Assembly: GCA_030765065.1 (NCBI GenBank)
Contig: CM060990.1
Coordinates: 6,442,001-6,506,000 of the forward strand
Direction: 5' to 3'
DNA: 64,000 nt
From: Deroplatys truncata
Lineage: Eukaryota > Arthropoda > Insecta > Mantodea > Mantidae
Of the stretch, positions 1 to 64,000 are shown piece by piece. The notes beneath the pieces were generated by a model. It had not been told where the DNA came from. It was given only the letters and a program-made list of their open reading frames with translations, and did no database searches. The translations under genes and the position numbers were made by a program. Position 1 is the stretch's first letter; each line of letters opens with the position of its first letter.

Positions 1-530
1 CTTATACAGCTATAGCAGTATACGATAATACTAATGTATTGAGATACCAACGTACGTTTCTATTGTATACGTAATTAATTGTTTACGTTAATGATTTCCA
101 AGGTTACTTATACACCGATACCAATGTACGACCGTATTGCATATGCAATTAGTTTGGCACTGCTGTTTACTCTGAATTTCTCTGCCTGAACATGTATACG
201 CTGCAGTTCTCATTGCACGAGAAATACGATGTCATCTGATCGTGCACCTCCGGCTTGTCGCATAGGATAGCGCGAGTATATGCATTGCAGTACTATGAAT
301 GACACAGAGAGGCGTGGCTTGAAACGATGCTGTCCATTTCATCGTCACTTTCAGAATCAGGATCCCTGAAAAGAAGAAGAAATACAATTCAATGAGTCAT
401 TATATTCTCTCTTGTAAACGTTTTTAGAAATCGCATTCAAGAAAATCTGTACTAACATACTTTTTTGTAGAAGGGGCAGTTGTCCGTGCATATGCTGCGA
501 GAAGACATTGTCATGATAGGAAGTCATATT
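1..530. other. Upstream intergenic DNA, nothing recognised
   Basis: AT-rich sequence with no ORF of note and no motif I can name. It precedes the left terminal inverted repeat of the first mariner-type element. Confidence 0.5.
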
Positions 531-675
531 ACAGAGTATACAGGTGTATCTTGATTGGTATTATATATTGTGAGGGACGTATTCCTGGCATCAAAACAGT
601 GAAAAAGTTCGTATGTACATGGGTCTGAAAATCAACCGTTTCGTTGTTATAGGCCAAAGAAGATGTATTCCATGA

Positions 676-1726
676 ATGAACAGATGGATATGCACTACAC
701 GTATGACCGTGCAGACGACAATGCAGCACGAGCACTTGAAGTTTATGCATGTTCTGAGAGGCCGTTACCGTGTGCAAGAACATTTGTACGAATTCACTAA
801 CGCTAGAGAGAGAATGGTGCATTTGAGAGGAGTACTGGGGATGTTGGGAGACCAAGAGCGGTATGAGGCATTGAACTTGAAGAACGAGTTCTTCGTGCTG
901 TGTATGCAGACCCATCACAAAGCAGAAGACGTATGGTTGTAAGGGAAAGAGTTAGTCATATGAATATCTGCAGAATTCTGCATGAAAATCTTCTGTACCC
1001 GTATCACCTTCAACGTGTGTAAGGATTAAATGAGGCGGACTTTGAGCGAATAAGACGTTTCTGTCAATGCATGTTACAGCAGTGCGCTCTGTTAATCAAT
1101 TTCCTAACCTGTATCTTATTCACGGATGAGGCTGGTTTTACTCGCGACGGCATCTTCAATTTTCATAACGCTCATATCTGGGCATTTGAAAATCCTACTG
1201 AAGCACGATAGGGCAACAATCAACAGAGGTTCTCTCTCAACGTTTGGGATAGAATCATTCATGATCACCTTATTGGTCCCTACTTCTTCCCTCCGCGTCT
1301 GAAAAAACAAACCTATCTCCAGTTTCTCAGAAATGAGTTGCATCACTTAACTGATATGTGTCTCTGGACATCGTCCAAAGAATGTGGTTTTTACACGATG
1401 GTGCTCCAGCTCATTTCAGTATGATAGTTCGTAAGTTTTTGAATGATCGATTTCCGCAAAGATGGATTGGTCGCGGGGGGACCATTGCATGGCCCGCTCG
1501 GTCGCCTGATTTGAATCCAATGAATTTCTTCTTCTGGAGACATTTGAAGTCTTTGGTTTATGCGACTCCTCTACCTGATGTTGACGTTTTGAAAGTACGT
1601 ATCCAAACTGGATTTGACCAAATACGAAACACACCAAGAATTTTCAACAGAATACGACAGAGCATGGAACGCAGGCTTACTGCATGCATCGAAGCAAGAG
1701 GAAGCAACTTCGAGCAATTTTTGTAA
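676..1726 (+). pseudogene. Broken mariner-type (DDE_3) transposase
   Basis: The C-terminal 122 codons (1358-1726) are in one frame and carry the family hallmarks: LHDGAPAHF, holding the second catalytic aspartate, then RWIGRGG and the WPARSPDLNP signature of mariner-like transposases, followed by a terminal NFEQFL. Upstream, around 1110-1350, another frame reads LFTDEAGF (first aspartate region) and LIGPYFFPPRL, with an in-frame stop. An ORF at 676-942 covers the HTH-linker region. Frameshifts between these pieces make the gene non-functional. It sits between matching inverted repeats, so it is the element's own transposase. The family match is by motif, not by search. Confidence 0.8.
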
Positions 1727-1920
1727 CTTTAGATTTTGTGTTGTAACTCTTTGGTTTATGCCACTCCTCTACCTGATGTTGACGTTTGAAAGTACGTATC
1801 CACACCAAGAATTTTCAACAGAATGTAACAGAGGATGGAACGCAGGGTTACTGCATGCATCGAAGCAAGAGGAAGCAACTTCGAGCAATTTTTGTAACTT
1901 TAGATTTTGTGTTGTAACTC
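1551..1920 (+). repeat. Tandem duplication of the transposase 3' end
   Basis: Unit 1 (1551-1748) and unit 2 (1749 to about 1920) are nearly identical. Both start CTTTGGTTTATG and both run through the transposase stop codon and the tail TAGATTTTGTGTTGTAACTC. Unit 2 lacks about 25 bases present in unit 1 and differs by a few substitutions, so the duplication happened after insertion or during replication of this copy. Confidence 0.9.
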
Positions 1921-2107
1921 TGAAATAAATGATTTTCAGATCCATGTTCATATGAACCTTTTTTACTGTTTTGCTGTCAGGAACATGTCTCCCAAATATG
2001 TATATGACACCAATTCAGATACATACTGTAGAGTGCATGATGTCATTGCACGACTCTTTATGGTAATACGTGTAATGGTGCGCCTTTTCTCCGCATGTTG
2101 CCCTCCG

Positions 2108-2440
2108 TGCTGTAGTGGCTACCATGCTAGCATCTAGTTCCCGAGTTCGCGGGTTTAAACCCGGCGGAGGGCGATGGATTTTTTTCGGGCGTAAAAAACC
2201 CTAACATGGCTTCTTTCGTAAGGGAAGTAAAGCCGGTGGTCCCGTGTCATAGATTAAGGCACATAAAAGAACCTCAACCCTGATAAAGACGCCTCTGAGC
2301 AAAAGTTCCGGTGTTTCGCGCCTAAAATAGAATGGGACGCTAAGGACCGCAGCAGTTAAAGAGCGTCCATAAATAAGACTTAATTTAATCTTTTTCTTCT
2401 CCGCACTCGCTCCAAAAATCATCCGTCGTATTACTGTCTC
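2108..2440 (+). mobile_element. tRNA-derived SINE, copy 1
   Basis: The head has a pol III A-box-like stretch (TAGTGGCTACCATG, about 2112) and a B-box-like stretch (GTTCGCGGGTTTAAACCC, about 2143-2160). The body (about 2205-2390) is repeated at 4797-4975 with roughly 85-90% identity by eye, including the shared blocks AAAGAACCTCA and GAATGGGACGCTAAGGACC. A dispersed repeat with a tRNA-like promoter head is what a SINE looks like. I cannot name the family. Confidence 0.7.
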
Positions 2441-2702
2441 GATTACACAATAAATTATATTTCAAGCAGGGGAAAATGGGTTTCTTATATACGTATGATA
2501 GAAAATCGGTTCATTACGTCGCATATTAATGTCATGCGTTGAGGGGGCCACAGGGTGGGACGTTCTGTAGGGAGGGGTTCGTTTTTAATCTCGATACAAG
2601 AGAATCCTGAAGAGACTGGTGCATGGAATGTAGGAAGCTGATGCAAGGGATGTTAACTCATATTAGAGAGAGGAATACACGGAAACCTTTTTGTATCGCT
2701 CT

Positions 2703-2950
2703 TTGGAAGAGTCGAGGGTGCAAAGCAGAAAATGGAATGCAGAGGGGGAGGGGATGATGCGCCTTTCATGACTCACACAGGTGTTTGGAGTTGTTATTGC
2801 GGAATGCAGAAGGGGAATGATGCACGTGCGAGTTTGGAAGAGTCGGACGGTGCAAAGTAGAGAATGGAATGCAGAGGGGGGATGATGCAGGTGCGCGTTT
2901 CATATCACAGAGGTGCTTGGGTATTGCTGAATGCAAAGGGCGGAGGGAAG
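2703..2950 (+). repeat. Two-copy degenerate tandem repeat, about 131-bp period
   Basis: Copy 1 starts at 2703 and copy 2 at about 2834 with the shared block TTGGAAGAGTCG, then GGTGCAAAG, AATGGAATGCAGAGGGGG and GATGATGC. The G-rich unit has no coding features. Confidence 0.7.
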
Positions 2951-2974
2951 AATGATTCAAGTGTGTGTGTTCGC

Positions 2975-3515
2975 AATGGGATATACACCCGTATGTGAGA
3001 CGTGAGAACCAAAACTTATCACACCTCCTCAATATAAGAAATAACAATCACGAATGAATGGACCATTAAGGGGACAACAAAACAAGGTTGATTACACTTA
3101 ACTTGACAATATCAAGCGGGAGAGGTGGTATAACACCTGGCAATATCAACTGTCATCTTTTGTTCGACACTTGTGAATTTCACCCCACTCTAAAGCCGCT
3201 TACAGCAATGTTTGGGGTGGGGTTTTTTCTTTGGGTAAGCGCTAGGAAAAGCGAAATGAGGTATTTATTAGCATCCATAAGTGATCTAGAAACTTTATTA
3301 TAGTATTTTAAATGGGATGTAGACCAGCGTGTGAAGCGTGAGAACCAAAACATACCCCACCTCCTCAATATAAAAAACACCAACCACAAATACCACTGAA
3401 TAGACAATTCAGGGGACAACAAAACAAGATTAATTACACTCATATCTTGGCAATAACAAGCAAGGGTAGTGGTGTACCACCTGGCAATGTCAACTGTCAT
3501 CCTTTTGTTCAACAA
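2975..3515 (+). repeat. Direct repeat of about 200 bp, offset about 337 bp
   Basis: Copy A (about 2975-3171) and copy B (about 3312-3515) share CGTGAGAACCAAAACWTA, CACCTCCTCAATATAA, GGGGACAACAAAACAAG and CACCTGGCAATRTCAACTG in the same order. The spacer between them (about 3172-3311) is unrelated to what follows copy B. The pair looks like a partial tandem duplication. No protein or TIR was recognised. Confidence 0.8.
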
Positions 3516-3954
3516 ACAATATAAAATTTATGATCCCTATTGTTGGTATTGTCCAGGAATGTGGGAGAGGATGATTAATTTATGGGCATTCTGTGCTAAT
3601 TTTGTGCCTGAGCCGGGGTCCGAACTCACCTTCCTTTGTCTAGCTACCGAATTTCTTAACTACTATAGACAAAGACTTTGTTGAATAGATACATCTATTA
3701 GTGACGGTTGCGGTTCGTGTCAAACATGTTTTACTTTTTTATTTACGCAGTATTAGCGATTTCAGGACTCATAGTTGTGTATTTACCTTTTTCCCAAGCT
3801 GATGTGCATCATGTAATGAAACATTTTGGTGAAAGTGCAGCTTCTTTGTTTGCTTGTTGTTTGTTTCTATCTTCCGCATGGCCTAAACTCTTAATATAGG
3901 TGTACAGCTGAGTTTTGTTTTCGCATTGTGCAAGCACACGTGGCCGCATTGTCT
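3516..3954. other. Non-coding stretch, nothing recognised
   Basis: Short ORFs occur but none has a recognisable motif or homolog. No repeat with another part of the window was noticed. Confidence 0.4.
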
Positions 3955-3963
3955 AATCTGAAG

Positions 3964-4530
3964 CGAGCGGGATGGCTCAGGCGGTTACGTCTGTGGTCCG
4001 CATTCGGGAGGTTCCGGGATCGATCTCCGGTGAACGCCCACTCTGTCCCATGGATTTTTCGTGGTGTCTCCGGGACGCTAGGCGAATGCTGGTGTGGTTC
4101 GTCTTCTACCACGACTCTCTTGCCCCTCATTTCCTGTCCCTTTCATCTTCGTTGTCATCTGTTTCAGAGTTGCAGGACCAACCGACGGTTTTCAGCGGGT
4201 TGCGACTGGGCGGTGGCTTGCGCTCTATAAAGGTTTTTTCCCTACCACTCACTTAGGGCTCTCCTCAGCGTGGGGCTCCGCTCCGGGGGACCATAGAAGT
4301 TGGTGGCTTATGGGTTGGGACCGTGTGGCGTCGGATGCGTTTTACTTGAAACGTTAGGGACCCCGTCCATGCTTGCGCCCTCGGCATGCGAATCTGTCCG
4401 CCCTTCGGGTCCCTCTCCTCATCCCTCCCTCCCTCCCAGGGGTCACGTTGGAAGCACAAGGGGCCGACTGGCCTGCGTGCGGTGCTCTGCCCCGGTTCCG
4501 GGGGCCCCTCCGTGATACGTACCTTTACGT
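3964..4530 (+). mobile_element. Second tRNA-headed SINE-like repeat with GC-rich body
   Basis: The head has an A-box-like GATGGCTCAGGCGGTTACG and a B-box-like GGTTCCGGGATCGATCTCC spaced as in a tRNA gene (about 3969-4040). The acceptor arms do not pair as a real tRNA would. The body is strongly GC-rich against its AT-rich surroundings, and the composition returns to local values after about 4530. This fits a tRNA-derived SINE or composite, but only one copy is seen here. Confidence 0.5.
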
Positions 4531-4796
4531 TTATCTGTATTGTCCAATCTGCAAAAATATCTCGTAATTAACATAAAGTGGATGGAAAAACAAGTTTTAA
4601 TGGATAGTATAATAAAGGATAAACGTGAATTGATTATTATCCATAGAGACATTAACTGCCTACAAAAATTGAGTTGTGTGTTGTTTACGGGTTTTGCATT
4701 TAACTAAGACCGTATTTCCATATTTCGAACCAGTAATGACCAAGTTTTATCGTCATTGTTCTATTTATTGTAATGAGGGAACCTGTGAGCTGAAAC

Positions 4797-4980
4797 TTCC
4801 TTCGGAAGGGATGTAAAGCCGGCGGTCCCGTGTCGTAGATTTACGGCACGTAAAAGAACCTCATGCCGATAAAGAGGTCTCTGAGCAAAATTTCCGGTCT
4901 TTCATGCCCAACATAGAATGGGACGCTAAGGACCAAAGTAGTTAAAGAGCGTCCATAAATACAACTCAATTTCAATTTCA
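4797..4980 (+). mobile_element. SINE body, copy 2 (head lost)
   Basis: This matches the body of the repeat at 2205-2390 in the same orientation. It lacks the A/B-box head, so it is a 5'-truncated copy. It ends in a short (AATTTC)-like A/T run. Confidence 0.75.
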
Positions 4981-5939
4981 ATTGTGAGCTGAAAGTCAGT
5001 GGGGAAAGTTTAGTGTTTTGTGTATAAGAGTTTTATTAATCGTTTATTCTCTGATCTGCTTTTATTAATTTATACCTTCTATTAGATTAAGTGCGCAGGG
5101 ACATTTCGACACGGAGACAAATAGGAGGCCTATTGCACCTGCCTAACCTCTGGAAGAAAGGCGTAAAGCGACCAGATTCGGGGCGGCAGGCGGGATTCCT
5201 AACGTCTCTAGGTGTGAGACTCCGGCGAAGCCACCCACACAAGTCTCCCTGCCCAAGCTGTCTCGTTGGGGTTCATCACACACCAGACGCCAGAGCAAGT
5301 TGTACAGAATTGTTGCAATACATATTGAGTGAAGAACATTTTTTTTCTTACAAATCAAATAATGCAGGTATTTATATTTTCAACACTGGTAAAGACTGAT
5401 GCCTATATATCCTAGAGCGTTTCTCAGAGTAGAACCAAGCAAACAAACCAAATTTTTATGTTTCCTTAGAATGACGATTCAGGAGAATGAATTAGATGTA
5501 TTGTGTGGCACTTTAACCCATGGTCCATGGTGTACCTACAGCAGAATTATCTATAGCTTAATTTCAAAGAAAATAGAGAGGAAGCCTTTTATGTGTTACC
5601 TAGTGGAGGGAAAAAGAGATGCAATATTTGTCACATGCTTTTTTAAACCTTTAATGTTTTTTTTTAAAGAAATCGGAACGGAGCTACCAATTTATTGTAC
5701 AAAATATGGAGGCAATTTCGTGGAGTAATGTTCTGTTTGAAGTCATTTTCTTGAAATTTTATAGCATTTATCCATCATTAAAGAAGTAATTAAAGTCAAA
5801 TACAAGTAAGTGATAAAATACGAATGAGCTGTGATTGCATTTTATGCATACGGTTACTGAAAAGACTGTGGAATGTTGTCTGTACAATATTTTACTTTAT
5901 AATAAGGCAAACAAACTAAAACTCATTATCAGGGGCGTC
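4981..5939. other. Intergenic, nothing recognised
   Basis: An ORF of 109 codons at 5399-5728 has no motif I recognise and low-complexity codon use. A moderately GC-rich patch (5090-5290) may be an old repeat, but I found no second copy. Confidence 0.4.
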
Positions 5940-6168
5940 ATTTAGGGGGGAGTCAACTCCTACCCCAAGCTATGAGAGATAATTGGTCTACTGGTTATTA
6001 TTGCTCTACCAAAAGAAAAATTACAACTGTGCTTGTAATACAAATATTTCATATTTAATAAAATATTATATTTTTAGGGTAAGTGTGTCGTTAAAATTCA
6101 CATGAATATTCGAGAAACTGCTTCAGGCAATCCTGCCCCCCTTAGCAGAAACTGAAACAACGCTCCTG
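5940..6168 (+). mobile_element. hAT-type MITE
   Basis: The left end CAGGGGCGTCATTTAG and the reverse complement of the right end CAGGAGCGTTGTTTCAG form an imperfect terminal inverted repeat of the CAGGGGCGT type common in hAT elements. It is flanked by an 8-bp duplication with one mismatch, CTCATTAT (5932-5939) and CTTATTAT (6169-6176), the hAT target-site size. The interior (229 bp in total) is AT-rich and non-coding. Confidence 0.75.
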
Positions 6169-6550
6169 CTTATTATATATCATTATTTGCAATTTAGTTA
6201 AATGCACTATCCACTGTAAAACAAAAACACGAAAATATTTTGTTTTACATCGGGAGATGGGCAAAATTATAAAATTTTGTTATACGTGCGGGAATTCATA
6301 TTTTCATGGTGATAGTTCTGTTCCCTCCTGCTCGTCTGCGGCTAGGGCTAGTATATTATTATAGAATGCAAATCAATGACATTTCTGTTGTGTAGGTTAA
6401 CAGCTGTTAAGTTGATGAATGGTAAACTGCTGTATACAAAGAGTAACATTACATAATACCATACCACAACCTTTCCTATTTTCCCACTTTACTGAAAATG
6501 AGTATAAAGACGTTTAAAACCGATTTCGGTATTCTAGCAGATGAGTAAGA

Positions 6551-6658
6551 ACTGAAAGGAGTGGAAGTTTTAAATAAAGCCACCTGTGCGTTTAATGGTT
6601 TTCTCTCCAGATTGAGAAAACCATTAAGATTTTATTTGAGACTTGGACTCCTTTCAGT
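6551..6658. repeat. Long imperfect hairpin about 310 bp upstream of the GBE start
   Basis: A perfect 14-bp inner stem (6592-6605 with 6614-6627, 8-base loop) lies inside a longer imperfect palindrome. Its ends are perfect 12-bp arms, ACTGAAAGGAGT (6551-6562) and ACTCCTTTCAGT (6647-6658). It may be a small foldback MITE or a structured promoter-proximal sequence. Confidence 0.75.
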
Positions 6659-6680
6659 TTGGCTTGCGCACGTTTCGAAC

Positions 6681-6729
6681 GGGAGGGGCGGGGCTAGCAG
6701 CAGGCACAATCAGTTAATATTGACGTAAG
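6681..6729 (+). promoter_or_regulatory. Candidate promoter elements: GC box and CRE-like site
   Basis: GGGGCGGGGC (6685-6694) is an Sp1-type GC box. TGACGTAA (6721-6728) is a CRE/ATF-like site. Both lie 240-290 bp upstream of the branching-enzyme ATG in a locally GC-richer stretch, a plausible place for a TATA-less promoter. No transcription start can be fixed from sequence alone. Confidence 0.45.
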
Positions 6730-6968
6730 TAGCATTACCGACCGCAGCGTTAGTTCCGCTAACGGGCACCCGAAAGGTTCGTAAAAGCGCCCTATGCGGC
6801 ACCTTACCCCCACCATTGTGTTGACAATCTGGTTAATCTCTGGGCTAGACTCTACAAGTTTTGTTTATGCACGTGACAGGCGGAGGGTTTTGTGATCTCA
6901 AGTTACCAGGACACAGGTGCGTTAGTGCATGTCGTTCTCTGGTAAAGGCATAAGTGTAGGTAAGAAAA

Positions 6969-7081
6969 ATGGGAGGAAAGCTGTCAGCATTAGATCCCAT
7001 GAAAGTAGATGTTCCAGAGCTACAAGCTCAATTAGAACGAGATCCATATCTGAAGTCTTATGAAAAGGAGTTTAGAAGAAG
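6969..7081 (+). CDS. GBE1: Glycogen branching enzyme, coding exon 1
   Basis: The reading starts at ATG 6969 in a good context (AAAAATGG) and gives 37 codons plus 2 bases before the donor GTAAGC at 7082. The peptide contains DVPEL and DPYLKSYEKEFRRR, matching the N-terminal helical segment of eukaryotic 1,4-alpha-glucan branching enzyme (family pattern DVPEL...DPYLKPY..DFQRRY). The enzyme moves 6-7-glucose blocks from alpha-1,4 to alpha-1,6 linkage in cytosolic glycogen synthesis. Codon 38 (Arg) is completed by the first base of the exon at 32515. The exon is free of stops and has a canonical donor. A non-coding 5' UTR lies upstream, of unknown extent. Confidence 0.93.
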
Positions 7082-7387
7082 GTAAGCCCAAGTGGTTTTA
7101 TGTTCATGTGCGAGGTTTAATATTACTGAAATATGAAGGTCAGTGTGACATTGACATGTTTTGTGCCGGCAGATATATTATAGGAGCTTTATTTAAGGAA
7201 TTTTAAGGAAATGAAGTTATTCCGTTTTCTGTTTCTTCAATATCGTCTCGCTGTTATTTCGAATAATGCCCAAAATTCATGTTAGGCAATTTCGTCATCA
7301 AGAACTGTATTATTTTAGATTCAAATTCAAATGTCTTTATTGTTTAAAACATGTGAATTCCATGCATAAACGTCACTTATTAAATTA

Positions 7388-7625
7388 AAGCGGTTTTCGA
7401 CAATCTGCTCTTAGTTCTCTTCTTTGGTGATGAAAAACATATCCAACAGACGAATATTTAATGCCGCCAAAGCCGGTAAGATACTCGGCCTTTAAGGCGT
7501 AGCCGAGAAATTGAGGGCACTCAGCCTCAAAGCGTAGCCGAGGTACGTTTTTTAGAAGGAAAGGATGTAGCAGTTGCACCCATTTTCAACAAAGAGAGCT
7601 AAGAGCAGATTTACCGCGGTTTCTT
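7388..7625. mobile_element. MITE with CTGCTCTTAG inverted ends, copy 1
   Basis: AATCTGCTCTTAG (about 7402-7414) and its reverse complement (about 7599-7611) form the core of an approximately 28-bp terminal inverted repeat, with an outer AAAGCGGT/ACCGCGGT extension. The interior carries KGCGTAGCCGAG-type repeats shared with the copy at 7795-9330. It encodes no protein. Confidence 0.7.
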
Positions 7626-7794
7626 TGCAGTATAGTAGAACTCGATAAAAGATGCACATCTATATAATATTGTTACATTGTGTACATATAGCTAAAATAT
7701 AATTTTACGCTTGAATAAAACTCATTCACCTTGTAAATAACCTAGCTTGCACCTTAAGAGAAATAAACGTTGAAATGCAAGATTATAAAGGCAT

Positions 7795-9330
7795 TTATTA
7801 ATTAAATATTTCGACATTCTGCTCTTAGTGTATCCCCCACAACGATGAAATGATGTGTTATATGTCCAATAGATGTCACTCTGTCATACACAAGCCCTAA
7901 CTCAATGCTAGCAACATATGAATAACTAATGCCACAAAAGCCAGTAAGATACTCAGCCTCAAGGCGTAGCAGAGAGATTGTGGGCCCTCAGCCTCAAAGC
8001 GTAGCCGAGGGATGTTTTTAGAAGGAGAGGAGTGTAGCAGTTGCGTTCCTAAGCTTAGGTTTCTGATTCACAAGAGTTTAGGTTAGGTTTAGTTTCTTTT
8101 ATTTTTTATATAAGCTTAGGTTTCTGATTTACTTATATATAACCTTGTTTTAATTTGTTACCAGTGGTTACACAAAAGCACGGGAGTGAAGCAAACATGC
8201 GCTCATAAGCTTAGTTTTCTGATTCACAGGAGGTTAGATTAGATTAGATTGTATTCTGTGAGTTCACTAGCAGCCATAAAGGCTTGTGAACATAGAACAT
8301 GTCAAGGAAATGTACAAAAATTATATATAAACATAAATATTACATAGAATATGGAACATTTGAAATAAAATACAAATACTATATGCGTGTTAAGGAAATG
8401 TACAATAAAGTTACATATATACATAAATATTACATAGTATACAGAACATTTAAAATAAAATAAGGACATATTATATACAAAATGAAACAAATCAAGTGTA
8501 ATTTTGTACAGAGTTGAATACCTCCTTACTGTTATAAGGTTAACATACGTATAGGCAAGAACAGTTATTTTAACATTCACTACGATTTTACCTTTGTTAG
8601 TCTGATCATTTTGTTCTATTTAATTTGTAATGCATAGCGTTTACTGTCAGTTTGTAATATACATACATTTAAATAGCTTCATTAATTCTAGAGCAGATAT
8701 CAAATATGACTGGCAATTGTCATTAATATTTACTAATACTACTTACAGAGCTATATAAGTATTATCATTAGGATTTAGTTTTTTTTATGTAAGCTTACAT
8801 TTCTGAATTCACGGAATGTTAGCCTTAGGTTAGGTTTTTTTTTATGTAAGCTTGCCGTAACTATCTACCACTGTTACAGTAAAAGAACTTCTTTATTTAA
8901 TGGAAATAACATATTAATATAGCAAACTTTCACAAAAAGAATACAAAAATTACAGTTTTGGTGAATAGTCTTTCTTACTATGAATGCGTTGCGTTTTTGT
9001 CAGCGGCAACATTAAACGAAGAAGAACAAATTCTAGTAACAACAACACATTGCATATTTAGCAGATTTCACTTTTTATTTAGGTTGGCAGTTCCCATTTT
9101 GCATGTGGTTTAGCAACAACATGGCTACGTTTGTTGCATTCCTCATACAACTTCCCTATAAGAGTAAAACACCTAAAAGGGCCGGGCAGGTGAGCATCAG
9201 CTATTGAAGAGATCACATCTACTTTTAAACTCGCTCCTAAGGTGATTTATTCGCATTTCTTAGGATTATATAAGCATTTTCAACAGGGATACACTAAGAG
9301 CAGATTTGCAAAATATTTTTATACCGCTAT
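7795..9330. mobile_element. Same MITE family, copy 2, split by a 1.2-kb insert
   Basis: The left half (7795-8046) aligns with copy 1, including TCTGCTCTTAGTGTATCCC and CAGCCTCAAAGCGTAGCCGAGG up to GTAGCAGTTGC. The matching right end (CATTTTCAACAGGGATACACTAAGAGCAGAT) lies at about 9275-9308. The 1.2 kb between is absent from copy 1 and is therefore a later insertion. It holds repeated TAAGCTTAGGTTTCTGATT motifs (about 8050, 8112, 8206, 8790) and an 88-bp tandem duplication (about 8304-8470). Confidence 0.7.
8304..8470. repeat. 88-bp tandem duplication
   Basis: AAGGAAATGTACAA followed by AATATTACATAGWATAYRGAACATT occurs at 8304 and again at about 8392. The sequence is AT-rich and non-coding. 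Confidence 0.7.
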
Positions 9331-10695
9331 TTAAACTTATTTCCATTAAGAACTTTCAGCTGTTCTGGAAGTGCATTAAAATAAGAGATACCTTTTACAT
9401 AGGGACTATTTACAGTCATTCTTAACATTCTATCAACTCTGCAAAAGTAATTTCTCTGTCTGGTGTTATAATTGTGGCCCTCTGAAGTTTTGGTCTTGAA
9501 TCTAATATCCTTTTTAACGAACATTACTGCTTGAAAACTATACGCAGCATAAATAGTAAATAGTTTTTACCTAATGAATGCATTTTTACTGAACTACTTT
9601 GTTTGTTTTGCTGAAATTTTAAGATTTCTTTTGAAGTACAAATACCCTATCCATATGAATTTTGTAGTTACCACCCCACAAGAGTAATCCATGGTAAAGG
9701 TAAGTGTAAATTAAGCCATAGTATGGTTTAATTAGCATGCCCACTTCAAGATCAGTGCCATGTTGTCTTAAACTGGAAGACAATTTTTTAGACACGCAGT
9801 CAATATGTCTTTGCCATGAAAGTTTGTCATATACGTAAATTTAAAAAAACAATTAAGCCTTTGATAAATCTAAAAATACATCTGCAACCTTACTACCATT
9901 ACTTATACTATATAATGCTGTGTGTACAAAATTTACAGCAGCTGAAATTGTGCTGCGACCCTTTCTAAAACCATGCTGGAAACCCCACAGAATGTCCAGT
10001 GATTCATGCAATGGTGTTAAACATGATAAAACTATTTTTTTGATCAATTTACTAAACAATGAAATAAGGGCAACTGGTCTGTAATTTTGGACAGCATTTT
10101 ACTTAACTTTCTTATGAAGATGTTTTACTATAGATAGTTTCAGTTTTTCAGGAAATATACCTTCAAGTACATAAATCAAATGTAATAAAGTATAAACTAG
10201 TTCAAATTTACACTTTTTTAACAAATATGAAGAGACTTCATCCAAACCTCAACTTTTGCAGTTTAAACTATCCACAAAATCTATAACATCATTTACAGAT
10301 AATAGAAGAATTTCATTTCACTGTTTTTATACAGAACATTTTCTAGAGAATCACTAAAAAAGTTATTGAACATATTTTCACTGTCTTGGGATTACTAATA
10401 ATTTCCTCTCCATTATATAACTCTATGTTAGGTTTACTGCTACTGTCTGATCTAGTGTTATTCCTAGTATTGTTAACAAATGACCAACATAATTTTGATA
10501 CAGAGTCTGATAGTTGTATTTTTCTATTAATTTAGTGGCTTTCAATTTTATAATTTTGCTATGGAAATTTTTGTTACATTGTAAATACCTTTCTTTAAAT
10601 ATATTTAATTTGGTTGACTGATAACAATCATACATTGCTTTCATTTTATGCTTTAAGTCAGTTGCATTCTTATTAAATATAACAAAGTTTGTCAT
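9327..10695 (-). pseudogene. LINE ORF2 reverse transcriptase relic, palm motif deleted
   Basis: ORF pieces at 10695-10423 and 10059-9853 carry the pre-RT and finger regions. The second contains QHGFRKGRST and VFLDLSKA, RT blocks of non-LTR elements. Directly after DLSKA the sequence jumps to a thumb-like segment (LSWQRHIDCVSKKLSSSLR, about 9840-9780). The palm block with the YADD catalytic aspartates is therefore missing. The C-terminal piece (9524-9327) has the HNYNTR motif typical of CR1/Jockey-group ends. This copy is dead. Confidence 0.75.
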
Positions 10696-11751
10696 ATTTT
10701 ATTTTTTTCTTAGGCTGATTCTTTTTAATGGATAATTATTATTTAAATAATGGCTTATTTATTTTGAAAGAAAAGCGTTCCTGCTTTTTCTCATTCTGAG
10801 GCTGTCATAAAGACAAAGCAAAACAAACAAATTAACCAAACATATTAAACAAGGAAACAAGTAAAAAATAATCATATAAAACATAATAAAATGCATCAAA
10901 AGGATATAAGGCACAGTGGCAGTAATTATAACAAAATGAACAAAATCAAAACAAACAATTAACAAAATCAAATTTCAAAATGCAGTTAAAAGGTTACAGT
11001 ATATGATGATTTTTTAAAATTGAAATGGAAACTTTAATGGCCAAGAGGAAACATTCTTAATTACCTGGCTGCCTAGGCCGAGCCTCTTACAGAAGTAAAC
11101 GAAGAACTTGAGGATCGTACCTCTTGCTCCGACCATTGGACCTATGATTTTGATAGAGAAATTTCCCTAACAGAAATTTTTATTTGTTATTTACCCCTTT
11201 CGACCTATAAACTAAATCCCAAGGTTCATTAGTTAAACTTCTTTTTGATTTATCTGTTGGAGCCACAAACAGTTCTTCTGTACTGAAATTTATTTTTATT
11301 CAATGAATTTATCATGCAGTTAAGTATTAATATTTGACTCAACTACTCTGCAGTATACCCATTGACTACATTTATATAGGTCATATTTTGTGCATTAGTA
11401 ATAACATGATCTAATGGTGTAATTTTTGTAGGCACATTCAGACCAATTAGATGTTAAGATTATAGGATAGAATAGTATCCTTGAAGATTTCAATTCAATA
11501 AGAATCTTCCAGTGTACTAATGCTGATGTCTCCAAGAATTATAACAGGTATTCTTTTGTTTATCACTCTTGAGTAATGTACATAACACTTATCTAACAAG
11601 AAAGAAAGAAAAATAATAGCTTTATTGTCACAAAACATTTACAGAAGTGAGTTTGGGCTCAAAAACTGGTGGTTCAAGGCTAAATCTTAAAATTAGATTC
11701 TCTAATAAATTATTGTGTTTATATAAAAAATTCACAAGGAGTCTTAACAAC

Positions 11752-11804
11752 AACAACAATAATAATAATATTATAATAATAATAATTAATAATAATAATG
11801 CTTC
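11752..11804 (+). repeat. (AAC)n/(AAT)n microsatellite
   Basis: Imperfect run of AAC then AAT triplets. Confidence 0.9.
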
Positions 11805-11942
11805 ACACAAATGTAACATTCATGTAACAGTTTTTAGGTTTGGCTATTTTAGTGCATTCTTATTACTTTATCTTCTTCTAATGTTAATGTACATTCAGCA
11901 TGTTTATTGTGTTGATTATGAGTGTTTCCTGAAGGGAATCTA

Positions 11943-12994
11943 CAGAGAGCCAAAAAATCATGAACCGGTTGCACAGTGTTTTTCCTGTCTGCGTCCTCGG
12001 CATTCGTTTCCGTGCGCCGCTATCGTAGAAAGGCATGGATGAAACTATACAACATTTTTAAAACTACTTTTAAAGGCTTTACTTACCATTTTTATGAAAG
12101 GAGATATTGAAACTGACCACCGTCGTTGTCCATATATTTTTGGCACCTCTTTAGGTAACTATCCATCACTCGCCATAGTTCACATTGAGAAATGCTGAAA
12201 ATTTCCTGGTGGATATTTTGTTTTAATTCTTCCAGGGTGTGTGGGTTTGTCTTATACACTTTGTTATCCCAGAGATATAAATCACAGGGGTTTAGGTCGG
12301 AGGACCAAGGGGCCACTAATCTCTACTAATAATTCTGTCCTCTAATGCATTTTCAATTGTTCTCATCGAAATATTGGCCATATAAGCTGTTGCAGAGTCT
12401 TGTTGAAAATAAGGCCAATTTTTTATGAGTCAATAGCTGAAGCCCGTGCATACATGAATACAATTTTGCCCCGTTTTTAGAGAATTAACAGACAGGGAGC
12501 GTGATTTTACCTTTTTTCAACAAGACTCTGCAGCAGCTCATACGCCAATAATTCGATGAGAACAATTGAACGTGTGTTTGAGGACAGAATTATTAGTAGA
12601 TTTGTGGCCCCCTCAGGCTCCGACCTCGTTCTAACCCCCGATGATTTCTATCTCTGGAGTAAATTAAAACATAAAATGTACAAGACAAGCCCACACATCT
12701 TGGAAGAATTAAAACGAAATATCTGCCAGGAAATTGCCAGCATTTCTGAACGTGAACTACGGCGAGTGATGGATAGTTTCCCAAAGAGGTTCCAAAAATG
12801 TATGGACAATGACGGTGGCCAGTTTTAGCATCTCCTTTCATAAAGTTGGTAAGTAAAGCCTTTAAAAGTAGTTTTTAAAATGTTGTATGGTTTCATTCGT
12901 GTCTTTCTGTGATAGCGGCAGATGGCAACAAGTGCCGAGGACACAGACAGGAAAAACACCATGCAGGCGGTTCATAGTTTTTTGTCTCTCCCTG
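11943..12994. mobile_element. Foldback element built from two opposed mariner transposase 3' ends
   Basis: The left arm (11943 to about 12420) and right arm (about 12505-12994) are inverted copies of one another. The outer ends read CAGAGAGCCAAAAAATCATGAACC and, from the right, CAGGGAGAGACAAAAAACTATGAACC, each next to a TA (11941-11942, 12995-12996). Each arm carries the end of a transposase pointing to its own terminus. The left arm on the minus strand has WSSDLNPCDLYLW. The right arm on the plus strand has LTPDDFYLW and HILEELKRNI. QQDSA, the second catalytic aspartate region, lies near the centre in both. The element encodes no complete transposase. Confidence 0.85.
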
Positions 12995-13689
12995 TATATA
13001 TTCCCACTACAATAATTTCTATTGTGGAATAAATCATTTTTATAATTACAATTTCGAAATCTAAATCCGTACTAATACTTTCAGCCCAGTCCATATTTAT
13101 TACTGAGCTCAATGTATCTATTATTTTTATGATACATATAGCTACTCCATCCCCTTTGTGAGAGTTCCATGAATAAGAAGCAACTAAATTATAATTATTG
13201 AATTTGAAATGTTCATTTTTTTTTTAGTGGACTGTTGATGTTGAGTCACAACAAACACATTGGGAGAAATTCAATTAATTAACATTCAGATGCATCAAAT
13301 TTTATGCCAAAACCCTGAACATTATAATCTACAAGGATTAACTTTTGAGTTACTATCTGAACTTTATTTAAGGCTGCTATTGCATTGTTTTAGGCTATCC
13401 TAAAAAGTGTTTTCTTTGTAAAAGAAACAGATTTTTGAATACTTCATGGCAAATTAAATGCACTATAACCTAGACTAAGTGGTTTTACTTTTCCGATATC
13501 TTGAATAATTCCATCTGTGGCACTACTTAATCTGTTTTTACCTAACCAATTGAAATGCTGACCATGCTGGGTGAAGGCATCTCTGTAATAATTCTGAGTC
13601 ATTACCATGGTTACATTTTTAAACTGTGTACAAGTACTCTCAAACTTTTCATTGGCCTCTTAATTTCTTCATTCATGCAGCTCCATTAT

Positions 13690-14100
13690 GGCAGGTCGTG
13701 TTTATGAGGAGAATTAACCACAATGAAGTTGGTATGTGTCAATGTTGCTAAGGTTTTCTTAATTGAGGATGCAGCTCCAGATGTCTGGTTTTTTAATTTC
13801 ATTGGCTCTAGCTAATAAAATTACAAAGTCCCCTCATGAAAAATCTTCACAGTCTTTCCTTACAGTTTCTGAAACGTTCTCAAAGCCAGCTCCTGATTTG
13901 ACTTGACCTTCAGTTTCAAACTGAAGTTTTAACTTACTACCTCTTAGAATTGAGGATATGCCACGTTTGTAACTGTCTGAAAAAAATGTTAATAATTTTT
14001 TTATTAGTCTTCTTGGCTGCAGACAGCCTAGGCTTAGAGGTTATGGGTTTATGTCTCCCATTTGCTATTTCCACTTTAGAGGCTTCAATTGGAGTCTAAG
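13690..14100 (-). pseudogene. LINE ORF1 SGNH-esterase relic
   Basis: The reverse complement reads FSDSYKRGISSIL, then GAGFENVSETVRKDCEDF and DFVILLARANEI. These correspond to block I (GDS) and block III (GxND) of the SGNH-hydrolase domain found in ORF1 of CR1/L2-type LINEs. A stop interrupts it and the Gly of GDS is replaced by Ser. A low-similarity coiled-coil region may lie at 14100-14250. Confidence 0.55.
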
Positions 14101-14528
14101 AACTTCAAAATTATTTTTTGTTAATGTAGGAAACTGTTAGTGGATGGAGAATTCCTTCTTCTGTTTTCATGTTTAACCTTGTGCCAGCAATGTTGGTGTC
14201 AATTTAAAATTGGAACTTTTGTACAGAGAAGCAAATAATTAATGATAGAAAATGAATCACATTAAATACTCATTGCTCCACTTGCCAAATTATTGATAGG
14301 ACATGCTTCAAGGACCTATTGTCACCATTTTGGCTGCTGGTCAAGCTATTTGGTAATTGGAGCAATATGAGTGTTTACCGTCCATTCATTTCCCATCATT
14401 AAATGTTGGTGTGTCCTCCTAGTAGAGTAGAGGCCCAAAGTTTGAATTTTGATTGATGTGAGTTGCCTGGATAAGATCCTTTTGGACAACTGGCTCATTA
14501 ATATCATCACCTGCAAGGATTAGACTTT

Positions 14529-15147
14529 TCAGTATGTTCTGGCTTCCATAGATTGCTCATTCCATCTTCCTAGTGGTCTTCTCACATTGCTACTCCCTTT
14601 ATGCTTATAGTTAAAAATTATTCTGGTTATTCTTCCTTTGGACATTCTTAATATATGATTTTTACATTTTTCTCTATATTGTTTGATAATTTCATTTATA
14701 CTTAACATTTTTAATTCTCTCATGATCTCTTCATTTCTAGTGTGATCTAAAAGTGTGTATCCAGCTATAGTTCTAAGAAATTTAATTTCTGTTGACTCTG
14801 TTCTTCTCATTTGATCTTTGGTTAATGTCAGCATTCACTTCCATACAGCAAGGTGGGTAAAGCCATTGTTTTAACTTAATTATAGTTTCTTTCCTAACAT
14901 TATTTTTCAATGTGCATACAAATGTACCACAGAAGTGTGTATATCTGTTTAGTTTTACTTCCAGAACATTATTCTTTGTGCATGTTATTTTATAACCTAG
15001 GTAACTGAATGCCTTAATCTGTTCTAATATCTTATTGTCATTAATTATTACTTCAGTTATTTCAGTAACCCTGGGATGTAATAAGAGATTAAATTCTATC
15101 TCAAACATAAGTGGATAAAAATACAAAAAATAAAAAGTTATAACCAT
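14529..15147 (-). pseudogene. C-terminal fragment of another non-LTR reverse transcriptase
   Basis: Two overlapping frames (15147-14782 and 14834-14529) give AFSYLGYKIT, then LTKDQMRRTESTEIKFLRTIAGYTLLDHTRNEEI and a terminal GRWNEQ. This order (post-palm FKYLG block, then an RRxExxxLR segment) is the common end of insect endonuclease-reverse transcriptases. It is 5'-truncated with one frameshift. It lies just past the end of the LINE at 9310-14250 and is a separate family. Confidence 0.75.
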
Positions 15148-15149
15148 TA

Positions 15150-15780
15150 AAGCTAAGAATATTTCTTTTAATCATAATCTTTCATAACCCATTTTTGTGC
15201 AGTTTATATAAAAAAAGAAAAAGGTATGATTATGATCCCTTTGTCACGTGAGAAAATTGGAATTGATTGTCAATATTATGTAAAGAACCAAGATCCGTAC
15301 CCTTCCTTATCAAAGTTGACTCTGTTTTGGTTCAGCTGTAAGGCCATAGATATCAGGCAGCTCAGAGTCTACTTATCCATAAGTTTTTATTTTTCTGTTT
15401 AATTTAGGACCAATTCTGAAAAAGCAAACACCATCTGAATCATGCTGTTCATTAATGAACATTGATCCCCCTAAGGAAAAGCCCACAATACACTGCTCAT
15501 GAAACCAGATATATTTGAAATTCACAATCTAGATACATTCTGTGCAAAAAAATGGAAGCAACTTTTTCTTTAAGTGTTTGCTTTAACAACTCACGTCTGT
15601 GGAGTCAGTGTTACTCATTCCTACTTTCCTTTTGCTTAGAAAAATTCATCTGCTATAATAAGAATTAGTTTACAACATTTTCAATAATACATTTTTTCAG
15701 TTTCTGTGGTACAAATATTTCTTTCAGAAATTTGGGTAAGTGGTTGTACATTTTCGAGTGATAATAGGTAAATACATTTC
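15150..15780. other. Intronic, nothing recognised
   Basis: AT-rich with no supported ORF, TIR or repeat copy seen. Confidence 0.4.
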
Positions 15781-15782
15781 TA

Positions 15783-15995
15783 CAGGGTGAGCCAAAAGAC
15801 TACAAACCATCTGCGCAGTGTTTTTCCTGTCCACGTCCTCGGTGCTCATTGCCGTCTGGTGCGGATGAAACCATACAACATTTTTATAACTACTTTTAAA
15901 GGCATTACTTACCAACTTTACGAAAGGAGATGCTGAAACTGGCCACCGTCGTTGTCCATACATTTTTGGCACTTCTTTAGGAAACTATCCATCGT
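15783..15995. mobile_element. Solo arm of the same foldback/mariner family
   Basis: It starts CAGGGTGAGCCAAAAGACTAC next to TA. It matches the left arm of the 11943-12994 element through CAGTGTTTTTCCTGTC, ACTACTTTTAAAGGC and GACCACCGTCGTTGTCCATA-like sequence. It stops near 15995 with no opposing arm, so it is a truncated copy. Confidence 0.75.
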
Positions 15996-16089
15996 TTCTT
16001 TTCATTGAATATGGATATTAGAGGCTATTTTATTGCAAATTAAATTTGCACTTTATTGCAAATATGGCAGATTTTAAATTATTTCAAGC

Positions 16090-16870
16090 CCAAGGGGGTA
16101 AATGGGGAGTCTTAAAATATTTTAAAATAAGAGTTATTTCTGGGATGGTTGTATAACCTTCATATCCCACATTTCCCTCATATTTTGCTGAAGTTTTATC
16201 AAGTAATATTTTTGGTATGATTTTTGACAAAACTAGGTATGTTTGGATTATTCTAGGAACTGGCAAAAATGATATGCCACCATTACATTCCATCACTATT
16301 TTAAACCCCTAAAATACAAATCAACATTCTTTGGCCTATCTAGGAGAAACTTTGTACACTTATACTATAGGACCAAATGAAAATTATAAGCTACCTTACA
16401 GCTCTGAAATCTACCCCTACTATGTTTTCAACCTTTTATGTAGAAATCTGACTGTTTAAACCACATGGTCAAAATATTGCACAGCTATACAGTAGGAGTT
16501 GACAAAAATGATAGGTTATGTTACAACTTCCAAAACAACACCTAATCCTTATTTTGAATTATATAGTACTTAGAATTCTTAAAGACTAACCTTACATTAT
16601 TTTCAACGCCTTATAGATAAAACTGTATTGCATGGTCAACCAGGTCACAAATTTGTGCACTTGGACTATAGGACTTGGCAAAAGTATTTAAATACCATAA
16701 AAGTTCAAAAAGGTACCCATATTCATATTTTTCAACCCCATATATACAAATGGTCATTATTTGACCAAACTTTGGACACTTATGCTTTTTGTACAAGTAC
16801 AAATTTACAGTCTACTTATGACTTTAAAAAAATCATCCCATCCTTATTTTTAACCTCATACTTATAGAAT
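16090..16870. repeat. Degenerate tandem array (satellite-like), unit roughly 120-180 bp
   Basis: The motif TTGxRCACTTRTACTATAGGA followed by a GGCAAAA-type block recurs near 16351, 16475, 16652 and 16773, with an earlier weak copy near 16230. A TTTTCAACCYCWTATRTA block occurs in each unit. Units are diverged and of uneven length. No TIR or coding content was recognised. Confidence 0.55.
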
Positions 16871-16879
16871 GTATCAATG

Positions 16880-17750
16880 CAATGCCAGGTAAGACAGTTA
16901 GTGTGTATTAAAGAGTAAAGGCCAGATTTCAGTTTTTTTAAGTCAGAGTGGAGCATTTTAAAAGTTCATCTAACCATATCTTTTGTATAATTATTTCTCT
17001 GAATAATTAATAACTCTTCTTCAGTTTCTGTCCTGACATACATAGAAGTTTTTATCTGCATGTGGTTAAAAGCGATGGCTACAGTTTTTACCTATCAACT
17101 TTTTTCTGAAAACCAGTCATGCAACTGACGTGCTTTTTAAATGCTTTGGACATTGTGATTGGGTTATGTTATTTTGAAAATTGGGATGATTTTCCATAAT
17201 TAACAAACAGCTGTAAATGTTTGTATAAACCAGGAACAGCTGTGACAAAATAACTAACCCCTGTAAAATGCCATGTTGACCTGTTTCATTTTATAGATCA
17301 TTTTATTGGTTTTACTGTTGTTAGTGATCTGTAGCAGTTCTTTTCGGTTTCTAAAATATGAATCAACCCAGCTATATGCTATTGTTAATGACTTTTCTAA
17401 CAAATTTCTAATATCTACAATATTACCTGTTTTTGATGTGCCTAAAATAGTCCAATATTTACTTGTTTTTTATCCAGATTCATATGCAGAATTAAAGAAG
17501 GACGTAACTAAATTTTTAAAGACTTCTAAACATAAACAATTCTGAATGCATTGTTGAAAATTGTGTCATTCTGCTACCTCTCATTTTAATTCTGGAAGCA
17601 TTTTTACGTTTAATTCTCACCTCGCTGTGACATGAGGCTGATTGCGACATGCTACTAAATGCCACTGTGTTAGTTAGCCTTGCATTGCATTTAATTCCTG
17701 TTATGTTGTGATTGTAGAACAGTTTTTGTTTCCTAGAGTTCTGTGAGATG
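16880..17750. other. Intronic, no recognised feature
   Basis: An ORF of 79 codons at 17306-17545 has no motif I recognise. It lies just upstream of the THAP relic and could be unrelated. Confidence 0.35.
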
Positions 17751-17760
17751 TTAGGTCAAG

Positions 17761-19090
17761 AATGCCTGCGTGGAGTGCTTATGCTTGTGCAAATAATTCT
17801 GGTTATTACTCATTACCTGATAGAGATAAGAATTGACATGTGTACAAGAAATGGGTTGCTGCTATGAAACACAAAAACTTGTGCCAACCAAAAATGCTAG
17901 AGTATATGGAATTCATTTCAAAGAAAGTGATCTTAATGAGTCGGATGTTATAAAAAGAATAATAATGAAGAGCCAGAAATTTTGAAAACCTACACGGAAG
18001 GATAATGTGGTGCCTTCGAAATTTTTTTGAGGACTGGAAGAAAAACTTCCCACAAAAAGAAACTCGCTTTTTTAAAAGAAAGCAAGCGCTACAGCTAGTC
18101 GATAATTCAGTAAGCAATTCTCAGTAAGAAAGTGAAGCTACACTAGTTTCTCGGTCTTGACATGTGGAGTTGAAGATTGATGCTGGAGTACAGTGCGAGC
18201 TGGGAACTGAAATATTTAGTGCTATAAAGAGCGCTAATGTGAATCAAAGTTAGACTGATGGGGAAGGCTAATCTTTAGCTGCAAATGATGAAGCTAATAA
18301 ACCGAATGAGTATTTGAGGGAATTCAGTGAAGATGGCGAAGAAGATGTAGGCATGTCCAGAAAGTATTCTTTAGTCTTCTTGTGCTTGTCAGTATTTGTC
18401 ACACATGTGGTGCACCTGTCACTGAAAGAAAATCTAACACACAAGGGGCATTAATGCAAATTTTAACTGATTGTGTGAATGGGCACACTTATGAGTGCTG
18501 CTCTGGAGGCGAAAGTGGAAGTATGAAAAGTATTGTGTGCCTAGCTTCAGGCTGTCTCTTGCCTTTGCAAAATGACATTTAACTGTTTCTTGGCATTCTT
18601 GAAAGCAATAAAACTATTATTTTTTTCTGAATCATATTTTTATAGACTTGTTAAAAAAAAACTGTTTCCCTTCTGTACACAAAGCCTGGTTAAGAGAAAA
18701 AGAAAGCAATTTTGCAATTGCCATGAATGATTAAAATTTATGTTTATGTGGGGATGGGCAGGATTTCTGCTAAATGTGTGACATATTCCATAATGAATTT
18801 GGCAACAAACAAAATTTTGTACTTAATTTATAGAGAGGAACTGCAAGTGGTAATGTTGAGAAAACTACTTGCGAAAATATACTGACTTCTCTGAATGAAA
18901 ACCTGCCCATAATATTGTTTCTGACAGACATGCTGGCATTAGAGCTTTGATGAAAAAGAAATTTCTGCATATACACCATGAATTTTTATGAATATGTTTA
19001 ATAAGATTCCAAAATCATCGCTCCTTCATGAAAGGAAACATTATTTATAATCATCTGTGGTGGGCATCTGCTACTTGTGAAAGTGACTCT
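17761..19090 (+). pseudogene. THAP-domain transposase-like relic (Kolobok-type suspected)
   Basis: From 17761 a broken frame gives CANNSGYYSLP, KKWVAAMKHKN, PKNARVYGIHFKESD and later VVPSKFF. This spacing resembles a THAP zinc finger (FHxLP, W, P, CSxHF, VP). Downstream, 18382-18582 is open and holds CHTCGAPVTERKSNTQGAL with Cys/His pairs. Further on, broken frames read YLIMNLATNKIL, GNVEKTTCENILTSL, LTDRHAGIRALMKKKF-like sequence and HLWWASATCE. That layout matches THAP-linked DDE proteins I associate with Kolobok-type transposons, but this is from memory of family style. Many stops and frameshifts are present. Confidence 0.5.
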
Positions 19091-19104
19091 TGAAAATGTT
19101 CATG

Positions 19105-19240
19105 TCGCGCGCACGCACGCACACACACGCACACACACACACTTTTGTATAAAATGCTTTTTTTTGCCCCAAAACATACATTTCCATTGACATCTAAGTT
19201 TTGGGTGGAATGCGATTCTTCCTCTACCTAGTAGGTATGT
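19105..19240 (+). mobile_element. 3' end of a CA-microsatellite-bearing repeat, copy 1
   Basis: A (CA)n run is followed by AAAATGCTTTTTTT, a block ending GGGTGGAATGCRAT and TTCCTCTACCTAGTAGGTA. The same order is found at about 50165-50312 with TTCCCCTACTTACTATACGTAGTAG. The element is 5'-truncated here. Confidence 0.6.
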
Positions 19241-20380
19241 GGTACGAAAATAATAACAATAATTTATAAATTATCAAAACAATAAAATAGATAGTTTTAA
19301 ACTCTAAAACCTTAAAATAGGTCTGAGTGGTCAGAATAGAAATTTTAGACACCACAAAATCCCTTCCATACATTATACTTTATATAAAATATGAGATACT
19401 CAAAAAGCTTTAGTTTATTTGTACACATAAAAAACATGCATTTAGCCTAAAATCCAAGATAAAGCGAAATGTTGATTGTGAGAGTTAATGGAGTAACTAT
19501 AAGCTTGTACCTCGGTGTTACATAATCGTAAATCTGATTGACACCAGAAGTTTTCTTATTTTTAAGACTTTAAATGCTATCTGCCATCTCTGATTTTGTT
19601 GCCAGTTTTATGGTTATTGTGACTGTTGCGTCTAAACTTTGACTTAATTCAATATTCACGTGACTTCACTTTTCTTTGTGCATAGCAGTCTCTTCTTCTG
19701 TCTCACTCATTGGAGTGTCGAACAAGGACTCCTCTTCTATGACATGTTGAGCAGCAGTCACAACTGTCATGACCTCTTTCATAGAACACACTTAGTAACC
19801 AGCACTTTGTCCCATCAACATAAAATGCTCTCTGATATATAATCACAGGAGTTTGGAGAGAGCTCCCAGGAGGCAGGGGAAGAAACATCCAAAGATGCCC
19901 TGTTGTTTCTCTTCCTGGTATTTACCTCGGGGAGAATTCTGCTCTGCAATCTCTCCAACCAAGCAGTTGGCCATTACTGAAGTACAAGTCCACTAGCCCG
20001 GCTCACATTAACCACACTGCAATATACTAGCTGGTTTATGGCATATCCTTAAGTAAACTTGGAGCTGTACTAGATAAGTCATTTAATATTTTCATAACTT
20101 TATTTGGGTCATGTATATTTCCCATATTAACTTAAATTGTACCATTCCTTATAGTTACATCATCACTCACCAGTCATTCTCTAATGAGTTTCCACATGGC
20201 TATGGGCTGTAATTGTGTGAGCATTTAATAATGTTTTCATATGTAACATCTTTGTTCTTGTATAGTTTCATTGTGAAATTTTTTGTGTTACTGCTAATGC
20301 TGATGATGATGATGGTAACTGAGTGGCCTTTTAAAGAGGCTATGCATGTAGGCTCTAGAGCCCATTGTACTCATATTTTG
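19241..20380. other. Intronic, nothing recognised
   Basis: Short shadow ORFs only. No repeats or TIRs shared with the rest of the window were noticed. Confidence 0.35.
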
Positions 20381-20384
20381 GGCA

Positions 20385-21560
20385 TTACTCAAGTTCGATG
20401 GTCTGTATAAAATGGACTACATCCTTAATACCTGCCCTTCTTATCTCCCCAGGTTCCAAAAAGAAGGTTCCTAAGGATACATACCTATGCCAAGTGAAAA
20501 TTTTGCAATTGCATAGTACATGCTGTGAGGTCTCAAAGTCCCTCACACATTTCCGACATATTGGGTGTAGTGTAAAACCCATTAGGTACAGATGTATACA
20601 CAGTGTGTTGTGGCTCATAAGATAACCCACAACCCCTCTGAGCTTAACTCTGGTAAAATTCAGGAGAAACTCACTCACTTTCTGGTCACGCCGTGCTATT
20701 GGATCGTGGGCCTGCCTGGCAGTGGTTTGCTTACTTCAGATCTCAAGATGAACCCTCACCATGAGCTGGGATATCTCATACTTAATGTTGCTTATAGACA
20801 CTCCGCAGAAGAGCTCAGGCCCAATAAAATCAAGCCCTGATCCCATCTTTGCAAATGTCTGTCAGCTCATTTCATCTAATACCAAGATGCCCAGGAATGC
20901 AAAGAAGCGTAACTGGGCAGCTGGTACATACTCTATCCAACATCTTCTGGCATTGCCGCACCAATCTGGATGTAGTTTTAACCGCCCTAAAGGCTTTCAA
21001 AGCTGCCATATTATCCGAGCAGATGTACACATCCACTTGACTTAGTATGCATAGCACAGGCTAAGCTCACATAGACCTCAGCCCGGAAAACTGTAGTAAC
21101 TCAACCAAGGGAAATGACAAGCCTGGTTCAAGGGCCCCAGTCCTGCCTCCAAGGCGAAACTGTCCATGAACCAAGTCTTGTCCCCTGCCTTTTGGAGAGA
21201 TGCGGTTTTTGGGTCCCACTCCTCCCTGGAAGGTATTACCACAGTATAGGATGGACTTAAGTTATACCCAGTCCCCATCAAATCCCCGACCATCTGGCCT
21301 ATAGGACACTTCTCCTGTAATCCAGAAAGGATCAGTGAGTGCCCTTGTGGGTTAGCTTAAAGCACCCCCTCCCTGCAGTCTAGGTGGTGTACACTTATCC
21401 TGGCTACCTCCTTCGCAAACAAGTGCAGAGAAGGAAGGTCCACCAGAATCTTTAAGGCGGACTGAGTAGTCATCTGCACAGCTTCCCCCATGATCCTGGC
21501 CAGTAGTCTAGTTCTTTTTTTCCCTCCCCTTTGGGTACAGAGCCTACTTCTCCACATCTC
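20385..21560 (-). pseudogene. RNase H-bearing LINE 3' fragment, minus strand
   Basis: Order on the minus strand: 21557-21357 carries ALKILVDLPSLHLFAKEVAR, a post-RT segment. 21293-21078 carries IPSREEW and WFMDSFALEAGLGP, the first RNase H block, where the family reads WFTDGSKTxxGxG, so the catalytic Asp context is damaged. 21057-20872 carries ICSDNMAALKAF and IPGHLGI, the SDSxAAL and PGHxGI blocks. 20678-20385 carries LRGVVGYLMSHNTL and CRKCVRDFETSQHVLCNC, a CCHC-like terminal finger. RNase H in a non-LTR ORF2 points to the I/R1/LOA/Outcast group. Frameshifts separate the parts. Confidence 0.8.
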
Positions 21561-21950
21561 CTTTACTTAGTTTTGGTAATAGGGTCCCTTTCCGAAGGCC
21601 CAGCCATTCAACTTTAGTTTCGATACTCTCAGGGTCTCCTAATAAGGAGCCCTCTGGTTTAGTGGAACGTATACTACTATCGTTCCCACGATTAGCTGTG
21701 GATAACTCAGGCCCGCCTAGACAGAGCTTCGAATGCCTGGGTAAGATTATATACTCTGAGAGGTCATCAGGTATCTCAGAGGCTCCGTTTATGACACATC
21801 TCTCATGTGCCATGCACCACATCAGCACAGAAACACAACATCTTAGGGTTGGGCTAAAGGTAAGCTGCTTCTTCATCTAGCATCTCCCCTGTGGCCACCC
21901 TGGCATGAGTAACTCTTCCAGTACATCCACAGGATTGCAGATACACAGAA
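21561..21950 (-). other. Possible upstream continuation of the RNase H LINE
   Basis: A minus ORF at 21876-21544 is open for 110 codons but lacks a motif I can assign. It may be diverged RT-to-linker sequence of the adjacent element. Confidence 0.3.
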
Positions 21951-21954
21951 GGGC

Positions 21955-22960
21955 ATGCCCCCCCCCTCCACCAGCTTCAAGGTCATGCAACCTCTGGTGG
22001 GTGATACAGGAATCTGTGTAAATGAAGTAAACGAGATCCGAAACCCTGAGGCGAAGTATAATCAAAATAAATTTACGGCACAAACAACGCGCACAGCATC
22101 ACACGAGTCGGAAGTGATAGTGTCACTACAAATAATAGTTGATATGTTGAACAAAGACTTAAAACAAGCACAAGAAGAAATCATATCACTGAAACAAGAG
22201 AGAAAACAAGTGCAAATAGGGATCGTAGCACTGAAACAAGAAAATGTAGAGTTAAAAAACGAAATCCAACATCAGACCGAAAAAGAAACTTATGCTACAG
22301 TCGCAAGAAGGAAAACAAACAAAGGGGTTGACCTACCAGATGATCAACGTGGTAGTGCAGTAACAACTACGAACCGATTTAGCGTACTGTATAAAGAAAA
22401 CGAACCCACCAGTGAACAATGGAAGAGAAATTGGGATCAGCAAGAAAGGAGAAACAGCAAGGGAAGTAATGGAAAAAAAAGTTATGGTGTTTGGGGACTC
22501 GCTACTGAAATTTGCCGGGAATGAATGCAGAGATGCTGGCTTTGAAGTACAATGCTGCCCAGGGATACGAGTGGAAGAGCTAAAATGTGAAGTTGAGAAT
22601 GCGAAACTGAACGAAATAAAGCCAAACGTGGTTGCTATTCACATGGGAACGAACAACATCCGGAGAAGAATTATGACTGAAGAAATTATGGGCGATACCA
22701 TGGACCTAATAAGTGAAATCAAAATTCAAAGCCCAGAAACCAAAGTTGTGGTCAGTGGAATATTATGCAGGCGAGATGTGACCACACAAAAAGTGAGAAG
22801 AATTACTGCAGAGCTGGAATGGTTATGCTATACTTGAAAGTGTATGATGCTGGATGGTAACTGGTGCATACGGACAGAGGATCTAGGTAGAGATGGTGTT
22901 CATCTCAACAGAAGAGGTGCAGTTAAGTTTGGAAGGTTCTTGTGTGAGGGGATTAGCAAA
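21955..22960 (+). pseudogene. LINE ORF1: coiled coil plus SGNH/GDSL esterase
   Basis: The first frame (21955-22524) has a heptad-rich region at residues of about 55-115 (repeated LKQE blocks), fitting an RNA-binding/trimerising coiled coil. A frameshift near 22410-22490 moves to the second frame, where VMVFGDSLL (22487-22513) is the SGNH block I nucleophile region and IHMGTNNI is block III (GxND). After a stop at about 22836 the same frame reads GRDGVHLNRRGAVKFG, the block V DxxH. All catalytic positions are still visible. ORF1 esterase domains are known from CR1/L2 elements. The ORF is split by one frameshift and one stop. Confidence 0.8.
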
Positions 22961-22989
22961 TGCCAGGGACAGGGAAACTTATAACCATG

Positions 22990-25935
22990 TGGTGGATGCA
23001 GTATCCGTGGAAACCCAATGTTTCTCGATGTCGGAGCACAGTGGTGATAAACATTCTCCTTGTATAACAAAAAAGGACTTTAATGTAGTTTATCAAAATG
23101 TCCAGTGTCTTTGCAATAAGCTCTTAGATATAGAAATATTTATAAACACACTTGAAAATGTACAGGTTTGCTCTTTCACTGAGCACTGGCTTAAAAATAC
23201 AAGCATGAGTACAGAGTCAGTCGTTCTCTCAAATTTTGTAATCGGAGACATTTACTGTAGGGAGAATTATATTCATGGGGGTACTATGATAGCAATAAAA
23301 AAGGGCATTAAATATAAAAGATATTGTAAAACATCTTCACTAAATGAAGAGAAAGTGTTCGAACACACTGTAGTAGAAATAACAGATTTAAAATTATTCA
23401 TTGCATGCATATATCGGTCACCAAATGGAGACTATAAGGCCTTTTTTGGACAAATTAGAAATAATGATTACCTTCCTAAAAAAACATGCAAAAAATATCT
23501 TAATTTGTGGAGACTTCAATATTGATTTTCGTAAAGAAAGCACTTCCCTTCTAAAATTAAAAAATGTACTTGCCTCGTTTAATCTGGAAAATGCAATAGA
23601 AAGTCCCACCAGAGAAACGGATAGCTCCAGTACAATAATCGATGTCATGTTATTCGACAAAACAGACATGAACTACAAACTCACAAATATTAATGCAGGT
23701 TATTCTGATCATAATGCCATAATATTAAGTTTAATAAATGAACTAAATGCTAGCAATAAGTCTAAGCCTCAAGAACAATATAAAAGAATTTATTCTAATC
23801 AAAACATGTCATATTTTAATACACTATTAAGCAATGAAGACTGGTTAGATGTATATAGGGTGTCCTCTGTAGATATGAAATATCACAGCTTCATAACAAC
23901 TTTTATGCACCACTTTAATACAACATTTCCATATAAAAAATAAAAAATCGACAGATGAATGTAAGGAAGAAATGGATTACCAAAGGAATTATAAACTCTA
24001 GCAATTGAAAACGTTTTCTCCTAGAATTAAGTAAAACAAACAAAACTGAAAAGTTCCAAAAATATTTCAAACAATATAGGCAAATTTATGATAAAGTAAT
24101 AAAGGCTGCAAAAAAGCAGTATATTGATGCATATATTAGTAACTCATCGAATAAAAACAAAACATTATGGGATATAGTAAAAAGAGAAACCTCCAGTTCT
24201 AAAGTATGCCACAATAAAATCTCGTTAAAAATTGATAATACCGTTAAGAATCCAAAGGAAGTTGCTAACATCTTTAATGACCATTTTATTACTGTTGCTG
24301 ATAGAGTATCATTACCACAACAAAATAATAGTAATAGTCCATGTGCTAAACTAAACAGAAATGAAAAAAAACATTTTTCTTAGGCCAGTTATGTATGATG
24401 AAATAATTAAAATAATTAACTCAAAAAAGAATAACTACTCTGCAGGATTTGACGAGGTACCTGAGTGTGTAATTAAATTATGTAAGGACAGTATTGTTAA
24501 TCCCATACAGGATATATGCGATACCTCCCTTTCAACAGGGCTATTTCTAATAAATTGAAGCTGGCAAAAATTGTCCCTGTATATAAAAAAGATGATGTAA
24601 ATATTGTTGATAATTATGAGCCTATTGCTATCCAGTCCGGGTTTTCTAAAATTCTGGAAACAGTTATTTACAACAGAATTGCTCCCTTCTTGGAAAAATA
24701 TGCGCTTAGTGATAAACAAAATGGCTTCAGAAAAAACAAATCCTTACTAAATGCCTTCTATGCATTCATAAAGGGGACACTTGAAGGAATTGATGCTCAA
24801 AACACTACAGTTGGTTTATTTATGGACTTGAGCAAGGCATTTGATTTAGTTGACCATGCTATATTCTGTCGAAATTAGAAGCCTATGTAATACGTGGGGT
24901 AGCTTATAAGTGGTTTGAATCTTACTTAACTAACAGACGACGGGTTACAGTAATAAATGGTGGTATCAGCCATGTAAATTCTGAGACAAAGATAGATGTG
25001 GAGTTCCCCAAGGCTCTAATCTTGGACCTTTACTCTTTCTAGTATACATTAATGATCTGCCTGTCAATATACCACATGCTGAGACTATTTTATATGCTGA
25101 TGACACCAATCTTATTCTCCAGGGTAATACATGCACCAACCTGCAAACTCAAGCTGGTAATGTAATGACTAGTATGGCAAAATGGCTAACTACAAATAAA
25201 TTAATATTAAATGGGAAAAAATCTCATTGTATGTGCATTACACAATCCAATAGAGGTAGTAAGTCAGTAGGACCAAAAATTGTATACAATAATGAAACCA
25301 TACTGTATGTCTCTGAAACAAAATTCTTGGGAGTCACCATTGATAAACACCTAAATTGGAAAAGCCATATTAAAAATGTTACAACAAGAATAAATAGAGC
25401 ACACTATGTAATATCTGTTTTAAAAGGCATTTGTAACCAAAAAACACTAAAAATGATATACTTCTCTTATGTACAATCTGCACTTGCCTATGGTATATTT
25501 ATTTGGGGATCTGGCAGTGATATAAGCACTCTTTTCATACTACAGAAAAAAATAATCAGGCTAATGCTAAACCTAAGTAGGATGACATCATGTAAACCAC
25601 ACTTCCGTCAACATAATATTCTTACTCTACCGAGTCTGTATATATTAGAAACTGTATGCTTTATAAGGAACAACATTCATCTATTCAATATGAGCAACAC
25701 TGTACATGAACATTCCACTAGAAACAGTAATAAAATACACTTACAGACAGCCAGAACAACAAAAAAGGCCAACTCAATACTGCATAAGGGCATACAAATG
25801 TACAACCTCATTACAAATAAGGTAAATGTTTGTAATCAGATTAAGTTTAGACACAATGTTAAACATTTTTTAATTAAGCAAACTTTTTATAGTATGGAAG
25901 AGTTTTTTGAATACTTAAAAAAACTAATAACTTAA
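22990..25935 (+). pseudogene. LINE ORF2: APE-type endonuclease and reverse transcriptase
   Basis: Endonuclease: VVYQNVQCLCNK, then SFTEHWL (catalytic Glu), CIYRSPNG, ICGDFNIDF and YSDHNAI (final DH pair), across two frames (22893-23525 and 23401-23943). RT: AKIVPVYKK, KQNGFRKNKS and MDLSKAFDLVDH (24516-24878), then GVPQGSNLGPLLFLVYINDLP near 25005-25070 and TILYADDTNLI near 25083-25120. The thumb and tail (25165-25935) have LGVTIDKHLNWKSHI, and HSTRNSNKIH near the end. Frameshifts lie near 23500, 24560 and 24890-25010. Stops near 23940 break the endonuclease-RT link. Confidence 0.9.
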
Positions 25936-25937
25936 CT

Positions 25938-25943
25938 TACTAA

Positions 25944-26000
<57 letters not shown>
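25938..26000 (+). repeat. (ATT)n microsatellite
   Basis: Uninterrupted ATT run of about 20 units, directly after the LINE ORF2 stop. Confidence 0.95.
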
Positions 26001-26142
26001 TTAATTAATATGTATTCTCTGTATATAACACTGTAAAATGTATTTTTCCTGTATATATTCCTCACTATTTTACTTAAATCTTGACGAAGCCATGAATTTG
26101 TAAGAAAATTCTCTTGGTGAATAAAAACATACATACATACAA

Positions 26143-26639
26143 TGGTAGTAACACTTTAAATTCCCTGAGATATTCCCACAGTTTGCTATGCTACTAAGAA
26201 ACATAAATCATTTACTGGAAGATTTTACTTTTGGTGTAAATAATTTGTCACTATTATAAGTTTATTTGACCTTCTGCTTGCTGTTTGTTAAAAAGAAGCT
26301 GTTTGCAGCATTTGCGAGTATTTAAGTACTATATCCCATGTTTCCTTCATAAGTAAATGGTTTAAATAGTGTATAGTACAATTTGAATTTTGTAGTTTTC
26401 TGGGTACTTTGCCTTCTTTTAGATGTAATCAGAAGCCTGTATTTTTAAGATGACTCTGCAGTAGATTCAGAGGTGTGGTTAACCCATCGCCTTGTGTCTT
26501 TGACACTGCAATAAGCCAGTTGAATGACTGACAAGATAAGCAGTCCCACCTATTTGGGGAGTTGAGGAGCAGAAACAGCAGCTGTTATTTCACCCAGAAG
26601 AATTAAAATGCTCTTATATATATATATGTCCTGATTCAT
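26143..26639. other. Intronic, nothing recognised
   Basis: AT-rich, no supported ORF or repeat. Confidence 0.4.
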
Positions 26640-27560
26640 AGGGCCTAAGGGAAGGACACCCTTAATAAAGGGGAAGATAATGGAAAGAGCTTTGAAATTT
26701 TGGTTCAGAACTTTAAATCTAGGAAAAAGTAATGTGTTAAGACAATGTATTGAATACCAAGAGAATAGCTTAATGAATGATGGATGGGTAAGTAAATTAC
26801 GGAACGTTTTGGAGAAAAATGGGTTAGGAGATATATGGAGAAGGAGAGAAAATAACGTAAAAAATTTCTGGAAAAAGGCGAGGAAAAGACTGGAAGATAT
26901 AGAATTACAAATCATGTTCAGTGAGATTGCCGAAAAGAGCTCATTAGTTTATTATAGGCCAATGAAAAATACATGGGGTAGGGAAAAATATATAGACATA
27001 GTAAATAAAGAAGAGAGAGTATCTATTGCATGGTTAAGAACCGGAGCATGGAGGCTAAAAGGGCTAAGACAGGGTATTCCTCAGAACCATTGTCCGATAT
27101 GTGGTGGTAATGAAGACATTGAACACATAGTATTTAAGTGCCAAGGAACAGAAAATTGGAGAAAAGAATTTTTTAATAAGAAGTGGTTGAAGGGGGATAG
27201 AAGTACACTTATGATTGAAATGATATGTAAGGACGCTAGAAGCATTGGACAGTTTTTGTGTAAAGTAAAAAATAAATGGCTTTGGACAGTGGAAAGAGAA
27301 AAGTAAGAGGTAGTGCATCTTACTTTGAATAGAAAACTATAGTGAATGTGTGATGGTTAAGTAATCAATAAATGAAAAGTGAAAAACAAGTGGAAATGGG
27401 ACATGAAAAAAACTGAAAAAAAAAAGAGCAAGATAATTTATTGACAAGAAATTGTAAAATGTAAATAAACTGTAGTGATTGTCTACTGAATGAGTGACCA
27501 GGGTCAAAGTGCAGTAGACAATCAAATTTGTAAAACTCTTAGCACAATAAATACTATACT
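26640..27560 (+). pseudogene. 3' end of a second LINE family (terminal zinc finger)
   Basis: One open frame of 208 codons (26680-27306) holds IAWLRTGAWRLKG, then CPICGGNEDIEHIVFKC (C-x2-C-x8-H-x4-C) and WRKEFFNKKWLK. This is the post-RT C-terminal domain also seen in the longer minus-strand LINE at 52-56.6 kb (CPLCGEADNDLHYIIEC). A 3' UTR runs to about 27560 and ends AAAACTCTTAGCACAATAAATA. The RT part is missing, so this is a 5'-truncated insertion. The open frame suggests it is among the younger copies here. Confidence 0.8.
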
Positions 27561-28270
27561 AAAATTACAGCTACAGTGAAGGCCATCATCCAGGGGAAAG
27601 ATATCCCAACAGAAAACCTTGGTCCTGCAGACTTATAGGTGTCTCAGAGGACTGGTAACTCACCAGTGTAAAAATAGTGTACTCGCAAATCTTAAACCAA
27701 AGGATATCTCAAAACAAGATGGAATGTCATGAACACGTTTTAAGGATGAACCTGACAAAAATAACTCACCAGGCACTACAATACATGACAGAAGGAATCT
27801 GGGATATTGGATAACCTTGGCATAGATAACGAGAGTAACTCTGAGACAGGTTGGACCTGGATGCCCACCTTGCAGATGATCTGCAGTAGAGTACCCCTGG
27901 CATGTTAGGCCACAATTGCTCTTCAGAGTGCCCTCCTAATCCACTCTTTATCAGTGCAGCTCTTGCTTCTACCTGAAGAATGTATGTTGACTTATTGTAT
28001 AACAAAAGATGTTAGTGACAAAAATCATATAGGTCGTGCAATTTTAGGTTTGTATGTCATTGACATCCTGTATAATTGCTTGCTATGCCTCTATGTTATA
28101 CACATGATACAGCCATTACTCTATTGCACTAATGAAATATTTGTGCAAGCTGTTAATCATAAGCAGGGAGCGGATATGTGGTAAAAAAAAGTTAAAAATG
28201 TTTATTTTTCATGTGCTAAGAAAAAGAAGAAAATATTTGTTAAAAATGTCAAAATGCTTTACTTAAGTTC
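27561..28270. other. Intronic, nothing recognised
   Basis: Short ORFs without motifs. The slightly GC-richer block 27585-27975 may be an unidentified repeat. Confidence 0.35.
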
Positions 28271-28329
28271 ACAGAAATGAGAGAAAATCATTAATTTATT
28301 ATTCTTAGAGGTACTCACCACTTATAGAT

Positions 28330-29810
28330 GAATAGCAGCTCTTAGCATGTTCCCTTAAAATTGCAGTGGACAACAAAAGTGTTCTCCAAATTGTTTATCA
28401 TGAAAGCATGCCGATTGTCTCTAAATAGCACCTTATATTGCGAAAATGGCCTTTCCACATCATGGGATGTCAGATGCGCATATTTAAACAAAGGGATGTC
28501 ACTAACACTCACACACTCTAAATCACTTGTTTACCTTCCAGGACTTGAGCCACTCGACAGTTTTTGAAAACCATTGTTTTTCTCAAACAAATGTTTAAAT
28601 TTCTCTCTTAGTACTTTTAGCCCTGATAATGAATTAATTTTCATTTCAACAGCCCTCACCTCCTTAAGTGTTTCACTCAACAGATTTGTTGAAGTTTCTA
28701 GTGTTTGTTTTGAGTCACACAAAAAGTTTAGATTTGTAGATAGGAATGCTAAATCATTTATTAATTGGCCATCTTTCAATAAATCCTGCATTATTTCAAT
28801 AGAGATGCATCATTTTTGTCCAACTCATTTACACAGATGCAAAAAGTTCAAAATTTGTTCCATATTACAAAAGTGCTCTTATCCAAGTGCCCCAGCGTGT
28901 GGCTACTGGTACAGTGGGAAGAGGAAGAATGGGATTTTTTTTCTCTGAAGAGATCGATCCTCAATGGTGATTTAAGAAAGATATTTTTCCCATTTGTCAC
29001 AAGCCTATCCACATTGGGATATAGGAGTCCGATACATTCACATAATCTGTGAAGAGCAAGAATACACAAGTGACATGAATCAGTTTAGGAAAGAACTTTA
29101 CCTGCGCACCATCTGCAAGAAAGAGTAATACGTTGTCGTATTTTATATCATTTGGCCATATCTTATGCATAGTTTCATTGTATAACCTCACAATTATTTA
29201 TATTATTTTCTGCAGACAGTTCTTTGTATACCATTAAATATGACTGCTCACTATTTCATAATTTTTCAATACACAGACAATAGTTTCTATTTTTCTGAAA
29301 CTTGAATCTTGGACTTTATCAATGCTCATCCAAAGTTTTTCATTTTCACACGCTACCCTAAATTTTTGCAGAAATTCAACATAGCAATTAGGAAGGTAGT
29401 TTTTTCTTGATGTCGATTCTTCAGGGGGCCCAGTGTCAATATACTAGTCAAAAAGTTCCTAAGTTGAACCTTATTTACTTTTTTGAGTGGGATATCGGCT
29501 CCAACAAATACTCTGCATAAATCTAAATAACACAGGGAACACATTGGTTATCCTACACTTGAAGCCGGTTCACCTATCAATAGTTGTCATGAATTCACAC
29601 GAGTTGTAGCAGCAATATGTTTATTTCCAGATGAATGTTGACTCACTTTTGAATGCTTATCTGCACTTACTGTTTTTCCACATGATTGGCGAAACAAAAC
29701 TTTATTGTCCATGGTAAATATGTTTTTAAATTTGTCTATGTATTGCTGAAGATGGGATTTAACACTTGATTTAACTTTCAGCATGTTTTCAGGATGCACA
29801 AGTTAAATAA
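28330..29810 (-). pseudogene. BED-finger hAT-type transposase relic
   Basis: Pieces lie in order on the minus strand. 29799-29587 holds VLFRQSCGKTVSADKHSKV and QHSSGNKHIAA, a BED-like finger with the first Cys changed to Arg. 29544-29353 holds FVGADIPLKKVNKVQLRNFL. 29191-28997 holds WPNDIKYDNVLLFLADGAQ and LIHVTCV. 29069-28848 holds PNVDRLVTNGKNIFLKSPLR. 28791-28531 is the helical stretch. At about 28480-28360 the C-terminal dimerisation block reads SHDVERPFSQYK and NNLENTFVVHCN. This order matches BED/hAT proteins common in insects. It has multiple frameshifts. No TIRs were found. Confidence 0.8.
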
Positions 29811-29849
29811 AATACTTATTCATAAGAACCGAAGAAGCGCACGCCAACG

Positions 29850-29853
29850 CGCA

Positions 29854-29900
<47 letters not shown>
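29850..29900 (+). repeat. (AC)n microsatellite
   Basis: Over 20 AC units, preceded by a degenerate GCACGCGC run. Confidence 0.95.
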
Positions 29901-29902
<2 letters not shown>

Positions 29903-31550
29903 ATATTCACATTATAGACATAGTAATAGGAGAGGTCACAAACACTGTTGACAAATAGCATTCATCCCACTTCAGTGATTGGGAATGCTAATACTGTATG
30001 TCAGGCAAATGTTTTAGGAAGTAGGCTTGAGAAATCTCTCACATGGAGAGTCATATTATTTATACTTTATCGGAAGTGCTTGGTGTAGCAGTAACAACAT
30101 ATCATGAAATATACAGATAGCAGATGAGGAATAACCAGGGTGTCAGCAAGTTTGTAATGATGGCCTAATCTGTTATGTTTACTTTAGGCACCATGATACA
30201 GTGAACATTCTCTGATACCTGTGATGCAATACAAGTAATTTGTAAATATATTGTATATATTCATCTAAAGCAGAATAAATTAAAAATTATGCAGAATGAA
30301 TAATAGTTAAAATCAAAGATTAATTCAGACTTATGTATTTAATTTATTTGTGGAAGATTATATGAAAACATGTATTTACATATTTTTCTTCAAAACATGT
30401 ATTTTTAGTGAAATAAGATTTCATATTTATGCTGATGATCCTTTATTGAGAGTTTTCCCATTTTGTGGGGATTTGTGTGTTTGCAGAAAAAATATTCATC
30501 TACCTAAGAATCGCTCCCTAGTCATAAGTCAACTTTTTTGCTCACTGCCTCTATTGTTCTAGATATATAGTGTGGATACACAAAATATTAAATTAGCTGT
30601 TAGAGTCTACTCAGGCTTCCATGTGATACTACATGTTGTTACAGTAAGGCTTCATCTTACTGGTGTTTCTGGTAGTCTATGCTTCCTCAAAGCTGAGAGT
30701 GGTCTATTACAATTGTAGTACCATCTCCTTGCTTCTCATTGGCCAGTGGTTAACCAGTAGTATGTTTCTCTAGTAGAGGTTTCTACATCTTTCTCAGATT
30801 AATGTCTCTGTCGCTGTTCATGTTACCTCTCAGATGTCTCTTGATAAGTGAGAAATTCTACTAATAGAAACATCATATAGATTTCAACCAGGCTGCCCTA
30901 ATTGCAACAGAACACTTTACAGCATTAGAAAGTTAATGCACTGTAAATAAAAGAGTACCATAGCTAGCAATTCAGGATGTCATCAGCAACACATTGTATG
31001 GCTTAAAAATGACCTAATATGATTGAGAGTGATAATTGTAATCCAAAAGTACTCGTACCTCATTTATTTGCTCCCTGACCAAAAATTGCTTCCATATGTG
31101 TGGTACTAAGACATCATCTACCATTTATAAAACAATTACAATAATTAGGCATGAGCGACTTCGGTAAATATTTACTAAAAGTGCTATTAGAAGGAATTTG
31201 TTACAGCTGTCCTGCAGTAACACACACAAGTAATCATCATCTGATTGTTGGACATCGACAGATGTATCTTGATAATTGCATTTATGACCATACGGACCTT
31301 TATACAGAAAAAATGATATTAGTCTTTCTTGTTCGCTATGTTGCAAAGAGTAGTATACCAAGAGAAGAGGGAGAAAGGGACTGGATTATTTTGGTTAAAC
31401 ACAGCTACTTTAGAATGGTTTGGGAACAGGTTGACCATTCATCATAGATAAAATAGTCAAGATGGCTGTATAGAATAAAGAACTAGGGTGCATAGGAAGG
31501 TTGGGAAAAGGTGGACATGTTACTGAAAATATTTTGAAAAATTATTTTAA
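29901..31550. other. Intronic, nothing recognised
   Basis: Two small ORFs (30350-30562 and 31151-31447) have no recognisable motif. Nothing here repeats elsewhere that I noticed. Confidence 0.35.
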
Positions 31551-31559
31551 GAGTTCCTT

Positions 31560-32320
31560 ATGATTCTGCAGCAAAAGGAGCTATGTTAGAATTAGCCAAA
31601 GTGAGTGTTCGAGGGATGACTATGGAAAGAATGCTGAAATATTGGTTTAAAACTTATTGCTTACCACAGGGGCACGTTTTGAAAGATTGCTTAAATGTAC
31701 AAGAAAAGTGTATTCGCTAGGTGAAATCAGGAACCAGCTTACAATAAGTAGTATGGGTGGTATATGGTTAGGAAGACTCTGGGAATCAGATGCCAGTTGG
31801 AAGATATGGACAGATAGAATCTATGAGTAATTTTATATAGATTTTGGAAGTAATGATGGGAAAGAGATGTACATCAAGAGGTAAAATGGGGATCAAAGAG
31901 AAGCTGTTGCATGGTTTAAAAGGTTAAAGGGGAGGGACAGAAGGAATTTGCCCTATATGCAGGGATAAAGAAGATGCAATCCATGTTTTATTAGAATGCA
32001 AAGCCATGATTATCTGAATGAAAGAGTTTATCCAAAATAAATGGTTGAAGGTGGCAAAAATAGTAGTAATTCAAAAACAAAGTTTGTAAGCAGTCTCAGA
32101 TTATTAATTTAGGCGAGTTCTTATTTGGAGTTTAAGAAGAAGTGGGTCTGGTCAGTAATTTATAAAGTATAATCATGGTCTGGTAAGAGCAATGTATGAG
32201 CTAATAGTTGCAGAAAGTAGTTTTATTATCTTGTATGGCCTGGAATAGAAACTGGTTAGCTCCAGACCATATGAACTCTGTAAAGAGCTTAGTACAAATA
32301 AACTTTATTCCTTGTTCCAT
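31560..32320 (+). pseudogene. Degenerate copy of the zinc-finger LINE 3' end
   Basis: Broken frames read MERMLKYWFKTY (compare MERALKFWFRTL at 26680) and CPICRDKEDAIHVLLECKA (compare CPICGGNEDIEHIVFKC). The 3' end GTAAAGAGCTTAGTACAAATAAA parallels the end at 27560. Same orientation and family as 26640-27560 but much more decayed. It ends about 200 bp before branching-enzyme exon 2. Confidence 0.7.
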
Positions 32321-32514
32321 AGATAAAGTCATTTGGCACTATAAACAGAATATGCAGTTGCTGGACATTGTTTTGTAAGTGGAATGAGTGAATAGTATTT
32401 ACAAATGAAAGTCAGGGGATCCAAAACAGAGCTGCAAGCTTGAAAGCGAATATTTATGAATTTGTATGTGCATTTTGTTTATGAACAATTGCTAATAGAT
32501 CCTTAATTTTACAG

Positions 32515-32684
32515 GTATGCTTGCTTCAGAGATTACATAGACAAGGTGTCAGAAATTGAGGGCGGGCTGGACAATTTCACACGTGGCTATCAATATTTTG
32601 GAATTCATATAAATGAAGATAATTCTGTAACCTGTAGAGAGTGGGCTCCTGCAGCAGCACAGTTGTATCTTGTAGGAACTTTCA
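32515..32684 (+). CDS. GBE1: Glycogen branching enzyme, coding exon 2
   Basis: Acceptor TTTTACAG (ends 32514) and donor GTAAGTAT (starts 32685). The exon completes Arg38 and encodes residues to 94 plus one base. The peptide has IEGGLDNFTRGY, FGIHINEDN and CREWAPAAAQLYLVGTF, matching the family pattern GGIDKFSRGYxxFG...KEWAPGAxxxxLTGDFNGWN. It is the first half of the CBM48 carbohydrate-binding module. One base (A) is carried to exon 3 to form the conserved Asn. No stop or frameshift. Confidence 0.96.
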
Positions 32685-33115
32685 GTAAGTATAGAGACTG
32701 GAAACTTTTCACCATTGAATTGTGAATGAAGATTTTGGAATAATTCCTTCTGTCAGGGATGATTTCAAAGGGAGAAATTGTGTACTGGTTTAGCATTATA
32801 ATAATAGAAAGAATATTGCACAATGTGCATGTTTCTAGGTTTATTTTGGGTTTTACAAAAGTCTGAGCATTTGTGTTTTTGCACCACAGATAATATTGGT
32901 CACAATTTGATCCACATAGTTTGCACTTGCACTTGTCTTCCGGCTTTTGGAACTTCTCTGTCTGGCATATCCAGTGATGAAAACCGTGTACTGCGAATCT
33001 CGTCATGGTATGTTTTAGGTTGTACTTGGCTTGCGTCCAGTCCCTGTGGATCATTGCATCTGTGGAGAAAAAATCCAGTCATATCTCTTGTTTCTTGTTA
33101 ACTTCTTGTAGTAGT
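32605..33115 (-). pseudogene. Possible piggyBac-like C-terminal relic
   Basis: The minus-strand frame has TTR/TRF-like spacing, FHHWICQTEKFQK, then CKCKLCGSNCDQYYLWCK and later ETCTLC. Paired cysteines after an H..P/H.W segment resemble the RING-like tail of piggyBac transposases. The ORF's downstream end overlaps branching-enzyme exon 2 antisense, where it must be chance. No TIR or DDD core is visible. Weak call. Confidence 0.25.
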
Positions 33116-33159
33116 TCCTTGTAGGCTTTGGTTTAGCATTATAATAAGAGTGAAATACC

Positions 33160-33270
33160 ATAAACTGTTAGAGCTTTGAGATGGTGACTGGTCTGGTACA
33201 ACATTATAGTCACAGTAAAATTGCATCAACTGTTAGTGTTTTGAGACGGTGACTGAACTGGTACAAATGA
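33160..33270 (+). repeat. Two-copy tandem repeat, about 65-bp period
   Basis: AACTGTTAGAGCTTTGAGA..GGTGACTGG..TGGTACAA (about 33164-33202) recurs at about 33229-33267 with few changes. Confidence 0.7.
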
Positions 33271-33572
33271 GTAAAGTTTTCACTACTTGAAGTTGCAAAT
33301 ATCCACCTTTTTAGAAGAAGGAAAAACTAGAAGTGCCAATCAAGATTGAACTTGAGCACTTTGAGCTACAGAATCTTCATTTGGACGTGTGACCACATTA
33401 TGTAGAATTGCTTGCCCAGCACTGTGCTGTTTCTAACTGGTTCTGTCCCCCCTCTACTTTCCCTGCTATTTATGTGCTGGCCAATCAGTTGATGTGAAGT
33501 CTGCTGTACATAGTTTGATATGTTGAGACCATACTATGTTTTTCAGTGTTATAGTGTGTTAGTGCTGTTATA

Positions 33573-33940
33573 ATGCCAAAAAGTCTTTGTACTTCAGTGC
33601 ACAGAATCTTCATATATGATTCCTGTGTGACAACAAACTCTTGTGAAGAAGTGAGATGGTGGTTTATAGGCAGATCCCTTGCTGTTCATGGGCCTCACAG
33701 AGAAATGGGATCTATTCTTGATAAGAAACCAAATTTAAATTCCTGTGTTCGAACATAGGAAAAACTTGATGGATAAGAGGAGAATTACAGAGGATAAAAG
33801 TAAGAACAAAGTCCAAAGAAATGTGAGAGAGCTTTCATAGGAATCGGGAATTTTACAAACCTTGCCTTGGAATGCCACTAATATTTTAAAATTAAAACCC
33901 TATAAGATAACTGCAGCTCAGGAGTTGTAATCATGTGCTA
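33573..33940 (+). pseudogene. Mariner-type transposase HTH relic
   Basis: The open part reads IFIYDSCVTTNSCEEVR and GSILDKKP. Broken frames continue with EKLD and ILKLKPYKITAA-like sequence. The element at 39424-40898 has the same order: LFMYDTYVKTNSCRQV, GSFNV, LDEIG and LKLKPYRVAIVHQ. It is therefore the N-terminal DNA-binding half of the same superfamily. No DDE core follows. Confidence 0.65.
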
Positions 33941-35035
33941 ATGTGAGTAGAGTTAATTATGGTAATGTGTGTTGTTTAATCTTGATGATCACTCTATTGA
34001 CCTATGTTATGTTTAATATTTTTATATACAAAGCATGGTTTCATTTACATGACCATGCAGAATTAATAAGTATTAATGAGAGTTTTCTTAAAAAGGCATG
34101 AGATGTGTGTGGCTGCACAAGGACACAATTTCCAGTATCTTCTATGATGAAGATATGTGGCTATTGTGGTTACAATTTTCATGAAAAATCTGTCTGCTTG
34201 AATTTAAGGGGCTATAAATATCCGACTCTGTCAACAAACAGTGTGCTTTCTGTTGCCAAGAAAATTCCTGTTAGGTTGGTCATGTATCCAAATGAAGGCT
34301 CTTTATAAGCAAGCATGCTTATTAAGTGAAGTCATCCAAGATTGTGCAGTCTTTAGTTGTAACTGAGAAATTTGTTTAGAGCACTTAACTACACAAGCGT
34401 ATTTTAATACAGTGAAGACTAATGTGAATGTGTAATTTAGCACTGTATATTCCTTTTATGTATAGTAGATATAATGTTTTCATTGCAATAAATAGTTTTA
34501 AAGTTTTACTTGCATGTTGGAGTAATGACCTGATATTTATTCATGTCTTGGTAAAACATATTTTTTACACAACCATGTAATATAGTCGCCATGCATTCTT
34601 GTACCATGGTGCTTATGGAGTAATGGCAGTTTTCTCTGAAGAAGAAATTCTTGCAGCATTGTTTTTATGACAGCTGAAACTGCACATGACGTGCAGAAGC
34701 AAACAGTTGCAATAGATAATTATATGTATTCTTATGTCACTTTAATATTAATTTTAGCATCATATATAATATAGGAGGCAGACAGAAATATACCTTTACT
34801 GGGAAAAACAGATCTTTTTAGAAATACAATAGGCAAGTTTTCTCTAAGGTGCAGGAATGTCAGCAGTCAGAAGACTGTAGCTGTGGCATACATGACTCTC
34901 ACAATGGTCCCTAGGATTTTATGTAAGTAAAGATTTTGCAAAAACGCCTTTTATTTTGAGATCACATCAGTTCTCATGGGAATGTTTACAATGCTTATAC
35001 TTCAGATACATGTAAGAAAGCTAAGTGTGGGAGTT
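33941..35035. other. Intronic, nothing recognised
   Basis: An ORF at 34105-34308 has a CGYCGYNFHEKSVC cluster but no assignable family. Confidence 0.35.
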
Positions 35036-35039
35036 CCTG

Positions 35040-37154
35040 TAAGTAAAAGCTCGGTTAACTGAACTCGGGTTATCCAAAACATCTCCGAACATTACAAATC
35101 CCAAAAATAATACTGTTCTGGTGAACACCTGACCTTGAGTTGTGTCCCGAGCCACCAAATCACCAGTCTAAATATAGCTACATTGCCAACACTCCCAAGA
35201 CTATGACACTCACATCAGTCACAAGTGCGAATCTGCGATACAGTGGCGCATTCAGTTATTTATTTCCGTTATGTGTGTATGGCGACTAGGTGGAAGCATG
35301 TTGTGATTACTTTAGCTTATAAATTAGCTGCTATCAAAGAAGTTGAAAAGGGAAGTTTGTTGAAAACTGTTGGTGTTTCTACTGTTTCAGAGGCTGAAAT
35401 CTAAATCTCTAGAGTAAGCTGTGAAAAATCCTCATAGAAAAACAGTGAAACATCTGGCTTTGCAAAAGTAGGCAAGCACTTTATCTTTGGTTCACCCAAC
35501 AAGAAAAAGGCATGCCTTTGACTGGCCTGATACTACAAGAAAAATTAAAATATTAGCTGAGTAGTTGTTAGGTGAGGAAGGAAAAGATTTCTGTGCAAGC
35601 TCTGGATAGTTAGACAGGTTTAAAAACAGATATGGCATTTGGAAATTGAATATATGTGGAGAAAAAATATCTGCAAACCCAGATGCGGTTGATGTTTTCA
35701 AAACAGGGTTTAAGATTACACCCAAGGCTACACTAAGGAACAAATTTACAATGCAGATGAAACTGATGTTAATTTCAAGATGTTACTTACATAATCCTTA
35801 GCTTCCTCAAAAGAAATGTCTGCTCCAGGACACAAAATAAAAAAGAACAGATAGATGTTCTTTTGGCATCAGTTGCTTCTGGCACACACAGACTGCCCCC
35901 AATGTGTATCAGGAAGTCTAAAAAAACTTCCAGCCTTGAAGGAAGTTGCCCAAAATGTGCTGCCAGTTTTTTATTAAAGCCCAAAATAGTTCCTAGATGT
36001 CTTATGAACTCTTTGCCAAATGGTTTAGTGATCAGTTTGTACCGAAAGTTAAAAAGTTTTTAACTGAAAAAGATCTGCCTAAGAAAGCAATCTTATTAAT
36101 TGACAATGCGGCTATGCATCATTGGGAGTTAAAAAAGTGGCGATATTGTTGTGCATTTCCTTCCCCCAAATGTTACCAGTCTAATTCAGCCACTGGATCA
36201 GGAAATAATAGCAACATTTAAATGCCATGAGCTATTTTTGAGAACCATCCTGCAAGATAGTGACATGCAAAACAAAAACCTGCATGAAGCACTGAAGGCA
36301 GTAAGTATGAAACACATAATTTATTGGTGTGTGTAAGCTTGGGGTAGTATGAAAGCAGAAACTCTTCAGAAGTGCTGGAAAAAACTGTATGAATGGGCTT
36401 GAAGGAGATGGCTCAGAAAATTTTGAAAACTTGATAGAAATGTTAGAAAGAATTCCCGGATGCAAAGACATGGATGCATGTAAGGTGGATGAATGGATTG
36501 ACACAGATATTGCAAGAAATCACAGACCAAGGAATTGTAGAAACAGTGTTGCAGTCAAATGCTGATGTGATCAAAGAACCCGAAGTAGATGACATGGATG
36601 ACAGAGTGACAGCTGACGATGGTTTTCGAGCACTAGAGATAAGTCTAAATTAAGAATTTGTTCTCTTTCAAGAACCTACTGGGTATAGTATAACACAGAA
36701 ATTACAGTAATGTGGTGTTACATATTTTAAGTTGCCCCTAAGATTTGTTGAACAATGTAGTGAGTCAATGCCGGCTGACGTCCTTCTAATGAAAAGATAG
36801 CGGAACATTGCTGCTCAAAAATGTTTTGAAGGACACAAACAAACAAACAAACATTGTGAAGTTTTTTTTTTTTGAATGAGCAATTCATATGCTACAAACT
36901 ATTCTAACTATTAAGTACAATATACTGTATATTGATGTACTGTAATCCCAAAAATGTAATTTTAACTTTAATAAAGAACATAAGTGTAGCCTACAAGGAG
37001 GTTTTTGAATTCATTTGACCTTCAAAACCTTTAAAAAATACATACTGTAATTGCAATACAAAGTACTATAGTATTAGATGTTCATGGCTTAACTGAAAAA
37101 TTGTTATCCGAAACGGCATCATCCCCTTTAGTTCGGTTAACCAGGGTTGCACTG
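35040..37154 (+). mobile_element. Pogo/Tigger-type DNA transposon relic
   Basis: The right terminus reads inward as CAGTGCAACCCTGGTTAACCGAACT, the classic Tigger-type end, with TA at 37155-37156. The left end (about 35040) has TAAAAGCTCGGTTAACTGAACTCGGG and GGTTATCC, a partner with eroded outermost bases. The interior holds a Tigger-type transposase pseudogene. Confidence 0.8.
35281..36655 (+). pseudogene. Tigger-type transposase
   Basis: N-terminus: ATG 35281 reads MATRWKHVVITLAYKLAAIKE and EKGSLLKTVGVSTVSE, the CENP-B/pogo HTH. A CENPB-type second HTH follows (GEEGKDFCA, LDRFKNRYGI). The DDE region has WFSDQFVPKVKKFLTEKDLPKKAILLIDNAAMHH (35997-36221 frame, second Asp) and FLPPNVTSLIQPLDQEIIATFK (36151-36336 frame, third Asp). 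The C-terminus has TADDGFRALE. It has several frameshifts and stops, including one at the first-Asp region. Confidence 0.85.
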
Positions 37155-37156
37155 TA

Positions 37157-38659
37157 TTTATCCACCAATAGGAAAATTACACTTATTTTAAGGAAATTCT
37201 GTCAATGGAATAATACTAAAGCAAGATGTCACCTGACTTGGTTAGGAGAAACAAGAAATACGTGGTGAGATCTAAAATACTTGAATAAGATCACTTGCAT
37301 TTTGGAGGTATGCAGGGTGAGGCATGTAAGACAGGATGCGTGTGGAGGCCTATATGTAAAGCACTTATAATTTGGAAGTACATGTAGGTGGGCACATAAA
37401 ACGTATCAACTAGGAGTATGCAAAAATAGGCAATGTAATTCATAAAGTGGAGCCATGCGCTGTCATGTAGTTCTGGTTGTAGTGCTCACAGTGCTCCTGT
37501 AAAGGAAGTTTACAGCAAGCAGTTTGCAAAATCAGGGTCTGATGCAAATATATAATGTTTGTGTGGCAGGATCAAATCCCGGGAGTGGAGTTAAAGGGAA
37601 CTATATAAAGTGCATGTGAATAAAGTTATATAGACATAAAAGGCCTCTATATTGGGCATCGGAAAACATAATCTGAGATAAGAGATCCATCATTACATCC
37701 ATGCACCACCTGTATCTCTCCTTCTCCTTCCCCTCCACGAAGAGTTGTGTGTCTCACAGCTTAAGAAGTTTCTGATATTTTCAGTGCTGGTGTGAGTGAA
37801 AATTGCAGTAATGCTAGAAGTGCATGTCTTGGTAGTAAATATTTTTATGAAAATGACAAACGTGTATCATAAAGTGGTAAAATTTAGCACCCAATAAAAC
37901 ATATTGCTTTGACCCAAAAATTAATATGGGAAACAGTCACCTTGAAATCCTTAGAATAATCACTTATATAAAGATCTAGGGCACACTGCACAATCAACTT
38001 GTACTCCATGTAAGTTAGACCCTTGGGTGATCTCAAAAGGTGTGTGTGAGAAAATTGTGAAAAGTGGGTAGGGTAAAATCGGTATCCTGTTAACAGATGC
38101 AATGTTTAAGTCACAGAAAAGGAGTGAAACTAGGTACATATGAAAATTCTACTTAATGCAATACCATAATAGGGTAAGTTTCTGGAGATACCTAGAGACT
38201 TATGCAAACATTCTCTCAAAGTTTTAGCTTTTTTAAAAATGCATTTTTGAGTTGAGCAATGCAATAATCTGCTTAAAGGCATTTAATCAATGAAAACCGG
38301 CATTTAAATAGTTATGTCCTGTCTTCAATGCTTTGGCTGTGATACCTTTTGTAGGAGATGAATTTGAAAGATTATTGCTAATACAGTAGTATTACCAATA
38401 ATCTATGATGATGTGATCGGTATCAAGATTTCTCTGAAAATTTAACTTCTGATAATATCATTGACCAAGGCAGAAACTTAGTATTCAGAATTAGCAAGAA
38501 TAAAATGAGGATACTGTGTTTAATTTTGTGAAGTAATATACTTAAAATTAATTTAATATAATTTCTCCCATACTTGTGGTTGTCATATGCATTACATACA
38601 TAAAACTTATATGAGTGAGTACTGTTTACAGTTTGTGACTTTTCTTTTTCTTTTCCCAG
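37157..38659. other. Rest of intron 2, nothing recognised
   Basis: AT-rich non-coding sequence up to the acceptor TTTTCCCAG at 38659. Confidence 0.5.
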
Positions 38660-38775
38660 ATGGCTGGAATAGAAGTAGTCATCCATATAAGAAGTTGGAG
38701 TTTGGAAAATGGGAGCTATGTATACCACCAGCCAAGGATGGCTCTTGTCCTATCAAACATTTGTCAGAAGTTAAA
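38660..38775 (+). CDS. GBE1: Glycogen branching enzyme, coding exon 3
   Basis: Acceptor TTTTCCCAG and donor GTATGT (38776). The first two bases with the last base of exon 2 make Asn95, giving FNGWN, the hallmark of CBM48 in branching enzymes. The peptide continues HPYKKLEFGKWELCIPP and HLSEVK, ending in phase 0 at residue 133. Confidence 0.96.
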
Positions 38776-39575
38776 GTATGTTCATTTTTTGTTTTTATGA
38801 TTTTATCATCTTCAGCCAGCACACATGGTGAGCAGTTTTGCCTTTCAAACACTGTGTATTCCAGATTGAAAAATTTGGTAGAAATAACATTACACTGAAT
38901 TTTGGATTTAATAAGCATCTATGGTTAAATGGTACAGAAATAGACTACCTATCACTAGACCTGGGAATTTTAGGTGCTATACCTTAGTCTCTTTTCACTA
39001 TTAAGATATTCAAATTCACTTGTCTTGCAAAGAAGACATGAAAAAAACACCCATAACTATTATTTAGAAAATTTGAGTCGGAGTTGAAACTTAACATCGC
39101 TTACATGTTTTTCATCTTGACTAGTTCTGAGAGCTAATTGCTCCCATCCTCGGAGGTGCTGACTGGTTCCTCGTAATGTTCAGTGTGAGTTTGCGTGTGG
39201 TGGCATCTGGTGGTGCAGTGATTAATTTCTATACTGGGTTTGGTGGCGGCATTTCAAAATTCATTACACGTGTTTATGTATTGTGATTAATAACTTTTCC
39301 CAAGTAACCAACTCTGTTGCCTATTTTGCCAATTTTAGGAGTGTTATATTTGGTGTCATGTGATTTGTCGTCCAAAAGTGATGTGCAACTGCAAATTTGT
39401 CCATCTCTTTGTATTTTGATGTACAGTGCGGTCCCTCAGCGCTCTGGCCGGAATTGCACGGCAGTCTTGTGCGACACATCTGAATGAACTCAAGGCCACG
39501 GGCTCTTCCACTTATCGGACATGTGGCAGCAGGCTTCAGTCAGCTGTTATTGCTTCTTGTGTATAGACATGAGAC

Positions 39576-40657
39576 TTGTGTATGATTAAATTATCGGATT
39601 ATTACAACCCAGAAATGGTACTAAAATTTTCGCTTGAACAAAGACTTTTTATGTATGACACGTATGTGAAAACCAACTCATGTAGACAGGTGTGTAGGCA
39701 ATGTCATGATAAGTTTCCTGGTGTTCCAGTTCCGAGTAGAGAAACAGTTAGATATCTAGTGAATAAAGTGAAGAGAACGGGATCATTTAATGTTGTAAGT
39801 TGTAAAAAGAAACGAAGGGTTCTAACGGAAGAAACACTTGATGAAATTGGCAAAGCATTTGAACGATCTCCGAATAAATCTTTACAAAGTGTAGCACAAC
39901 AAGTCAGTGTGTTTCAAAAACCTCAGTACATAAGTCTACGAAACTGTTGAAATTAAAACCATACAGAGTTGCTATTGTCCATCAATTACGACCGCGTGAT
40001 GATGAAGCCCGCTTAAAGTTTTGTAACTGGATGTTACAAAATATTGTTGGCGGTACGGTTGACCCACATCTAATAATTTTTTCAGATGAGGCATGGTTTC
40101 ATTTGACTGGCCATATTGCTTCACAAAACAATAGTATTAGTGTACTGAAAATCCAAATTTAATTCACGGGGTTCCTTTACATGATGAAAAACTTTGTGTA
40201 TGGTGTGCTGTAACAGCAGAACGGATAATAGGCCCCATATTTTACAACGATACTGTAAATTCCGATAGGTACCGCAGAAATATTGTTGTGCCAGTTTTTG
40301 CAATGTTGACAGATAATGAGAGGGAAAATGGCTATTTTCAACAAGATTCTGCCACAGCTCTTACTGCGGAGGCTTCCTTGGAAGACATCAAGAATGATTT
40401 TGATGACAGAATAATCTCTAAAGGGTTATGGCCGGCTTGATTGCCGGATCTTACTGTGTGTGACTTTTATCTGTGGGGAACTCTCAAAAATAGAGTATCG
40501 GAATAACCCTCGCACCATAGACGATCTTAAAAACAATATAAGAACAGAAATTAGGGAAATTACACAACAAGAACTTATGCGTGTGAATGGTAATTTCATC
40601 AGAAGGTGCCAAGAATGTTTATCTGCCAAAGGACATCACTTTCAACACCGACTGTGA
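39576..40657 (+). pseudogene. Mariner-type transposase
   Basis: 39576-39950 is open and holds the HTH part: LEQRLFMYDTYVKTNSCRQV, FPGVPVPSRETVRYLVNKV and RRVLTEETLDEIGKAFE. 39947-40162 holds LKPYRVAIVHQL, LKFCNWML and IIFSDEAWFHLTG (first catalytic Asp). Broken frames give YFQQDSATALTA (second Asp, about 40335) and LPDLTVCDFYLWGTLKN (third Asp region, about 40440). 40460-40657 ends the protein with RTIDDLKNNIR and RRCQECL. At least two frameshifts and one stop (TGA near 40439). This is the least decayed full-length transposase in the window. Confidence 0.85.
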
Positions 40658-40797
40658 AAAAGGTTAGTACTTATAAAATAAAGAGTAGTTATGTTTGTTC
40701 AATAGGTAATCAATATATCGTAATAATCATCATAAAATCAGTAATAATATGGTATCAGTATCAATAATGAGAATAATAAACAGATACACTGAATATA

Positions 40798-40890
40798 GCG
40801 CACAGAACACGCATCGCGACTACTGGCCAGATAGCTGAGGGATCGTGCACAGAACACGCATTGCGACTGCCGGCCAGATGACTGAGGGAC
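40798..40890 (+). repeat. 51-bp tandem duplication of the mariner right end
   Basis: CACAGAACACGCATCGCGACTACTGGCCAGATAGCTGAGGGATCG recurs directly as a diverged second unit ending in GAGGGACCG. Confidence 0.85.
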
Positions 40891-41310
40891 CGCTCTGTAC
40901 ACGCTCTGTACATCATATGCTCTTTTAATTTGGTCTGTAACTTTCTTTTTGTTTTACCTATGTAGATTTGGTCATATTCTGGACAATTAATTTGATAAAT
41001 TCTTGCCTTTTTGTACTGAGGTATTTTGTCCTTTGATTTGTTGCAGAGTTGTTTCTCTATACTGAATCTATTTTGTGGAACTAGGCAGATGTGGAATTTG
41101 TAGTGAGTCCTTGGGTGGAAAGTGAACTTCTTGAAAATATTTTATTTTTTTCTTGGATAAGCTTTGTGGTGTCCTTACTGTGTTTCTGTTTCTTGAAATA
41201 TGCTATTTTTTTGTTGATTATTTGTTTGGTGAAGTTCATTAATTCATTTATTATCTGGTTAAAGAATTTAAATAATTCATAGCATCGTCAGGTTAAACAA
41301 ACAGTCACTT

Positions 41311-41430
41311 AAAGATTAAAAACAGAAGCGTTATTAACAGTGAAGTATTCATCATGATTTAGATTGAGTCACACTTTTTTACACTCACCTTCACTAATTA
41401 AAGTTACATATGTGACTCAATCTAAATCAA
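41311..41430. repeat. Short hairpin-ended insert flanked by AACAGTCACTT repeats
   Basis: A 19-bp perfect inverted repeat, TGATTTAGATTGAGTCACA (41355-41373) and its complement (41411-41429). The direct repeat AACAGTCACTT flanks at 41300-41310 and 41431-41441. It sits at the junction of the Penelope-like linker and the LINE. Confidence 0.6.
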
Positions 41431-41444
41431 AACAGTCACTTGCT

Positions 41445-42772
41445 CAAAAATATATATGTAAACAATACCACAAAATAGAATATTCATAGATGAGTTTTAA
41501 AATAACATATTTACAATAATAAATCACTTGCTATACTTTATACAACAAAATTGTCAGAATACTATTTACATAAACAATAGTCCAAGATAGTCATCTAGAA
41601 TAATAACATCCATCTAGACAAAATTTCTTTAATTCTTTCTTCAATATGTTAAAGTTATGAATATGTTTCAAATAGACAGGGATCTTATTGTTCAGTTCAT
41701 GAGCTTCAGCAGTAGGTTTAGTTTTGTACGTTTCTAATCTGTGTGACTGAATATGAAAATCTGCATTTCCTCTAGTGTAGTGCTCATGTATGTGGTTGTT
41801 AGTTTTACTTGCATCTTGTCTGTTAAACAATTGTAATATTATTTCATGTATGTATAGTGAATATAAAGTGAAAATGTTTAGATCTTTAAAAGCTTGTCTG
41901 CAAGAATCTGATTGTTTCATCCTTAAAATTAATCTTAATGCCCTTTTCTGAAGAATACTCGGTTGGTATATTTTTTAGCACAATGTCCCCACACAGTTAT
42001 CCCATATGATAGATAGGGATAAATTAGTCCATAGTATAACGTTTTTAGTGTCTTAACTTCCACCATACTTGTCATTTTTTTCAGAATAAGTAAACCAGAA
42101 CTCATTTTATTACAAATATAATCTATATGTTTATCCCAAATTAAATTTTTGTCCAAGATTACTCCTAAAAATTTACACTATCTACTTCATTTAATTCCCT
42201 GTTTTCTATAACTATCTTTGTATTTGTAGGAAGTCTGTTCTGTAAGGTTTGAAACCAAATATAGTTTATCTTATTTAAGTTTATATGCAAATTATTACAC
42301 TTTAAAGTACTGTATAATTTGTGTTGTATTACGCATTGTTGTATTTTCTAATGCCTATAGACCTAACACTGTATTCACTATTGATGTATCATCAGCATAT
42401 ATAAATATTTTCCCATCAGAAATATTTGGCGGATCATTAACATATATTATAAAAAGCAAAGGTCCAAGAACAGAACCTTGAGGTACTCCATATGTGACTG
42501 ACAAACTATTTGAATAGTGTTTTGTAATATGTTGAATCCTAATTTGAGTGATTTTTACTTGTTGGAAACGTTTGTTCAAATATGTCTTAACGTATCCTAT
42601 AATGGTTTAGTTTACCTAGCAGAAGTTCATATTCAGCGCAATCAAATGCTTTCGAAAGATCAAGAAGTATGTAGCTGTTGTTTTCAGTATTGTTCAACTT
42701 GTCAATTGTATGGTCAATTATTTCTGATATAACATTTTTTGTTGAGTCACTGTTTATAGCTATTAACTGTGT
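41445..42772 (-). pseudogene. 5'-truncated CR1-like LINE, minus strand
   Basis: On the minus strand: DLSKAFDCAEY (about 42660), GVPQGSVLGPLLFIIYVND and IFIYADDTSIVN (42579-42355), LIWDKHIDYICNKMSSGLLILKK and YPYLSYGITVWG (42156-41935), and HEHYTRGNADFHI plus the C-terminus (41920-41591). The order and HxxTRG block match the LINE at 21.9-26.1 kb. Endonuclease and ORF1 are absent. Frames are broken between blocks. It is inserted into the Penelope-like element between its RT and linker. Confidence 0.85.
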
Positions 42773-42774
42773 GT

Positions 42775-43435
42775 TTGTATTCTGTTTCTGTTAATGGTGT
42801 GTAAACCAATCTATGGGTCAAACTGTTTAGCACTGCATGTTTGTGTTGTACTGGGTTGAAACTATTGCTTTTTATATGGTTTTCAGAATGTGTAGGCTTC
42901 CTGTAGATACCAAAATTGATCTTGTTCTGGTTTCTAATTACTTTTAAATCTAGGAAAGGTGTATACCTTCATTTTCAGTTTCCATGGTGAACTTTATAGC
43001 TTTGTTCTGTAAATTGGGTCATTTGAGGGTATCCTGGATGCAATTGTTTGGTATTATTGCAAACATATTATTGACAAATCTATGCCAAACCTTGTAAATG
43101 TTCAGAAAGGAGGTAGTGTATGATTCAAAAAATTCTCATGAAAAAGTCAGAGAGGAAAGGTGATAGAGGGTTGCCCATCCTAAACCAGAAGCCTGTTGAT
43201 AATATCTATTGTTGAAAGTGAAACTGTTCTGAGTCTGCAAAATTCTGAGAGATTCAAAATGTCATGTTTCATCTTGTGTTATATTATTTTGGGTAAGGCA
43301 TTTTTTCAGTTGGTGTAGGAGTTCATCTATTGGGATACTTGGGAAAAGAGCAGTGACGTCAAAAAATACTACATACTTTAGTTCTATATGTTCTATTTTT
43401 GTAATTTTTGAGAGTTTCTGATGCTTAAGCTGTTG
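42775..43435 (-). pseudogene. Penelope-type reverse transcriptase relic
   Basis: The minus strand reads KYVVFFDVTALFPSIPID (catalytic Asp block of PLE RT), then QASGLGWATLYHLSSL (family QxxGxxMGxxxSP) and WHRFVNNMFAI, where the family has the YVDD-type pair, so the catalytic aspartates are lost. Several stops and frameshifts are present. Confidence 0.75.
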
Positions 43436-44070
43436 TACGAGGGCAGTCCAGGAAGTCCCAGATGTTTTGGCCTATCGTGGTGATGAGTAGGGCATCTTGG
43501 TGTCAGAACGTTCCTACATTCAGTACGCATCCAGCTGTGGTAGCGTGTGCCTTCCTTACTGTGCTCTCTGTGAGTTGTTAAAATGTGCGCTGCAATAGAA
43601 AATTCTGCCACTTGTGAAGTGCGTTTGGCTAAAAAGAACAAATCAATTGAAATTTATTGTCAACTTTGTGATGTTTACAGGAAGGGAATGAGGAGTGAAA
43701 GCCGAGTCAGGCAATGGTGCATTGATTTAAAAAATGGTTGTACCAATGTTCATGACGAGGATCGCAGTGGTAGGCATAGCCTTATCAATGACAAAATTTG
43801 TGAAAATCGTTGTTTCACGATTACAGAACTTTCGGAACATTTTCCCCAAATTTCACAGAGTTTGGTGCATCAAATTGATGCTTTGATACTGACGCTGAAC
43901 TGCATGCTGGTGTAAACCAGTGGTTGAAGTCGCAGGTGGCAGATTTCTATAGAGAGGCTATTGAAAAACTTGTGCCATGGTATGATAAATGCCTCAATTT
44001 GAAGCGATTATGTAGAAAAATAGCTTAAGAGTGTACCTTTCAAATGTAGACAATAAATGTTGATATTTGC
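43436..44070 (+). pseudogene. Internally deleted mariner (SETMAR/Mos1-type)
   Basis: 43583-43915 encodes an N-terminal HTH_48-type domain: SATCEVRLAKKNKSIEIYCQL, ESRVRQWCIDLKNG and DEDRSGRHSL, then FTITELSEHFPQISQSLVHQI. Right after it, another frame gives NQWLKSQVADFYREAIEKLVPWYDKCLNL (about 43910-44005), the extreme C-terminus of mariner transposases. The whole DDD catalytic core is missing. The left flank at 43436 (GAGGGCAGTCCAGGAAGT) looks like a mariner-type end. Confidence 0.85.
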
Positions 44071-44820
44071 ATTTTGTTAATTGTTTATTTCAAAACATCT
44101 TTTTTTTTTAACAGTAGTAATGCCTATGCCAGTAGCATCAGCGATTAATTGGTTGAGATTTTTTGTTGATAAAACATCACCTTTATCAATCACACATTTA
44201 AATTAAGACTTTTACTTTCCAAACTATTTTTACAGAGTGTTTCCTAAGCTTTGCACCTCTCCCTCTCACAGTTCCCTTTTCTTGGTAGGAGTCCTTTGAA
44301 CTGAAGGACCAGCAAGATTAACATTCTTGTCTAAATTTTCTTCACAAGTTTCCTTGCCACCTAACCATGGACGGAAAAAGAAATGCATATTTAAAGACAC
44401 ACTTCCTCAACGTAACACTCCTAAATACACACTAGAGGTATGCGCAGACATGTTGAGACTTGGCAACAGCAGGTTTTTTTCTGAAACAGATGCTGAGAGA
44501 ACCCCCTCTATTGTGGCCATGCCATTAGCACCCGCACAGGAGTGAGGGTCAAGTTTATGGCCTCTTGGAATGTGTACATTAAGATGAGCACAAGTGTACT
44601 TATGAACCTGATATAAGATATCTTGTTGATATAAATGGTGATATAAAAAAACACACTACACTAGTAGGTATTTTTCAGTAAATGTCTCATATCTCTCTCT
44701 TATATTCAAGGTAATCTTTGATGGAGTAAAAGCAGTGGTTAATTAGGTGTGCCATGAGGCATGATTTCAAATGATTTACTTGTTTTATTGCCTTAATGTA
44801 ACTTGGAAATTACTATACAT
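44071..44820. other. Intronic, nothing firmly recognised
   Basis: An ORF at 44327-44545 has no recognisable family. Confidence 0.35.
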
Positions 44821-44829
44821 AACTTAATG

Positions 44830-45110
44830 CCAGAGTGTAAAATACTTTTTTGATAATGAGTTATTGTGACTGGTTACACACAGATTTTTCCTGGTTTTGT
44901 GTTTATGCATGGTATTATTCATTGTAACTAGTACATTGCCTGGCATTAATATTATGAAGTACAAGCATATATGCTTCATATATATAACTGTAGGGAAGTG
45001 GAAGAATGCCCAGTTTTTTAAAGAGGTTTGCATGATTTTGGGCGAATACCTTCTATGATTCTAATAATTTTTTTCTGTGCTAAGAAGGTTGACTTGCTCA
45101 CTAGCGACTT

Positions 45111-45142
<32 letters not shown>

Positions 45143-45560
45143 ATGAAATATCTTATAGTGAATGGACATGCACAAAATATGCTGCCCTAGCTGTTTCTTT
45201 CCTTGTGCATGTGATTAATATTCTTATGTAGCAAGTGAACTTAAGTTTTTTATTTATTATGTTACTGTGAGCATCCCATTTCAGATTACTTTGTACCCAG
45301 ACACCAAAGAATTATATGGATTTTTACTTTTTTAAGTGTGTGACTAAGGAGTTGAATTTGAGGGGCAAGATAACTTTTGTTCTTGTTTGTGTGTATATCC
45401 ATTGCTACAGTTTTATCTGTATTGACTGTTATAAGTTATAAAGTTGTTTGTGATTTTCTCTGTGGCCAGATGAATGGAAGCTAAAAATGTTTCTTTTTGG
45501 ATTGCCTTATTTGCATCATCAGCATATAAAATAGTTCTCATAGATAAGTCATATTTATGG
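44830..45560 (-). pseudogene. Decayed LINE RT/C-terminal relic, minus strand
   Basis: The minus strand near 45550-45500 reads MRTILYADDANKAIQ, the RT catalytic block. Near 44935-44850 it reads NTMHKHKTRKN and SLSKKYFTLW, like the end block of CR1/Jockey-group elements. Between them the sequence is decayed and contains a C-run/A-run at 45111-45139. Confidence 0.55.
45111..45139 (+). repeat. Poly(C)-poly(A) homopolymer junction
   Basis: About 19 C followed by about 9 A. Confidence 0.9.
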
Positions 45561-48247
45561 AAATCATTTATGAAGAGCCTTTGTCAAGTTTAAACTTTCT
45601 ACTTCCTGGGGATGGCATATTAGACACTTCAGTGTAGAAATTATTCAACGCAGCCATGACATGAAACAGTCTCTAGAGCTCTCTGTAGTTGCAATCTGGG
45701 AAAATGAAACTGGAAGAAATTCCAGAAAATGTGCATCCATTGTGCAGTGGTTCAAGTGAAAGCATCATCTGTGGTTTGTATGCAACTCAAAACCGCTTAA
45801 AAAATCATCAATAGTAGAAACTATAAAGAACAGCAAAAGCTGGCTAATAAAGAACAAGCCAATAAAGGAATGATGCTTGGTAAGATTAGAGGAATCAGAA
45901 ATAGTATCTGTGTTTAGAAAATTTTGGCTCTATTGAATTTTGAGGATGGCTAATCTGCATAATGTTGACTGAATTGGAAACAGGTGAAAAAATATCATTG
46001 GTCAGTTAGAAACAAATGACATCTCTTGCGCAAAATTGACTTTCCACTTTGCTATTGATATTGTCACATGCTAAGTTGTGACACTGGGGGGAATAGCTAA
46101 ATGAGGGATTGCAGAGGTAGAGATAATTATTAAAACGCTTGGCTAGAGCAATCTGACTATATTCTAAAGAGTTACATTTCTACTGTGCGATAGTTGGGTT
46201 TACAAGATCAGGGATGATGATGGTACTAACTAACATTATTATTAACAATTTATTTTATAGTGCTTACCTTGAGAAACATCTTGTCGTGGATGAGGAGAGC
46301 CAATACTCAACACGACTTTGTCAAGCCGCTAGTGGTGCCAAGTGAAACCATCTGGAGCGGCTGTCGATGGGTACCATAGCGGTCCTGGCCAAGTTACAAC
46401 ACAAAGTCCCCTGAGCAGAGCTCAAGCGCTTGCTTATATAGAGTTGAATACTCTAGAGGGGTTTCACTTTAATACCATGGCAGTTATTACCAAATATGGT
46501 CTGCCAACGCCCTGGAAACTGCGTAGGCTTAGGACTTTCCAAGGATCATGTGATCCACAGGGTGCAGCTAAGAGCCATGCAGAAAGACACGTACTCCTAA
46601 GGAAATGATGGCATAGTAACATCCCTTTGAAATGTCAAGGGAAGTGGCAAACCACTGTTTCCTGTGATATATACAATTTACTAAGACTTGAGCAGAATTA
46701 AGAAATATAAAATATGATTCTATATGAATTCAGAAACTTGTGACAGGGTAATAAAATAATGCCAATTAATATAAAATAATAAACATAATATGGATCTCCT
46801 CAGTCACGTTCATGACAATATGATCATCGATATGCATTCCCATTCTTCTTCCTGGGTTATTGGGAACCAACAAGTATGCTGTTTTGCTTCCAGTTCCAGT
46901 TTCCATTCTCAGGTTGTGAACCAGTTTATATTATAAAAAGAATGGCTCTGCCAAGCTTTACATGCAGTTGGACGCTCTGAGGACCAATAGTGACATTTGA
47001 TGGAAATAATCTGCCATAGCTCTCACACCCAACGATCTCACAGCTGGATAACAAGGCTCTTCATTTCAGTTGTTTCCAGCAATTGCGCAGCATTTCTCAT
47101 TCATTTCAAGAGTACCACAACACTACTTTAGGTTTAGGGAAGGATTTTTACAAGTGTCTGGAGCAAAATTCAAGTGCAAAAGTGATAACAGATAAAACAG
47201 TGGAATTGTTAGATTTTTTAAGTGTTTCCAATCCCACATTTTTCAGTATACTAGCTCATACTTCTCTTTACTAGTGCAGAATTTTAATTACAAAATTCAG
47301 AAAGCTTTCAGCATTTGTGGTAACAATAATTACAAAACTTGGTGCAGTGCACATGAGTTCATTAAATTTTGGACTTGCATGGGGATGGGTCTGAATGTAA
47401 TGTCGTAGCTAGTTGGTGAACATTAGTTAGATATGGCAGCATCTGTTTCAGTAAATGTATAGTTAACTGTAAACCTGCACTAGAGACTTGAGTTCTTCAC
47501 TTAATTCAACTCCTTAATGCTGGAATTATTTTGCTATATTATGTCAGTTGTCCTGTAATTTCTAAATCGGCTTTTATATTCCTTTCACAGGCACCACAAT
47601 CAAAGCGATTTGAATAGCCATGATCGTTAAGGTGAGACTACAATGACTGGCCATTCATACAAAGCCAAGTGTCGCAAGTTTGAATCCCAGTGACTGCAGT
47701 CAAATGTGTCTGTTGTAAAGGATGAGGAGGGCCCAAAAACACTACAATTTTATTGACAAAATGTAATATTTTTACAATAAAAAACATCTATAAAAACTTG
47801 TATCATATTGCTGAAGGTTAATATAATATGAAATTAAAAAAGTAGCCATTAAAGAAAGACCTTAAAACCTTAACAAAACATCTTTGTGTAAAATATGCTA
47901 CACCAGGCACTAAGAGGATTAAATATCTTCAGTTTTTCTTTAGGATTAAAATTAGTTTGTTGTGTGCAGAGTGGAAGAAAGGGAAGAAAGAAAAACAACC
48001 CTACCACATGTTTTATGAGAATGAATGCTGTATAAGAGCATTAAAAAACTCATTGCTTTCTTTAGACATTATGTTCTTAGGAGGCATGATTGGACTCAAA
48101 GTTGTGAGGTAAATTGGGAAGTTATAAGGTAGCAATTTAAAATGAACACGCTTATTGCAGAACAGAAAGACACAACTCATATATATATATAAAAAGGTAT
48201 AATGTTGTTCCTACAGAAGAAGCCACTGTTACCAAGTTACCTCCTAA
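45561..48247. other. Long intronic stretch, mostly unassigned
   Basis: A locally GC-richer block at 46270-46640 with an 88-codon ORF may be a repeat. A B-box-like GTTTGAATCCC at about 47671-47681 hints at an old tRNA-derived SINE (about 47600-47790). An ORF at 47083-47274 has no motif. None of these is firm. Confidence 0.35.
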
Positions 48248-48249
48248 TA

Positions 48250-49060
48250 CAGTGTGGTCGCTTTATGGTGAGATCACGGATCATGCATATGCGTGCTCTG
48301 CACACTGTCTATTTCACTGGGGGTTTTTCATTGCAAAACTCCTGCGTTACTTACTCACGAGCGATAGTAACATGCACTATAATGAGTACTAACCTTGTTT
48401 TAAGTGGTGTCTATCTGCGTGAAGACATTCCTGGTATCTTTGGATGAAATTTTCATTCGCACACATAAGTTGTTCTTGCATAATGTTCATAATTTCTGTT
48501 TTTATGTTGTCCTTAAGTTCTCCTGTGGTGTGGGGATTGTTCCTATGAACTTAATTTTATAGGGTTCCATAATTTCGTCAATTTTTTCTGTGTTAGAACA
48601 ACTCATTTCCACTTCTTGGATTTAGCGTTTAGCGATCCCGTTATCCTAAACTTATTAACCAGACATCTAACAGTTTTTCTACTTGGAACTGGAATACCAG
48701 GAAATTTCTTCCAAAATTGTCTACATGCCTGTCTACTGATTCGGTTTTTATGTATGCATTGTATATAAAAATTAGTTGTTCAAGCGTGAATTTGTCAGCA
48801 GGCATTGCAGTGAACTAATAATGAAACATTAACACTCTTAAGCAAATCACACACAACACGGATGCCTTGAATAAAGTTTTACCTTTGAGATGCGCAGTGC
48901 ACAACTCTCTCTACAGAATGAACACAAAGCACAGCTGATAAAGATATCGTTGAATGCGTCATGCGATGCCAGTTGTGCATCGGTAAAGTATTGAGGTCAC
49001 TGCAGTACAGCATGCTACGCATATGGCTGGTTTTGACCTCACCTTAAAACAACTGCACTA
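48250..49060 (-). mobile_element. Internally deleted mariner-type element
   Basis: Left CAGTGTGGTCGCTTTATGGTGAGATCA and the reverse complement of the right end CAGTTGTTTTAAGGTGAGGTCA form a partial inverted repeat. The minus strand from about 48805 reads MPADKFTLEQLIFIYNAYIKTES and FPGIPV-like sequence (HTH), then jumps to a C-terminal block GELKDNIKTEIMNIMQEQLM and RYQECL (about 48520-48430). The catalytic core is deleted. Same superfamily branch as 39424-40898. Confidence 0.7.
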
Positions 49061-49492
49061 TATTTCTGTAATATATGGATAAGCTAGTAACAGTGGTATG
49101 AATTTGAAGATTATAGAAAAATTGAGTTGTAGTTGAAACACTTCACATCATGTACGTGTTTCTCATCTTCATTGGTTTTGAGAGCTGCTTGCTCTCATCA
49201 TCAGAAGTGGTTGATGGTGGCTTTACCAAGCAGATCGACAAAAAGATAACAGCATTCAAGAAACAGAAACACATTAAGGATATCACAAAGCTCACCCAAC
49301 AAAAAAAAACAAAGATATTCAAAAAGTTCACTTTCCACCCAAGGACTTGCTACAAAGTCCACAACATCTTCAAAAAACACATCATATGTCTAGCTTCACA
49401 AAACAAATTCAGTCTAGAGAAATTCCTCTGCAACAAATCAAAGGACCAAATACCTCAGAACAAAAAAAAATCTGATGTGTTACACTCACATG

Positions 49493-50321
49493 ACTTTCTC
49501 TACTCTTGTACAATCTATTTTTACAAACGCCTATTCTCCATATGCTTTATGTTAATCGAGATATCGAGATGTCAATCTTATTGCTAATTTTCTTGTAGAT
49601 GCAAGGGGAATATGGTAGCTTTTAAGCGATGGTCAAATATTTTAACGCTGGTTGCTATGCGGCGCATTCCATTCTCTTTGCAAGTCCAGGACATAAAAAA
49701 ATGAATAACGAATTTGAGAAAAAGTATAAGTATTGGAAAATTTAAGGGAACAACAAGCAATATCTCGAAAACGGTTCACTCAACAAAAGAAATGTATATG
49801 ACATAAGTTGTGTATTTTAACGAGATCTACATTTTTTGTGTAGTAAAATTTTGTCTATCTCTTATGGTTTACCAGTTATGCAAAAGTCGTTCACAATGAA
49901 GAATACTTTTGGAGACATTCCCAGAAAATTCGAGATATACATTTCATTTCTCATGACATTATCTTTAACATATGATATTTTAATCAAAATCGTTAGAGCC
50001 ATTTTTGAGAAAATTAAAATTTTCGAAAAATGTTCCATGTAAAGGGTAGTCTGGGGTGGGGGGATTTTCTTGAAAACCTTCGTGTCGCATCTCTGGAAGA
50101 TACTGAACCTAAATACCAAGTTTGGTGTTTATCCGACTGTTGGTTTTTGAGTTATGCTGTTCACAGACACACACACAGACACACACACACGGACATGTTT
50201 CCAAAAATGCTTTTTTTGGATTCAGGAGGTCTCAAAACATGTATTTCCGGTGAAATCTCGGTATCGAATTTTTGGGTGGAATGCAATACTTCCCCTACTT
50301 ACTATACGTAGTAGAGAAAGT
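49493..50321. mobile_element. Insert of about 830 bp with 12-bp inverted ends
   Basis: ACTTTCTCTACT (49493-49504) and AGTAGAGAAAGT (50310-50321) are perfect inverted ends. The insert separates the Penelope linker from its endonuclease. It carries a (CA)n stretch (about 50163-50190) and blocks shared with 19105-19240. It has no convincing ORF, so a non-autonomous element is likely. The left junction leaves about 20 extra bases after the Penelope reading stops. Confidence 0.65.
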
Positions 50322-50705
50322 AAAAACAGGAATCTATCAAATTAATTGCCCAGAATGTGACCAAATCTACATAGGTGAAACAAAAAGAAATTTAGAGGCC
50401 AGATTAAAAGAGCATATGAGACACACCAAATACAAACAGATATACCTGCAGTTGCGCATAACTTTTGGATGACAAATCACATCACACCGAACATAGCACT
50501 CCTAAAGCTGGCAAAATATGCAACAGAAGTGGATACTTGGGAAAATATATTAATCACAAGACATAAACACTGTGTAATGAATTTTGAATTGCTGCCACCA
50601 AACCCACTATGGAAATTCATCAACCACCACCAGATGTCACCACACACGTACACACTGGTCAACACCATGAGGAACCAGTCGGCCACTTTTGACGAGAGCA
50701 AATAG
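50317..50705 (+). pseudogene. GIY-YIG endonuclease and tail of Penelope-like element
   Basis: TGIYQINCPECDQIYIGETKR shows the GIY and YIG elements with the CCHH-type Cys pair of Penelope endonucleases, then the conserved R (NLEARLKEHM). A stop after the KQIYLQLRITFG segment (50472) splits it from the tail ORF (50469-50705; HKHCVMNFELLPPNPLWKF). Catalytic Tyr, Arg and the EH block are visible. A later Asn cannot be judged. Confidence 0.85.
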
Positions 50706-50785
50706 CCCTTGAAACCAGTTAAGATGAAAAACATATAAGTTATGTTAAGTGTTTCAACTCTGAATCAATTTTTCATAACTGTACT

Positions 50786-51960
50786 GAAGTTGTGTTATTG
50801 TCAATATGTTTGCTTATGACTGAATGTGCCATTGACATAGAAGAAGATATGTGCTGAGTGAAATTCTGAGTTTATCTCCTTATGTACAACTATGTACCTT
50901 TGAAATTCATGTAGATTTACATAAACAGTCACTTCCTAGTTATACTTAGAGTAAATATTGAATAATTTTGGTTAATGCTATTTTAGCATTTTAAGAGTAG
51001 TACAAAGTGTACAAGTGTACACTTCTGTTGTGGCTTTTGTTGAAGTAGATGATAGAGAATAAAACTTTGTCAACAGTGGTATCATTCTTTGCAGGACCGT
51101 TACCTTTGACACTATAGTAATCTAAAATTCTGATATTAGCAGTTTTGGATACTATCAAAAATACTTAAGGTGGAAATTAAAACATTTCATAGAAGTTGGC
51201 ATCTGTATGTATTGAGTAACATAAATGAAAAGGCTTATTGCTTTTAGGGGAAGGATGAAGATTTAAATTTATAGTTATATACTGTTTTAAGGATGCAGGG
51301 GGTGAAAAGAAAAATATTAGTAAATCAAAATTAATTAACTCTGTTATCCCAAATAATAAGCCATTATATATACTATTCATACAGGCAATGAAGGAACACA
51401 GTCCCCAAAAAATTAACCTTTAGTAATTTAGATATATAGTCTATAAAAGGGAGTGATCAAACAATTTCCTTTAAAAATATTTTTTTCAGGGCATTCTCCT
51501 TCCATTGTAACCTTTAATTTTAAGATGAGTATAACACGTGATGTAAAGCTAATGTAAATTGGATCAAGATTTGTGCAAGTGATTTGCTTTTATTTTTTAT
51601 GTTTGCTTGAAGAAATACTTTAAGTCTAATATCTAATACTTCAAAATAAATATTTGATACTTCTGCAGTACTTCTAAATTATTAATTTTCACATTTATGT
51701 TCATGACAGCATAATTGGCAGTTGTTGCCTTTTCACTTTGTGCTAGACAAGGATGAAAGAGTTGGAGTGTGAATTATGTCTCATACTATTGCCTTGATTG
51801 CATCATCAAAGTGGGTTATAATTCTTAGCTCCTGCCACGAGTGTGTTTCTAGATGTTGAATCAATGCACCATTCCGTGGCTCTTATATATGTATTTATTT
51901 TTCCATAATGCTGTACAAAAATCTTACAATTTTTCGTACATTACTTTGAGTTGCTATTTT
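50786..51960. other. Intronic, nothing recognised
   Basis: AT-rich with no supported ORF or repeat. Confidence 0.4.
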
Positions 51961-51998
51961 ATTCTTTAGTCCACCATGCATTTTAACACCGTGGTTAT

Positions 51999-54900
51999 TT
52001 ATGCATGGTGGGTCATAACAGATTTATATTGCTTTATTTTTCTAAGCCATTTTTCTCTTACTCTTCTCATATATTCTCCTATCCTTTTTATAACCCCCTC
52101 CTTTTGTATTTTCATTATCCTAACTTTTAATACTTCTTTGTTAACATTCTCCCATTCTTTAAGTAAAAACTGATCTCTCCACAACTTAGTTTCTTCACAT
52201 TCAATTATATAATGTAAGTCATTATCTGCCTCTCCACAAAGAGGACATCTATCCAAATTCACTCCCTTCCTATCTCCCCTTAGCCTATGTGCAATTAATC
52301 TAGACCAGGCCCACCCTTCTCTTGCTAACCTATTACCTATATTAACTTACTTCTCCCTTTCCCAGTCCACCTTTAATTATCTATATAGTTCCAAACTTTC
52401 CTTTTCTTCCAGACTTTGAAATAATTCTTGTCTCTCTATGTCTTCCACTCTGTTCCTCACTTCTTTCCAGAAACCTTTAACTAACCCCTCTCTCTCATCC
52501 CGTAAGTTACCCATTCCTATTTCCTGTAGGATTCTCCTTATTCCTTGAGCCCAGTTCATCCCAACACTGGATTTTTTTTCCATTATTAAACATTGCCTCA
52601 AGAAATTATGCTCGTCCAATAATTTCAATCTACGTCAATATTTAAGTATCCTTTCTACTATCATGCCCTTGCTACCTACTCTTCCCAACTCCAACATTGC
52701 TGCTCCATTTGGTGATGAAATGGATAAACCTAATATACATTTACAGAATGATCTATGTACTTTATGAATCATATCTCATCCTTTGTCATTTCCCCAAATC
52801 TCTGATCCATAGACTATTTTTGCTTCAACTACAGCTTTGTAAACCCTTTCCAACCATTTAATTTGCATATCTGGTATTTTTTAAACACATTCTTATGGCA
52901 GTGATTGCTAATCTTCCCTTAGCTAAGGCACTTATCTTGTGATCATTCCATCTCCCATTACTGCTTATTCTCACTCCTAAATAATCAAACTTGTTTACTG
53001 TTTGCAACTCTTCCCCTTCCACATACCACTTTTCCTCCAATTTTAAATACTATTATCTTTGACTTTTTAAAATTTATTCTTAAACCCCATTTCTTACAAA
53101 ATGAATATATGATATGGGGCACTTTTGTTAGACCTCCTCCTGAAATAGAACCTACCACTAAATCATTTGCAAAAAGTAATCCTGGAATTTCTCTATTATT
53201 TACTGTGGGTAAATATAAGTTATCCTTATTCAACTCTTCCAAGATATTGTCAATGAATAAGTTTAACAGTATAGGGCTAAGTTTACAACCTTGCCTTAAC
53301 CTCATATTACTATCAATTTTTCCCATAATTTCATCACCATTCAATCTAATATAAAACTTACTATTTAAATAAATATATATATTGTTTTGCATTGCTCTAA
53401 TGAATTTTAAACTTAGTCCCTTACTTCTCAGTTTAATCCATAGTGCCTCTCTATCTATAGTATCAAATGCCTTCTCTAAGTGAATAAATGCCATATATAC
53501 CTTACCTCTTTTAATACTTATGTATTTATCTACAATTAATTTTATAATAAAAATGTTGTCCACTGTTCTCCTACCTTTTCTGAATCCCCTCTGAAAAATT
53601 GCTAGTTTATTTTCTTCCTCTGCCCAATTCTGCAATCTAGTTGCTAAAATTCCTGAATGTAACTTTCCTTAGACTGACAGCGAAACTAATACCCCTATAA
53701 TTAATTGGATCTTGACACTTCCTTTCCCTTTATAAATGGGTACAATTATACTTGCCCTCCAGTTATGTGGTACCTTTCCTCCTTCAAATATAATATTCAT
53801 CAGATTAACCAGTATCTCGGTCCTATCTCTGTTCTCTGTCCATTTTCTCCAAAATTCCCTGGTATACCATGCTTTATTATTTTTAAACCTTTTAGTTTCC
53901 TCCCAAATTTCCATTGCCGATATTTTGTTATCTAGACTATCTATATATTCTATATCTAAAGATAATGGGATTAAGTTTGTTAATTTGGTCTGCCTACCTA
54001 ATAGGTTTTTAAAGTAATTACACCATATTTCTGGCACAATAACATTCCCCCTTTTATTCCTATTATACATTCCTCAGATTATTTGCCATATTCTACAGTT
54101 ATTATTTTTGTTTACTGCTTCAAGCAAGTTCTTACATAATCTCCCACCCCATTCCTTCTTTTTAACTTCAATTAAACATCTATAACTCCATTTCATTGTT
54201 AAATAATTTTTCCTTGAATCCTGATCCTCCTGTAGCTTCCATCTCTTTAATTCCTGTTCCACTCTCCTCTTAGCCTTAATACATTCCTCATCAAACCATC
54301 CCTTTCTTTCCATTTGCCACTCCTTCCTTTGTTTCATTTTACATCCTGCCTTTTTAACTATCCACTCCAATCTCCCAGTTACTTCCTCCGACTTTTTCCT
54401 TTGTAATAATACGTTTATATTACTCTTTGTGTCTTCCCCCATAATTAAATTCAGTCTACCCAAATACAGTTCTTCCTCTTCCCTTCTCCATTTAAATACT
54501 TCTATCTTCTTTCCCACCCTAACAGGTTCATCATCCACTATCTCACCCTTTACCTTAAATGTAGTCTTCAATGAAAAATGACAGCTAGTAAACACTCCCT
54601 GAACTACTACAAAATCTATTATTGCATCCTCAATACCCAATGAATAAAGTAAGTAATTGACTACACTGTCTCCATTATTATTTACAAACGTAATTTCACC
54701 CATCCTATCTTTTCCTTTAATTCCATTACAAAAATTCAAATTATTTTCTTCACAAAATTGCAGTAATTTTCTGCTTTATTTATTTACTATATTATCTCTA
54801 TTTTGTCTTTTCTCAATTTCCTGCCTTACCTTTATATTTTCTTCTACCCTTATTTGAGGTTGTTCACATCCTGACCTAGCATTAAAATCACCTACTAAAA

Positions 54901-55331
54901 CAATTTTTATATCAGGATTTATGTTACATAATACCTCCATATCATAGCTTAATTTACTTAATAATTTAGGGTCATAAAATTCAGATACACTTGGTGGGTT
55001 ATATACAATGCCTAAAGCCACCTTACTAACTTTTCCTAGTAGCCTGCTGTTAATAGCCACTGCACCTTAGCATCACGTAACTCCTCTACTGTCTTAACAT
55101 GAAAATTTCTCTCCTTTATAAAGAATCCTATTCCCCTGATGCTCTCCCCTTCTGGCTGATTCTCATTGCTAGTTGACTGAAATAATCATAGTCGTCCATA
55201 TCTATTTTCACACTTTCCCATACCCAAGTTTCAACAACTGCAAGTATATCAGCCTCTTTTAACAATTGCTTGATTTTCCCACTTCTCATTTTGTCCCATA
55301 GACCCTCGACATTCCAATATAACACCACCAA
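51999..55331 (-). pseudogene. LINE ORF2: endonuclease, RT and terminal zinc finger
   Basis: Endonuclease: LYWNVEGL (Asn block), AVVETWV (Glu), VLVGDFNARSG (Asp/Asn), within 55331-54776. Linker 54739-54074 (221 codons, charged) includes GWFDEECIKAKRRVE. RT: NWRASIIVPIYKGKG (about 53735), FQRGFRKGRRTVDNI, FIHLEKAFDTIDREALW, RQGCKLSPILLNLFI and GLLFANDLVV, where the family YADD reads FAND and so loses the first Asp. FDYLGVRIS is at 52858-53040. C-terminus: CPLCGEADNDLHYIIEC. Stops or frameshifts near 55100, 54750, 53650, 53040 and 52300-52860. Confidence 0.85.
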
Positions 55332-55849
55332 ATGTTTATCCTATACTGAACCTTTTCTTTCAAATCTAAATTGGTTCAGCTTAGATCTACTACGTGTCAT
55401 TCTTTGTTCTTCTTCACCCCCTATAGCACCCTCCACTTATATTATACTACCTTTCGGTGTTGACACTACACTCATATTGCCTTGGTTCTAAACATCTAAT
55501 CCTGCCACTGCCCCTAACACTAGTTGTCTGGCGTTGATTCTCATTTGTTGTGTTGGTTCAACACTCTTTCCCGGTGATGTCATCAGTTGACCTTTTTCTC
55601 CAATCCTGCACGCCTCCCCTCCTCTGATGTCACATGCTGCGTCACTTGTCCGTATGTCGTCACTCTTCTCTCCTACATCATCAGTCATGTGGTGGTGAAC
55701 AAAATGGCTTACTTCTCTTGTTTCCTGCTTGTGTGTCTCTCATATCGAATTCTGATGACTAATTTCCTGCCTAATGCCATCTATCCATGATGTAAGTCCT
55801 CTAATGTATGCCTTCTTTCCTTGATCTTTTGCCAACTTCATCTCTCTTA

Positions 55850-56404
55850 TTAAAAAGTTTCTGAACTCTGTTTCTTTTTACCATAGCCGTGTTCAATGAA
55901 AATTCTTGTTCCTTGTAGCTTTGATGCATTATTTAAAATTTTCCATTTAAAGTTTACTGTTGCCAGTTTTACAATTATAGGTTTAGGGTTTGCTCCTCTT
56001 CTTCCTACTCTAAATGAATCAGTTATTTCCCATCCTGTCAACTCGAACTTCAGCTTATTTCTCACAAGATCCTCTACCTGTTGCCAACATCTTTTCTCTC
56101 TCTCTTCCTCGTATCCAAAAATTACTATATTTCTCTTTCTATTATCTTCCATTCTGTCCAAATATGTCAATCTTAGGTTCAATTCTGATACCTTCTCTTC
56201 CACACTTCTTTGAAAATGTCCCATTTCTTTTTTAATTTCTTCCACGTTTCTGGCTAATCTCATATCAATTCTTTTTTCCATCTGCTTTGTGTGTAACATA
56301 TCTTCCGCGATCTTCTTTAATATATTCATAACATCCTCCATCTCTGGCCCTGAGTTCAATTCCACTCCACTGATAATCAGTAGAAATGCCAAAATTATAG
56401 CCAA
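55850..56404 (-). pseudogene. LINE ORF1 with coiled coil, RRM-like domain and a decayed 2A-like start
   Basis: The 184-codon open frame begins with a hydrophobic stretch (AIILAFLLII, residues 2-11) and GVELNSGP (residues 13-20). This differs from the 2A consensus DVExNPGP at two positions (D to G, P to S). A heptad-rich segment spans residues of about 25-85. NRKRNIVIFGYEEE and RVGRRGANPKPIIVKLAT follow, the pattern of an L1-type ORF1 RRM/CTD. ORF1p coats LINE RNA. ORF1 appears intact in frame to 55850, but its C-terminal end may continue past the stop. Confidence 0.7.
56345..56368 (-). other. 2A-like oligopeptide remnant in LINE ORF1
   Basis: Codons 13-20 of ORF1 read GVELNSGP right after a hydrophobic LLIIS run, the usual setting of 2A-like sequences at the N-terminus of some LINE ORF1s. 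The D and the penultimate-block P needed for ribosome skipping are replaced, so activity is not expected. Confidence 0.5.
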
Positions 56405-56590
56405 TCATATCACTGTCGATATTGTTCCTTTAACAGTCTTCCCACTTTTTCTCCATTTCACACTATTGAAAACTCTGATTTTGGCACGATAATTTTCTGT
56501 CAAAACACCCATCATGGAGCTCGTGTAACACACGTCCGTACTCGACCGCTCGTCAGCAGCAACTACACTCTTACATCTAAATGAAAGCAT

Positions 56591-57315
56591 GCAAAACGTG
56601 GAGGAAATACAGAAATATCAATTTAACCTGCAGCAGTGACTTCATGTTACTTTTCCAGTCACTTGGCTTGATAAATAACTTGCTCCTAGCCTTTACTTAC
56701 TCCAGTGCCCAAAATTAGTAAATCCAGTAGAAGTAAATAAGAACTTCAGGAATTAAATAATTCAACATTTAAAATATTTGTTTTTCCTTCAGTTTGTGGC
56801 TACACAACTTAAGTCAGAGTGTCTGTGTAAGTGTATTACGCATTGTGTATAATACCACCAGCTTGTTATATTAAGTGTTCTAGATTATGTACAGCAGTGA
56901 CATTAAATAAAATATGAGTGAAGTGTATAACCATTCAGAAGTGGTATGTAAAATATATAGAAAAAATGTTTGTGCCTTGGTAAGTTGCACAGTATATAAA
57001 ATTTAAAGAAGCACTTTGCGTCTATGCATAAAATGAAGGTTACAGAACCTCCACTGAGTAACAATGTGGAAGTTTCCTGCTGCTGTCAGAACCTATACTA
57101 TGATATTTAGAGATGGGGAATGTGATATTCTATGTATATACAGCTGTAGCTTTCAAGTAAAATACTGGAAGGCACCCAACATTCAGCTCAGTATAATTAC
57201 ATAATTAGGTAAACGAATGAGAAAAATGAAAAAAAAAATTGTTGCCAATTTGAGGTTGCAAAACAGCAACAGTTATGGAAGAAGCATATCATACAAGATT
57301 GTTTATAGATGTTTA
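56591..57315. other. Intronic, nothing recognised
   Basis: No supported ORF or repeat. Confidence 0.45.
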
Positions 57316-57317
57316 TA

Positions 57318-58912
57318 CAGTAAAACCCCAATTAACTGAATCGGCAGAGTGGAGGATGTTAAAAAGAATGAACAAAAAAATACAAGATGCTCAAATTTAT
57401 ACTGGGAATGTTACTGTGACAATTGACAAGGTCCTTTTGCCCCAACCTTAAATTCTAATACAGGTACATACTTATATTGGGTCCACTGTTATTTTATTCT
57501 AGTTGTTGGTCAGTATGGTTTATTTGTGTTTAAGGTGTCAGTGAAAATCAGACATGTAGTAAGCATTGAAAAGAAACTTGAAGCTGCTAGTGACAGCATG
57601 ACAGTGGACGAGGGATTCAAAGCATTAGAAGAAAGAAAGACTACAAAATTGTATTCAAATTTTAACAGGAAATATAGAATTAGGCTCTATGAATAACACA
57701 CAACTTTTTGTTTTTAAGTTGCTTTGTGTTTTGTGGAAAAAAGCAGTAAGTCAACACCAACAGATGTAATGCTTATCAAACAGTGGCATGATATAGCTGC
57801 TTGCAAGCGTTGCGAGAAGAAAGTTCAGAAAAAAAAATACTGATTGTAAATACTGTTACGCATATTTTTAGTGTGTATTTTTCAGGCAAACTGTGAATTC
57901 AGTCGTTTTACAAAATGCTGAATAATTATTAATGAAACATCCATTCTGTAATTTGACTGGCTACCCTACTGGCACATTAAAAAAGCTGGAATGGAGTCAG
58001 TCAGAATTGTAAAAACATTTGTTAGATCTATTTAAAACGTTAGCTCTGTGATTTGACTGGTTACCCTACTGGCATATTAAAAAAGCCAGAGCAGATCTTA
58101 TGGTTGAAAGGTGTGATAAAAAATGTAAACCTTTTCATATTGGTGATAATTTCATTGCGGCTGTTCCAAAGATTGTGGTCCACTGGACCCTTAAAACATG
58201 TTTGGAAAAGTGGTGAATTGCAAAAATGGAGTATACCGAGTGGGTACTCTGTCAGTATCATTAAATATTGGTTTAAACACTCTGACTTACAAATTTGTAC
58301 CTCTCCATATACTGGAAATGTAGTTGAGATGTACTACATTGTGTGAAGCCATTGCAAAGTTGTCACCTTTTGGAGGACAAGAATTCTGAAAGTTAGGAAA
58401 ACTGCAATGCAAAAGTAAGAAATGTGCATGTTTTAAAAATGGACAACCATCTAATTCAAAGTGTCATTTCAGTGTAACTTGCATAAATAGAGGCATAATA
58501 ATGTAATTTGCTGATTTTTATGTAAAATTTGCTGCAGTTTGACTGACTCCATTCTGGTTTTTTTCAGTAGCCTGAAGGGTAACCAGTCAAATTACAGAGC
58601 TAACATTTTAAATAGAGCTAACCATTTTTTTTACTGCCTGACTGACTCCATTCTGGTGTTTTTAATGTCCTGAAAGGTGGTAACCAGTCAAATTGTACAA
58701 TGGATGTTTCATTAATAATCTGCTGCCATTTTGTAAAAAGACTGAATTTACAGTTTGCCTGCAGCATATACAATGGTTGTTCTTTTATTAAACATTATTA
58801 CATGCATTTGGTACACAATTGTTTTGTTCCTTTTGCTTGAAAGGTTACCATTGATTATACATAAAAATGTGTTGTCCAAAATGGCTCTGCACTGTAGTCC
58901 GGTTCTACTATA
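57318..58912 (+). mobile_element. Second Tigger relic, split by a foldback element
   Basis: The left end CAGTAAAACCCCAATTAACTGAATCGGCAGAG resembles the inward-read right end TAGTAGAACCGGACTACAGTGCAGAG (to about 58912). Broken coding (about 57540-57840) reads MTVDEGFKALE and LCFVEKSSKSTPTDVMLIKQW, aligning with TADDGFRALE and the following segment of the Tigger at 35040-37154, so only the transposase C-terminus is left. The 880-bp element at 57883-58762 lies inside it. Confidence 0.7.
57883..58762. mobile_element. Foldback element with long, internally duplicated inverted arms
   Basis: The outer ends CAGGCAAACTGTGAATTCAGTC and the reverse complement of the right end CAGGCAAACTGTAAATTCAGTC match. 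The inverted arms extend about 190 bp on each side (57883-58090 and 58535-58762). Each arm holds two tandem subunits with ATTTGACTGGYTACCCTACTGGCA (left) or its complement (right). The centre has a 97-codon ORF (58053-58346) without known motifs. Confidence 0.8.
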
Positions 58913-59157
58913 CATCGAAAACTACAAATTATTGAATAATAATTTAGTGAAGAAGCTATTGCCTTTAGACTGTTTTATAAAGTGAGTAGTGAGCATCAGT
59001 GCTGAAATGAGTTTTGACAAGTACTGTCCCATCCTACTTAAAAGTAATAAATTATTTAGGATAAACACAGCATTTCTGGAATAGGATGTCTTAGGGCATG
59101 TATTTGAAATATAAATGATGAAAATCTGCTACAAAGGAAAATTGAAATATGTTACAG

Positions 59158-59286
59158 GTAGTGGTTCGCACAAAAGAGGGGGAGGATCTTTACCGCTTAT
59201 CTCCATGGGCATCTTATGTTGTTGCACCTCCATCATCTGAAGGAGTTACTTATAAGCAACTAATTTGGCATCCTTCTCCAAATGAA
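59158..59286 (+). CDS. GBE1: Glycogen branching enzyme, coding exon 4
   Basis: Acceptor TGTTACAG (ends 59157) and donor GTAAGT (59287). 43 codons in phase 0 at both ends. VVVRTKEGEDLYRLSPWASYVV matches the family segment GEILYRISPWAKYVV at the end of CBM48. LIWHPSPNE corresponds to IHWDPEHSYE. No stop. Confidence 0.96.
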
Positions 59287-60360
59287 GTAAGTGGGTGAGA
59301 GAGAGTTAATCACATGCAATATGCTTATATTCAGAGCAAGGACACCTATAATTAAGCCTATAATTTTGGACACTTATAACAGGAGTTGACAGCAGTATGG
59401 TGTATAAACCTCTGAGTTGACCATGGGTAGTGCAGAGTTGGTTTACGCCTGTTTTCTGGGCTACTGACAAAGTACTCATTCATTAAGCCAAAAATGTTAA
59501 TTTTCAGAATTATTTTTTATTTATTCTTGTGCTTTGTATTTTGACAATTAAAATGATACATGTGTAACACCTAATATGTTTTATCTTAATTAACATTGTA
59601 TTTTTATTTTTAAAAATATGCTGCATCTGTCAAAATGATAGTGTACTGACTGAAAAAATAAAAAAACTTTGGAACATTGTAACTCTTTTTGCAATGCAAC
59701 CTGATGTAAATATTTGAAAACAAAGGAAGATGAAAAAGTGCATAATCATAATGTGTACCTTTAATTCATCTTCCTTGTTCTTGCATGGTTGAGATGTAAC
59801 CACAGAGATTTAGCTAATCCAGAACTTCTAAGCATCTTCAGGTGGAACACAAAATCCTAACGAATCACTGTGTAATGTAATACGGACCCATTTCCCCCCC
59901 TCCCCCAAATGTTTTTATTGTAATGGACACACTATATTATGGGATTCATGAGGAAGCAGCATTATTCAACAGGGAAAACAGAGTTAACTGACAAGTAATG
60001 ATGTTGCTTGGAATGAAAACTAGTTTTAATTGCATCTCTGCGGTGAAAATTTTAGAAGAAATAAATGGAAAAGCCAGGCAATCAACCCACAGAACAAAGA
60101 GAAAGTTTTAGGACCTATACCAGCAGGAGTAGGAACAACCAGATGATCCAATTCATCGTGCAGGAATGTATTAAGCTATGATTAGAAATGATTTTCACCT
60201 TAAGAGCTATTTCTCGAAAACTACAATTTTTCACACTTATGCTCCTTTTTCTCAGCCTCATATGTGGAAGAATGAAATGTTTATTACATATTCCCTGCAT
60301 GTATATGGGGAATTTTAACGTAAGGTTTTCTTAATAACATTAGTTTTGGAATTAATTGTT
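59287..60360. other. Intron 4, left part, nothing recognised
   Basis: Plain AT-rich intron. A C-run lies at about 59892-59907. Confidence 0.45.
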
Positions 60361-60364
60361 CTTC

Positions 60365-60870
60365 CATACAAGCCATGTGTAGGACAGGTTTGGAAAGGTA
60401 GAATAAGACGATTGAGAAATTCACTGCCATAGCCACGGATCTTCCTGTTGCTGTAACCAACTGAGCTACCATGGCAACATGCTGGTATGATATTAAATTC
60501 CCATGTTGATCCGCATTTTCCCCGATAAACCACAAGGAGATCTCAAATTATTATGAGATGACATATCCCAATGGCAACTTACAATGCCATAAGTACCCTT
60601 AAGTCCTGGGTTTGATAGTTTAACCAACTGTGAGACCAATCAGCTATTAAGTTGCCATTGGTGTATGTCATCTCAAAATAATTTGAGATCTCCTTGTGGT
60701 TTACCGGGAAAAATGTGGGTCATTTGGGAAATTTAAAGTGTACCGTCATGTTGCCATAGTGTTCAGTTGTTAGAGCAACTGCAGGAAATTGGAAGATCTG
60801 TTGGTTCAAATCCTGTCTATAGCTTTGAATTTTCAGTTGTCCTATTCTACCTTTCCAACATTATTTTTGT
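60365..60870. mobile_element. Inverted pair of tRNA-related repeats (SINE-like palindrome)
   Basis: The left arm (about 60365-60590) and right arm (about 60640-60870) are inverted copies. AAGGAGATCTCAAAT pairs with ATTTGAGATCTCCTT, and ACCTTTCCAA ends match across. The left arm on the minus strand has an A-box-like GGTAGCTCAGTTGGTTACAG. The right arm on the plus strand has a B-box-like GGTTCAAATCC (about 60803) after ATAGTGTTCAGTTGTTAGAGC. Each arm therefore holds a degenerate tRNA-like promoter. Confidence 0.65.
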
Positions 60871-61189
60871 CAAAAATACAAAGTATAGATTTCAGCATTC
60901 CAGTTTTTTAATGCAGAACACATTTTAAAAAAATTAGATATTAAAATCTATGAAACTTTTTAAAATGCTCCCAATAGAAGTTTATAAAGGCTTCAAAGGC
61001 TATATTATAAAAAATTCAACTTCCTAGTTATTGAGAAAAATGAACAGGAATGTGGGCATTTCTAATATTGTCAAGATAGGCCTTAATGAACCCTTAACTT
61101 GAATGTACTGCATCCCACCCTATTGGTTCTGAAGATTGTTTGTATTTAATATGTTCACAGCATTAAAACCCACTTTTGGTGCACGCTAA

Positions 61190-62025
61190 ATTATGCTAGT
61201 GAATATGCATGTCCAACAATTTGTTACTGGACGTATCTATCTGCCAGTGGGACAGGTCACAATGATTTATGCCCTGCTGTGGTTCACAAAGTTAAGCGTG
61301 TCCAGTGGTAGATCACAAATTGGTCAGAGAAGATGAATATCAGCCAGTGGGTCATAGTTGCATGTGAATGTGCAGGTCCACTGTCTTGTCAAAGTGAGTT
61401 ATGTTAATAGACATGTATGCTCACTAGTGGTTCACAGTGAATTATGTTAACTGAAGCATGTTATGGTTGGTGTGTAACAGTGGTTTATTTTAGTGGAGAT
61501 GCAAGTCCATCAGTGGCTCACAGCGAGTTACATTGGTAGAACATGCATATTCACTATGTTGAATTGCTTTATCATATCAAAAGGTATGTTAGTGAATATG
61601 CATGTCCAGTGGTGTGTACCAATAGTTTGTCTTATTGGACATGTATTCCATATGTGAGTTGGGCTGTGCTATGTATGTTAGCAGACTCACTGGAGACTAG
61701 CAGTGAGTTGTTTGAGTAGTATGCATGTTCACCAATATATGGTGGCTGACAACGAGTTGTATTGGTGGATATATGTGTCCATTAGTGTGTTAAAGTTGTC
61801 ATTGAACATGCATGTTCACAGGTTTGCGTACAAAATGTATTAGTCTATATGTGTTCCCTGATGAACCAAACCAATTTATGTTAGTGGACATGCATATCCA
61901 CTGATGTGTTGAAGTCGATTATGTTAATGTAAATGCATGTCCACTGGTTGCTCGCAGTAAGTAATGTAGTAGCCATAAATGTCCATTGATGTATTGCGGT
62001 GAGTTAAACCAGCAGACATGCTCCT
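61190..62025 (+). repeat. Degenerate tandem array with a TGCATGTCCA core
   Basis: About 16 diverged units in 840 bp. The unit is roughly TTAGTGRACATGCATGTCCACTGGTG followed by a CACAGTGAGTTATG-like tail. Clear cores lie near 61205, 61597, 61721, 61807, 61889 and 61932. The core TGGACATGCATGTCCA is nearly palindromic. Unit spacing averages about 50-55 bp. It is non-coding and ends about 300 bp before exon 5. Confidence 0.75.
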
Positions 62026-62325
62026 CCACCTGAAGGAATGCTAAGAAATCGTGATGGTCATTCGGGATGGTTTTGCCTTTCTGGAAGGTTGAAAATGACT
62101 GTCATAGACCTCATTGATGGAATCATATGGTGGTCTTTTAAATCTAGCAAAGTTTGCTCTTAAAAGGACATCTGGGATATCAACAAATTTTCACAGTTTG
62201 AGGTGTGCAATCGTTTTAAGATCCAGTGCTATTATTCATAAGGAATGAATGTGATCTCTTAATGTCAAAGGCAGGATTTGGGTTCCACCAGAAACCTTTC
62301 ACTTAGTTTTGTGCTTGTTTTCTAG

Positions 62326-62470
62326 AGATACCACTTCAAGCATCCAAAGCCAAAGAAGCCTTCGAGTCTGAGGATTTACGAGTGCCACGTAGGAATAGGT
62401 ACAGAAGAGCCTAAAGTTGGCTCTTATTTAGAATTTGCCGAGAGTGTAATACCTAGAATTAAGAAACAAG
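62326..62470 (+). CDS. GBE1: Glycogen branching enzyme, coding exon 5 (gene continues past window)
   Basis: Acceptor TTTTCTAG (ends 62325) and donor GTATGT (62471). 48 codons plus one base. [22 protein letters not shown] is the highly conserved entry into the GH13 barrel (family [22 protein letters not shown]). [16 protein letters not shown] follows (family YKHFTCNVLPRIKGLG). The final G starts the Gly codon of the next exon. The catalytic GH13 Asp/Glu/Asp residues lie in exons outside the window, so about a third of the roughly 700-residue enzyme is seen. Confidence 0.96.
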
Positions 62471-63217
62471 GTATGTTTATCATCTAACATTCTGCAATCA
62501 TTACAAATCATGTTATATTACATTTAAATATTTATCTAAAATTAAAACTCAGCCTTTTGCTTTTGTTCGTACTTCTAAAGTTTAAAAACTCCGGAACTCA
62601 AAGGCACATTCTTCTGTTTAACTACGACAAATAAGATTGTGCATGTGAAATGTCTTAGTTGTATTACGTTGTTACAGCTTGTGTCTTCCAGATTATTATA
62701 GGTCACACAATATGCTCAATTCTAAAACGAGAATGAAGAATTTAGGGAAACAACACTTTCTTATTTTCCTGTGTTTTTTATAAACGTTGCAGTAACCCAT
62801 CTCCTAAATTATTACACATATAACCATGGTGTAATATGGCCACAGGTTTATGAAATTTATAGTTTTTTGGAGGTTTAAAAGAAAAGAATATGGATAGAAA
62901 GCATTCAGCTGTTTTGGATAATTCTTCTATTATTTCCAGAGCTTATTTCTTTTTCTAGTTTTCTCTGTGGTATGATATACTTAAATTTCCAGTTTTTCTG
63001 TTCTCACCATTAATTGAATTTTTGTCTTTTGCCATAGCAAACACTTGAGTTTTAGAATAATCATAATATTGGGTGAAGATGCAGACATTGTTGCTTCTGT
63101 CATACCTAACACGAATATCTAATTTGAAGCACCAAAATACTTAAACTAAGAATACTTGGTATATTCGTTATGTATTGGGCAATTATGTAACGACAAAGAC
63201 ACAGTCTAACCCCTTTT
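62471..63217. other. GBE1: Intron 5, nothing recognised
   Basis: Plain AT-rich intron. Confidence 0.5.
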
Positions 63218-63220
63218 TTA

Positions 63221-63982
63221 AGCTCCTTGTACACAATCAAATTTTTGTCAGTCAATACTTTACAAGACTTTTCAAGAGTTGTCACAACTTCACAACTTTT
63301 CTTGTCAAATTGCTTCCAATACTTTTAAAGTCTTTGAAAGTCTTGAAAGCAAATTAGAACATACTCTAAACGGTCAAAGATTTGACAATGATTTGATGGC
63401 TTTGGCCAGTGAAATGTATTTGCAATGCATCACGAAATCTGCAACATGGCTGAAAGTGAAAAGTAAAAAGAAAAAAAAAAATGGCTACCCAGCCAAGATA
63501 TGTCGTATGTGAACTGATTAGGTTATACATAAGCTGGCCATGTGTGTAAGTCGAGGGCTCCTGGATTACCACAAGAAGATGAGATGGAGATGAAGGCATA
63601 TGAAGAAATAAGTATACATTAATGCAATGTTATATAGTGTAGTTAACCTATCAGTTGGTGTTATTTCCATTGTATTTCATAATCTTAATGTGATTTCATT
63701 GGATATAATATATGAAAGTGCTACATAATATTAGTAAAGAACAATATTTCATTGCAAATTGTTATACGGTGATGTCAATAGTAAATTTCTTTGCACGTGA
63801 TGAATTATCAATGTGGTCTAAAGGGTTTCAGTTTGGCAAAGAGACAGCTTGTAAATACACATTTATAACATTATCAAGTCTTGCCAGGTATTGTCTAATC
63901 TTATCACATATTCAAAAATATTTGACAATTTTTCTTGTAAACTCTTGAATTGAAAAAAAAGTTTGATCGTGTACAAGGGGCT
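63221..63982. mobile_element. PIF/Harbinger-like MITE
   Basis: The left end AGCTCCTTGTACACAATCAAA and the reverse complement of the right end AGCCCCTTGTACACGATCAAA form the terminal inverted repeat. TTA flanks both sides (63218-63220 and 63983-63985), the 3-bp TWA target duplication of PIF/Harbinger. The interior has only short ORFs. Confidence 0.75.
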
Positions 63983-64000
63983 TTAGCTATTGAATGAATG

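Follow-up and report, generated by a model that had tools for sequence, protein, structure and literature searches.

The 64,000-base window analysed here (C16:6442001-6506000 in a genome of 4,289,915,091 bases and 818 contigs) almost certainly contains the first third, from the 5′ end, of an intact GBE1 orthologue that is present in a single copy and has introns swollen by mobile DNA; GBE1 is the 1,4-alpha-glucan branching enzyme of family GH13. By its sequence, the gene is an unremarkable orthologue, and the genome around it is bloated. The arthropod-type telomere repeat, as (TTAGG)7, occurs there 28,416 times when overlapping matches are counted, compared with 6 for a reversed control, and an insect origin is plausible and indeed probable. 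The gene lies under a sharply bounded CpG-poor domain that looks like a footprint of germline gene-body methylation.

Exons in the window

The earlier note had read five exons with GT/AG borders as a gene for glycogen branching enzyme, joined in phases 2, 1, 0, 0 and 1 into one open frame. Re-reading and splicing confirmed all five, on the plus strand. Exon 1 (6969-7081, 113 nt) provides codons 1-38 from the ATG and ends in phase 2, exon 2 (32515-32684, 170 nt) contains the start of the CBM48 domain and ends in phase 1, and exon 3 (38660-38775, 116 nt) completes the FNGWN motif and ends in phase 0. Exon 4 (59158-59286, 129 nt), also ending in phase 0, carries LSPWA, and exon 5 (62326-62470, 145 nt) carries [10 protein letters not shown] and ends in phase 1, at the counterpart of human codon 231. 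GT donors follow the 3′ ends of all five exons and AG acceptors precede the four internal starts. The exons span 55,502 bp with 673 coding nucleotides, and the phases were borne out by the spliced product, 224 codons without a stop in which all three motifs are present.

The enzyme identity was upheld by two independent lines of comparison. The joined five-exon protein aligns with human GBE1 (PDB 4bzy) over residues 7-222 (phmmer, E = 3.6e-69) and with Pfam CBM_48 (E = 3.8e-17). A human GBE1 query, independent of the joined window protein, was run against the whole 4.29-Gb genome and returned all five window exons in place, in order and on one strand. Exons 2, 3, 4 and 5 gave E-values of 5.4e-9, 1.5e-5, 9.5e-4 and 8.0e-10, respectively; the match at exon 4 extends 60 bases upstream of the exon, which accounts for the stops reported in it. 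Exon 1 by itself is weak in this whole-genome search (E = 3.04), and its call relies on its place, its splice phase, an in-frame TAG at 6957 (12 bases 5′ of the ATG) and the 4bzy alignment from residue 7.

The complete gene and its relatives

The five exons stood, but not as a complete gene: they are the first 5 of 14, and their 55 kb make up about a third of a 173.9-kb gene. The full model has 14 exons encoding 692 amino acids over 173,860 bp from ATG to stop. The human query gave 15 genome matches, 13 of them on the plus strand of C16 and corresponding to exons 1-13, one each and in order; the other two are weak and lie elsewhere (C7, E = 0.458; C11, E = 9.05). Past the window, eight of the nine further exons were located with this query and the last, exon 14 (C16:6622784-6622828), by scanning the sequence further downstream for a motif. 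With these nine in order on the same strand and contig and completing the enzyme, the claim of a single intron-rich host locus holds. All 14 exons are open, without stop or frameshift, and GT/AG borders occur at all 13 introns, twelve of which measure 525 to 28,825 bp, the last (6612256 to 6622784) being ∼10.5 kb. Conservation is poor at the end of exon 13; a frameshift there, prompted by a 16-nt direct repeat, was considered and rejected, as exon 14 continues the frame as written. Rfam and ARAGORN searches over the window found nothing.

The predicted protein shows full-length homology to human GBE1 (4bzy, 1027 bits, residues 7-690 of 692, phmmer), and PF02922 (CBM48), PF00128 (alpha-amylase) and PF02806 (C-terminal beta) follow in order, all above the Pfam cut-off. 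Over exons 1-13, 431 of 672 positions (∼64%) are identical to human GBE1. D351, E406 and D475, presumably the catalytic Asp-Glu-Asp triad, align with human D357, E412 and D481. A primary transcript of ∼174 kb (ATG to stop) would be spliced at GT/AG borders into a 14-exon mRNA for the 692-residue enzyme, which is predicted to cut alpha-1,4 glucan chains and re-attach them as alpha-1,6 branches.

Two other origins of the exons were weighed. Very long, transposon-rich introns might be expected of a decayed or duplicated GBE1 copy, yet all 14 exons being open, the intact borders of 13 introns, the identity to human GBE1 and the retained D/E/D triad argue against a pseudogene, as does the lack of any second copy in genome-wide searches with two protein queries (the joined protein and human GBE1); the joined five-exon protein matches only these five places in its own genome at E ≤ 1. 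We consider a pseudogene very improbable. The PF02922 profile alone had no match in the genome, presumably because the domain is spread over exons 2-4. That the exons are chance open reading frame fragments between transposons is more improbable still, to the point that we count it as refuted: at 113-170 nt they are inconspicuous in the list of open reading frames, and exon 1 alone is weak, but the similarity of the joined protein to human GBE1, the order, common strand and compatible phases of the five exons, and the remainder of the gene downstream are all at odds with chance.

The intact orthologue also shares splice positions with its human counterpart. Human GBE1 variant names place junctions after c.691 (PMC13053116), before c.993 (PMC12208467) and before c.2053 (PMC12266137). 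With a +6 codon offset to human taken from the alignment of exons 1-13, junctions 5/6, 7/8 and 13/14 of the present gene coincide with human c.691, c.992/993 and c.2052/2053 in both codon and phase, so that all three human junctions located in the literature searched are matched. T254 and Y329 lie in human exons 6 and 7 (PMC12266137), the same exon placement as here. The remaining human junctions, 1-4 among them, did not turn up in these papers; going by the three shared positions, exons 1-5 of the human gene should be the counterparts of those in the window.

Human GBE1 (PDB 4bzy, 5clt) and the protein described here are colinear over residues 7-690 of 692 and share the CBM48, GH13 catalytic and C-terminal beta domains as well as the D/E/D residues. 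They differ in that the N-terminus here is 10 residues shorter, exon 4 contains two 2-residue insertions, and there are 14 coding exons here, whereas the last human exon is numbered 16 in PMC12266137. Bacterial GlgB belongs to the same activity class, and the GlgB models of NCBIfam recognise the protein with a best E of 3.3e-86, but the score lies under the curated GlgB cut-off (290 vs 577 bits); eukaryotic branching enzymes match the protein far better than bacterial GlgB does.

Intron repeats and mobile elements

The four introns in the window, all on the plus strand, total 54,829 bases, of which at least 47.9% recur at other places in the window or genome. This is a lower bound; the genome-wide repeat searches took in ∼39,700 of the 64,000 window bases and scored up to 40 candidates apiece. 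Repeat support is at least 40% for intron 1 (7082-32514, 25,433 bp), at least 67% for intron 2 (32685-38659, 5,975 bp), at least 57% for intron 3 (38776-59157, 20,382 bp) and, from comparison with the window and 206 kb of other sequence, at least 16% for intron 4 (59287-62325, 3,039 bp). Repeats defined from the window itself and those 206 kb of the same genome make up 14% of the window, and at the DNA level none of the five exons matches the remaining window or the 206 kb. The description of the locus in the earlier note as 55 kb of transposons is thus sustained for at least 47.9% of the window intron bases rather than for all of them. The introns most probably expanded step by step as LINEs and DNA transposons inserted, leaving the coding exons untouched.

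Pfam searches of 20 open reading frame pieces from the window gave five matches above the curated cut-off (Exo_endo_phos_2, three RVT_1 and DUF4817). The endonuclease and two reverse transcriptase pieces (23.4-25.9 kb) belong to a broken non-LTR retrotransposon in intron 1 (22001-26141, plus strand), presumably CR1-like, with other genome copies up to 96% identical among the matches listed. A GDSL-like esterase match at 22.4 kb, below the cut-off, precedes these pieces. Also in intron 1, an 895-bp LINE 3′ end (26668-27562, plus strand; zf-RVT at 26.6 kb below the cut-off) recurs in at least 39 other places at 97-99% identity, and it therefore probably belongs to a young, recently active family. 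Intron 3 holds a LINE (51884-56579, minus strand) with a reverse transcriptase on the minus strand at 53.0-53.7 kb. These three elements, and others, have many copies genome-wide.

The DUF4817 match, at 39.6 kb, is a helix-turn-helix. At 1.4 kb lies a DDE_3 piece below the Pfam cut-off, presumably mariner-like. Some of the other matches below the cut-off, such as ERM_helical and GPR15L, are surely due to chance. Intron 2 contains an older repeat (34675-37731, strand not assigned) interrupted by a 2.1-kb element at ∼35057-37161; at C5:153302557-153303486 and C5:171315604-171316513 both flanks adjoin without the insert, and the arrangement is a nested insertion. By eye, the ends of the inserted element look Tigger-like. 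At 11945-12990, two 318-nt inverted repeat arms, 410 nt apart, are 86% complementary, and part of this structure recurs inverted at 15862-15993.

A CpG-poor domain over the gene

The gene is covered by a sharp CpG-poor domain of 199.5 kb (C16:6451001-6650500; window part 9001-64000, unstranded) that starts ∼2 kb after exon 1, ends 28 kb beyond the GBE1 stop and takes in introns and transposons. In 2-kb bins, window positions 1-8000 are CpG-rich (observed/expected 0.84-0.93), and the median over 86 bins inside the gene is 0.34, the value also found for exons 1-13. For the 23 bins upstream, a set that contains another low block, the median is 0.74 (p = 0.0024 vs the gene). The 21 bins downstream, with a median of 0.32, do not differ from the gene (p = 0.34), since the low block extends beyond the stop. 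A five-segment fit gives 0.84 to 6413.5 kb, 0.28 to 6433.0, 0.88 to 6451.0, 0.35 to 6650.5 and 0.83 beyond; five segments were chosen as gains shrink, although the likelihood still rises beyond five, and a seven-segment fit also separates a CpG-rich piece of 1.5 kb at 6565001. The second CpG-poor domain, which measures ∼20 kb and lies upstream of the window at C16:6413501-6433000, is possibly another gene body.

The ∼200-kb block may be a fossil of germline transcription-coupled methylation affecting exons, introns and transposons alike, in which case the 28 kb past the stop would mark either an extremely long 3′ end or a neighbouring transcript that escaped recognition; we put this forward tentatively, at somewhat short of an even chance. 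The 5′ edge of the domain fits a transcription unit, and its 3′ edge comes 28 kb later than the stop. Base composition or repeat content alone could also produce such a domain, which we regard as unlikely. This explanation draws on the absence of a gene-versus-downstream difference, on CpG-rich bins inside the domain (e.g. 6556001 at 0.88) and on the last 28 kb, for which no host gene was recognised to account: C16:6626001-6651000, searched with Pfam in six frames, yielded pieces of Mos1/mariner-type transposases and weak matches. One of these, DUF3915, recurs in three frames at one position and is probably low complexity. The explanation also draws on paired transposon copies, in which the asymmetry is weak. 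In this weak test of 10 non-redundant pairs, CpG was kept only in the copy from the CpG-rich domain 38 times and only in the copy from the CpG-poor domain 17 times (p = 0.0065). However, the GpC control shows the same tendency (26 vs 13, p = 0.053), and CC the reverse one (14 vs 32).

Against a purely compositional origin stand the sharpness of the change points, one of them ∼2 kb after exon 1, and the anticorrelation of CpG with TpG/CpA (Spearman −0.51 over 132 bins, compared with −0.18 for CpG and GpC). The genome also encodes DNMT1-RFD and C5-methylase domains: the DNMT1-RFD match on contig C5 has E = 5.3e-19 and was found in 0 of 14 control genomes, and methylase pieces occur on contigs C5 (two), C7 (three) and C16 (one). 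On contig C5, RFD pieces at ∼127.79-127.80 Mb and methylase pieces at 127.56-127.62 Mb lie on the same strand. These DNMT1-like RFD and catalytic pieces extend over ∼243 kb (C5:127557686-127800609) and, if they form one gene, it would be another with giant introns.

A germline methylation footprint would have a precedent in the stick insect Medauroidea, for which PMC2747282 describes germline CpG methylation in genes and repeats, with CpG depletion and TpG/CpA enrichment in both, as seen here. Coding fragments of Medauroidea have a CpG observed/expected of 0.59 in the same source, compared with 0.34 in exons 1-13 here, and the present case differs from what is described there in being one sharply bounded block of ∼200 kb at one locus.

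As a gene, the locus encodes an ordinary orthologue of a conserved enzyme with introns inflated by mobile DNA, and its recovery indicates that reading exons by phase from raw sequence can succeed even where a locus is rich in transposons. The CpG-poor block is the only part that deserves a specialist's second look: if it is truly a methylation footprint, bare sequence could outline transcription units in giant insect genomes whose exons are nearly invisible.
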